A program made the translations under genes and the position numbers. Below the pieces are notes generated by a model. That model saw nothing but the letters and a program-made list of their open reading frames with translations. It made no database searches and was not told the DNA's origin. This document shows positions 1 to 64,000 of a stretch of DNA of 64,000 nucleotides, piece by piece. Source of the stretch: Sipunculus nudus (Eukaryota; Annelida; Sipuncula; Golfingiida; Sipunculidae); contig CM049307.1 of assembly GCA_026874595.1 (NCBI GenBank), forward strand, positions 24,526,362 through 24,590,361. The letters are read 5' to 3'. Numbering within the stretch: the stretch's first letter is position 1; each line of letters begins with the position of its first letter.

Positions 1-159
1 ACAGGGGAGTATGGCAAGTATTTTGCAATAAGGAAGAACACACTAAAATCTAGAAAGGAAAAAAAAATGACCAAGCAGGACACATATAATTAAAAAATAA
101 AATGAATTTATGCAGATAATGTAATTTGGAAATTCTGTTCATTGGGGTTTTTTTTACAG
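1..159. other. AT-rich flank, no feature seen
   Basis: A/T-rich sequence without a usable reading frame. It ends in a T-rich tract followed by ACAG at 156-159, which could be a splice acceptor for the candidate exon that follows. Confidence 0.4.
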
Positions 160-254
160 AGTGCAAACTGACTGTTATTCTTCAGACCAGCAAGATTGCT
201 TGCCAAGATCAGAGGGCCTTATCTGAACTACAAACTGTCCTATTACTTTTATAG
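160..254 (+). CDS. possible last coding exon (partial gene), unknown product
   Basis: An open frame starts at 162, straight after a T-rich tract plus ACAG, and runs 30 codons to TAG at 252-254. The peptide is leucine-rich at its end (LSELQTVLLLL). About 200 bases downstream is a doubled AATAAA. The order acceptor, open frame, stop, poly(A) signal is what a terminal exon looks like. However, 30 open codons are expected often by chance and I do not recognise the peptide. The rest of the gene would lie left of the window. This is inference from signals only. Confidence 0.2.
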
Positions 255-456
255 TAAACTTAAATTTCTCCTGAAATGTTAGATAGTTGTTTTCACTCTG
301 GATTTATCATACTTTATCATAACAGTATTTTTAAGATGTGCAGTGTGCACAAATGTTCAAGTTCACTTTGATTTTAGCAATTGTAAATGACTGTCTGTTG
401 AAGTGAAATCAGGTCCTCCAAAGGTTGATAATGTTTGAATGTTTATGTGATTTGTG

Positions 457-466
457 AATAAATAAA
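457..466 (+). promoter_or_regulatory. overlapping AATAAA poly(A) signals
   Basis: Two overlapping AATAAA hexamers at 457-462 and 461-466 are followed by T-rich sequence. They would fit the 3' end of a plus-strand transcript containing the candidate exon at 160-254. AATAAA is common by chance in such AT-rich DNA. Confidence 0.3.
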
Positions 467-999
467 TGATTTTTAATATCTTTACGTTGATGCCAAGTGT
501 TGAGTTTGCCTGTCAATTTATGCCATATTGAATGGTTTTATAGTTAGAGTCAAGATTCTTTTGTTCAAACTTACTCAAATTAATGTTAAATTACTTTTTT
601 TTTTAAATACCTTATTTGACCTATTTACTAAGTGTCATATTTTACTTATGTGTGTGTTTTGATATTGTCTGAAATAAACTGCAAATTTTACATTTTTTGT
701 CAGTTTAATATCATAATTGACCTTGCTTCTCAGGTGTCATGTTTGATCTTTAAATACAGATCTGAAAATGTATCATTATTCAGATCTAATGTAGCTCAGA
801 CAGTGAAAAGTTTGAGTTTAGCTGTCTGTTATTTGCTGTTTTAATGGTACCTGCCAATGGAATGAGTTCAGTGGGACATAGAGTGTTCAAATATTTGCCT
901 CTAATAGATATTTGCCTCATATAGAGTGATATGTCAAACACACAGTATCATTAAATTGACCTCTCTCATGTGGTTTCTCAAGTGCCACTTCCTTGTGTG
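467..999. other. AT-rich intergenic or 3' UTR sequence
   Basis: Low-complexity AT-rich DNA. A 70-codon open frame at 632-844 has no recognisable domain and looks like a chance frame. No RNA gene or repeat was seen. Confidence 0.35.
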
Positions 1000-1840
1000 G
1001 GAGTTCCAAGTGTCTTGAATGCCAGATCTTTTATGTTTGAGTACCAGCTCTGTTGAATACAAGCTGTATTTGGACTATGATCTCTTCATTAGCACTGGCT
1101 CAGCCATTGTGTGTGTGTACCAACACTTCTGTGTGAGAATACTAGATCTATTTACTAGTTTTTCTGTGTGAAAGTATTAACTCTATTGAGTACCAGCCCG
1201 AAAGAAAATACCAACTCACTTGAGTAAGAGTTCTTCCGTGTAAGAGTGCTAGCTCCATTGCGTACTAGCTCTACAGAAAGTACCAACTTTCTTCAGTTAG
1301 TGCTCTTCTGTGTGATAGATCTAGCTGCATTTAGTACCAGCTCCACAGAAAATACCAACTCACTTGAGTAAGATTTCTTCGTGTGTGAGTACTAGCTCTT
1401 TTAAGTACCAGCTCCAAAGAAATCACCAAATATCTTTAGTACTAGTTCTTCTGTGTGATAGTACTAGCCCTGTCGAGTACAAACTCAACAGAGTGTATCA
1501 GCACTCTTGGTACCAGTTATGTGGTGTAAGAGTACTAGCTATGTTGAGAACTGGAATCTTTTGAGTACCTCTTTTACTGTGTTTGAGTACTAGCTCTGCT
1601 GAGTACCAACTCCTATATCTAGTACCAACTATTAGAGTACAATTTAGGTGTTAGCACTGTATCAGCTTTGTCAAATACCAGCCTTACTGTGAGTTAGAAA
1701 TCTTTTTAATGGTACCAGCTCTCCAATATGCAAGACACAATCCATTGTGTATGTTTGAATAAAAACATTCTAGTACAAGTTAATTTGTTGGAGCAAAAGT
1801 ACCAGCAATCTTGAGTACTAGCTGACATGAATACTAGCTG
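1000..1840 (+). repeat. degenerate tandem repeat, about 70 bp period
   Basis: The phrases GAGTACTAGCTC, GAGTACCAGCTC and TTCTGTGTGAGAG recur through this stretch. The CTGTGTGA-like landmark falls near 1128, 1163, 1233, 1308, 1378, 1451, 1521 and 1577, so spacing is mostly 60-77 bp. The copies are diverged and of variable length, as in an old decayed minisatellite. Short open frames across it are by-products. GTAC and TAGCTA-type palindromes are frequent in the unit. Confidence 0.6.
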
Positions 1841-2698
1841 TTTTGTGCTGGAGCGGAGGCTTTTGGGGTTAGAGCTCTCATGGGCACAGGGAGCAACACT
1901 ATTTACCTCAGACAAGGCAGAACAGTGAAACTGTACAGGAATAGTACAGCAGCACCAGATTAGTAATGCCTGTATTGTTTGGTAGTTGTGCAGTGTTACC
2001 ATTATTAAGTGTAATGATGAATTAGCTTGTAGCATACGTAGCACCTGAATATGTTTTAAATGTTCTTAGCCTGTATACAAGCATGGTCTGATGGTGGTCT
2101 CACAGTTATAGAAAAATCTAAAGGATTTATATTTATTATTTCTGCATTGACTTCACATTGTTGTTAAAATATAACAGTTACAAATGTATGTATAAATAAA
2201 TCTTTGTTTCTCATTCATCCACTTGTTTTGTCACTGTCAAATGTATTGACAGCAGTATCACCTTCAGCCACTAATGTAGCCTAGAACACATGACTCAGTA
2301 GGCATTTATATTTGGCTGGATTGCCTAACTGGAGTTGTGATACAAGCCATAATGAGGGATGTACTGCAACATCCATCCATCCTAATGCATTAATACCAAG
2401 GTAATTAAAAAGCTGATAATCTTCACATTAAGCTACAAGGGATGATTTAACACAAAAGAATACATGTGAACTCACAAACCAAATGAAAATCTGTATCTAT
2501 GGTAACAAGTCATTTCCTGTATCGTGTACAAGATGGCTGTCATCCAGTCACAAGCCTTGCTTCTGTTCATTCAGTCAGAAATTGAACAAACATGCAGGGC
2601 TCAAGATTTACCAATATGCTGCGTTAAAACAGATTTTTCTTGCACATGGTAGGTTAGACTGTACTCTTAAAGACAGACATGCAGTCTATTACAGTTGT
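1841..2698. other. AT-rich sequence with one poly(A)-like signal
   Basis: No gene is supportable. An AATAAA lies at 2195-2200 and is followed by T/GT-rich sequence, which could be a 3' end of a plus-strand transcript. The minus-strand 112-codon frame at 1706-2044 partly overlaps the decayed repeat and has no recognisable domain. Confidence 0.3.
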
Positions 2699-2817
2699 TC
2701 TATTACCTATTACTATAACTATTACTTTTAATTTTTGATATTACTTTTACTATTACTATTACCACATTTTGTCTTCTATTACTATTACTATTACAGGGGT
2801 ATCTATTACTATTACTT
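2699..2817 (+). repeat. (ATTACT)n-like simple repeat, block 1
   Basis: Imperfect tandem CTATTACTATTACT over about 120 bases, with interruptions. The same motif returns at 4541-4607 and 12603-12680. Confidence 0.8.
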
Positions 2818-4540
2818 AAAATGATGGGAGGATTCCATACCTTGTCCAGCCAAGAGTGCTATAAACTAGCACTACAATCACATGTTTAAATAATATTACA
2901 AGCACCTATATCATCCAGGTACCTACACAATTTTCTTATACTGTCATTTACAGAGCGCCTAATGATACTGGAGATCTTGATTATTTCAGCTTCTTTAATT
3001 CTGTTCTTTTATATTTTGAAACCTCAATGATTGTTATTGGGGCATTTCAAGTAGAAATTATAAGATAATTGTATGAACTCTTGAGTACATGTAATCTGAA
3101 AGCAACCCATTGTAAAGGCCGTGGCATATGTAAAATATTGATTTATAATTATATGCATACTTGTACATATTTTCTTCATATATATTTCACATAATTTTTT
3201 TTTGTAGTACATACTTCCATTTAGATTCAATCTTCATTCTCATAGTTAATAAATAAAGATTTTCAGTGTAATTTAAAATTGTCTCCAGAGGAATTATTCA
3301 TGATTATTGCAAATTATTATTTAGTATCAAAGCTGACAATTCAGTCCTTCATGTATGTATCAGGAGAGGAATTTATGTAGGGCTGTGTCCTGTTTCCCAA
3401 TCCTTATTAATATATCCAATAAAAATACTGTTAACATCAAGATTTTGGACAGAGCAAAACTGGAGACAAAAGTACCCCATCTTCTTGGATATATATGTTC
3501 ATTTGGATGTGATGCCTTGATTTATTCCATCGCATAGTACATGTACATCTTGAGAGTGAACAGAGAGGTGGTAAACTTCACAATATTGGTAGCATGCATG
3601 GCCTTTATTCTTCTGGCATCGACTTCTTCATTGCAGCAAAACCAGCATAGAATAATTCAGGTATATGGAGAGAAATTAAAACTTACATAAATTTTACAAA
3701 TATTATTTAAATCACTTTCTAATAAATTTGGTATCTATCAATCTTTACTTTAAATTTTTACATAACAGAATCTAATTATTTGATATCAAAATTTCAGTTA
3801 AATAATAAACTTTAACAGGTGATTATATTCTCATATTATATAATCAAATTAATATTGAGAAAAAATGGTCCATTAAATTTTCAAAATATAAATAAACAAT
3901 TTTAGATACTGAATGAAGGTCTGCACAATTGGTACTATGAAACAACAGACAAATATTAAAAGAATATTTTTAAAAGAATATGTATATAAATTAACTAGAT
4001 AATACATGTGCCTGTAGTTTGACTTTCTCCAAGTGATTGTAGTATTGGTATGAGTTTTTAGCATTGTAGGCTTCAATACTTTATGGATAGTGAAAACACC
4101 ATAAGCTTATCATGAACACTTTGGGTCTGCAGTGTATCTGGTGCAATATTATATTTTTCTTGAATGTGGGTTATTGCAATCTGTATAATTAAAATGCAAA
4201 CTGGCTTTTGAAAACGAAGTCTAGGTACGTTTCAGAATATGCATATTGATTGATGGATGTGAGATAAGATGTACATGTCAAAATAATAATACACTATTTA
4301 TATGTCTCTTAACATCAAACCATGTTTATCTATGGTTTAGTAGTCAAAGGTCAGATTGTGCCAGGTAACTTATTTGGCTGTGACCTGCTCTGTCCAGTAC
4401 TGGTGTAATTAGCACCAGTGGTCACCAGCAATGTGGCAGCTGGCCCATGCTTGCCTCAACAATAGGGCAATCACTGGACAAGAACTGAGTCTGTTAAGCA
4501 TTATCGGCTGATGTGCTTCATGATCAAGGGGCTCAAAGGA
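2818..4540. other. AT-rich intergenic sequence
   Basis: Long AT-rich stretch without a convincing gene. Overlapping AATAAA hexamers lie at 3248-3257. A small perfect 7-bp hairpin, ACTGGTG and its complement around a TAATTAG loop, is at 4399-4419. Open frames of 60-70 codons here have no recognisable content. Confidence 0.4.
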
Positions 4541-4607
4541 AGTAATAGAAAGTAATATGTATTACTCTATTACTTTGCCTTCCATTTCTATTACTTTTAA
4601 TATTACA
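4541..4607 (+). repeat. (ATTACT)n-like simple repeat, block 2
   Basis: Degenerate ATTACT/AGTAAT tract ending just before the interspersed element at about 4615. Confidence 0.65.
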
Positions 4608-4614
4608 GCTCAAA

Positions 4615-5300
4615 TTTTTTAGCTCAGCTGACTATAAGTCATCGGAGCTATAGTTGTGGTCCTTTGTCCATTGGGTGTCCGTCCGTCTGTTAAACTGGCA
4701 CGTTTTGAAACCATTAGGCCTACGAATCTGAAATTCGGCATACAGTTAGATGTCCCTAAAATCTCCTACCATACCGAAAATTGGGTCATTAGGACTTTGT
4801 TCCTTTGAGATATAAAGGAAAACCCTCCATTTCCCATTAAAAACCATTGTTACACTATAAGACTGCCTAATATCAAAACCACTGATCTGAATTTAAACAT
4901 AGTATATATGCATATTCTTCCATACATTTTCTATGTACATGCAAAAAATTAGGTCAGTATTACGTAATTTGTTGAAGTTATAGGCCCCGAACATAATGCA
5001 CCTCATAAAAAATCAGGAAATATATTTACTCACTTAACATAAGAATGGCTGAAGCTAGAGACCTTTTTTTCATGTATATAACTCCATTAATCAAGATTCA
5101 GTTGTAAACCGAAAATTAGATCTGAATTTTTCAAATTTTATAAGTTATTCGCATAAATATATAATTTCCCTGTAAGCACTGTTGGTTTAATTTTCATATC
5201 ATGCACACGTAAGGATTTCATCTTCTAAATTCTGAAATTTGAAAGGAATTGACCAAAAACTGTAGCTTTTATTACAGTTTTTATGAGACCATGTCACATC
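4615..5300 (+). mobile_element. diverged interspersed repeat with palindromic start
   Basis: The left boundary carries an imperfect palindrome, TAGCTC...GAGCTA at about 4619-4649, followed by a GTCCGTCCGTCTG stretch. I associate this style of element end with non-autonomous transposons in bivalve genomes, from memory and not by search. No transposase frame is present. The stretch at about 5180-5295 is roughly 80% similar by eye to 10,700-10,825 further right, so at least part of it is a dispersed repeat. The right boundary is uncertain. Confidence 0.4.
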
Positions 5301-5631
5301 TAGGCTGTACTGAAGCCCCTCTGTATGTCCCCATATTGACCTTTCATGCTTGAAGCGAGGCATATACTGCAGCCAGCCAGCTCTTGGATGGCTTCAGCTG
5401 GATATAGCTGTTCAACCCCCCTCCTCTTGTAATTGTTTTGGCCAAAAACATAACAATAAACAATAATTTTAAAAAATATTGGTTTATAATAACAAGGCCT
5501 AATGCGAACCTGTGCATTGGGAAATACACCGGGTATAATGCTTCAATGCTGGACCATTACTTCTCATGTATATGAACAATGCAAGTACTAAACATTTTGA
5601 ATAAGAAACAATTTCACAAACATCACTGCTG
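5301..5631. other. no feature seen
   Basis: AT-rich. A 61-codon minus-strand frame at 5344-5529 has no recognisable motif and is treated as chance. Confidence 0.35.
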
Positions 5632-5990
5632 AAATTCTGGCATGGGTGCACACAACACAAAAATGATTGTAGCTGGCACCACCAGTCTTGTATACAACAA
5701 AACTATCAGAGTTATATACATATGCGCAATTTCAGACTGATATATCAAACCCCTCCTGAAAATAAGCAGGGACACACACTGTGCAAAAATTATTGTACAT
5801 GGCACCACCACTCTTGTATATGACAAAGCTATTCGATATGTATATATATGCCCAATTTCAGGCTGATATATCAAATTCCTCTGTAGAAATAGGCAGGCAC
5901 ATACACTGTGCAAAAGTCACTGTAGGTGGCTACACCTGTCTTGTGATCGAGAAAGCCATCAAAGACACATAGACAGGTCAAAATATCAGG
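5632..5990 (+). repeat. diverged tandem repeat, about 127 bp period, 3 copies
   Basis: The landmark GGCACCACC (GGCTACACC in the last copy) occurs at 5675, 5801 and 5928, a spacing of 126-127 bp. Flanking phrases such as CACACTGTGCAAAA and GCTGATATATCAAA repeat with it. The overlapping 96-codon minus-strand and 63-codon plus-strand frames are by-products of the repeat. Confidence 0.7.
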
Positions 5991-6039
5991 CCAATACATC
6001 AAAATTACCTTGAGTCTGATGCATGGGGCTGACCAGGCT

Positions 6040-6430
6040 TAGGTTAGAAAGGCAGTTTCCCACGAGTGAACTGTGACAAATATGCTGGCTCAGGCTACTG
6101 CACTGAGTGAACTCATGACCAGCACCTGGCAAGACTGAGTGAACTCTTGACCTGTTGCATAATCTGACACAGTTGGCAGTCTGCCAAAGCTATAAATAGA
6201 TCCAGGCTGAACTTTGGTGCCAAATCTGATGCAGTGGGCAGTCTGCTAACACTATAAATAGAATGCAGCTACTGCACTGAGTGAACTCCTGACCCATACC
6301 TGGCTGCACTGAGTGAACTCTTGACCTGTTGCCTAATCTGATACAGTTGGCAGTCTGCCAAAGCTATAAATAGATCGAGACTGACCTCTAGCCTGTTGCC
6401 AAGTCTGGAATAGTAGCCACACCATTACAT
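6040..6430 (+). repeat. diverged tandem repeat, about 174 bp period
   Basis: CTACTGCACTGAGTGAACTC occurs at 6095 and 6269, and CCTGTTGC(A/C)TAATCTGA at 6151 and 6325. Both pairs are exactly 174 bp apart. TGCCAAAGCTATAAATAGAT also repeats. Shorter ACTGAGTGAACTC sub-copies lie inside each unit. A further partial copy is at 6563-6645, beyond a 22-bp minisatellite. Confidence 0.75.
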
Positions 6431-6467
6431 AAGCTCATGCAGGGGCCCTGCCCTGAGGGGCATGACA

Positions 6468-6555
6468 CCCATGAGGTGATCACATGGTGCCCATGAGGTG
6501 TTCACATGTCGCCCATGAGGTGATCACATGTCACCCATGAGTTGATCACATGCCT
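6468..6555 (+). repeat. 22-bp minisatellite, 4 copies
   Basis: Four units beginning CCCATGAGGTGATCACATG, each 22 bp, with one to three differences. Each carries a TGATCA or near-TGATCA palindrome. The array sits inside the 174-bp repeat field. Confidence 0.85.
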
Positions 6556-6562
6556 TGTGCTT

Positions 6563-6645
6563 GGCTGCACTGATTGAACTCTTGACCTAAATCTGGCTGC
6601 ACTGAATGAACTCTTGATCTGTTGCCAAATCTGAAACATATGGCA
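6563..6645 (+). repeat. partial copy of the 174-bp repeat
   Basis: Two tandem sub-copies of CTGCACTGA(A/T)TGAACTCTTGA followed by CTGTTGCCAAATCTGA match the field at 6040-6430. This shows that the 22-bp array interrupts one repeat field. Confidence 0.65.
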
Positions 6646-7099
6646 GGTTCTCAACCTATTTAAAGATACAGACACAATCTTGGAGTGTTGGTGAATGATC
6701 AGAATCTGTTTACACATACTGAAAGACTTTGGCTAAAATGCTTTTTTTTAAGCTGACATATTCATAAACTTTTTATCAAAATATCTAGAAAAATAAAAGA
6801 TGCAGTTCTTTCATTGTTAAAGGTCCAATAATTCTGCCAAAAATCATTCAAGTAAACTTGAACAAAGGCCACCTAAGAATAATTTTTGTGCAATGTTACA
6901 GAAGTTATAATTGAAACAATAATTTTGTAGAAGAATAGTTTTGCAGTCCTCAGTTTGATATAAACATAATAATGGCCATAAGGCCAACAAAAGCTTTTCT
7001 GATTTGATTGAAAGAACCATGTACTAGGATAATTCTTTTGAAAAATTGAACGATTCAACTTGACAGTTTCATCATAAACATTTTAAGGTGAAAGAGGCT
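6646..7099. other. AT-rich sequence, no feature seen
   Basis: No recognisable gene or repeat. A 61-codon minus-strand frame at 6873-7058 has no motif. Confidence 0.35.
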
Positions 7100-8025
7100 A
7101 ATATTATGAGGTTTTTGCCCATAAAAAAAACGGTCAATGTAGGTGGCACCACAAAATCTGCAACTTCAAATATGAGTCATGAGACCAACATTTGCACAAT
7201 ACTTGGTAATGCTAGCTTCTGTTATTTCTGAGATAACTATGTCAGTATGCTTACTTGGCCAAATGACTGTTCAAATTCATGTAATTCCACTAAAATTCAT
7301 CAAATGCAAACCCTTTGAACAAACTTGAGAGGGCTTGCCTCTGGAATCATTTCTGCAAAATATTGGCTGGACTGTTTACAAGAAGAAGACTTTTAAAGAT
7401 TTTTAGCTTTTTCCCTATAAAATCTAAGTAAACGCAGATAACAAAAAAAATAAGCTGAATCCCACAACATTTGACAGATTATTGCATAAAATCTGGGGAT
7501 TGTAGCTCCTGCCATTCCTGAGAAATTGTGGGTTAATGTACAGATGACCAATGACCCCCATACAAAAAAAAGGTCAATACAGGTGGCGCCACCAATACCA
7601 GAATTTCATATATGACTCATGTGACCAACACTGGCATAAAATTTGGTGATGATAGCTCCGGCCGTTTCTTAGACTGTCATTTTAGTATGCTTTTTGACAG
7701 ATTACTAAGTTCAACTTCCTGTAACTCGGCCAAAATTCACCGAACTCGAACCATTCAAACAAACTTGAGAGAAATGGTACAAAAGATTATTTCTGTGAAA
7801 TATTGAACAATTTGGATTTACCGTTTCGGAGGAGAAGATTTTTAAAGGATTTTTTACCTTTTTCTCTATAAAATCTAAGAAAATGCAGAGTTTTTCAGAT
7901 AGCTAATTTTTATGCATTAAATTACATGATGCTAACTCCAGTCATTTTTTAAATAGTATGGGTTAACGTACAGACGCCAGACGCCGCCACACTATCGCAT
8001 TAGCTCACAGGTTTGCTAAAATTTT
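7100..8025 (+). mobile_element. interspersed repeat, copy 1 (non-autonomous, diverged)
   Basis: Two internal copies are spaced about 440 bp apart. Each has AGGTGGC(A/G)CCAC, then a TGACTCATG-like phrase, then a 'GTAA-TC-CCAAAATTCA...CCATTCAAACAAACTTGAGAG' core at 7275 and 7712. The element ends with CATTAGCTCACAGGTTTGCT near 7998-8020. A second copy with the same 3' end lies at 8890-9410. No protein-coding domain is visible. I recall similar ends in bivalve repeats; this has not been searched. Confidence 0.5.
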
Positions 8026-8339
8026 GCTACAGATGCATATTGAATGCAAAATTTTAATACAGATACATCTCACTGATGGCAAAATCTTGAATTAAGTTGA
8101 GTATGGATACCTATTATTTATAATCCATGTACAGCTGTCTTTATATACCCACAAAGAGCTGTATACCTCTGATTATAAACATTGCCTGGTATGAGGAATA
8201 TCTAAAATCATAAATCTACATTTTTTAAAAGCTTTTAAAAAACATTCTTGTCAATATTAACCATAGATAACCTGAAATCTAAATGTCTAGAGGCATGATG
8301 TAATGGATGCTGATAAACAGGTGCCAGGCTAGATGTATC
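8026..8339. other. AT-rich sequence, no feature seen
   Basis: Short AT-rich spacer between two repeat copies. No reading frame or structured motif was seen. Confidence 0.35.
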
Positions 8340-8889
8340 TGCTTCACACAGCTTACATATATGGTAAAATGACTCAATTCAATCTTTATAATTCAGCCAA
8401 AATTCATTCTTTGGAACCATCAAAGACAATTATTATAAGTATTATTCAGGGGATTATTCTTGTAAAATATTAAACAAATATGCTTCAGTGGCCTCTCTCA
8501 AAAAACGTTTTACAGGTTTATAACTCATATGGGAAAATACAGCAAATGGCTAAGTTAAGCTTCTCATAACTCAGCCAAAATTCACTGAACCAAAACCATT
8601 TGAACAAACTTGAATTATCAACATCTAAGGATAATTAATGTGTGAGATTTAAGAATTTGGCCCAGTGGTTTTCGAGGATAGAGAAGATCTTTGTAGCCAC
8701 TTAGCTAAAATGGGATGTTATGTCATATGACTAAATTCAGCTTCCCATAACCCAGCCAAAAGTCACTGAACTGAAACCATTTGAACAAACTTCAGAAAGC
8801 ACTACCCTAGGATCATTTCTGTGCGATATTAAACAATTTGGCCATATGGTTTCAGAGAAGAAGTTTTTTTGTAGCCGTCAGTATGAAAC
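8340..8889 (+). repeat. tandem units of about 180 bp related to the interspersed repeat
   Basis: The core 'TATAACTCAGCCAAAATTCA...AACCATTTGAACAAACTT' appears at about 8381, 8558 and 8739 (spacing 177 and 181 bp). Related cores lie in the elements on both sides (7275, 7712, 9059). It looks like internal expansion of one segment of the interspersed element. Confidence 0.6.
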
Positions 8890-9410
8890 GGGCGCTGATG
8901 ACCCCTGTACAAAAAGGCTGATGCAGGTGGCGCCATCAATACCTCAATTTCAGATATGACTCATGTGACCCATATTGGCATAAAATTTGGTGATGATAGC
9001 TTTAGCCGTTTCTAAGATTGTAATTTTACTATGCTTTTTTGGAAAAATGACCAATTTCAACTTCCTGTAACTCTGCCACAAATTACCGAACTTAAACCAT
9101 TCAAACAAAATTGAAAAAGATTGTTCCAGGAATCATTTCTGTGAAATATTGGCCAATTTGGCGAAACAGTTTTGGAGAAGAAGATTTTTAAAGCTTTTTT
9201 TAGCTTTTTCCCAATAAAATCTAAGAAAATGCAGTTAGCCTAAAAATAAGCAAAATCCGATAGAGTTTTTTAGATGACTAATTTTTTGCATAAAATTTCG
9301 TGATGCTTACTCTTGCCGTTTTCAAGATAGTATGGGTTAACGTACAGACACCAGACCACGGATGCCGGACGACGCCACATCATCGCATAAGCTCACAGGT
9401 TCGCTAAAAA
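8890..9410 (+). mobile_element. interspersed repeat, copy 2
   Basis: Closely parallels 7551-8020: ATGACCCC, then AGGTGGCGCCA, then TGACTCATGTGACC, then GGCATAAAATTTGGTGATGA, and the same 3' end CGCATAAGCTCACAGGTTCG at about 9385-9404. Identity is moderate, so both copies are old. Upstream of the end it carries a short GACGCCACATCATCGC phrase. It has no coding capacity. Confidence 0.55.
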
Positions 9411-10699
9411 CTTTAAGAAAAATAAATAGAAAAGGAATTTCATTGTTAATGAGTAACAGGGACCTTGCAATTACTGATGTTTTATGGATCTTTCATGGAT
9501 TGCTGAAAATATATTTCAAATGAGTCACCATTGGGAATTTTTTAATTTCAATCATAAAAATGAAAATTAAATAATTAAATAAAATTGTTGTTTACTATAA
9601 GGGATTATGTGAAGCAAGTTAATGATAGACAAAGGTGCAGTTGATCGTATTAAATTAATCTAAATTTCCAGGTCTTTTCCAGGTGTTTAATTTGTTGGTT
9701 TATTTTTTATTACAAAATTAAAAAAAAAAATGAAATATGTCAAAAATTAAAAAAAAATTACTCAGACAAGTGCTCATTAAAGATGTCAATATGTTTGACT
9801 AATAACATTAAGACTCATGGCTGTATCAGCTGTTACATGATACTGGGTAAATAATCAAAATTTATATTTCTGATAACTTTATTTCAGTTAATAAAATGAA
9901 ACATTCCCAACTCCAGTTTGTTCCTTGTATAATATATTGGTTTGTTTTGATCCTTGGGTTATTTTTTTAATGTATTAGTTTCATAGCTGAAATTATTTTC
10001 TTTTTTTTCTGATACATATTTAAAAAAATATATATATCAATTGTGATAAAAAAAAATCAGATCTTAAAGACAAGTTCTTTTTATGATGTCTGTAATGTTA
10101 ATAATTGTCATAAGTGTTGACAGTGATGTGGAAGTATTCAAAAGTGAATATAATATTTTTTTATAAATTAAAGCCATAAAACCAGGTAGTTACAATCATT
10201 ATTTAAATTTGTGATATTTGTATATCCTGGATTCTCAACAGTTTCATTCGACTGAAACTGAATAAATATGAGACATTGAGTGAATACTTTATAATTGTAT
10301 TCAAATATGATTTAAAAAAAAATCAATAGTTTGATAATGAAAATTAATACGAATACTAAAACAGGTAAAAAGTAAGAATTTGAGTGCAATTACTTTCAAA
10401 ATGTATTCATTAATGCACTCATGAATATATATTATAATATTATTTTAATAATCATTTATTTCAATTATATTATCAAAAGAAATCCTTTCAGATGTTACTG
10501 TTAATATTTTTTAATTAAAATTATATTTTGCCCAATAATTCCAATTAATTTTTAATGAATAGTTTAACTCTCATATCATTTGTGCTACTGGTACTCTTGG
10601 CTATGGGCAACTTGTAATTATTGAATAACAGTTAACTCCTTTGTAAAAAGCATGCATGATAATTAACATGAATTACAGTGGACATTTATTTCCTGTTAC
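9411..10699. other. very AT-rich intergenic DNA
   Basis: Dominated by A/T runs and AT-rich words, with no open frame of note. No RNA gene was seen. It could be intron or intergenic. Confidence 0.4.
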
Positions 10700-10825
10700 T
10701 AGTGTTAGTGCTGCGGATTTAATTTTCACAGCATGTACACATAAGCATTTCATCTGTTAAAATCTGAAATTTGAAACCAATTGATCAAAAACTGTAGATA
10801 TCATTCAAGTTTCAAGCACCATGTC
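10700..10825 (+). repeat. dispersed repeat fragment matching 5180-5295
   Basis: Shares TAATTTTCA, then TTTCATCT, TCTGAAATTTGAAA and CAAAAACTGTAG in the same order and spacing as 5180-5295, at roughly 80% identity by eye. Confidence 0.6.
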
Positions 10826-10956
10826 TTGATTGTTTTCATCAAGTCAGTGAAATGTGTGCTCTAAGAAGTGTTACATAACGTGTTACATAACCGGTTCAAC
10901 TTCTGACCTAGCTACTGCCTCTGTGATTGTCTGGGTCAGGCAGGGTCAGGCAGTAA

Positions 10957-10977
10957 TCTCTCTCTCTCTGGCAGTCT

Positions 10978-11038
<61 letters not shown>

Positions 11039-11090
11039 ACAGTCTAGCTCACTCTCTCTTGCTCTCTCTCTTTCTCTCTCTCTCCCATTC
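10957..11090 (+). repeat. (CT)n microsatellite
   Basis: An uninterrupted CT run of about 55 bases at 10,980-11,034, flanked by shorter CT runs. The phrase CAGTCTAGCTC occurs before and after the long run. The minus strand is GA-rich. Confidence 0.95.
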
Positions 11091-12585
11091 TCTCTCACCC
11101 CTAAGCCTCTCATCCTCCATGCACCCCATTCTGTTGACAGGTTCTATAAACCAGATTAATTAGCTATGAATGTTGAAGCAATTTAGAAAAGTGAATCAAC
11201 TGAAATATTCATATTTATATATATGTTATACTGTAAATGTGTAGTTACATTTTTTTTAACCTGGAAAAAATGATGTATTGAAAAAAGGAATTAAGGCAAA
11301 TATTGTTAATTTTTCCTGGTTCAGTAGAATGGGAATTAAAATGGTTTGCTTTGTTTTTCCACCTTTCTGCCTGCATAAATATTTAATAATTATGAAAAAA
11401 ACTTTTTTCCCTGTAGGTACTTAAATTTCATATCCTGTATGAATATGCAAGGGTGATGTAACTCCCACCATCCCCTTCCCCCACCCGATAGAGTCCTTGC
11501 TCTTTGGCACTGTAAACAATAGTTCTATTGCTGTTCCATAAAATTTAATAATTAAAGATAATATATACAGAGAGACTTATTAGGCATTGTACCTCCCATC
11601 ATAACCCCCTCCCCCCATCAATCTTTCCACTTGTTAAGTTGGGACTTTATGGCTACTGTATACATATGATAAAATAGAAAAATAGGTTTATTAAAATAAT
11701 TGGATCTCATTAGACAAATGTGTAAACTGTTGAACTGTCAACAGCTTATCAAAAAGGTAACCAATGGAAACACATGATTGGGTCTCAAAATATTATTTGC
11801 AACAATCTCTTCAATCATATCAACCAACCATGACCAAGATTACCTTTTCCGATCAGACTTTATCTACTTTTCATAATTTAGATTTTAACCTTCCAGGTGT
11901 TTAAGTACTGTTAAATGCTTCATCTCCCCTCTCTGTAACTCTGTCTCTCTGTCTCTCCTTTTCTCTCTACATCCACCTCCTTGCTGCCCTCACTGTTCCC
12001 TTCTCCAAACCCCATCCCAATGTCAGCCTCAGTAAACAAGAACAAGATGAATCAGATATATTCATACTTTAATATTTTGTATAACTATTTATCCACAGGT
12101 ACCTATGTACATACTAGAAATTATGTCAATATTGTGTAAAATGTAGACATAGTGGGCATCAAAATAATGTACCTTGTCAAGACTGAAGAGATATTGTGTC
12201 ATCCAATCACAAATTCATAATCCCATAGTAAATCATAACATCATATCTGTCAAATAGAAATCTTGCAGACTTCCATACACTATAGATCCTTCAACAAATA
12301 GCCTTATCATCATTCTACTACTGCTAATTACTGCTGTCATTGCATTCATATTTGCTCTTATATATCAAAATTTTCAACCCATCCTAAATAGATAAAAAAT
12401 AAACCACTATATTTTACTCTATTAATCCATCAGTCAGGTTATTTAATTTATCATTTACTCACATATTACATTACATTCCTTTATAATAGCTCAACATATC
12501 CATGATATTCATAAGCTTTATAAACTCGATATAGTATCACAATGGAGAAACATTTATAGTCCAATCACGATTAGCTGAGCGCCGT
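11091..12585. other. AT-rich and pyrimidine-rich intergenic DNA
   Basis: No gene can be supported. A C/T-rich stretch lies at about 11,925-12,010, and short C-rich patches (CCCCTTCCCCCACCC) at about 11,470-11,490 and 11,600-11,620. The rest is AT-rich. Confidence 0.35.
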
Positions 12586-12597
12586 GACCCATGGGTC
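12586..12597. other. perfect 12-bp palindrome
   Basis: GACCCATGGGTC reads the same on both strands. It lies just before ATTACT block 3 and after GCTGAGCGCCGT, so it may be the end of a small interspersed element. Its function is unknown. Confidence 0.5.
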
Positions 12598-12602
12598 CCT
12601 TG

Positions 12603-12680
12603 TTATTCTATTACTCTTACTAATACATGGAAAAAGCTGTAATAGTCTATTACTATTACTATTACTTACTACTATTACCC
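12603..12680 (+). repeat. (ATTACT)n-like simple repeat, block 3
   Basis: An imperfect CTATTACTATTACT tract split by about 20 bases of other sequence. Third occurrence of the motif in the left flank. Confidence 0.75.
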
Positions 12681-12730
12681 CATGTATGCTTAAAGAGCTA
12701 ATGATTGGTCTTAGGGCTGAAACAGATACA

Positions 12731-12784
12731 AAATTTTGGATTCGAGTACCTGATAGGGATTACCTGAATCGAACTGGAGTACTC
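12731..12784 (+). repeat. partial relative of the inverted-repeat spacer
   Basis: The 37 bases from 12,731 match the loop of the inverted repeat, from 13,043, at 31 of 37 positions by eye. A common origin of the two segments is likely. Confidence 0.55.
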
Positions 12785-12997
12785 TTTACCATGGCAACAC
12801 TGTAAATTTATAATGGACATGTGTTTAACGATGCAAAATATGCATAAATTTGACTTTGTGATGGCTTAACTTTATCCCAATGAAGGAATAGATATATGTC
12901 ATAACAAGACCTCTGTTAATTTGACTAGCATATGTTAAGAGCCCTATGCAAGGCTAAGATAATGAATAAATAGGCCTACAGACTGCCTGTATATTTG

Positions 12998-13122
12998 CAT
13001 AAATATTCAGATATTCATGTACATACACAAGTACTCGAGTCCAAATTTTGGATTTGAGTACTTGGTAAGTATTACCTGGACTCGAGTACTTGAGTATGTA
13101 CATGAATATCTGAATATTTATG
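12998..13122. repeat. 46-bp near-perfect inverted repeat with 33-bp spacer
   Basis: The left arm 12,998-13,043 and right arm 13,077-13,122 are reverse complements over 46 bp with one mismatch (CACAAG against CTTGAG). The spacer is 33 bp. The arms carry ACTCGAGT and GTAC palindromes. The structure resembles a small fold-back element or a recent inverted duplication. It has no coding capacity. It lies 248 bp left of the satellite edge. Confidence 0.9.
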
Positions 13123-13370
13123 GTCTGGTATATGTCAAGTGACAGCGCATTTGAAGGCCATGAGGTGTCAAAAATGATGGAAATATTTGCCTCCTCATAG
13201 TTGCTAATAGTGCAGTCCTCATTGCAGGATGTAAAGGCGCTCTTACACTTAGTGCAGTGGTCATAGACTCTCAGATGTTAAAGGGCTGAAATGGCGTTAC
13301 AAATAATGTCTATACCACACTGAAATGGGGTAGGGGGCTGAATATGCTGTGGCTAAGGTTTATGGACGGT
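13123..13370. other. unique sequence between inverted repeat and satellite
   Basis: Apparently single-copy, less AT-rich than the flank further left. No frame or motif was seen. It is the last non-satellite sequence before the array. Confidence 0.4.
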
Positions 13371-13740
13371 CAACATCAGCAGCAATATCAGGGGGTATGG
13401 GGTCCATGGATTGTGAACAACAGCTGCTATGTCAGGGGGTATAGGGTTCATTGAGGGAACAACAGGGGATATGGGTTTCATGAGCAGCTGCTGTGCCAAG
13501 TGAAATAAGGTTGATGGACTGTTAGCTACAGCTGTTATGTCAGGGGTACAGGGTTGATGGACTGAACAACAGCCATTGTGTCAGGGGTATTGGGTTGATG
13601 GACTGAACAGCAGCTGTTAGTTCAAAGGGGTATGGGGTCCATGGATTGTGGACAGCAGCTGCTATGTCAGGGGGTACAGGTTAAATAGATAAAACAACAG
13701 CTGCTATGTCAGGGGGTATAGGTTACATGGATTAAACAAC
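13371..13740 (+). repeat. degenerate left edge of the satellite
   Basis: The first units are recognisable (ATCAGGGGGTATGGGGTCCA at 13,387) but carry many substitutions and length changes, for example CAGCCATTGTGTCAGGGG and GAACAGCAGCTGTTAG. Edge units that escape homogenisation by unequal exchange are expected to look like this. Confidence 0.8.
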
Positions 13741-15724
13741 AGCTGCTATGTCAGGGAGTGCAGGGTTCATAGGATGACCAACAGCTACTACATCAGAGTG
13801 TATGGGGTCCATGGATTGTGATCAACAGCTGCTATGTCAGGGGGTAAAAGTTACATGGATTAAACAACAGCTGCTATGTCAGGGGGTATAGGTTACATGG
13901 ATTAAACAACAGCTGCTATGTCAGGGAGTGCAGGGTTCATGGGATGATCAAAAGCTACTACGTCAGAGTGTATGGGGTCCATGGATTGTGATCAACAGCT
14001 GCTATGTCAGGGTGTATAGGTTACATGGATTAAACAACAGCTGCTATGTCAGGGTGTATGGGGTCCATGGATTGTGATCAACAGCTGCTATGTCAGGGTG
14101 TATGGGGTCCATGGATTGTGATCAACAGCTGCTATGTCAGGGGGTATAGGTTACATGGATTAAACAACAGCTGCTATGTCAGGGGGTATAGGTTACATGG
14201 ATTAAACAACAGCTGCTATGTCAGGGGGTATAGGTTACATGGATTAAACAACAGCTGCTATGTCAGGGGTATAGGTTACATGGATTAAACAACAGCTGCT
14301 ATGTCAGTGAGTGCAGCATTCATGTGATGACCAACAGCTACTACGTCAGGGTGTATTGGGTCCATGGATTGTGAATAACAGCTGCTATGTCAGGGGGTAT
14401 AGGTTACATGGATTAAACAACAGCTTCTATGTCAGGGAGTGCAGGGTTCATGGGATGATCAACAGCTCCTACGTCAGGGTGTATGGGGTCCATGGATTGT
14501 GAACAACAGCTGCTATGTCAGGGGGTATAGGTTACATGGATTAAACAACAGCTGCTATGTCAGGGGGTATAGGTTACATGGATTAAACAACAGATGCTAT
14601 GTCAGGGGGTATAAGTTACATGGATTAAACAACAGCTGCTATGTCAGGGGGTATAGGATACATGGATTAAACAACAGCTGCTATGTCAGGGGGTATAGGA
14701 TACATGGATTAAACAACAGCTGCTATGTCAGGGGGTATAGGATACATGGATTAAACAACAGCTGCTATGTCAGGGGGTATAGGATACATGGATTAAACAA
14801 CAGATGCTATGTCAGGGGGTATAGGTTACATGGATTAAACAACAGCTTCTATGTCAGGGAGTGCAGGGTTCATGGGATGATCAACAGCTACTACGTCAGG
14901 GTGTATGGGGTCCATGGATTGTGAACAACAGCTGCTATGTCAGGGGGTATAGGTTACATGGATTAAACAACAGCTGCTATGTCAGGGGGTATAGGTTACA
15001 TGGATTAAACAACAGATGCTATGTCAGGGGGTATAAGTTACATGGATTAAACAACAGCTGCTATGTCAGGGGGTATAGGATACATGGATTAAACAACAGC
15101 TGCTATGTCAGGGGGTATAGGATACATGGATTAAACAACAGCTGCTATGTCAGGGGGTATAGGATACATGGATTAAACAACAGCTGCTATGTCAGGGGGT
15201 ATAGGATACATGGATTAAACAACAGATGCTATGTCAGGGGGTATAGGATACATGGATTAAACAACAGCTGCTATGTCAGGGGGTATAGGATACATGGATT
15301 AAACAACAGCTGCTATGTCAGGGGGTATAGGATACATGGATTAAACAACAGCTTCTATGTCAGGGAGTGCAGGGTTCATGGGATGATCAACAGCTGCTAC
15401 GTCAGGGTGTATTGGGTCCATGGATTGTGAACAACAGCTGCTATGTCAGGGGGTATAGGTTACATGGATTAAACAACAGCTGCTATGTCAGGGAGTGCAG
15501 GGTTCATAAGAAGATCAACAGCTACTACGTCAGGGTGTATGGGGTCCATGGATTGTGAACAACAGCTGCTATGTCAGGGGGTATAGGTTACATGGATTAA
15601 ACAACAGCTGCTATGTCAGGGAGTGCAGGGTTCATGGGATGATCAACAGCTACTACGTCAGGGTGTATTGGGTCCATGGATTGTGAACAACAGCTGCTAT
15701 GTCAGGGGGTATAGGTTACATGGA

Positions 15725-15852
15725 TTAAACAACAGCTGCTATGTCAGGGAGTGCAGGGTTCATGGGATGATCAACAGCTACTACGTCAGGGTGTCTTGGG
15801 TCCATGGATTGTGAACAACAGCTGCTATGTCAGGGGGTATAGGTTACATGGA
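15725..15852 (+). repeat. reference 128-bp B-C-D block
   Basis: B is 15,725-15,767 (43 bp, marked by GGGAGTGCAGGGTTCATGGGA). C is 15,768-15,808 (41 bp, starts TGATCAACAGCTACTACGTC). D is 15,809-15,852 (44 bp, starts TTGTGAACAACAGCTGCTAT). B plus C equals 84, so the frame is kept; D adds 44 and includes TGA at 15,812-15,814. The next B starts at 15,853. C is the only class whose consensus contains a CpG (ACGTCA). Confidence 0.9.
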
Positions 15853-16150
15853 TTAAACAACAGCTGCTATGTCAGGGAGTGCAGGGTTCATAAGATGATC
15901 AACAGCTACTACGTCAGGGTGTATGGGGTCCATGGATTGTGAACAACAGCTGCTATGTCAGGGGGTATAGGTTACATGGATTAAACAACAGCTGCTATGT
16001 CAGGGAGTGCAGAGTTCATGGGATGATCAACAGCTACTACGTCAGGGTGTATGCGGTCCAGGGATTGTGAACAACAGCTGCTATGTCAGGGGGTATAGGT
16101 TACATGGATTAAACAACAGCTGCTATGTCAGGGGGTAAAGGTTACATGGA

Positions 16151-16192
16151 TTAAACAACAGCTGCTATGTCAGGGGGTATAGGTTACATGGA
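16151..16192 (+). repeat. reference 42-bp class A monomer
   Basis: Exact consensus unit. It contains the palindrome CAGCTG at 16,159-16,164 and GGGGG at 16,173-16,177, and has no CpG. Its length is four turns of B-DNA at 10.5 bp per turn. Common variants elsewhere are GGATACATGGA, CAGATGCTATG, AAGAGCTGCT, CAGATGCCATGTCAGGAGG, GCGGGTA and CAAGGGGTA. Confidence 0.95.
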
Positions 16193-16894
16193 TTAAACAA
16201 CAGCTGCTATGTCAGGGGGTATAGGTTACATGGATTAAACAACAGCTGCTATGTCAGGGGGTATAGGTTACATGGATTAAACAACAGCTGCTATGTCAGG
16301 GGGTATAGGTTACATGGATTAAACAACAGCTGCTATGTCAGCGGGTATAGGTTACATGGATTAAACAACAGCTGCTATGTCAGGGGGTATAGGTTATATG
16401 GATTTAACAACAGCTGCTATGTCAGGGGGTATAGGTTACATGGATTAAACAACAGCTGCTATGTCAGGGGGTTTAGGTTACATGGATTAAACTACAGCTG
16501 CTATGTCAGGGGGTATAGGGTACATGGATTAAACAACAGCTGCTATGTCAGGGGGTATAGGTTACATGGATTAAACAACAGCTGCTATGTATGGGAGTGC
16601 AGGGTTCATGGGATGATCAACAGCTACTACATCAGGGTGTATGGGGTCCATGGATTGTGAACAACAGCTGCTATGTCAGGGGGTATGGGGTCCATGGATT
16701 GTGAACAACAGCTGCTATGTCGGGGATTGCAGGGTTCATGGGATGATCAACAGCTGCTGTGTCAGGGGGTATAGGTTACATGGATAAAACAACAGCTGCT
16801 ATGTCAGGAGGTATAAGTTACATGGATTAAAAAACAGCTGCTATGTCAGGGGGTATAGGTTACATGGATTAAACAACAGCTGCTATGTCAGGGA

Positions 16895-19800
16895 GTGCAG
16901 GGTTCATGGGATGATCAACAGCTACTACGTAAGGGTGTATGGGGTCTATGGATTGTGAACAACAGCTGCTATGTCAGGGGGTATAGGTTATATGGATTAA
17001 ACAACAGCTGCTATGTCAGGAAGTATAGGTTACATGGATTAAACAACAGCTGCTTTGTCAGGGGGTATAGGTTACATGGATTAAACAACAGCTGCTATGT
17101 CAGGGGGTATAGGTTACATGGATTAAACAACAGCTGCTATGTCAGGGAGTGCCGGGTTCATGGGATGATCAACAGCTACTACGTCAGAGTGTATGGGGTC
17201 AATGGATTGTGCACAACAGCTGCTATGTCAGGGGGTATAGGTTACATGGATTAAACAACAGCTGCTATGTCAGGGAGTGCCGGGTTCATGGGATGATCAA
17301 CAGCTACTACGTCAGGGTGTATGGGGTCAACATATTGTGAACAACAGCTGCTATATCAGGGGGTATAGGTTACATGGATTAAACAACAGCTGCTATGTCA
17401 GGGGGTATAGGATACATGGATTAAACAACAGCTGCTATGTCAGGGGGTATAGGTTACATGGATTAAACAACAGCTGCTATGTCAGGGGGTATAGGTTACA
17501 TGGATTAAACAACAGCTGCTATGTCAGGGGGTATAGGTTACATGGATTAAACAAGAGCTGCTATGTCAGGGGGTATAGGTTACATGGATTAAACAACAGA
17601 TGCTATGTCAGGGGGTATAGGTTACATGAATTAAACAACAGCTGCTGTGTCAGGGGGTATAGGTTACATGGATAAAACAACAGCTGCTATGTCAGGAGGT
17701 ATAAGTTACATGGATTAAAAAACAGCTGCTATGTCAGGGGGTATAGGTTACATGGATTAAACAACAGCTGCTATGTCAGGGGGTATAGGTTACATGGATT
17801 AAACAACAGCTGCTATGTCAGGGAGTGCAGGGTCCATGGGATGATCAACAGCTACTACGTCAGGGTGTATGGGGTCTAGGGATTGTGAACAACAGCTGCT
17901 ATGTCAGGGGGTATAGGTTACATGGATTAAACAACAGCTGCTTTGTTAGGGGGTATAGGATACATGGATTAAACAACAGCTGCTATGTCAGGGGGTATAG
18001 GTTACATGGATTAAACAACAGATGCCATGTCAGGAGGTATAGGTTACATGGATTAAACAACAGCTGCTATGTCAGGGGGTATAGGTTACATGGATTAAAC
18101 AACAGCTGCTATATCAGGGGGTATAGGTTACATGGATTAAACAACAGATGCTATGTCAGGGGGTATAGGTTACATGGATTAAACAACAGCTGCTATGTCA
18201 GGGGGTATAGGTTACATGGATTAAACAACAGCTGCTATGTCAGGGGGTATAGGTTACATGGATTAAACAAGAGCTGCTATGTCAGGGGGTATAGGTTACA
18301 TGGATTAAACAACAGATGCCATGTCAGGAGGTATAGGTTACATGGATTAAACAACAGCTGCTATGTCAGGGGGTATAGGTTACATGGATTAAACAACAGC
18401 TGCTATGTCAGGGGGTATAGGTTACATGGATTAAACAACAGCTGCTATGTCAGGGGGTATAGGTTACATGGATTAAACAACAGATGCTATGTCAGGGGGT
18501 ATAGGTTACATGGATTAAACAACAGCTGCTATGTCAGGGGGTATAGGTTACATGGGTTAAACAACAGCTGCTATGTCAAGGGGTATAGGTTACATGGATT
18601 AAACAACAGCTGCTATGTCAGGGAGTGCAGGGTTCATAAGATGATCAACAGCTACTACGTCAGGGTGTATGGGGTCCATGGATTGTGAACAACAGCTGCT
18701 ATGTCAGGGGGTATAGGTTACATGGATTAAACAACAGCTGCTATGTCAGGGAGTGCAGAGTTCATGGGATGATCAACAGCTACTACGTCAGGGTGTATGC
18801 GGTCCAGGGATTGTGAACAACAGCTGCTATGTCAGGGGGTATAGGTTACATGGATTAAACAACAGCTGCTATGTCAGGGGGTAAAGGTTACATGGATTAA
18901 ACAACAGCTGCTATGTCAGGGGGTATAGGTTACATGGAATAAACAACAGCTGCTATGTCAGGGGGTATAGGTTACATGGATTAAACAACAGCTGCTATGT
19001 CAGGGGGTATAGGTTACATGGATTAAACAACAGCTGCTATGTCAGGGGGTATAGGTTACATGGATTAAACAACAGCTGCTATGTCAGCGGGTATAGGTTA
19101 CATGGATTAAACAACAGCTGCTATGTCAGGGGGTATAGGTTATATGGATTTAACAACAGCTGCTATGTCAGGGGGTATAGGTTACATGGATTAAACAACA
19201 GCTGCTATGTCAGGGGGTTTAGGTTACATGGATTAAACTACAGCTGCTATGTCAGGGGGTATAGGGTACATGGATTAAACAACAGCTGCTATGTCAGGGG
19301 GTATAGGTTACATGGATTAAACAACAGCTGCTATGTATGGGAGTGCAGGGTTCATGGGATGATCAACAGCTACTACATCAGGGTGTATGGGGTCCATGGA
19401 TTGTGAACAACAGCTGCTATGTCAGGGGGTATGGGGTCCATGGATTGTGAACAACAGCTGCTATGTCGGGGATTGCAGGGTTCATGGGATGATCAACAGC
19501 TGCTGTGTCAGGGGGTATAGGTTACATGGATAAAACAACAGCTGCTATGTCAGGAGGTATAAGTTACATGGATTAAAAAACAGCTGCTATGTCAGGGGGT
19601 ATAGGTTACATGGATTAAACAACAGCTGCTATGTCAGGGAGTGCAGGGTTCATGGGATGATCAACAGCTACTACGTAAGGGTGTATGGGGTCTATGGATT
19701 GTGAACAACAGCTGCTATGTCAGGGGGTATAGGTTATATGGATTAAACAACAGCTGCTATGTCAGGAAGTATAGGTTACATGGATTAAACAACAGCTGCT

Positions 19801-22800
19801 TTGTCAGGGGGTATAGGTTACATGGATTAAACAACAGCTGCTATGTCAGGGGGTATAGGTTACATGGATTAAACAACAGCTGCTATGTCAGGGAGTGCCG
19901 GGTTCATGGGATGATCAACAGCTACTACGTCAGAGTGTATGGGGTCAATGGATTGTGCACAACAGCTGCTATGTCAGGGGGTATAGGTTACATGGATTAA
20001 ACAACAGCTGCTATGTCAGGGAGTGCCGGGTTCATGGGATGATCAACAGCTACTACGTCAGGGTGTATGGGGTCAACATATTGTGAACAACAGCTGCTAT
20101 ATCAGGGGGTATAGGTTACATGGATTAAACAACAGCTGCTATGTCAGGGGGTATAGGATACATGGATTAAACAACAGCTGCTATGTCAGGGGGTATAGGT
20201 TACATGGATTAAACAACAGCTGCTATGTCAGGGGGTATAGGTTACATGGATTAAACAACAGCTGCTATGTCAGGGGGTATAGGTTACATGGATTAAACAA
20301 GAGCTGCTATGTCAGGGGGTATAGGTTACATGGATTAAACAACAGATGCTATGTCAGGGGGTATAGGTTACATGAATTAAACAACAGCTGCTGTGTCAGG
20401 GGGTATAGGTTACATGGATAAAACAACAGCTGCTATGTCAGGAGGTATAAGTTACATGGATTAAAAAACAGCTGCTATGTCAGGGGGTATAGGTTACATG
20501 GATTAAACAACAGCTGCTATGTCAGGGGGTATAGGTTACATGGATTAAACAACAGCTGCTATGTCAGGGAGTGCAGGGTTCATGGGATGATCAACAGCTA
20601 CTACGTCAGGGTGTATGGGGTCTAGGGATTGTGAACAACAGCTGCTATGTCAGGGGGTATAGGTTACATGGATTAAACAACAGCTGCTATGTCAGGGGGT
20701 ATAGGATACATGGATTAAACAACAGCTTCTATGTCAGGGAGTGCAGGGTTCATGGGATGATCAACAGCTGCTACGTCAGGGTGTATTGGGTCCATGGATT
20801 GTGAACAACAGCTGCTATGTCAGGGGGTATAGGTTACATGGATTAAACAACAGCTGCTATGTCAGGGAGTGCAGGGTTCATAAGAAGATCAACAGCTACT
20901 ACGTCAGGGTGTATGGGGTCCATGGATTGTGAACAACAGCTGCGATGTCAGGGGGTATAGGTTACATGGATTAAACAACAGCTGCTATGTCAGGGAGTGC
21001 AGGGTTCATGGGATGATCAACAGCTACTACGTCAGGGTGTATTGGGTCCATGGATTGTGAACAACAGCTGCTATGTCAGGGGGTATAGGTTACATGGATT
21101 AAACAACAGCTGCTATGTCAGGGAGTGCAGGGTTCATGGGATGATCAACAGCTACTACGTCAGGGTGTATTGGGTCCATGGATTGTGAACAACAGCTGCT
21201 ATGTCAGGGGGTATAGGTTACATGGATTAAACAACAGCTGCTATGTCAGGGAGTGCAGGGTTCATAAGATGATCAACAGCTACTACGTCAGGGTGTATGG
21301 GGTCCATGGATTGTGAACAACAGCTGCTATGTCAGGGGGTATAGGTTACATGGATTAAACAACAGCTGCTATGTCAGGGAGTGCAGAGTTCATGGGATGA
21401 TCAACAGCTACTACGTCAGGGTGTATGCGGTCCAGGGATTGTGAACAACAGCTGCTATGTCAGGGGGTATAGGTTACATGGATTAAACAACAGCTGCTAT
21501 GTCAGGGGGTAAAGGTTACATGGATTAAACAACAGCTGCTATGTCAGGGGGTATAGGTTACATGGATTAAACAACAGCTGCTATGTCAGGGGGTATAGGT
21601 TACATGGATTAAACAACAGCTGCTATGTCAGGGGGTATAGGTTACATGGATTAAACAACAGCTGCTATGTCAGGGGGTATAGGTTACATGGATTAAACAA
21701 CAGCTGCTATGTCAGCGGGTATAGGTTACATGGATTAAACAACAGCTGCTATGTCAGGGGGTATAGGTTATATGGATTTAACAACAGCTGCTATGTCAGG
21801 GGGTATAGGTTACATGGATTAAACAACAGCTGCTATGTCAGGGGGTTTAGGTTACATGGATTAAACTACAGCTGCTATGTCAGGGGGTATAGGGTACATG
21901 GATTAAACAACAGCTGCTATGTCAGGGGATATAGGATACATGGATTAAACAACAGCTGCTATGTCAGGGGGTATAGGTTACATGGATTAAACAACAGCTG
22001 CTATGTCAGGGGGTATAGGTTACATGGATTAAACAACAGCTGCTATGTCAGGGGGTAAAGGTTACATGGATTAAACAACAGCTGCTATGTCAGGGGGTAT
22101 AGGTTACATGGATTAAACAACAGCTGCTATGTCAGGGGGTATAGGTTACATGGATTAAACAACAGCTGCTATGTCAGGGGGTATAGGTTACATGGATTAA
22201 ACAACAGCTGCTATGTCAGGGGGTATAGGTTACATGGATTAAACAACAGCTGCTATGTCAGCGGGTATAGGTTACATGGATTAAACAACAGCTGCTATGT
22301 CAGGGGGTATAGGTTATATGGATTTAACAACAGCTGCTATGTCAGGGGGTATAGGTTACATGGATTAAACAACAGCTGCTATGTCAGGGGGTTTAGGTTA
22401 CATGGATTAAACTACAGCTGCTATGTCAGGGGGTATAGGGTACATGGATTAAACAACAGCTGCTATGTCAGGGGGTATAGGTTACATGGATTAAACAACA
22501 GCTGCTATGTATGGGAGTGCAGGGTTCATGGGATGATCAACAGCTACTACATCAGGGTGTATGGGGTCCATGGATTGTGAACAACAGCTGCTATGTCAGG
22601 GGGTATGGGGTCCATGGATTGTGAACAACAGCTGCTATGTCGGGGATTGCAGGGTTCATGGGATGATCAACAGCTGCTGTGTCAGGGGGTATAGGTTACA
22701 TGGATAAAACAACAGCTGCTATGTCAGGAGGTATAAGTTACATGGATTAAAAAACAGCTGCTATGTCAGGGGGTATAGGTTACATGGATTAAACAACAGC

Positions 22801-22814
22801 TGCTATGTCAGGGA
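16895..22814 (+). repeat. higher-order repeat family I, copy 1 (5,920 bp)
   Basis: Made of a 2,746-bp half (from 16,895) and a 3,174-bp half (from 19,641). Each half begins at a C monomer with CTACGTAAGG instead of CTACGTCAGG. The halves share their first 930 bp or so, then differ: one continues with a long A run carrying CAGATGCCATGTCAGGAGG variants, the other with B-C-D blocks carrying GTATTGGGTCC. A private GCGATGTCA at 20,943 and GGAATAAAC at about 18,937 recur exactly 5,920 bp later. Confidence 0.85.
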
Positions 22815-25800
22815 GTGCAGGGTTCATGGGATGATCAACAGCTACTACGTAAGGGTGTATGGGGTCTATGGATTGTGAACAACAGCTGCTATGTCAGGGG
22901 GTATAGGTTATATGGATTAAACAACAGCTGCTATGTCAGGAAGTATAGGTTACATGGATTAAACAACAGCTGCTTTGTCAGGGGGTATAGGTTACATGGA
23001 TTAAACAACAGCTGCTATGTCAGGGGGTATAGGTTACATGGATTAAACAACAGCTGCTATGTCAGGGAGTGCCGGGTTCATGGGATGATCAACAGCTACT
23101 ACGTCAGAGTGTATGGGGTCAATGGATTGTGCACAACAGCTGCTATGTCAGGGGGTATAGGTTACATGGATTAAACAACAGCTGCTATGTCAGGGAGTGC
23201 CGGGTTCATGGGATGATCAACAGCTACTACGTCAGGGTGTATGGGGTCAACATATTGTGAACAACAGCTGCTATATCAGGGGGTATAGGTTACATGGATT
23301 AAACAACAGCTGCTATGTCAGGGGGTATAGGATACATGGATTAAACAACAGCTGCTATGTCAGGGGGTATAGGTTACATGGATTAAACAACAGCTGCTAT
23401 GTCAGGGGGTATAGGTTACATGGATTAAACAACAGCTGCTATGTCAGGGGGTATAGGTTACATGGATTAAACAAGAGCTGCTATGTCAGGGGGTATAGGT
23501 TACATGGATTAAACAACAGATGCTATGTCAGGGGGTATAGGTTACATGAATTAAACAACAGCTGCTGTGTCAGGGGGTATAGGTTACATGGATAAAACAA
23601 CAGCTGCTATGTCAGGAGGTATAAGTTACATGGATTAAAAAACAGCTGCTATGTCAGGGGGTATAGGTTACATGGATTAAACAACAGCTGCTATGTCAGG
23701 GGGTATAGGTTACATGGATTAAACAACAGCTGCTATGTCAGGGAGTGCAGGGTCCATGGGATGATCAACAGCTACTACGTCAGGGTGTATGGGGTCTAGG
23801 GATTGTGAACAACAGCTGCTATGTCAGGGGGTATAGGTTACATGGATTAAACAACAGCTGCTTTGTTAGGGGGTATAGGATACATGGATTAAACAACAGC
23901 TGCTATGTCAGGGGGTATAGGTTACATGGATTAAACAACAGATGCCATGTCAGGAGGTATAGGTTACATGGATTAAACAACAGCTGCTATGTCAGGGGGT
24001 ATAGGTTACATGGATTAAACAACAGCTGCTATATCAGGGGGTATAGGTTACATGGATTAAACAACAGATGCTATGTCAGGGGGTATAGGTTACATGGATT
24101 AAACAACAGCTGCTATGTCAGGGGGTATAGGTTACATGGATTAAACAACAGCTGCTATGTCAGGGGGTATAGGTTACATGGATTAAACAAGAGCTGCTAT
24201 GTCAGGGGGTATAGGTTACATGGATTAAACAACAGATGCCATGTCAGGAGGTATAGGTTACATGGATTAAACAACAGCTGCTATGTCAGGGGGTATAGGT
24301 TACATGGATTAAACAACAGCTGCTATGTCAGGGGGTATAGGTTACATGGATTAAACAACAGCTGCTATGTCAGGGGGTATAGGTTACATGGATTAAACAA
24401 CAGATGCTATGTCAGGGGGTATAGGTTACATGGATTAAACAACAGCTGCTATGTCAGGGGGTATAGGTTACATGGGTTAAACAACAGCTGCTATGTCAAG
24501 GGGTATAGGTTACATGGATTAAACAACAGCTGCTATGTCAGGGAGTGCAGGGTTCATAAGATGATCAACAGCTACTACGTCAGGGTGTATGGGGTCCATG
24601 GATTGTGAACAACAGCTGCTATGTCAGGGGGTATAGGTTACATGGATTAAACAACAGCTGCTATGTCAGGGAGTGCAGAGTTCATGGGATGATCAACAGC
24701 TACTACGTCAGGGTGTATGCGGTCCAGGGATTGTGAACAACAGCTGCTATGTCAGGGGGTATAGGTTACATGGATTAAACAACAGCTGCTATGTCAGGGG
24801 GTAAAGGTTACATGGATTAAACAACAGCTGCTATGTCAGGGGGTATAGGTTACATGGAATAAACAACAGCTGCTATGTCAGGGGGTATAGGTTACATGGA
24901 TTAAACAACAGCTGCTATGTCAGGGGGTATAGGTTACATGGATTAAACAACAGCTGCTATGTCAGGGGGTATAGGTTACATGGATTAAACAACAGCTGCT
25001 ATGTCAGCGGGTATAGGTTACATGGATTAAACAACAGCTGCTATGTCAGGGGGTATAGGTTATATGGATTTAACAACAGCTGCTATGTCAGGGGGTATAG
25101 GTTACATGGATTAAACAACAGCTGCTATGTCAGGGGGTTTAGGTTACATGGATTAAACTACAGCTGCTATGTCAGGGGGTATAGGGTACATGGATTAAAC
25201 AACAGCTGCTATGTCAGGGGGTATAGGTTACATGGATTAAACAACAGCTGCTATGTATGGGAGTGCAGGGTTCATGGGATGATCAACAGCTACTACATCA
25301 GGGTGTATGGGGTCCATGGATTGTGAACAACAGCTGCTATGTCAGGGGGTATGGGGTCCATGGATTGTGAACAACAGCTGCTATGTCGGGGATTGCAGGG
25401 TTCATGGGATGATCAACAGCTGCTGTGTCAGGGGGTATAGGTTACATGGATAAAACAACAGCTGCTATGTCAGGAGGTATAAGTTACATGGATTAAAAAA
25501 CAGCTGCTATGTCAGGGGGTATAGGTTACATGGATTAAACAACAGCTGCTATGTCAGGGAGTGCAGGGTTCATGGGATGATCAACAGCTACTACGTAAGG
25601 GTGTATGGGGTCTATGGATTGTGAACAACAGCTGCTATGTCAGGGGGTATAGGTTATATGGATTAAACAACAGCTGCTATGTCAGGAAGTATAGGTTACA
25701 TGGATTAAACAACAGCTGCTTTGTCAGGGGGTATAGGTTACATGGATTAAACAACAGCTGCTATGTCAGGGGGTATAGGTTACATGGATTAAACAACAGC

Positions 25801-28800
25801 TGCTATGTCAGGGAGTGCCGGGTTCATGGGATGATCAACAGCTACTACGTCAGAGTGTATGGGGTCAATGGATTGTGCACAACAGCTGCTATGTCAGGGG
25901 GTATAGGTTACATGGATTAAACAACAGCTGCTATGTCAGGGAGTGCCGGGTTCATGGGATGATCAACAGCTACTACGTCAGGGTGTATGGGGTCAACATA
26001 TTGTGAACAACAGCTGCTATATCAGGGGGTATAGGTTACATGGATTAAACAACAGCTGCTATGTCAGGGGGTATAGGATACATGGATTAAACAACAGCTG
26101 CTATGTCAGGGGGTATAGGTTACATGGATTAAACAACAGCTGCTATGTCAGGGGGTATAGGTTACATGGATTAAACAACAGCTGCTATGTCAGGGGGTAT
26201 AGGTTACATGGATTAAACAAGAGCTGCTATGTCAGGGGGTATAGGTTACATGGATTAAACAACAGATGCTATGTCAGGGGGTATAGGTTACATGAATTAA
26301 ACAACAGCTGCTGTGTCAGGGGGTATAGGTTACATGGATAAAACAACAGCTGCTATGTCAGGAGGTATAAGTTACATGGATTAAAAAACAGCTGCTATGT
26401 CAGGGGGTATAGGTTACATGGATTAAACAACAGCTGCTATGTCAGGGGGTATAGGTTACATGGATTAAACAACAGCTGCTATGTCAGGGAGTGCAGGGTT
26501 CATGGGATGATCAACAGCTACTACGTCAGGGTGTATGGGGTCTAGGGATTGTGAACAACAGCTGCTATGTCAGGGGGTATAGGTTACATGGATTAAACAA
26601 CAGCTGCTATGTCAGGGGGTATAGGATACATGGATTAAACAACAGCTTCTATGTCAGGGAGTGCAGGGTTCATGGGATGATCAACAGCTGCTACGTCAGG
26701 GTGTATTGGGTCCATGGATTGTGAACAACAGCTGCTATGTCAGGGGGTATAGGTTACATGGATTAAACAACAGCTGCTATGTCAGGGAGTGCAGGGTTCA
26801 TAAGAAGATCAACAGCTACTACGTCAGGGTGTATGGGGTCCATGGATTGTGAACAACAGCTGCGATGTCAGGGGGTATAGGTTACATGGATTAAACAACA
26901 GCTGCTATGTCAGGGAGTGCAGGGTTCATGGGATGATCAACAGCTACTACGTCAGGGTGTATTGGGTCCATGGATTGTGAACAACAGCTGCTATGTCAGG
27001 GGGTATAGGTTACATGGATTAAACAACAGCTGCTATGTCAGGGAGTGCAGGGTTCATGGGATGATCAACAGCTACTACGTCAGGGTGTATTGGGTCCATG
27101 GATTGTGAACAACAGCTGCTATGTCAGGGGGTATAGGTTACATGGATTAAACAACAGCTGCTATGTCAGGGAGTGCAGGGTTCATAAGATGATCAACAGC
27201 TACTACGTCAGGGTGTATGGGGTCCATGGATTGTGAACAACAGCTGCTATGTCAGGGGGTATAGGTTACATGGATTAAACAACAGCTGCTATGTCAGGGA
27301 GTGCAGAGTTCATGGGATGATCAACAGCTACTACGTCAGGGTGTATGCGGTCCAGGGATTGTGAACAACAGCTGCTATGTCAGGGGGTATAGGTTACATG
27401 GATTAAACAACAGCTGCTATGTCAGGGGGTAAAGGTTACATGGATTAAACAACAGCTGCTATGTCAGGGGGTATAGGTTACATGGATTAAACAACAGCTG
27501 CTATGTCAGGGGGTATAGGTTACATGGATTAAACAACAGCTGCTATGTCAGGGGGTATAGGTTACATGGATTAAACAACAGCTGCTATGTCAGGGGGTAT
27601 AGGTTACATGGATTAAACAACAGCTGCTATGTCAGCGGGTATAGGTTACATGGATTAAACAACAGCTGCTATGTCAGGGGGTATAGGTTATATGGATTTA
27701 ACAACAGCTGCTATGTCAGGGGGTATAGGTTACATGGATTAAACAACAGCTGCTATGTCAGGGGGTTTAGGTTACATGGATTAAACTACAGCTGCTATGT
27801 CAGGGGGTATAGGGTACATGGATTAAACAACAGCTGCTATGTCAGGGGATATAGGATACATGGATTAAACAACAGCTGCTATGTCAGGGGGTATAGGTTA
27901 CATGGATTAAACAACAGCTGCTATGTCAGGGGGTATAGGTTACATGGATTAAACAACAGCTGCTATGTCAGGGGGTATAGGTTACATGGATTAAACAACA
28001 GCTGCTATGTCAGGGAGTGCCGGGTTCATGGGATGATCAACAGCTACTACGTCAGAGTGTATGGGGTCAATGGATTGTGCACAACAGCTGCTATGTCAGG
28101 GGGTATAGGTTACATGGATTAAACAACAGCTGCTATGTCAGGGAGTGCCGGGTTCATGGGATGATCAACAGCTACTACGTCAGGGTGTATGGGGTCAACA
28201 TATTGTGAACAACAGCTGCTATATCAGGGGGTATAGGTTACATGGATTAAACAACAGCTGCTATGTCAGGGGGTATAGGATACATGGATTAAACAACAGC
28301 TGCTATGTCAGGGGGTATAGGTTACATGGATTAAACAACAGCTGCTATGTCAGGGGGTATAGGTTACATGGATTAAACAACAGCTGCTATGTCAGGGGGT
28401 ATAGGTTACATGGATTAAACAAGAGCTGCTATGTCAGGGGGTATAGGTTACATGGATTAAACAACAGATGCTATGTCAGGGGGTATAGGTTACATGAATT
28501 AAACAACAGCTGCTGTGTCAGGGGGTATAGGTTACATGGATAAAACAACAGCTGCTATGTCAGGAGGTATAAGTTACATGGATTAAAAAACAGCTGCTAT
28601 GTCAGGGGGTATAGGTTACATGGATTAAACAACAGCTGCTATGTCAGGGGGTATAGGTTACATGGATTAAACAACAGCTGCTATGTCAGGGAGTGCAGGG
28701 TCCATGGGATGATCAACAGCTACTACGTCAGGGTGTATGGGGTCTAGGGATTGTGAACAACAGCTGCTATGTCAGGGGGTATAGGTTACATGGATTAAAC

Positions 28801-30508
28801 AACAGCTGCTTTGTTAGGGGGTATAGGATACATGGATTAAACAACAGCTGCTATGTCAGGGGGTATAGGTTACATGGATTAAACAACAGATGCCATGTCA
28901 GGAGGTATAGGTTACATGGATTAAACAACAGCTGCTATGTCAGGGGGTATAGGTTACATGGATTAAACAACAGCTGCTATATCAGGGGGTATAGGTTACA
29001 TGGATTAAACAACAGATGCTATGTCAGGGGGTATAGGTTACATGGATTAAACAACAGCTGCTATGTCAGGGGGTATAGGTTACATGGATTAAACAACAGC
29101 TGCTATGTCAGGGGGTATAGGTTACATGGATTAAACAACAGCTGCTATGTCAGGGGGTATAGGTTACATGGATTAAACAACAGATGCCATGTCAGGAGGT
29201 ATAGGTTACATGGATTAAACAACAGCTGCTATGTCAGGGGGTATAGGTTACATGGATTAAACAACAGCTGCTATGTCAGGGGGTATAGGTTACATGGATT
29301 AAACAACAGCTGCTATGTCAGGGGGTATAGGTTACATGGATTAAACAACAGATGCTATGTCAGGGGGTATAGGTTACATGGATTAAACAACAGCTGCTAT
29401 GTCAGGGGGTATAGGTTACATGGGTTAAACAACAGCTGCTATGTCAAGGGGTATAGGTTACATGGATTAAACAACAGCTGCTATGTCAGGGAGTGCAGGG
29501 TTCATAAGATGATCAACAGCTACTACGTCAGGGTGTATGGGGTCCATGGATTGTGAACAACAGCTGCTATGTCAGGGGGTATAGGTTACATGGATTAAAC
29601 AACAGCTGCTATGTCAGGGAGTGCAGAGTTCATGGGATGATCAACAGCTACTACGTCAGGGTGTATGCGGTCCAGGGATTGTGAACAACAGCTGCTATGT
29701 CAGGGGGTATAGGTTACATGGATTAAACAACAGCTGCTATGTCAGGGGGTAAAGGTTACATGGATTAAACAACAGCTGCTATGTCAGGGGGTATAGGTTA
29801 CATGGAATAAACAACAGCTGCTATGTCAGGGGGTATAGGTTACATGGATTAAACAACAGCTGCTATGTCAGGGGGTATAGGTTACATGGATTAAACAACA
29901 GCTGCTATGTCAGGGGGTATAGGTTACATGGATTAAACAACAGCTGCTATGTCAGCGGGTATAGGTTACATGGATTAAACAACAGCTGCTATGTCAGGGG
30001 GTATAGGTTATATGGATTTAACAACAGCTGCTATGTCAGGGGGTATAGGTTACATGGATTAAACAACAGCTGCTATGTCAGGGGGTTTAGGTTACATGGA
30101 TTAAACTACAGCTGCTATGTCAGGGGGTATAGGGTACATGGATTAAACAACAGCTGCTATGTCAGGGGGTATAGGTTACATGGATTAAACAACAGCTGCT
30201 ATGTATGGGAGTGCAGGGTTCATGGGATGATCAACAGCTACTACATCAGGGTGTATGGGGTCCATGGATTGTGAACAACAGCTGCTATGTCAGGGGGTAT
30301 GGGGTCCATGGATTGTGAACAACAGCTGCTATGTCGGGGATTGCAGGGTTCATGGGATGATCAACAGCTGCTGTGTCAGGGGGTATAGGTTACATGGATA
30401 AAACAACAGCTGCTATGTCAGGAGGTATAAGTTACATGGATTAAAAAACAGCTGCTATGTCAGGGGGTATAGGTTACATGGATTAAACAACAGCTGCTAT
30501 GTCAGGGA
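22815..30508 (+). repeat. higher-order repeat family I, copies 2 and 3 (with a 972-bp loss)
   Basis: 22,815-25,560 repeats the 2,746-bp half. From 25,561 the 3,174-bp half follows. The next 2,746-bp half lacks its first part, so the offset drops from 5,920 to 4,948 bp. The loss of 972 bp equals three 128-bp blocks plus fourteen 42-bp units, so the breaks respect unit boundaries. Landmark pairs: 17,825/23,745/28,693 and 20,571/26,491/31,439. GGAATAAAC recurs at 24,857 and 29,805. Confidence 0.8.
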
Positions 30509-33500
30509 GTGCAGGGTTCATGGGATGATCAACAGCTACTACGTAAGGGTGTATGGGGTCTATGGATTGTGAACAACAGCTGCTATGTCAGGGGGTATAG
30601 GTTATATGGATTAAACAACAGCTGCTATGTCAGGAAGTATAGGTTACATGGATTAAACAACAGCTGCTTTGTCAGGGGGTATAGGTTACATGGATTAAAC
30701 AACAGCTGCTATGTCAGGGGGTATAGGTTACATGGATTAAACAACAGCTGCTATGTCAGGGAGTGCCGGGTTCATGGGATGATCAACAGCTACTACGTCA
30801 GAGTGTATGGGGTCAATGGATTGTGCACAACAGCTGCTATGTCAGGGGGTATAGGTTACATGGATTAAACAACAGCTGCTATGTCAGGGAGTGCCGGGTT
30901 CATGGGATGATCAACAGCTACTACGTCAGGGTGTATGGGGTCAACATATTGTGAACAACAGCTGCTATATCAGGGGGTATAGGTTACATGGATTAAACAA
31001 CAGCTGCTATGTCAGGGGGTATAGGATACATGGATTAAACAACAGCTGCTATGTCAGGGGGTATAGGTTACATGGATTAAACAACAGCTGCTATGTCAGG
31101 GGGTATAGGTTACATGGATTAAACAACAGCTGCTATGTCAGGGGGTATAGGTTACATGGATTAAACAAGAGCTGCTATGTCAGGGGGTATAGGTTACATG
31201 GATTAAACAACAGATGCTATGTCAGGGGGTATAGGTTACATGAATTAAACAACAGCTGCTGTGTCAGGGGGTATAGGTTACATGGATAAAACAACAGCTG
31301 CTATGTCAGGAGGTATAAGTTACATGGATTAAAAAACAGCTGCTATGTCAGGGGGTATAGGTTACATGGATTAAACAACAGCTGCTATGTCAGGGGGTAT
31401 AGGTTACATGGATTAAACAACAGCTGCTATGTCAGGGAGTGCAGGGTTCATGGGATGATCAACAGCTACTACGTCAGGGTGTATGGGGTCTAGGGATTGT
31501 GAACAACAGCTGCTATGTCAGGGGGTATAGGTTACATGGATTAAACAACAGCTGCTATGTCAGGGGGTATAGGATACATGGATTAAACAACAGCTTCTAT
31601 GTCAGGGAGTGCAGGGTTCATGGGATGATCAACAGCTGCTACGTCAGGGTGTATTGGGTCCATGGATTGTGAACAACAGCTGCTATGTCAGGGGGTATAG
31701 GTTACATGGATTAAACAACAGCTGCTATGTCAGGGAGTGCAGGGTTCATAAGAAGATCAACAGCTACTACGTCAGGGTGTATGGGGTCCATGGATTGTGA
31801 ACAACAGCTGCTATGTCAGGGGGTATAGGTTACATGGATTAAACAACAGCTGCTATGTCAGGGAGTGCAGGGTTCATGGGATGATCAACAGCTACTACGT
31901 CAGGGTGTATTGGGTCCATGGATTGTGAACAACAGCTGCTATGTCAGGGGGTATAGGTTACATGGATTAAACAACAGCTGCTATGTCAGGGAGTGCAGGG
32001 TTCATGGGATGATCAACAGCTACTACGTCAGGGTGTATTGGGTCCATGGATTGTGAACAACAGCTGCTATGTCAGGGGGTATAGGTTACATGGATTAAAC
32101 AACAGCTGCTATGTCAGGGAGTGCAGGGTTCATAAGATGATCAACAGCTACTACGTCAGGGTGTATGGGGTCCATGGATTGTGAACAACAGCTGCTATGT
32201 CAGGGGGTATAGGTTACATGGATTAAACAACAGCTGCTATGTCAGGGAGTGCAGAGTTCATGGGATGATCAACAGCTACTACGTCAGGGTGTATGCGGTC
32301 CAGGGATTGTGAACAACAGCTGCTATGTCAGGGGGTATAGGTTACATGGATTAAACAACAGCTGCTATGTCAGGGGGTAAAGGTTACATGGATTAAACAA
32401 CAGCTGCTATGTCAGGGGGTATAGGTTACATGGATTAAACAACAGCTGCTATGTCAGGGGGTATAGGTTACATGGATTAAACAACAGCTGCTATGTCAGG
32501 GGGTATAGGTTACATGGATTAAACAACAGCTGCTATGTCAGGGGGTATAGGTTACATGGATTAAACAACAGCTGCTATGTCAGCGGGTATAGGTTACATG
32601 GATTAAACAACAGCTGCTATGTCAGGGGGTATAGGTTATATGGATTTAACAACAGCTGCTATGTCAGGGGGTATAGGTTACATGGATTAAACAACAGCTG
32701 CTATGTCAGGGGGTTTAGGTTACATGGATTAAACTACAGCTGCTATGTCAGGGGGTATAGGGTACATGGATTAAACAACAGCTGCTATGTCAGGGGATAT
32801 AGGATACATGGATTAAACAACAGCTGCTATGTCAGGGGGTATAGGTTACATGGATTAAACAACAGCTGCTATGTCAGGGGGTATAGGTTACATGGATTAA
32901 ACAACAGCTGCTATGTCAGGGGGTATAGGTTACATGGATTAAACAAGAGCTGCTATGTCAGGGGGTATAGGTTACATGGATTAAACAACAGATGCTATGT
33001 CAGGGGGTATAGGTTACATGAATTAAACAACAGCTGCTGTGTCAGGGGGTATAGGTTACATGGATAAAACAACAGCTGCTATGTCAGGAGGTATAAGTTA
33101 CATGGATTAAAAAACAGCTGCTATGTCAGGGGGTATAGGTTACATGGATTAAACAACAGCTGCTATGTCAGGGGGTATAGGTTACATGGATTAAACAACA
33201 GCTGCTATGTCAGGGAGTGCAGGGTTCATGGGATGATCAACAGCTACTACGTCAGGGTGTATGGGGTCTAGGGATTGTGAACAACAGCTGCTATGTCAGA
33301 GGGTATAGGTTACATGGATTAAACAACAGCTGCTATGTCAGGGGGTATAGGATACATGGATTAAACAACAGCTTCTATGTCAGGGAGTGCAGGGTTCATG
33401 GGATGATCAACAGCTGCTACGTCAGGGTGTATTGGGTCCATGGATTAAACAACAGCTGCTATGTCAGGGGGTATAGGTTACATGGATTAAACAACAGCTG

Positions 33501-36500
33501 CTATGTCAGGGAGTGCAGGGTTCATAAGAAGATCAACAGCTACTACGTCAGGGTGTATGGGGTCCATGGATTGTGAACAACAGCTGCTATGTCAGGGGGT
33601 ATAGGTTACATGGATTAAACAACAGCTGCTATGTCAGGGAGTGCAGGGTTCATGGGATGATCAACAGCTACTACGTCAGGGTGTATTAGGTCCATGGATT
33701 GTGAACAACAGCTGCTATGTCAGGGGGTATAGGTTACATGGATTAAACAACAGCTGCTATGTCAGGGAGTGCAGGGTTCATGGGATGATCAACAGCTACT
33801 ACGTCAGGGTGTATTGGGTCCATGGATTGTGAACAACAGCTGCTATGTCAGGGGGTATAGGTTACATGGATTAAACAACAGCTGCTATGTCAGGGAGTGC
33901 AGGGTTCATAAGATGATCAACAGCTACTACGTCAGGGTGTATGGGGTCCATGGATTGTGAACAACAGCTGCTATGTCAGGGGGTATAGGTTACATGGATT
34001 AAACAACAGCTGCTATGTCAGGGAGTGCAGAGTTCATGGGATGATCAACAGCTACTACGTCAGGGTGTATGCGGTCCAGGGATTGTGAACAACAGCTGCT
34101 ATGTCAGGGGGTATAGGTTACATGGATTAAACAACAGCTGCTATGTCAGGGGGTAAAGGTTACATGGATTAAACAACAGCTGCTATGTCAGGGGGTATAG
34201 GTTACATGGATTAAACAACAGCTGCTATGTCAGGGGGTATAGGTTACATGGATTAAACAACAGCTGCTATGTCAGGGGGTATAGGTTACATGGATTAAAC
34301 AACAGCTGCTATGTCAGGGGGTATAGGTTACATGGATTAAACAACAGCTGCTATGTCAGCGGGTATAGGTTACATGGATTAAACAACAGCTGCTATGTCA
34401 GGGGGTATAGGTTATATGGATTTAACAACAGCTGCTATGTCAGGGGGTATAGGTTACATGGATTAAACAACAGCTGCTATGTCAGGGGGTTTAGGTTACA
34501 TGGATTAAACTACAGCTGCTATGTCAGGGGGTATAGGGTACATGGATTAAACAACAGCTGCTATGTCAGGGGGTATAGGTTACACGGATTAAACAACAGC
34601 TGCTATGTATGGGAGTGCAGGGTTCATGGGATGATCAACAGCTACTACATCAGGGTGTATGGGGTCCATGGATTGTAAACAACAGCTGCTATGTCAGGGG
34701 GTATGGGGTCCATGGATTGTGAACAACAGCTGCTATGTCGGGGATTGCAGGGTTCATGGGATGATCAACAGCTGCTGTGTCAGGGGGTATAGGTTACATG
34801 GATAAAACAACAGCTGCTATGTCAGGAGGTATAAGTTACATGGATTAAAAAACAGCTGCTATGTCAGGGGGTATAGGTTACATGGATTAAACAACAGCTG
34901 CTATGTCAGGGAGTGCAGGGTTCATGGGATGATCAACAGCTACTACGTAAGGGTGTATGGGGTCTATGGATTGTGAACAACAGCTGCTATGTCAGGGGGT
35001 ATAGGTTATATGGATTAAACAACAGCTGCTATGTCAGGAAGTATAGGTTACATGGATTAAACAACAGCTGCTTTGTCAGGGGGTATAGGTTACATGGATT
35101 AAACAACAGCTGCTATGTCAGGGGGTATAGGTTACATGGATTAAACAACAGCTGCTATGTCAGGGAGTGCCGGGTTCATGGGATGATCAACAGCTACTAC
35201 GTCAGAGTGTATGGGGTCAATGGATTGTGCACAACAGCTGCTATGTCAGGGGGTATAGGTTACATGGATGAAACAACAGCTGCTATGTCAGGGAGTGCCG
35301 GGTTCATGGGATGATCAACAGCTACTACGTCAGGGTGTATGGGGTCAACATATTGTGAACAACAGCTGCTATATCAGGGGGTATAGGTTACATGGATTAA
35401 ACAACAGCTGCTATGTCAGGGGGTATAGGATACATGGATTAAACAACAGCTGCTATGTCAGGGGGTATAGGTTACATGGATTAAACAACAGCTGCTATGT
35501 CAGGGGGTATAGGTTACATGGATTAAACAACAGCTGCTATGTCAGGGGGTATAGGTTACATGGATTAAACAAGAGCTGCTATGTCAGGGGGTATAGGTTA
35601 CATGGATTAAACAACAGATGCTATGTCAGGGGGTATAGGTTACATGAATTAAACAACAGCTGCTGTGTCAGGGGGTATAGGTTACATGGATAAAACAACA
35701 GCTGCTATGTCAGGAGGTATAAGTTACATGGATTAAAAAACAGCTGCTATGTCAGGGGGTATAGGTTACATGGATTAAACAACAGCTGCTATGTCAGGGG
35801 GTATAGGTTACATGGATTAAACAACAGCTGCTATGTCAGGGAGTGCAGGGTCCATGGGATGATCAACAGCTACTACGTCAGGGTGTATGGGGTCTAGGGA
35901 TTGTGAACAACAGCTGCTATGTCAGGGGGTATAGGTTACATGGATTAAACAACAGCTGCTTTGTCAGGGGGTATAGGATACATGGATTAAACAACAGCTG
36001 CTATGTCACGGGGTATAGGTTACATGGATTAAACAACAGATGCCATGTCAGGAGGTATAGGTTACATGGATTAAACAACAGCTGCTATGTCAGGGGGTAT
36101 AGGTTACATGGATTAAACAACAGCTGCTATGTCAGGGGGTATAGGTTACATGGATTAAACAACAGATGCTATGTCAGGGGGTATAGGTTACATGGATTAA
36201 ACAACAGCTGCTATGTCAGGGGGTATAGGTTACATGGATTAAACAACAGCTGCTATGTCAGGGGGTATAGGTTACATGGATTAAACAACAGCTGCTATGT
36301 CAGGGGGTATAGGTTACATGGATTAAACAACAGATGCCATGTCAGGAGGTATAGGTTACATGGATTAAACAACAGCTGCTATGTCAGGGGGTATAGGTTA
36401 CATGGATTAAACAACAGCTGCTATGTCAGGGGGTATAGGTTACATGGATTAAACAACAGCTGCTATGTCAGGGGGTATAGGTTACATGGATTAAACAACA

Positions 36501-36706
36501 GATGCTATGTCAGGGGGTATAGGTTACATGGATTAAACAACAGCTGCTATGTCAGGGGGTATAGGTTACATGGGTTAAACAACAGCTGCTATGTCAAGGG
36601 GTATAGGTTACATGGATTAAACAACAGCTGCTATGTCAGGGAGTGCAGGGTTCATAAGATGATCAACAGCTACTACGTCAGGGTGTATGGGGTCTATGGA
36701 TTGTGA
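30509..36706 (+). repeat. higher-order repeat family I, copies 4 and 5 (rearranged)
   Basis: From 30,509 a half like the 3,174-bp type is followed by a second, partial copy of the same type starting near 32,9xx (marker 33,217 matches 31,439 at 1,778 bp). A further CTACGTAAGG-marked half begins at 34,913, and its long A run ends at 36,706. Single-base changes are specific to this end, for example GGATGAAAC at 35,268 and TGTCACGGGG at about 36,004. The copies are still very similar to copies 1 to 3. Confidence 0.75.
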
Positions 36707-38759
36707 ACAACAGCTGCTATGTCAGGGGGTATAGGTTATATGGATTAAACAACAGCTGCTATGTCAGGAGGTATAGGTTACATGGATTAAACAACAGCTG
36801 CTATGTCAGGGGGTATAGGTTACATGGATTAAACAACAGCTGCTATGTCAAGGGGTATAGGTTACATGGATTAAACAACAGCTGCTATGTCAGGGAGTGC
36901 CGGGTTCATGGGATGATCAACAGCTACTTCGTCAGAGTGTATGGGGTCAATGGATTGTGCACAACAGCTGCTATGTCAGGGGGTATAGGTTACATGGATT
37001 AAACAACAGCTGCTATCTCAGGGAGTGCCGGGTTCATGGGATGATCAACAGCTACTACGTCAGGGTGTATGGGGTCCAGAGATTGTGAACAACAGCTGCT
37101 ATGTCAGGGGGTATAGGTTACATGGATTAAACAACAGCTGCTATGTCAGGGGGTATAGGTTACATGGATTAAACAACAGCTGCTATGTCAGGGGGTATAG
37201 GTTACATGGATTAAACAACAGCTGCTATGTCAGGGGGTATAGGTTACATGGATTAAACAACAGCTGCTATGTCAGGGGGTATAGGTTACATGGATTAAAC
37301 AACAGCTGCTATGTCAGGGGGTATAGGTTACATGGATTAAACAACAGCTGCTATGTCAGCGGGTATAGGTTACATGGATTAAACAACAGCTGCTATGTCA
37401 GGGGGTATAGGTTATATGGATTAAACAACAGATGCTATGTCAGGGGGTATAGGTTACATGGATTTAACAACAGCTGCTATGTCAGGGGGTATAGGTTACA
37501 TGGATTAAACAACAGCTGCTATGTCAGGGGGTATAGGTTACATGGATTAAACTACAGCTGCTATGTCAGGGGGTATAGGGTACATGGATTAAACTACAGC
37601 TGCTATGTCAGGGGGTATAGGGTACATGGATTAAACAACAGCTGCTATGTCAGGGGGTATAGGTTACATGGATTAAACAACAGCTGCTATGTATGGGAGT
37701 GCAGGGTTAATGGGATGATCAACAGCTACTACATCAGGGTGTATGGGGTCCATGGATTGTGAACAACAGCTGCTATGTCAGGGGGTATGGGGTCCATGGA
37801 TTGTGAACAACAGCTGCTATGTCGGGGATTGCAGGGTTCATGGGATGATCAACAGCTACTAGTCAGGGTGTATGGGGTCCACGGATTGTGAACAACAGCT
37901 GCTATGTCAGGGGGTATAGGTTACATGGATTAAACAACAGCTGCTATGTCAGGGAGTGCAGGGTTCATGGGATGATCAAAAGCTACTACGTCAGAGTGTA
38001 TGGGGTCCATGGATTGTGAACAACAGCTGCTATGTCAGGTGGTATGATGTCCATGGATTGTGAACAACATCTGCTATGTCGGGGAGTGCAGGGTTCATGG
38101 GATGATCAACAGCTGCTAGTCAGGGTGTATGGGGTCCAGGGATTGTGAACAACAGCTGCTATGTCAGGGGGTATAGGTTACATGGATTAAACAACAGCTG
38201 CTATGTCAGGGAGTGCAGGGTTCATGGGATGATCAACAGCTACTACGTCAGAGTGTATGGGGTCCATGGATTGTGCACAACAGCTGCTATGTCAGGGGGT
38301 ATAGGTTACATGGATTAAACAACAGCTGCTATGTCAGGGGGTATAGGATACATGGATTAAACAACAGCTGCTATGACAGGGGGTATAGGTTACATGGATT
38401 AAACAGCAGCTGCTATGTCAGGGGGTATAGGTTACATGGATTAAACAACAGCTGCTATGTCAGCGGGTATAGGTTACATGGATTAAACAACAGCTGCTAT
38501 GTCAGGGGGTATAGGTTACATGGATTAAACAAGAGCTGCTATGTCAGGGGGTATAGGTTACATGGATTAAACAACAGATGCTATGTCAGGGGGTATAGGT
38601 TACATGAATTAAACAACAGCTGCTGTGTCAGGGGGTATAGGTTACATGGATTAAACAACAGCTGCTATGTCAGGAGTAATAAGTTACATGGATTAAACAA
38701 CAGCTGCTATGTCAGGGGTAAAGGTTTCATGGATTAAACAACAGCTGCTATGTCAGGGA
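36707..38759 (+). repeat. satellite transition zone between families I and II
   Basis: Long A run (37,081-37,680), followed by B-C-D blocks with altered C units: CTACTAGTCAGG and CTGCTAGTCAGG, one base shorter and without the CpG, at about 37,855 and 38,115. Other local variants are CAACATCTGCTATGTCGGGG and GGTGGTATG. These shorter C units recur near 46,055, 47,325, 52,905, 54,175 and 58,910, marking shared ancestry with family II. Confidence 0.7.
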
Positions 38760-41700
38760 GTGCAGGGTTCATGGGATGATCAACAGCTACTACGTCAGGG
38801 TGTATGGGGTCCAGGGATTGTGAACAACAGCTGCTATGTCAGGGGGTATAGGTTACATGGATTAAACAACAGCTGCTATGTCAGGGGGTATAGGTTACAT
38901 GGATTAAACAACAGATGCCATGTCAGGAGGTATAGGTTACATGGATTAAACAACAGCTGCTATGTCAGGGGGTATAGGTTTCATGGATTAAACAACAGCT
39001 GCTATGTCAGGGGGTATAGGTTACATGGATTAAACAACAGCTGCTATGTCAGGGGGTATAGGTTACATGGATTAAACAACAGATGCTACGTCAGGGGGTA
39101 TAGGTTACATGGATTAAACAACAGCTGCTATGTCAGGGGGTATAGGTTACATGGGTTAAACAACAGCTGCTATGTCAAGGGGTATAGGTTACATGGATTA
39201 AACAACAGCTGCTATGTCAGGGGGTATAGGTTACATGGATTAAACAACAGCTGCTATGTCAGGGAGTGCAGGGTTCATGGGATGATCAACAGCTACTACG
39301 TAAGGGTGTATGGGGTCTATGGATTGTGAACAACAGCTGCTATGTCAGGGGGTATAGGTTATATGGATTAAACAACAGCTGCTATGTCAGGAAGTATAGG
39401 TTACATGGATTAAACAACAGCTGCTTTGTCAGGGGGTATAGGTTACATGGATTAAACAACAGCTGCTATGTCAGGGGGTATAGGTTACATGGATTAAACA
39501 ACAGCTGCTATGTCAGGGAGTGCCGGGTTCATGGGATGATCAACAGCTACTACGTCAGAGTGTATGGGGTCAATGGATTGTGCACAACAGCTGCTATGTC
39601 AGGGGGTATAGGTTACATGGATTAAACAACAGCTGCTATGTCAGGGAGTGCCGGGTTCATGGGATGATCAACAGCTACTACGTCAGGGTGTATGGGGTCA
39701 ACATATTGTGAACAACAGCTGCTATGTCAGGGGGTATAGGTTACATGGATTAAACAACAGCTGCTATGTCAGGGGGTATAGGATACATGTATTAAACAAC
39801 AGCTGCTATGTCAGGGGGTATAGGTTACATGGATTAAACAACAGCTGCTATGTCAGGGGGTATAGGTTACATGGATTAAACAAGAGCTGCTATGTCAGGG
39901 GGTATAGGTTACATGGATTAAACAACAGCTGCTGTGTCAGGGGGTATAGGTTACATGGATAAAACAACAGCTGCTATGTCAGGAGGTATAAGTTACATGG
40001 ATTAAAAAACAGCTGCTATGTCAGGGGGTATAGGTTACATGGATTAAACAACAGCTGCTATGTCAGGGGGTATAGGTTACATGGATTAAACAACAGCTGC
40101 TATGTCAGCGGGTATAGGTTACATGGATTAAACAACAGCTCCTATGTCAGGGGGTATAGGTTACATGGATTAAACAAGAGCTGCTATGTCAGGGGGTATA
40201 GGTTACATGGATTAAACAACAGATGCTATGTCAGGGGGTATAGGTTACATGAATTAAACAACAGCTGCTGTGTCAGGGGGTATAGGTTACATGGATTAAA
40301 CAACAGCTGCTATGTCAGGAGGTATAAGTTACATGGATTAAACAACAGCTGCTATGTCAGGGGTAAAGGTTTCATGGATTAAACAACAGCTGCTATGTCA
40401 GGGAGTGCAGGGTTCATGGGATGATCAACAGCTACTACGTCAGGGTGTATGGGGTCCAGGGATTGTGAACAACAGCTGCTATGTCAGGGGGTATAGGTTA
40501 CATGGATTAAACAACAGCTGCTATGTCAGGGGGTATAGGTTACATGGATTAAACAACAGATGCCATGTCAGGAGGTATAGGTTACATGGATTAAACAACA
40601 GCTGCTATGTCAGGGGGTATAGGTTTCATGGATTAAACAACAGCTGCTATGTCAGGGGGTATAGGTTACATGGATTAAACAACAGCTGCTATGTCAGGGG
40701 GTATAGGTTACATGGATTAAACAACAGATGCTATGTCAGGGGGTATAGGTTACATGGATTAAACAACAGCTGCTATGTCAGGGGGTATAGGTTACATGGG
40801 TTAAACAACAGCTGCTATGTCAAGGGGTATAGGTTACATGGATTAAACAACAGCTGCTATTTCAGGGGGTATAGGTTACATGGATTAAACAACAGCTGCT
40901 ATGTCAGGGAGTGCAGGGTTCATGGGATGATCAACAGCTACTACGTAAGGGTGTATGGGGTCTATGGATTGTGAACAACAGCTGCTATGTCAGGGGGTAT
41001 AGGTTATATGGATTAAACAACAGCTGCTATGTCAGGAAGTATAGGTTACATGGATTAAACAACAGCTGCTTTGTCAGGGGGTATAGGTTACATGAATTAA
41101 ACAACAGCTGCTATGTCAGGGGGTATAGGTTACATGGATTAAACAACAGCTGCTACGTCAGGGAGTGCCGGGTTCATGGGATGATCAACAGCTACTACGT
41201 GAGAGTGTATGGGGTCAATGGATTGTGCACAACAGCTGCTATGTCAGGGGGTATAGGTTACATGGATTAAACAACAGCTGCTATGTCAGGGAGTGCCGGG
41301 TTCATGGGATGATCAACAGCTACTACGTCAGGGTGTATGGGGTCAACATATTGTGAACAACAGCTGCTATGTCAGGGGGTATAGGTTACATGGATTAAAC
41401 AACAGCTGCTATGTCAGGGGGTATAGGATACATGGATTAAACAACAGCTGCTATGTCAGGGGGTATAGGTTACATGGATTAAACAACAGCTGCTATGTCA
41501 GGGGGTATAGGTTACATGGATTAAACAAGAGCTGCTATGTCAGGGGGTATAGGTTACATGGATTAAACAACAGCTGCTGTGTCAGGGGGTATAGGTTACA
41601 TGGATAAAACAACAGCTGCTATGTCAGGAGGTATAAGTTACATGGATTAAAAAAGAGCTGCTATGTCAGGGGGTATAGGTTACATGGATTAAACAACAGC

Positions 41701-44700
41701 TGCTATGTCAGGGGGTATAGGTTACATGGATTAAACAACAGCTGCTATGTCAGGGAGTGCAGGGTTCATGGGATGATCAACAGCTACTACGTCAGGGTGT
41801 ATGGGGTCCAGGGATTGTGAAAAACAGCTGCTATGTCAGGGGGTATAGGTTACATGGATTAAACAACAGCTGCTATGTCAGAGGGTATAGGTTACATGGA
41901 TTAAACAACAGATGCCATGTCAGGAGGTATAGGTTACATGGATTAAACAACAGCTGCTATGTCAGGGGGTATAGGTTTCATGGATTAAACAACAGCTGCT
42001 ATGTCAGGGGGTATAGGTTACATGGATTAAACAACAGCTGCTATGTCAGGGGGTATAGGTTACATGGATTAAACAACAGATGCTACGTCAGGGGGTATAG
42101 GTTACATGGATTAAACAACAGCTGCTATGTCAGGGGGTATAGGTTACATGGGTTAAACAACAGCTGCTATGTCAAGGGGTATAGGTTACATGGATTAAAC
42201 AACAGCTGCTATGTCAGGGGGTATAGGTTACATGGATTAAACAACAGCTGCTATGTCAGGGAGTGCAGGGTTCATGGGATGATCAACAGCTACTACGTAA
42301 GGGTGTATGGGGTCTATGGATTGTGAACAACAGCTGCTATGTCAGGGGGTATAGGTTATATGGATTAAACAACAGCTGCTATGTCAGGAAGTATAGGTTA
42401 CATGGATTAAACAACAGCTGCTTTGTCAGGGGGTATAGGTTACATGGATTAAACAACAGCTGCTATGTCAGGGGGTATAGGTTACATGGATTAAACAACA
42501 GCTGCTATGTCAGGGAGTGCCGGGTTCATGGGATGATCAACAGCTACTACGTCAGAGTGTATGGGGTCAATGGATTGTGCACAACAGCTGCTATGTCAGG
42601 GGGTATAGGTTACATGGATTAAACAACAGCTGCTATGTCAGGGAGTGCCGGGTTCATGGGATGATCAACAGCTACTACGTCAGGGTGTATGGGGTCAACA
42701 TATTGTGAACAACAGCTGCTATGTCAGGGGGTATAGGTTACATGGATTAAACAACAGCTGCTATGTCAGGGGGTATAGGATACATGTATTAAACAACAGC
42801 TGCTATGTCAGGGGGTATAGGTTACATGGATTAAACAACAGCTGCTATGTCAGGGGGTATAGGTTACATGGATTAAACAAGAGCTGCTATGTCAGGGGGT
42901 ATAGGTTACATGGATTAAACAAGAGCTGCTGTGTCAGGGGGTATAGGTTACATGGATAAAACAACAGCTGCTATGTCAGGAGGTATAAGTTACATGGATT
43001 AAAAAACAGCTGCTATGTCAGGGGGTATAGGTTACATGGATTAAACAACAGCTGCTATGTCAGGGGGTATAGGTTACATGGATTAAACAACAGCTGCTAT
43101 GTCAGCGGGTATAGGTTACATGGATTAAACAACAGCTCCTATGTCAGGGGGTATAGGTTACATGGATTAAACAAGAGCTGCTATGTCAGGGGGTATAGGT
43201 TACATGGATTAAACAACAGATGCTATGTCAGGGGGTATAGGTTACATGAATTAAACAACAGCTGCTGTGTCAGGGGGTATAGGTTACATGGATTAAACAA
43301 CAGCTGCTATGTCAGGAGGTATAAGTTACATGGATTAAACAACAGCTGCTATGTCAGGGGTAAAGGTTTCATGGATTAAACAACAGCTGCTATGTCAGGG
43401 AGTGCAGGGTTCATGGGATGATCAACAGCTACTACGTCAGGGTGTATGGGGTCCAGGGATTGTGAACAACAGCTGCTATGTCAGGGGGTATAGGTTACAT
43501 GGATTAAACAACAGCTGCTATGTCAGGGGGTATAGGTTACATGGATTAAACAACAGATGCCATGTCAGGAGGTATAGGTTACATGGATTAAACAACAGCT
43601 GCTATGTCAGGGGGTATAGGTTTCATGGATTAAACAACAGCTGCTATGTCAGGGGGTATAGGTTACATGGATTAAACAACAGCTGCTATGTCAGGGGGTA
43701 TAGGTTACATGGATTAAACAACAGATGCTATGTCAGGGGGTATAGGTTACATGGATTAAACAACAGCTGCTATGTCAGGGGGTATAGGTTACATGGGTTA
43801 AACAACAGCTGCTATGTCAAGGGGTATAGGTTACATGGATTAAACAACAGCTGCTATGTCAGGGGGTATAGGTTACATGGATTAAACAACAGCTGCTATG
43901 TCAGGGAGTGCAGGGTTCATGGGATGATCAACAGCTACTACGTAAGGGTGTATGGGGTCTATGGATTGTGAACAACAGCTGCTATGTCAGGGGGTATAGG
44001 TTATATGGATTAAACAACAGCTGCTATGTCAGGAAGTATAGGTTACATGGATTAAACAACAGCTGCTTTGTCAGGGGGTATAGGTTACATGAATTAAACA
44101 ACAGCTGCTATGTCAGGGGGTATAGGTTACATGGATTAAACAACAGCTGCTACGTCAGGGAGTGCCGGGTTCATGGGATGATCAACAGCTACTACGTGAG
44201 AGTGTATGGGGTCAATGGATTGTGCACAACAGCTGCTATGTCAGGGGGTATAGGTTACATGGATTAAACAACAGCTGCTATGTCAGGGAGTGCCGGGTTC
44301 ATGGGATGATCAACAGCTACTACGTCAGGGTGTATGGGGTCAACATATTGTGAACAACAGCTGCTATGTCAGGGGGTATAGGTTACATGGATTAAACAAC
44401 AGCTGCTATGTCAGGGGGTATAGGATACATGGATTAAACAACAGCTGCTATGTCAGGGGGTATAGGTTACATGGATTAAACAACAGCTGCTATGTCAGGG
44501 GGTATAGGTTACATGGATTAAACAAGAGCTGCTATGTCAGGGGGTATAGGTTACATGGATTAAACAACAGCTGCTGTGTCAGGGGGTATAGGTTACATGG
44601 ATAAAACAACAGCTGCTATGTCAGGAGGTATAAGTTACATGGATTAAAAAAGAGCTGCTATGTCAGGGGGTATAGGTTACATGGATTAAACAACAGCTGC

Positions 44701-44860
44701 TATGTCAGGGGGTATAGGTTACATGGATTAAACAACAGCTGCTATGTCAGGGAGTGCAGGGTTCATGGGATGATCAACAGCTACTACGTCAGGGTGTATG
44801 GGGTCCAGGGATTGTGAAAAACAGCTGCTATGTCAGGGGGTATAGGTTACATGGATTAAA
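38760..44860 (+). repeat. higher-order repeat family II, 2,997-bp tandem copies
   Basis: Landmarks at 38,760, 41,757 and 44,754 are 2,997 bp apart, as are CTACGTAAGG-marked units 39,266/42,263 and 40,911/43,908. Each 2,997-bp unit contains two similar parts of 1,645 and 1,352 bp. A private change, ATACATGTATT at about 39,783, recurs at about 42,780. The third copy diverges from the pattern about 110 bp after 44,754. Confidence 0.8.
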
Positions 44861-47800
44861 CAACAGCTGCTGTGTCAGGGGGTATAGGTTACATGGATTA
44901 AACAACAGATGCTATGTCAGGGGGTATAGGTTACATGGATAAAACAACAGCTGCTATGTCAGGAGGTATAAGTTACATGGATTAAACAACAGCTGCTATG
45001 TCAGGGGGTATAGGTTACATGGATTAAACAACAGATGCTATGTCAGGGGGTATAGGTTACATGAATTAAACAACAGCTGCTGTGTCAGGGGGTATAGGTT
45101 ACATGGATAAAACAACAGCTGCTATGTCAGGAGGTATAAGTTACATGGATTAAAAAACAGCTGCTATGTCAGGGGGTATAGGTTACATGGATTAAACAAC
45201 AGCTGCTATGTCAGGGGGTATAGGTTACATGGATTAAACAACAGCTGCTATGTCAGGGAGTGCAGGGTTCATGGGATGATCAACAGCTACTACGTCAGGG
45301 TGTATGGGGTCCAGGGATTGTGAACAACAGCTGCTATGTCAGGGGGTATAGGTTACATGGATTAAACAACAGCTGCTATGTCAGGGGGTATAGGTTACAT
45401 GGATTAAACAACAGATGCCATGTCAGAAGGTATAGGTTACATGGATTAAACAACAGCTGCTATGTCAGGGGGTATAGGTTACATGGATTAAACAACAGCT
45501 GCTATGTCAGGGGGTATAGGTTACATGGATTAAACAACAGCTGCTATGTCAGGGGGTATAGGTTACATGGATTAAACAACAGATGCTATGTCAGGGGGTA
45601 TAGGTTACATGGATTAAACAACAGCTGCTATGTCAGGGGGTATAGGTTACATGGGTTAAACAACAGCTGCTATGTCAAGGGGTATAGGTTACATGGATTA
45701 AACAACAGCTGCTATGTCAGGGAGTGCAGGGTTCATAAGATGATCAACAGCTACTACGTCAGGGTGTATGGGGTCTATGGATTGTGAACAACAGCTGCTA
45801 TGTCGGGGGGTATAGGTTATATGGATTAAACAACAGCTGCTATGTCAGGAAGTATAGGTTACATGGATTAAACAACAGCTGCTATGTCAGGGAGTGCAGG
45901 GTTCATGGGATGATCAAAAGCTACTACGTCAGAGTGTATGGGGTCCATGGATTGTGAACAACAGCTGCTATGTCAGGTGGTATGGGGTCCATGGATTGTG
46001 AACAACATCTGCTATGTCGGGGAGTGCAGGGTTCATGGGATGATCAACAGCTGCTAGTCAGGGTGTATGGGGTCCAGGGATTGTGAACAACAGCTGCTAT
46101 GTCAGGGGGTATAGGTTACATGGATTAAACAACAGCTGCTATGTCAGGGAGTGCAGGGTTCATGGGATGATCAACAGCTACTACGTCAGAGTGTATGGGG
46201 TCCATGGATTGTGCACAACAGCTGCTATGTCAGGGGGTATAGGTTACATGGATTAAACAACAGCTGCTATGTCAGGGAGTGCCGGGTTCATGGGATGATC
46301 AACAGCTACTACGTCAGGGTGTATGGGGTCAACATATTGTGAACAACAGCTGCTATGTCAGGGGGTATAGGTTACATGGATTAAACAACAGCTGCTATGT
46401 CAGGGGGTATAGGATACATGGATTAAACAACAGCTGCTATGTCAGGGGGTATAGGTTACATGGATTAAACAACAGCTGCTATGTCAGGGGGTATAGGTTA
46501 CATGGATTAAACAACAGCTGCTATGTCAGGGGGTATAGGTTACATGGATTAAACAAGAGCTGCTATGTCAGGGGGTATAGGTTACATGGATTAAACAACA
46601 GATGCTATGTCAGGGGGTATAGGTTACATGAATTAAACAACAGCTGCTGTGTCAGGGGGTATAGGTTACATGGATTAAACAACAGCTGCTATGTCAGGAG
46701 GTATAAGTTACATGGATTAAACAACAGCTGCTATGTCAGGGGTAAAGGTTTCATGGATTAAACAACAGCTGCTATGTCAGGGAGTGCAGGGTTCATGGGA
46801 TGATCAACAGCTACTACGTCAGGGTGTATGGGGTCCAGGGATTGTGAACAACAGCTGCTATGTCAGGGGGTATAGGTTTCATGGATTAAACAACAGCTGC
46901 TATGTCAGGGGGTATAGGTTACATGGATTAAACAACAGATGCCATGTCAGGAGGTATAGGTTACATGGATTAAACAACAGCTGCTATGTCAGGGGGTATA
47001 GGTTTCATGGATTAAACAACAGCTGCTATGTCAGGGGGTATAGGTTACATGGATTAAACAACAGCTGCTATGTCAGGGGGTATAGGTTATATGGATTAAA
47101 CAACAGCTGCTATGTCAGGAAGTATAGGTTACATGGATTAAACAACAGCTGCTATGTCAGGGAGTGCAGGGTTCATGGGATGATCAAAAGCTACTACATC
47201 AGAGTGTATGGGGTCCATGGATTGTGAACAACAGCTGCTATGTCAGGTGGTATGGGGTCCATGGATTGTGAACAACATCTGCTATGTCGGGGAGTGCAGG
47301 GTTCATGGGATGATCAACAGCTGCTAGTCAGGGTGTATGGGGTCCAGGGATTGTGAACAACAGCTGCTATGTCAGGGGGTATAGGTTACATGGATTAAAC
47401 AACAGCTGCTATGTCAGGGAGTGCAGGGTTCATGGGATGATCAACAGCTACTACGTCAGAGTGTATGGGGTCCATGGATTGTGCACAACAGCTGCTATGT
47501 CAGGGGGTATAGGTTACATGGATTAAACAACAGCTGCTATGTCAGGGAGTGCCGGGTTCATGGGATGATCAACAGCTACTACGTCAGGGTGTATGGGGTC
47601 AACATATTGTGAACAACAGCTGCTATGTCAGGGGGTATAGGTTACATGGATTAAACAACAGCTGCTATGTCAGGGGGTATAGGATACATGGATTAAACAA
47701 CAGCTGCTATGTCAGGGGGTATAGGTTACATGGATTAAACAACAGCTGCTATGTCAGGGGGTATAGGTTACATGGATTAAACAACAGCTGCTATGTCAGG

Positions 47801-50800
47801 GGGTATAGGTTACATGGATTAAACAAGAGCTGCTATGTCAGGGGGTATAGGTTACATGGATTAAACAACAGATGCTATGTCAGGGGGTATAGGTTACATG
47901 AATTAAACAACAGCTGCTGCGTCAGGGGGTATAGGTTACATGGATTAAACAACAGCTGCTATGTCAGAAGGTATAAGTTACATGGATTAAACAACAGCTG
48001 CTATGTCAGGGGTAAAGGTTTCATGGATTAAACAACAGCTGCTATGTCAGGGAGTGCAGGGTTCATGGGATGATCAACAGCTACTACGTCAGGGTGTATG
48101 GGGTCCAGGGATTGTGAACAACAGCTGCTATGTCAGGGGGTATAGGTTACATGGATTAAACAACAGCTGCTATGTCAGGGGGTATAGGTTACATGGATTA
48201 AACAACAGATGCCATGTCAGGAGGTATAGGTTACATGGATTAAACAACAGCTGCTATGTCAGGGGGTATAGGTTTCATGGATTAAACAACAGCTGCTATG
48301 TCAGGGGGTATAGGTTACATGGATTAAACAACAGCTGCTATGTCAGGGGGTATAGGTTACTTGGATTAAACAACAGATGCTATGTCAGGGGGTATAGGTT
48401 ACATGGATTAAACAACAGCTGCTATGTCAGGGGGTATAGGTTACATGGGTTAAACAACAGCTGCTATGTCAAGGGGTATAGGTTACATGGATTAAACAAC
48501 AGCTGCTATGTCAGGGGGTATAGGTTACATGGATTAAACAACAGCTGCTATGTCAGGGAGTGCAGGGTTCATGGGATGATCAACAGCTACTACGTAAGGG
48601 TGTATGGGGTCTATGGATTGTGAACAACAGCTGCTATGTCAGGGGGTATAGGTTATATGGATTAAACAACAGCTGCTATGTCAGGAAGTATAGGTTACAT
48701 GGATTAAACAACAGCTGCTTTGTCAGGGGGTATAGGTTACATGGATTAAACAACAGCTGCTATGTCATGGGGTATAGGTTACATGGATTAAACAACAGCT
48801 GCTATGTCAGGGAGTGCCGGGTTCATGGGATGATCAACAGCTACTACGTCAGAGTGTATGGGGTCAATGGATTGTGCACAACAGCTGCTATGTCAGGGGG
48901 TATAGGTTACATGGATTAAACAACAGCTGCTATGTCAGGGAGTGCCGGGTTCATGGGATGATCAACAGCTACTACGTCAGGGTGTATGGGGTCAACATAT
49001 TGTGAACAACAGCTGCTATGTCAGGGGGTATAGGTTACATGGATTAAACAACAGCTGCTATGTCAGGGGGTATAGGATACATGGATTAAACAACAGCTGC
49101 TATGTCAGGGGGTATAGGTTACATGGATTAAACAACAGCTGCTATGTCAGGGGGTATAGGTTACATGAATTAAACAACAGCTGCTGTGTCAGGGGGTATA
49201 GGTTACATGGATAAAACAACAGCTGCTATGTCAGGAGGTATAAGTTACATGGATTAAAAAACAGCTGCTATGTCAGGGGGTATAGGTTATATGGATTAAA
49301 CAACAGCTGCTATGTCAGGGGGTATAGGTTACATGGATTAAACAACAGCTGCTATGTCAGGGAGTGCAGGGTTCATGGGATGATCAACAGCTACTACGTC
49401 AGGGTGTATGGGGTCAAGGGATTGTGAACAACAGCTGCTATGTCAGGGGGTATAGGTTACATGGATTAAACAACAGCTGCTATGTCAGGGGGTATAGGTT
49501 ACATGGATTAAACAACAGATGCCATGTCAGGAGGTATAGGTTACATGGATTAAACAACAGCTGCTATGTCAGGGGGTATAGGTTACATGGATTAAACAAC
49601 AGCTGCTATGTCAGGGGGTATAGGTTACATGGATTAAACAACAGCTGCTATGTCAGGGGGTATAGGTTACATGGATCAAACAACAGATGCTATGTCAGGG
49701 GGTATAGGTTACATGGATTAAACAACAGCTGCTATGTCAGGGGGTATAGGTTACATGGATTAAACAACAGCTGCTATGTCAGGGGGTATAGGTTACATGG
49801 ATTAAACAACAGCTCCTATGTCAGGGAGTGCAGGGTTCATAAGATGATCAACAGCTACTACGTCAGGGCGTATGGGGTCTATGGATTGTGAACAACAGCT
49901 GCTATGTCAGGGGGTATAGGTTACATGGATTAAACAACAGCTGCTATGTCAGCGGGTATAGGTTACATGGATTAAACAACAGCTCCTATGTCAGGGGGTA
50001 TAGGTTACATGGATTAAACAAGAGCTGCTATGTCAGGGGGTATAGGTTACATGGATTAAACAACAGATGCTATGTCAGGGGGTATAGGTTACATGAATTA
50101 AACAACAGCTGCTGTGTCAGGGGGTATAGGTTACATGGATTAAACAACAGCTGCTATGTCAGGAGGTATAAGTTACATGGATTAAACAACAGCTGCTATG
50201 TCAGGGGTAAAGGTTTCATGGATTAAACAACAGCTGCTATGTCAGGGAGTGCAGGGTTCATGGGATGATCAACAGCTACTACGTCAGGGTGTATGGGGTC
50301 CAGGGATTGTGAACAACAGCTGCTATGTCAGGGGGTATAGGTTACATGGATTAAACAACAGCTGCTATGTCAGGGGGTATAGGTTACATGGATTAAACAA
50401 CAGATGCCATGTCAGGAGGTATAGGTTACATGGATTAAACAACAGCTGCTATGTCAGGGGGTATAGGTTTCATGGATTAAACAACAGCTGCTATGTCAGG
50501 GGGTATAGGTTACATGGATTAAACAACAGCTGCTATGTCAGGGGGTATAGGTTACATGGATTAAACAACAGATGCTATGTCAGGGGGTATAGGTTACATG
50601 GATTAAACAACAGCTGCTATGTCAGGGGGTATAGGTTACATGGGTTAAACAACAGCTGCTATGTCAAGGGGTATAGGTTACATGGATTAAACAACAGCTG
50701 CTATGTCAGGGGGTATAGGTTACATGGATTAAACAACAGCTGCTATGTCAGGGAGTGCAGGGTTCATGGGATGATCAACAGCTACTACGTAAGGGTGTAT

Positions 50801-53800
50801 GGGGTCTATGGATTGTGAACAACAGCTGCTATGTCAGGGGGTATAGGTTATATGGATTAAACAACAGCTGCTATGTCAGGAAGTATAGGTTACATGGATT
50901 AAACAACAGCTGCTTTGTCAGGGGGTATAGGTTACATGAATTAAACAACAGCTGCTATGTCAGGGGGTATAGGTTACATGGATTAAACAACAGCTGCTAC
51001 GTCAGGGAGTGCCGGGTTCATGGGATGATCAACAGCTACTACGTGAGAGTGTATGGGGTCAATGGATTGTGCACAACAGCTGCTATGTCAGGGGGTATAG
51101 GTTACATGGATTAAACAACAGCTGCTATGTCAGGGAGTGCCGGGTTCATGGGATGATCAACAGCTACTACGTCAGGGTGTATGGGGTCAACATATTGTGA
51201 ACAACAGCTGCTATGTCAGGGGGTATAGGTTACATGGATTAAACAACAGCTGCTATGTCAGGGGGTATAGGATACATGGATTAAACAACAGCTGCTATGT
51301 CAGGGGGTATAGGTTACATGGATTAAACAACAGCTGCTATGTCAGGGGGTATAGGTTACATGGATTAAACAAGAGCTGCTATGTCAGGGGGTAGAGGTTA
51401 CATGGATTAAACAACAGCTGCTGTGTCAGGGGGTATAGGTTACATGGATAAAACAACAGCTGCTATGTCAGGAGGTATAAGTTACATGGATTAAAAAAGA
51501 GCTGCTATGTCAGGGGGTATAGGTTACATGGATTAAACAACAGCTGCTATGTCAGGGGGTATAGGTTACATGGATTAAACAACAGCTGCTATGTCAGGGA
51601 GTGCAGGGTTCATGGGATGATCAACAGCTACTACGTCAGGGTGTATGGGGTCCAGGGATTGTGAAAAACAGCTGCTATGTCAGGGGGTATAGGTTACATG
51701 GATTAAACAACAGCTGCTGTGTCAGGGGGTATAGGTTACATGGATTAAACAACAGATGCTATGTCAGGGGGTATAGGTTACATGGATAAAACAACAGCTG
51801 CTATGTCAGGAGGTATAAGTTACATGGATTAAACAACAGCTGCTATGTCAGGGGGTATAGGTTACATGGATTAAACAACAGATGCTATGTCAGGGGGTAT
51901 AGGTTACATGAATTAAACAACAGCTGCTGTGTCAGGGGGTATAGGTTACATGGATAAAACAACAGCTGCTATGTCAGGAGGTATAAGTTACATGGATTAA
52001 AAAACAGCTGCTATGTCAGGGGGTATAGGTTACATGGATTAAACAACAGCTGCTATGTCAGGGGGTATAGGTTACATGGATTAAACAACAGCTGCTATGT
52101 CAGGGAGTGCAGGGTTCATGGGATGATCAACAGCTACTACGTCAGGGTGTATGGGGTCCAGGGATTGTGAACAACAGCTGCTATGTCAGGGGGTATAGGT
52201 TACATGGATTAAACAACAGCTGCTATGTCAGGGGGTATAGGTTACATGGATTAAACAACAGATGCCATGTCAGAAGGTATAGGTTACATGGATTAAACAA
52301 CAGCTGCTATGTCAGGGGGTATAGGTTACATGGATTAAACAACAGCTGCTATGTCAGGGGGTATAGGTTACATGGATTAAACAACAGCTGCTATGTCAGG
52401 GGGTATAGGTTACATGGATTAAACAACAGATGCTATGTCAGGGGGTATAGGTTACATGGATTAAACAACAGCTGCTATGTCAGGGGGTATAGGTTACATG
52501 GGTTAAACAACAGCTGCTATGTCAAGGGGTATAGGTTACATGGATTAAACAACAGCTGCTATGTCAGGGAGTGCAGGGTTCATAAGATGATCAACAGCTA
52601 CTACGTCAGGGTGTATGGGGTCTATGGATTGTGAACAACAGCTGCTATGTCGGGGGGTATAGGTTATATGGATTAAACAACAGCTGCTATGTCAGGAAGT
52701 ATAGGTTACATGGATTAAACAACAGCTGCTATGTCAGGGAGTGCAGGGTTCATGGGATGATCAAAAGCTACTACGTCAGAGTGTATGGGGTCCATGGATT
52801 GTGAACAACAGCTGCTATGTCAGGTGGTATGGGGTCCATGGATTGTGAACAACATCTGCTATGTCGGGGAGTGCAGGGTTCATGGGATGATCAACAGCTG
52901 CTAGTCAGGGTGTATGGGGTCCAGGGATTGTGAACAACAGCTGCTATGTCAGGGGGTATAGGTTACATGGATTAAACAACAGCTGCTATGTCAGGGAGTG
53001 CAGGGTTCATGCGATGATCAACAGCTACTACGTCAGAGTGTATGGGGTCCATGGATTGTGCACAACAGCTGCTATGTCAGGGGGTATAGGTTACATGGAT
53101 TAAACAACAGCTGCTATGTCAGGGAGTGCCGGGTTCATGGGATGATCAACAGCTACTACGTCAGGGTGTATGGGGTCAACATATTGTGAACAACAGCTGC
53201 TATGTCAGGGGGTATAGGTTACATGGATTAAACAACAGCTGCTATGTCAGGGGGTATAGGATACATGGATTAAACAACAGCTGCTATGTCAGGGGGTATA
53301 GGTTACATGGATTAAACAACAGCTGCTATGTCAGGGGGTATAGGTTACATGGATTAAACAACAGCTGCTATGTCAGGGGGTATAGGTTACATGGATTAAA
53401 CAAGAGCTGCTATGTCAGGGGGTATAGGTTACATGGATTAAACAACAGATGCTATGTCAGGGGGTATAGGTTACATGAATTAAACAACAGCTGCTGTGTC
53501 AGGGGGTATAGGTTACATGGATTAAACAACAGCTGCTATGTCAGGAGGTATAAGTTACATGGATTAAACAACAGCTGCTATGTCAGGGGTAAAGGTTTCA
53601 TGGATTAAACAACAGCTGCTATGTCAGGGAGTGCAGGGTTCATGGGATGATCAACAGCTACTACGTCAGGGTGTATGGGGTCCAGGGATTGTGAACAACA
53701 GCTGCTATGTCAGGGGGTATAGGTTACATGGATTAAACAACAGCTGCTATGTCAGGGGGTATAGGTTACATGGATTAAACAACAGATGCCATGTCAGGAG

Positions 53801-56767
53801 GTATAGGTTACATGGATTAAACAACAGCTGCTATGTCAGGGGGTATAGGTTTCATGGATTAAACAACAGCTGCTATGTCAGGGGGTATAGGTTACATGGA
53901 TTAAACAACAGCTGCTATGTCAGGGGGTATAGGTTATATGGATTAAACAACAGCTGCTATGTCAGGAAGTATAGGTTACATGGATTAAACAACAGCTGCT
54001 ATGTCAGGGAGTGCAGGGTTCATGGGATGATCAAAAGCTACTACATCAGAGTGTATGGGGTCCATGGATTGTGAACAACAGCTGCTATGTCAGGTGGTAT
54101 GGGGTCCATGGATTGTGAACAACATCTGCTATGTCGGGGAGTGCAGGGTTCATGGGATGATCAACAGCTGCTAGTCAGGGTGTATGGGGTCCAGGGATTG
54201 TGAACAACAGCTGCTATGTCAGGGGGTATAGGTTACATGGATTAAACAACAGCTGCTATGTCAGGGAGTGCAGGGTTCATGGGATGATCAACAGCTACTA
54301 CGTCAGAGTGTATGGGGTCCATGGATTGTGCACAACAGCTGCTATGTCAGGGGGTATAGGTTACATGGATTAAACAACAGCTGCTATGTCAGGGAGTGCC
54401 GGGTTCATGGGATGATCAACAGCTACTACGTCAGGGTGTATGGGGTCAACATATTGTGAACAACAGCTGCTATGTCAGGGGGTATAGGTTACATGGATTA
54501 AACAACAGCTGCTATGTCAGGGGGTATAGGATACATGGATTAAACAACAGCTGCTATGTCAGGGGGTATAGGTTACATGGATTAAACAACAGCTGCTATG
54601 TCAGGGGGTATAGGTTACATGGATTAAACAACAGCTGCTATGTCAGGGGGTATAGGTTACATGGATTAAACAAGAGCTGCTATGTCAGGGGGTATAGGTT
54701 ACATGGATTAAACAACAGATGCTATGTCAGGGGGTATAGGTTACATGAATTAAACAACAGCTGCTGCGTCAGGGGGTATAGGTTACATGGATTAAACAAC
54801 AGCTGCTATGTCAGAAGGTATAAGTTACATGGATTAAACAACAGCTGCTATGTCAGGGGTAAAGGTTTCATGGATTAAACAACAGCTGCTATGTCAGGGA
54901 GTGCAGGGTTCATGGGATGATCAACAGCTACTACGTCAGGGTGTATGGGGTCCAGGGATTGTGAACAACAGCTGCTATGTCAGGGGGTATAGGTTACATG
55001 GATTAAACAACAGCTGCTATGTCAGGGGGTATAGGTTACATGGATTAAACAACAGATGCCATGTCAGGAGGTATAGGTTACATGGATTAAACAACAGCTG
55101 CTATGTCAGGGGGTATAGGTTTCATGGATTAAACAACAGCTGCTATGTCAGGGGGTATAGGTTACATGGATTAAACAACAGCTGCTATGTCAGGGGGTAT
55201 AGGTTACTTGGATTAAACAACAGATGCTATGTCAGGGGGTATAGGTTACATGGATTAAACAACAGCTGCTATGTCAGGGGGTATAGGTTACATGGGTTAA
55301 ACAACAGCTGCTATGTCAAGGGGTATAGGTTACATGGATTAAACAACAGCTGCTATGTCAGGGGGTATAGGTTACATGGATTAAACAACAGCTGCTATGT
55401 CAGGGAGTGCAGGGTTCATGGGATGATCAACAGCTACTACGTAAGGGTGTATGGGGTCTATGGATTGTGAACAACAGCTGCTATGTCAGGGGGTATAGGT
55501 TATATGGATTAAACAACAGCTGCTATGTCAGGAAGTATAGGTTACATGGATTAAACAACAGCTGCTTTGTCAGGGGGTATAGGTTACATGGATTAAACAA
55601 CAGCTGCTATGTCATGGGGTATAGGTTACATGGATTAAACAACAGCTGCTATGTCAGGGAGTGCCGGGTTCATGGGATGATCAACAGCTACTACGTCAGA
55701 GTGTATGGGGTCAATGGATTGTGCACAACAGCTGCTATGTCAGGGGGTATAGGTTACATGGATTAAACAACAGCTGCTATGTCAGGGAGTGCCGGGTTCA
55801 TGGGATGATCAACAGCTACTACGTCAGGGTGTATGGGGTCAACATATTGTGAACAACAGCTGCTATGTCAGGGGGTATAGGTTACATGGATTAAACAACA
55901 GCTGCTATGTCAGGGGGTATAGGATACATGGATTAAACAACAGCTGCTATGTCAGGGGGTATAGGTTACATGGATTAAACAACAGCTGCTATGTCAGGGG
56001 GTATAGGTTACATGAATTAAACAACAGCTGCTGTGTCAGGGGGTATAGGTTACATGGATAAAACAACAGCTGCTATGTCAGGAGGTATAAGTTACATGGA
56101 TTAAAAAACAGCTGCTATGTCAGGGGGTATAGGTTATATGGATTAAACAACAGCTGCTATGTCAGGGGGTATAGGTTACATGGATTAAACAACAGCTGCT
56201 ATGTCAGGGAGTGCAGGGTTCATGGGATGATCAACAGCTACTACGTCAGGGTGTATGGGGTCAAGGGATTGTGAACAACAGCTGCTATGTCAGGGGGTAT
56301 AGGTTACATGGATTAAACAACAGCTGCTATGTCAGGGGGTATAGGTTACATGGATTAAACAACAGATGCCATGTCAGGAGGTATAGGTTACATGGATTAA
56401 ACAACAGCTGCTATGTCAGGGGGTATAGGTTACATGGATTAAACAACAGCTGCTATGTCAGGGGGTATAGGTTACATGGATTAAACAACAGCTGCTATGT
56501 CAGGGGGTATAGGTTACATGGATCAAACAACAGATGCTATGTCAGGGGGTATAGGTTACATGGATTAAACAACAGCTGCTATGTCAGGGGGTATAGGTTA
56601 CATGGATTAAACAACAGCTGCTATGTCAGGGGGTATAGGTTACATGGATTAAACAACAGCTCCTATGTCAGGGAGTGCAGGGTTCATAAGATGATCAACA
56701 GCTACTACGTCAGGGCGTATGGGGTCTATGGATTGTGAACAACAGCTGCTATGTCAGGGGGTATAGG
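43070..56767 (+). repeat. 6,847-bp tandem duplication within the satellite
   Basis: Copy 1 runs from about 43,07x to 49,92x and copy 2 from there to about 56,767. Nine or more landmarks are offset by exactly 6,847 bp: 43,351/50,198, 43,908/50,755, 44,754/51,601, 45,260/52,107, 46,151/52,998, 47,421/54,268, 48,003/54,850, 48,560/55,407, 49,364/56,211. Only three substitutions were noticed by eye: T44,547 against G51,394, G46,165 against C53,012, and T46,879 against A53,726. The boundaries lie inside identical monomers and cannot be placed to the base. Confidence 0.85.
46100..48690 (+). repeat. 1,270-bp sub-duplication inside the 6,847-bp unit
   Basis: Landmarks 46,151/47,421, 46,279/47,549 and 46,733/48,003 are each 1,270 bp apart. 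The whole pair is carried along in the 6,847-bp duplication (52,998/54,268). The second copy has private CTGCTGCGTCAG and TCAGAAGGTATAAG changes at about 47,915 and 47,965, also found 6,847 bp later. Confidence 0.75.
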
Positions 56768-59281
56768 TTATATGGATTAAACAACAGCTGCTATGTCAGG
56801 AGGTATAGGTTACATGGATTAAACAACAGCTGCTATGTCAGGGGGTATAGGTTACATGGATTAAACAACAGCTGCTATGTCAGGGGGTATAGGTTACATG
56901 GATTAAACAACAGCTGCTATGTCAGGGAGTGCCGGGTTCATGGGATGATCAACAGCTACTACGTCAGAGTGTATGGGGTCAATGGATTGTGCACAACAGC
57001 TGCTATGTCAGGGGGTATAGGTTACATGGATTAAACAACAGCTGCTATGTCAGGGAGTGCAGGGTTCATGGGATGATCAACAGCTACTACGTCAGGGTGT
57101 ATGGGGTCTAGGGATTGTGAACAACAGCTGCTATGTCAGGGGGTATAGGTTACATGGATTAAACAACAGCTGCTATGTCAGGGGGTATAGGTTACATGGA
57201 TTAAACAACAGCTGCTATGTCAGGGGGTATAGGTTACATGGATTAAACAACAGCTGCTATGTCAGGGGGTATAGGTTACATGGATTAAACAACAGCTGCT
57301 ATGTCAGGGGGTATAGGTTACATGGATTAAACAACAGCTGCTATGTCAGGGGGTATAGGTTACATGGATTAAACAACAGATGCCATGTCAGGAGGTACAG
57401 GTTACATGGATTAAACAACAGCTGCTATGTCAGGGGGTATAGGTTACATGGATTAAACAACAGCTGCTATGTCAGGGGGTTTAGGTTACATGGATTAAAC
57501 AACAGCTGCTATGTCAGGGGGTATAGGTTACATGGATTAAACAACAGCTGCTATGTCAGGGGGTATAGGTTACATGGATTAAACAACAGCTGCTATGTCA
57601 GGGGGTATAGGTTACATGGATTAATCAACAGCTGCTATGTCAGGGAGTGCCGGGTTCATGGGATGATCAACAGCTACTACGTCAGAGTGTATGGGGTCAA
57701 TGGATTGTGCACAACAGCTGCTATGTCAGGGGGTATAGGTTACATGGATTAAACAACAGCTGCTATGTCAGGGAGTGCAGGGTTCATGGGATGATCAACA
57801 GCTACTACGTCAGGGTGTATGGGGTCTAGGGATTGTGAACAACAGCCGCTATGTCAGGGGGTATAGGTTACATGGATTAAACAACAGCTGCTATGTCAGG
57901 GGGTATAGGTTACATGGATTAAACAACAGCTGCTATGTCAGGGGGTATAGGTTACATGGATTAAACAACAGCTGCTATGTCAGGGGGTATAGGTTACATT
58001 GATTAAACAACAGCTGCTATGTCAGGGGGTATAGGTTACATGGATTAAACAACAGCTGCTATGTCAGGGGGTATAGGTTACATGGATTAAACAACAGATG
58101 CCATGTCAGGAGGTACAGGTTACATGGATTAAACAACAGCTGCTATGTCAGGGGGTATAGGTTACATGGATTAAACAACAGCTGCTATGTCAGGGGGTTA
58201 AGGTTACATGGATTAAACAACAGCTGCTATGTCAGGGGGTATAGGTTACATGGATTAAACAACAGATGCTATGTCAGGGGGTATAGGTTACATGGATTAA
58301 ACAACAGCTGCTATGTCAGGGGGTATAGGTTACATGGGTTAAACAACAGCTGCTATGTCAAGGGGTATAGGTTACATGGGTTAAACAACAGCTGCTATGT
58401 CAGGGGGTATAGGTTACATGGATTAAACAACAGCTGCTATGTCAGGGGGTATAGGTTACATGGATTAAACAACAGCTGCTATGTCAGGGAGTGCCGGGTT
58501 CATGGGATGATCAACAGCTACTACGTCAGAGTGTATGGGGTTAATGGATTGTGAACAACAGCTACTATGTCAGGGGGTATGGGGTCCATGGATTGTGAAC
58601 AACAGCTGCTATGTTGGGGAGTGCAGGGTTCATGGGATGATCAACAGCAACAAGTCAGGGTGTATGGGGTCCAGGGATTGTGAAGAACAGCTGCTATGTC
58701 AGGGGGTATAGGTTACATGGATTAAACAACAGCTGCTATGTCAGGGAGTGCAGGGTTCATGGGATGATCAACAGCTACTATGTCAGAGTGTATGGGGTCC
58801 ATGGATTGTGAACAACACCTGCTATGTCAGGGGGTATGGGGTCCATGGATTGTGAACAACAGCTGCTATGTCGGGGAGTGCAGGGTTCATGGGATGATCA
58901 ACAGCTACTAGTCAGGGTGTATGGGGTCCAGGGATTGTGAACAACAGCTGCTATGTCAGGGGGTATAGGTTACATGGATTAAACAACAGCTGCTATGTCA
59001 GGGAGTGCAGGGTTCATGGGATGATCAACAGCTACTACGTCAGGCTGTATGGGGTCCATGGATTGTGAACAACAGCTGCTATGTCAGGGGGTATAGGTTA
59101 CATGGATAAAACAACAGCTGCTATGTCAGGGAGTGCAGGGTTCATGGGATGATCAACAGCTACTACGTCAGGGTGTATGGGGTCCAGGGATTGTGAACAA
59201 CAGCTGCTATGTCAGGGGGTATTGGACTAAACAACAGCTGCGATGTCAGAGGTATAGGGTTCATGGAACAACAGCTGCTCG
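56768..59281 (+). repeat. right-hand satellite tail with 718-bp duplication
   Basis: Landmarks 56,929/57,647 and 57,057/57,775 are 718 bp apart, a further local tandem duplication carrying AGGAGGTACAGG variants. After 58,480 B-C-D blocks dominate and substitutions increase. The last recognisable unit is interrupted (GATGTCAGAGGTATAGGGTTCA, then CATGGAACAACAGCTGCTCGG), ending at about 59,281. Confidence 0.7.
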
Positions 59282-59284
59282 GTT

Positions 59285-59301
59285 GGGGGGGGGGGGGGGG
59301 G
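59285..59301 (+). repeat. 17-base G run at the satellite edge
   Basis: Seventeen consecutive G directly after the last satellite unit, then AGGGC. A second G-rich patch, GGGGG-TT-GGGGGG-A-GGG, is at 59,336-59,352. Together they could form a G-quadruplex. The run length may be imprecise for sequencing reasons. Confidence 0.9.
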
Positions 59302-59600
59302 AGGGCATCAGCACCCACAGGATCATGTACTTGCAGGGGGTTGGGGGGAGGGAGCCTTTCAGTCACATTTTTAAAGCCTACACTACAATAAATATTCTGT
59401 TCATGTTTTATCTGAGAATTTGTTTTGCGAGTTATTCACCAGAACTGAGCCTGGAGAAGTCAGTGCAGTCAGGATTTGTTTTTAAATTGGCCTCCTCGTC
59501 TCACCTATGTATGAACATTGGCCAATGAATATTTGGAATTCATGCACCTCGATATCAATAAACATGTGGCATTACCATGTTTTGGAGGATACTATGGGAA
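59302..59600. other. spacer between satellite and Helitron-like element
   Basis: Mixed unique sequence including the second G-rich patch. An open frame runs from the satellite into this stretch up to 59,528, but it starts at GTG in the repeat and looks accidental. Confidence 0.35.
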
Positions 59601-59608
59601 AACTAGAT

Positions 59609-59623
59609 GTGTCGGAACGACAC
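59609..59623. other. left-end hairpin of the Helitron-like element
   Basis: GTGTCG, loop GAA, CGACAC: a perfect 6-bp stem, two bases before the ATGCCCCCGCC motif. Confidence 0.8.
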
Positions 59624-59639
59624 GAATGCCCCCGCCTTG

Positions 59640-61245
59640 GGCAAATTAGAAACATTTGTAAAATTTGGAAAATTTTTTAAGTTCAGGAGGTGTCATATGG
59701 TCAAAAGTAGGTCAACAAGGGCAAAATGCAAACTCGATCTGTAACGGGTCATTATGAAGCAACACACCAAAAATCATGCCAGTATATGCAGGCATTGGGA
59801 AAAAAAGTCCATACATGTGCATTTTCCATAAAAATTTCTGTCTTTCATGAAATTTTCTATGTTTAGGATCCGTAAAACAATCAAAAGTAGGTCAAACAGG
59901 ATGAAACGCAAACTCGATCTGTAACTGTCATTATCTGCCCACACAAAAAAAATCAGGGTGGTATCTGCAGGCATTGAGGAAAAAAAGTCAGTACATATGC
60001 ATTTGTTATGAAAATTTATATTTTTCATGAAACTTTCTATGTTCAGGAGCAGTCAAATCGTCAAAAGTAGGTCAACTGAGACAAAACAGGAACTCGATCT
60101 GTAACTGGTCATTATCTGCCTACACACCAAAAATCAGGCCCATATCTGCAGGCACTGCGAAAAAAAGTCCATACATGTGCACTTTTTTATGAAATTTTCT
60201 ATGTGAGAGCACCGCCAAACGGTCAAAAATAGGTCAACTGGGGCAAAACGCGAACTCCATTTGTAACTGGTCATTATCTGCCAACACACCAAAAATCAGG
60301 CCAATATCTGCAGGCACTAAGAAAAAAAAAACCGTACATGTGTATTTGTCATGAAATTTCATATTTTTCATGAAATTTTCTATGTTCAGGAGCCGTAAAA
60401 CAGTCAAAAGTAGGTCAACCAGGACGAAATGCGAACTTGATCTGTAGCTGGTCTATATCTGCTCACACACCAAAAATCAGGCCAATATCTGCAGGCATTG
60501 CGAAAAAAAGTCCATACATGTGTATCTGTCATGAATATTTTAAATTTTTATAAAATTTTCTAAGTTGAGGAGCCGTAAAACGGTCAACAGTTGGTCAACC
60601 AGGACGGAACGCGAACTCGATCTGTAAGTGGTTTATATCTGCTCACACACCAAAAATCAGGCCAATATCTGCAGGCATTGCGAAAAAAAGTCTGTACATG
60701 TGTATCTGTCATGAATATTTCTATTTTTCATGAAATTTTCTAAGTTTAGGAGCCGTAAAACGGTCAAAAGTAGGTCAACCAGGACGAAATGCAAACTCTA
60801 TCTGTAACTGGTCTATATCTGCTCACACACCAAAAATCAGGCCAATATCTGCAGGCATTGCGAAAAAAAGTCTGTACATGTGTATCTGTCATGAATATTT
60901 CTATTTTTCATGAAATTTTCTAAGTTTAGGAGCCGTAAAACGGTCAAAAGTAGGTCAACCAGGACGAAACGCAAACTCGATCTGTAACTGGTCTATATCT
61001 GCTCACACACCAAAAATCAGGCCAATATCTGCAGGCATTGCGAAAAAAAGTCCGTACATGTGTATCTGTAATGAATATTTCTATTTTTCATGAAATTTTC
61101 TAAGTTTAGGAGCCGTAAAACGGTCAAAAGTAGGTCAACCGGGACGAAATGCGAACTTGATCTGTAACTGGTCTATATCTGCCCACACACCAAAAATCAG
61201 GCCAATATCTGCAGGCACTGCGAAAAAAACTCCGTACAACTGTTT
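59640..61245 (+). repeat. 180-bp tandem repeat, nine copies
   Basis: The landmark CAAAAATCAGGCCAATATCT or a variant of it lies near 59,768, 59,947, 60,128, 60,289, 60,471, 60,651, 60,831, 61,011 and 61,191. The last five are exactly 180 bp apart and nearly identical, while the first four are diverged. One interval is 162 bp, a loss of about 18 bp in an ATGAAATTTTC-rich part. Each unit also carries GGTCAAAAGTAGGTCAAC and AACTCGATCTGTAACTGGTC. Confidence 0.92.
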
Positions 61246-61293
61246 CATTTCGGAATGACGGAAGGACGGAATGACGGACATGGGTAAAACTAT

Positions 61294-61322
61294 ATGCCCC
61301 GGCCACTTTGTGGCGGGGGCAT
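61294..61322. other. right-end hairpin of the Helitron-like element
   Basis: ATGCCCCGGCCAC, loop TTT, GTGGCGGGGGCAT: a 13-bp stem with one mismatch. It is very GC-rich in an AT-rich setting. The 3' arm repeats the left-end motif in inverted orientation. Confidence 0.85.
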
Positions 61323-61351
61323 AAAAATAACATTGTCATGGTCATATTAAT

Positions 61352-61357
61352 TTTATT
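61352..61357 (-). promoter_or_regulatory. minus-strand AATAAA poly(A) signal
   Basis: TTTATT on the plus strand is AATAAA on the minus strand, about 30 bases from the Helitron-like end. It could close a minus-strand transcript coming from the right flank. Evidence is the hexamer only. Confidence 0.3.
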
Positions 61358-62108
61358 CACAGACTTTGTACATCAAGTGCTACAAAACTACATCAGCAAT
61401 CCCCTAGTGTGTTAATGTAATACAAATTCATGTGTAATTAGAATAATAACATCACATTGTATCAGAGTACAAGGTGTCTCCATTATAATGAAGCAAGTAC
61501 ATATTGCTATTTATGAACAAATGTACAAAATCCCTTTCTTTCACTAGCACCAGGCTAGACTTAACACAGGAAACAAAATAAACAAGACAACTTGCCTGGA
61601 TTCTTAAAGAATTAACATCACAATTACATATCTTTATTACACTGCATATTCACCCAACCAATTCTGGAAATTAGTTCTGTCATCAAAAGAACATATTCAG
61701 ATATTTTAGTATCAAGTGGGATTCCCCTCCCCAAACATGAAATTTTTGTGCAATCTCAACTTTTCACAAAGCCCATTCTACGGTAAGTTCAATGTCAACA
61801 CAATAACAACCCAAACAAGAAAATTTCTGCTATGTTTAGGCAAAGCTGGGTTGTGCCAGCATTTTTGAGCATATGCAGCATGCTATCAACAAGAACAATG
61901 TACTCAAAAGTAACACGTTCTGCAAAATAGTGCAAGTGACAAAGAATGCTACTCAAAATTAAACTGCGCTGATACAAGACTTAAGACGCAGGCTTCCTGG
62001 GCTGAGAAAATCTGTAACTTCCAATCCATACAAACAATTGAAATATGTAGTATTGCTGATTAAGTAAACCGAACATCAGTTCTGTATTTTTTAGCAATAA
62101 CTGAAGAA
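61358..62108 (-). other. possible 3' UTR of a minus-strand gene, or intergenic
   Basis: AT-rich, with no repeated structure. It lies between the candidate terminal exon at 62,109-62,291 and the minus-strand AATAAA. A 60-codon minus-strand frame at 61,795-61,977 has no recognisable content. Confidence 0.25.
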
Positions 62109-62291
62109 CTATATACAGCATGCCACCTGCCCCGCTGTGCACTTCTTCGGCTTGTAAAGATAAACAGTTTGGTCTACACAATGTATCACATACAGATAAT
62201 AACGACAATCCACAGCCATATCTCCACTACTCTCTCTACGGGTCAGGTAAATTCCTCCTGTCTTGGAGGCACATGGCACGACTACACAGAC
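62109..62291 (-). CDS. possible terminal coding exon, unknown product
   Basis: Reading leftwards from 62,291 there are 60 open codons ending in TAG at 62,109-62,111. The candidate acceptor (TAATTAAAG on the minus strand) is preceded by a T-rich stretch. The frame is richer in GC than its surroundings and has a mixed, protein-like composition, for example TGGIYLTRRESSGD and VDQTVYLYKPKKC. I do not recognise a family. Two other frames across this stretch are also open: a 75-codon minus frame from 62,208 and a 96-codon plus frame from 62,120. Frame choice is therefore uncertain, and splicing is inferred. Confidence 0.25.
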   Translation of the reverse strand, partial: VCVVVPCASKTGGIYLTRRESSGDMAVDCRYYLYVIHCVDQTVYLYKPKKCTAGQVACCI

Positions 62292-63391
62292 CTTTAATTA
62301 AAACTTACAAGTACTCAACAAAACACAAGAAAAAGATTTTTGTTTTGATAATTTTGTTTGATGTGTTTAGTGAATGCTTAAGTGGGACTTGCATTATATT
62401 AAAATTCTAAGGGTGGCTGGACTGGTGTTCACAATTTAAAAAACATTATTCCTTATAGGAATAGTACAGCTGCTTCTTGACACAGTCCACTGTGCAGGGG
62501 TGACCTAAAGAAAATGGATGATTTGTAATTTCACCTGGAGCTTGATTTATTTTTTAACATACCAGTACAAAAAGAATTAATACTGATGTATAAAAAATCC
62601 GATATTTAGACATGTAAGGGTTAATAAAAGAATCTTAAGAGGTACTGATATAAATTAAAGAGGTCAAAAATGAATCTAAAAGGTCGTGAAATATTCCAAA
62701 GGTCACATTTCAGATACCTGCAAGTGATTTCAAACTGTTGTCCTTCATGGAATCCAGGTGTTATAGCAACCAAAAAAGGCTTTAAAAGAATGATACAATG
62801 ATGATGACGAAAGCAATATCAGCTGGGCACAGGCCAAAAATAAGTACAACTACATCTACTGGACTCTAGATGCTCCTGCGAGTATTTGACATGAAAGATA
62901 GCCCCAATACAAAAGTGAATTTAAAAATATATATAACACATCCAATCTGAAATATTTACATTCATCTTGCAATGATTGATTGGAAAATAAATACTGATCT
63001 GACAATGTGGTTTTTAGTATGACATATTGTGCATGCTCACAATTTGACCAGATGCTCTTTCAGAGCTGAAGAACAAGAGAAAGTATAAAAAGTGACCCCA
63101 AGGAGACTACAGGTCGACAGAAGTATGCGTCTAATTACACTCAGGAGAGGGCAAGTCCCACTTAGCTTTCAGCTTGAATATTGTTAAATTGTAAAAAAAA
63201 TAAAGAAAGACTACTCACACCAGCAGTTGGGCTGAGAATAATAATAAAATACTTCTTTATATGTACACATCAACTTTCAATGTCAGATCTTACATGATGC
63301 AGCTGTTCCATCTTACACCCTTCACAAAAACAGAATAAAGGTTTAGGTCCAAGAGAGCTGGGATAATTCTACCAGTGTCCCTTTTATCTGT
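62292..63391. other. AT-rich intron or intergenic sequence
   Basis: No convincing frame, repeat or RNA gene. Composition resembles the left flank. Confidence 0.35.
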
Positions 63392-63424
63392 AACCCCCTC
63401 CCCCCCCCCCCAAAAAAAAAAAAA
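63392..63424 (+). repeat. C run followed by A run
   Basis: CCCCCTCCCC continuing into a run of 11 more C-rich bases and then 13 A. A low-complexity tract. Confidence 0.85.
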
Positions 63425-63741
63425 TAATCCACCTTTGATTGCTCTGCCCAATAATGAAATCACAACTGGTCCAAGACATGTACAATGATGGTTAGGATTA
63501 TTTTATCGTTGTTAATTATTGTTTCTGCAGCCCCTGCAAAGATTGTATTAAAGAGGGCCCTCCTCAATTCATTATACTTTTAGCAGTGACTGTCAACACA
63601 TTATACTTTTAAGTACATTTATTGTCCAAACCCCAATCGCAATTTCCATTGTCTGGTTGCAGTTCACTTTTCAACCACATCCCTCTATTACTCTCCTTGC
63701 AGTCGACTCTGATTTCATCCCCATATCATTGTAACTACTTC
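63425..63741. other. no feature seen
   Basis: AT-rich, with a short direct duplication of CATTATACTTTTA at about 63,570 and 63,599. Confidence 0.35.
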
Positions 63742-63930
63742 TCAAACTGATACAATCTCAGCCAGTTTGTTACAACGCAAGACTTCAGTAAACAGTGCAT
63801 CATGATATGCCTCATCAGCAATGGAATATTTTAAGTTAAAGGTGTTGGTGAACTCTCTCCTCGGTGCAGAAGACAACAGACCATAAACAGAGAACAAGTG
63901 TCTGTGCACGCCTCCTGTGAACTTTACCAT
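63742..63930 (-). CDS. weak candidate coding frame, unknown product
   Basis: A 62-codon ATG frame ending in TGA. The later part (FNLKYSIADEAYHDALFTEV) has a plausible protein composition, but no family is recognised. A different minus-strand frame is also open from the window edge at 64,000 to 63,836 and includes LKPSWESKLKDNN. At most one of them can be real. An exon of the same minus-strand gene as 62,109-62,291 is possible but unproven. Confidence 0.15.
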   Translation of the reverse strand: MVKFTGGVHRHLFSVYGLLSSAPRREFTNTFNLKYSIADEAYHDALFTEVLRCNKLAEIVSV

Positions 63931-64000
63931 AACCCCCGTTTTTATTATTATCTTTTAGCTTGCTTTCCCAGCTTGGCTTTAATCGATCTTCACTGTAGAG
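63836..64000 (-). CDS. weak candidate exon cut by the window edge
   Basis: 54 open codons on the minus strand from the window edge, charged at first (SEDRLKPSWESKLKDNNK) and less plausible after a GGTAAAG that could be a splice donor at about 63,928. An exon covering roughly 63,930-64,000 is possible. No family is recognised. Confidence 0.15.
   Translation of the reverse strand, partial: LYSEDRLKPSWESKLKDNNKNGGYGKVHRRRAQTLVLCLWSVVFCTEERVHQHL

Follow-up and report, generated by a model that had tools for sequence, protein, structure and literature searches.

How ordered layers of long repeats come to be built on a repeat unit of only 42 bp is the question raised by a tandem array that fills most of the analysed stretch of Sipunculus nudus DNA (64,000 bp, hereafter the window).

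Anatomy of the array

A single array with a 42-bp period was detected in the window by TRF (13528-59222, 1,080.5 copies), and wraparound alignment stretched it to 13376-59270 (+ strand), with 1,086 head-to-tail units. The preliminary description, which had proposed a 46-kb minisatellite of about 1,080 units of 42 bp, is borne out by both parses, and its start and end were accurate within about 11 bases. The units measure 42 bp (904 units), 44 bp (158), 41 bp (11) or 43 bp (8), and the five units of odd length (25, 34, 37, 39 and 45 bp) all lie at the two edges of the array. The head-to-tail arrangement in one orientation, with all but five units of 41-44 bp, is that of a minisatellite or VNTR (unit of roughly 10-100 bp). 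By sequence, the units fall into three classes and not into the four described earlier: A (42 bp, 764 units), B (42 bp, 156 units) and C (44 bp, 166 units), the references of which are 9-12 changes apart per ~42 positions, with the first 18 bases identical between A and B. The 128-bp block previously labelled B-C-D does exist, but consists of one unit each of classes A, B and C (42+42+44).

Degenerate units are found at both ends, namely eight at the left edge (13376-13696, + strand; lengths 25-45 bp, 5-20 differences from the nearest class) and two shortened ones of 34 and 37 bp at the right edge (59200-59270, + strand). In the interior (13655-59199), unit length is always 41-44 bp; the nine units with at least 7 differences from their own class occupy edge positions only, and four interior units carry 5-6. 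To the right of 59270, a partial unit start is followed by a run of G (59285-59301), and a flanking element lies at 59560-61340, also right of the array; published work on oysters (PMC7492417, PMC8268682) is relevant to this element at most. The flanks presumably resemble lophotrochozoan repeats.

Duplicated blocks and growth of the array

Nine long periods had been listed earlier, and all of them were recovered as lags between segments of at least 97% identity (718, 1270, 1352, 1645, 2746, 2997, 3174, 5920 and 6847 bp). However, some are sums: 2997 (= 1645+1352) and 5920 (= 2746+3174) are therefore not independent layers. Lags of 4948 and 10868 bp (= 5920+4948) were found in addition. The largest blocks, all on the + strand, are as follows. 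The first copy of the 5,920-bp duplication (16070-21989), which holds blocks 2,746 bp apart, is followed by a second copy (21990-27909) with 0 differences, and 1 in the 106-bp junction overlap, and by a third, shorter copy at a lag of 4,948 bp (27891-32838), in which about 0.95 kb is missing on the left and 3 differences are seen. At 38728-44721, a 2,997-bp segment (lag 1,645 + 1,352) is present twice. The 6,847-bp duplication comprises a copy at 43044-49890, including a 1,270-bp tandem pair (45806-48345), and a copy at 49891-56737 with the same pair at 52653-55192; eight differences were counted, five inside the 176-bp overlap and 3 in the copy itself. A 718-bp tandem pair (56772-58207) is 99.3% alike and has 12 further relatives at 97-98% elsewhere within the array.

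Identity within the five longest segment pairs is 99.26-99.98%, so that multi-unit blocks are far more alike than the A, B and C units within them, as expected of higher-order repeats (HOR). No single HOR in many regular tandem copies was found: blocks of at least 2,997 bp occur only two or three times, and smaller blocks recur 4-14 times at irregular spacing. Furthermore, 82.7% of the 600-bp stretches of the array have a second copy of at least 99% identity at least 400 bp away, and the longest exact unit-string repeat spans 141 units, whereas the longest in 200 full permutations, and likewise in 200 permutations keeping the class string, spans 10.

Greedy unrolling accounts for 640 of the 1,086 units in ten steps (9-14 steps and 628-776 units, depending on the settings), and leaves 446 units; nine of the ten steps are at most 0.61% diverged, and from class-preserving shuffles (n = 20) the same procedure removes 0-24 units. 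In eight of ten segments chosen for examination, adjacent copies overlap by 14-664 bp at the junction. The copies of the 2,746- and 3,174-bp segments do not adjoin; these relations are not simple adjoining duplications, and deletion or gene conversion therefore probably also acted.

In sum, tandem block duplication made the layers, in register with the unit, and the large layers are young. Two observations support the earlier suggestion that segments were duplicated or unequally exchanged, namely the near-identical tandem blocks with adjoining copies and the constant unit length of 41-44 bp over 13655-59199. Its "for a long time" holds only in part, the large layers being young, but the 446 left-over units needing older rounds. 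Since all units over this interval measure 41-44 bp, homology-guided unequal exchange appears to be favoured. We consider it highly probable that the array is a single-locus, apparently non-coding minisatellite (VNTR) grown by homology-guided, in-register tandem block duplication. A few ~42-bp units would first have given rise to the A, B and C variants and to A-B-C triplets, and later expansion would have proceeded chiefly by in-register tandem duplication of blocks of ~0.4 to 6.8 kb, guided by homology. The route may have been unequal exchange, with a sister chromatid or another allele as partner, or alternatively repair synthesis on a misaligned repeat; the "higher-order repeats" would be the footprints of these duplications. 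Proneness to recombination could suffice as an explanation, with no need for a further function. From this one sequence, the array is also predicted to be unstable.

Alternative explanations

The layering itself recalls blocks of dispersed or centromeric satellite families, which likewise form tandem arrays with higher-order structure, alpha satellite being an example. Such an origin is nevertheless extremely improbable, as the unit is locus-specific. Indeed, a 25-mer of the unit, allowing up to three mismatches, has 844 matches in the 1.43-Gb genome and 844 in the window, and an exact 18-mer has 636 in each, the equal counts expected of a single-locus minisatellite; the array is single, where a centromeric or dispersed family would show many arrays or abundant copies in the genome. 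No reverse-strand match to the 25-mer was found (up to three mismatches), nor any unit seed in the window flanks (nhmmer profile, E up to 10), and a genome search with the left edge (13371-13740) gave 164 matches, all inside the array among the matches listed. An exact 28-base monomer pattern had 0 matches in viral contigs and 0 in prokaryotic genome contigs, where little was expected. The array is located 24.5 Mb into a 98.5-Mb contig, with a protein-coding gene on either side, a CUB/EGF gene and a TM9SF-type gene, the two being convergent. The latter, of TM9SF/EMP70 type, enters the window from the right with its last codons and stop (63979-64000, - strand) and points towards the array; its exon had 0 matches in PDB at E up to 1. 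Near-identical adjacent multi-kb blocks would also be expected if excised circles had been amplified by rolling-circle replication and re-inserted, a mechanism of satellite amplification. A paper on plant satellites reportedly touches on amplification and homogenisation (PMC2543021). This route in place of unequal exchange seems improbable here: block sizes differ, blocks of at least 2,997 bp occur only two or three times (4-14 times for smaller ones), most copies adjoin their source and the unit is confined to one locus. An assembly artefact behind part of the layering is somewhat less improbable, but still unlikely; the 5,920- and 6,847-bp tandem copies would then be false, one allele or block having been joined twice. 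Adjacent copies are nearly identical (0 differences in 5,920 bp, 3 in 6,847 bp), as judged from the assembly, and the near-perfect agreement of the 5,920-bp copies may in part reflect how the sequence was assembled. However, a few sites distinguish the 6,847- and 4,948-bp copies, the third left copy is without about 0.95 kb, divergence in the unrolling is 0.39-0.61% for the 1,645-, 1,270- and 718-bp steps, above the expectation for one block joined twice, and the contig that holds the window is 98.5 Mb long.

A coding role of the units, at 14 residues per 42 bp, has next to no likelihood. One open frame in the A unit does give open stretches of up to 299 codons, but the 44-bp C units (166 of 1,086 units being of class C) shift the frame, and each + frame of the array consequently holds 609-679 stops. 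In 749 of the 764 A units (15 excluded for length or divergence), 53 distinct substitutions were counted, comprising 8 synonymous, 40 non-synonymous and 5 stop changes (expected 11.0, 38.1 and 3.8); changes are thus neutral relative to the open frame, and coding constraint was absent in this test. None of seven open frames searched (five from the flanks, one across the right edge, one in the array) reached a Pfam cut-off: a translated array stretch gave DUF2584 at 23 bits vs 25 and KH_DEAH11 at 15.2 vs 27, and flank frames gave Ten_N at 15.7 vs 27 and DUF2069 at 16.1 vs 23.3. A coding tandem repeat of the hornerin type was therefore rejected, on the frame shifts, the stops and the neutral changes. 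There is slightly more to be said for a functional element, either tandem protein-binding sites or a transcribed structural RNA, although we regard it as quite improbable. Many units carry CAGCTG (830 occurrences in the array vs 8 in the flanks) and TGTCA (888 vs 41), and the references of A and B agree exactly over the initial 18 bases. Yet among 68 distinct A variants these 18 bases are as variable as the rest (54 differences vs 62 over the other 24 positions). No Rfam match was obtained at gathering scores, folding of single units was no better than that of shuffles (z of 1.32 for A, 0.50 for B, 1.08 for C and 1.20 for reverse A), and no canonical G-quadruplex motif was present on either strand. 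A structural RNA or hairpin was rejected on the Rfam and folding results.

Comparison with known layered repeats

Passages of two human studies lend no support to the view that such layering on a unit of minisatellite size is uncommon. In the table passage of a human survey, six of 18 VNTR rows are HOR (PMC2588610), among them a 40-bp VNTR at 1p36.32 with an array of 52,940 bp; large locus-specific VNTR arrays with HOR in this survey further include a 38-bp VNTR at 3q29 and a 61-bp VNTR at Xp22.33 with HOR of 1,600 and 2,400 bp. The survey also gives HOR of 3.36 and 3.6 kb for GAATG arrays and, taking GAATG and HsatII arrays together, of 3.36, 3.6 and about 5.8 kb (PMC2588610). The 39-bp unit of hornerin (HRNR) is described as having a "quartic" HOR (PMC9584774). 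The array resembles the tabulated human VNTR HOR arrays in unit size, array size, restriction to one locus and irregular kb-size blocks on a short unit, and differs in the genome it belongs to and in the sequence of its unit; for VNTR, these passages report periods of 1.6 and 2.4-2.5 kb (PMC2588610), whereas blocks here reach 6.8 kb. With hornerin, as described, it shares a ~40-bp unit and layered multiples (0.35, 0.7 and 1.4 kb in hornerin), but hornerin's layers are intragenic and regular (a nine-mer and two doublings), whereas those of the array are apparently non-coding, irregular and larger (PMC9584774). As in the alpha satellite HOR of these accounts, near-identical multi-unit blocks are made of more diverged units (PMC9584774, PMC2588610), but the unit is 42 vs 171 bp, and the array occupies one interstitial locus, with neither centromere evidence nor a long run of a single HOR. 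Four monomer strings occur in no paper of the collection searched, and among the matches listed in literature searches no abstract names a mollusc array of this kind.

Layering on short units is thus already known, in human VNTR and hornerin, and the array is a good example of an ordinary kind; its importance is modest and no new class of sequence is opened. Layered-repeat growth, usually a centromere topic, can be followed here nearly one event at a time in an ordinary intergenic region, and the array provides a marker, presumably a highly variable one. It may even be, though we put this forward tentatively and think it rather less probable than its opposite, that higher-order order is under construction now in this single-locus, gene-flanked minisatellite, through successive in-register duplications of ~0.4 to 6.8 kb. 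If so, the locus would preserve a legible account of the origin of higher-order repeats in the absence of a centromere, and the order and sizes of the events would be recoverable from one allele.

Units and uniqueness of the array

The 42-bp minisatellite forms a single uninterrupted tandem array, found by TRF in the window at 13528-59222 (period 42, 1,080.5 copies, score 63,614) and parsed into 1,086 units across 13376-59270 by wraparound alignment against the TRF unit, which bears out the continuous array of about 1,080 units of the preliminary description. Matching every unit to whichever of three references it most resembled gave three sequence classes, namely A (42 bp, n=764), B (42 bp, n=156) and C (44 bp, n=166), with reference distances of 9 edits (A-B), 9 edits (A-C) and 12 edits (B-C). 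The four classes described earlier are therefore real as lengths but, under this nearest-reference assignment, are not four families: the 41-bp (n=11) and 43-bp (n=8) units are indel variants of A, B and C. A C unit comes directly after B 148 times, and the 128-bp block is indeed present, made of A-B-C triplets in the three-class naming. Units other than 41-44 bp occur only at 13420, 13459, 13610, 59200 and 59234, and all nine units with at least seven differences from their own class are edge-located; the four interior units with five or six differences lie at 14292, 33410, 38023 and 58644. Composition shifts sharply at both edges: compared with the flanking kilobases clear of the array, G+C is 0.43-0.46 versus 0.27-0.42 and GC skew about +0.32 versus -0.31 to +0.11, and CpG observed/expected is 0.11 in the array and 0.31 outside.

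The organism's own genome (1,426,538,692 bases in 153 contigs, with the window at C2:24526362-24590361) contains 636 forward and 0 reverse matches to an exact 18-mer of the unit and 844 forward and 0 reverse matches to a 25-mer with at most 3 mismatches, and the window contains 636 and 844, respectively. On these equal totals, the places listed being part of each count, the unit is confined to one locus as regards close matches; distant relatives may exist elsewhere. The degenerate left edge gave 164 genome matches, and those among the matches listed are all inside the array.

Segmental duplications and their history

A diagonal scan of the array yielded 253 high-identity segment pairs, of which the longest 90 were detailed; the top five by length measure 7,023 bp (lag between copies 6,847; 99.89%), 6,026 bp (lag 5,920; 99.98%), 5,294 bp (lag 10,868; 99.75%), 5,056 bp (lag 4,948; 99.94%) and 3,661 bp (lag 2,997; 99.26%). 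Each of the nine long periods proposed earlier has segments of at least 97% identity, but these are not nine independent layers, some being sums (2,997 = 1,645 + 1,352; 5,920 = 2,746 + 3,174), as is 10,868 = 5,920 + 4,948. Counted ungapped at identity of at least 97%, the 6,847-bp, 5,920-bp and 2,997-bp blocks have two copies each, the 4,948-bp block three, the 1,270-bp block four, the 1,645-bp block and a 2,109-bp block belonging to the 2,746 relation five each, the 1,352-bp block seven and the 718-bp block fourteen. Nesting is real though partial: the same 1,270-bp tandem pair lies inside each 6,847-bp copy, and the second 2,997-bp copy is overlapped only in part by the 6,847-bp segment. Nested blocks are thus present, but overlapping segmental duplications fit better than a regular layered hierarchy. 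When the array was recoded as a string of exact units, its longest repeat was 141 units, compared with a mean of 5.77 in 200 full permutations and 6.66 in 200 permutations keeping class order (maximum 10 in both).

Greedy unrolling, in which each step removes whichever tandem duplication of eight or more units is least diverged, took away 640 of the 1,086 units in ten steps: 5,920 bp (divergence 0), 6,847 bp (0.0004), 4,948 bp (0.0004), 2,997 bp (0.0010), 1,778 bp (0.0039), 1,270 bp (0.0039), 422 bp (0.0047), 718 bp (0.0056), 1,645 bp (0.0061) and 506 bp (0.0197), an order that tracks divergence and is not proven to be that of events. The outcome depends on settings: a limit of 1% gave 9 steps and removed 628 units, and one of 3% gave 14 steps and 776 units, whereas a minimum block size of five units gave 14 steps and 664 units and one of twelve gave 9 steps and 630 units. 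Class-preserving shuffles (n=20) lost 0-24 units. A few young duplications account for more than half of the array, which corrects the earlier view that exchange had acted for a long time; the leftover 446 units still need older rounds, which lie below the resolution of the method. The youngest layers, based on one assembly, are the most exposed to assembly error.

Homology-guided unequal exchange predicts off-length and highly diverged units at array edges, and adjoining, overlapping copies. Copies adjoin with 14-664 bp of overlap in eight of ten segments chosen from the diagonal scan, and differences within the copies proper number 0 in 5,920 bp, 3 in 6,847 bp and 3 in 4,948 bp; five more in the 6,847-bp pair all fall in the 176-bp overlap at the junction. 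The copies of the 2,746 and 3,174 segments do not adjoin, which points to deletion or conversion beside tandem duplication. From this single allele we infer that the array probably grew through homology-guided unequal exchange.

Flanking genes and repeats

The array sits between two convergent genes predicted from open frames, with CUB/EGF-type frames on the left and a minus-strand TM9SF-type gene on the right. In the ten kb left of the window (L009), open frames match FXa_inhibition/EGF_CA and, three times, CUB above Pfam cut-offs, a fourth CUB frame being narrowly under (20 vs 21.4); the last CUB exon recognised lies in an open frame that ends 877 bp short of the window. From the order of its CUB and EGF domains, this gene is presumably of tolloid/BMP1 type; no protease domain was seen for it in a Pfam scan of frames other than those of L011, a further stretch of sequence, and PDB look-ups returned other CUB or EGF proteins. 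To the right of the array, the minus strand carries an EMP70 (TM9SF) exon (Pfam score 63.5 vs cut-off 27). A further minus-strand frame at 63979-64074 in window coordinates holds what we take to be the TM9SF C-terminus with its stop codon, and the array's right end is about 4.7 kb beyond that stop.

Other repeats were also observed. A 78-bp minisatellite (8.4 copies, minus strand) lies in the TM9SF-type gene at 2334-2989 of the stretch right of the window (L010); each unit carries an apparent splice acceptor, read by eye, and the first EMP70-exon codons, so that roughly eight tandem copies of the exon start seem to be present. Another, distinct minisatellite with a 39-bp unit (15.8 copies) occupies L009:919-1527 in the CUB/EGF gene region. 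A 17-G run (59285-59301) lies just past the array's right end, and a 46-bp inverted repeat (12998-13122; 98% complementary, 33-bp gap), possibly a small foldback element, lies about 250 bp from the array on its left side. Short tandem arrays occur in the left flank at 1152-1492 (72/143-bp units) and 5658-5944 (126-bp units); the end of the 126-bp stretch translates to CAPMPEFQQ, a string present in L011 too, which suggests a dispersed repeat. Next to the array, a possible mobile element (59610-61325) contains about nine tandem units of about 160-180 bp at 59670-61238, together with a short, degenerate stretch resembling 'GGACGGAATGAC'; its ends read ATGCCCCCGCC and GGCGGGGGCAT. In layout it resembles bivalve Helentron-type elements, which are described with central repeats of 140-180 bp (PMC7492417), and it may be one of them.

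Coding potential and known arrays of this kind

A coding repeat was rejected: among 749 of the 764 A units (68 distinct sequences; the others dropped for length or divergence), the 53 distinct changes comprise 8 synonymous, 40 non-synonymous and 5 stop changes in the only open frame, near the expected 11.0, 38.1 and 3.8. Class C units also cause frameshifts. At gathering scores the array matched no Rfam family, and the unit folds no better than shuffles. The A and B references begin with an identical stretch of 18 bases, but across A variants these positions differ to about the same extent as the remainder of the unit, so nothing indicates a protected binding site.

The 42-bp monomer sequence had no match in the published literature searched, and the literature listed, whose mollusc focus was perhaps the wrong group, named no mollusc array of this kind. 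In a human survey of arrays longer than 10 kb, 6 of the 18 VNTR rows shown are marked as higher-order repeats (HOR), including those at 1p36.32 (40-bp unit, 52,940 bp) and Xp22.33 (61-bp unit, HOR of 1,600 and 2,400 bp), and GAATG and HsatII arrays have HOR of 3.36, 3.6 and about 5.8 kb (PMC2588610). The 39-bp unit of hornerin is described as a quartic HOR (PMC9584774). The array is of the same kind as these human VNTRs and hornerin, and so belongs to the known kind of short-unit arrays with higher-order repeats.
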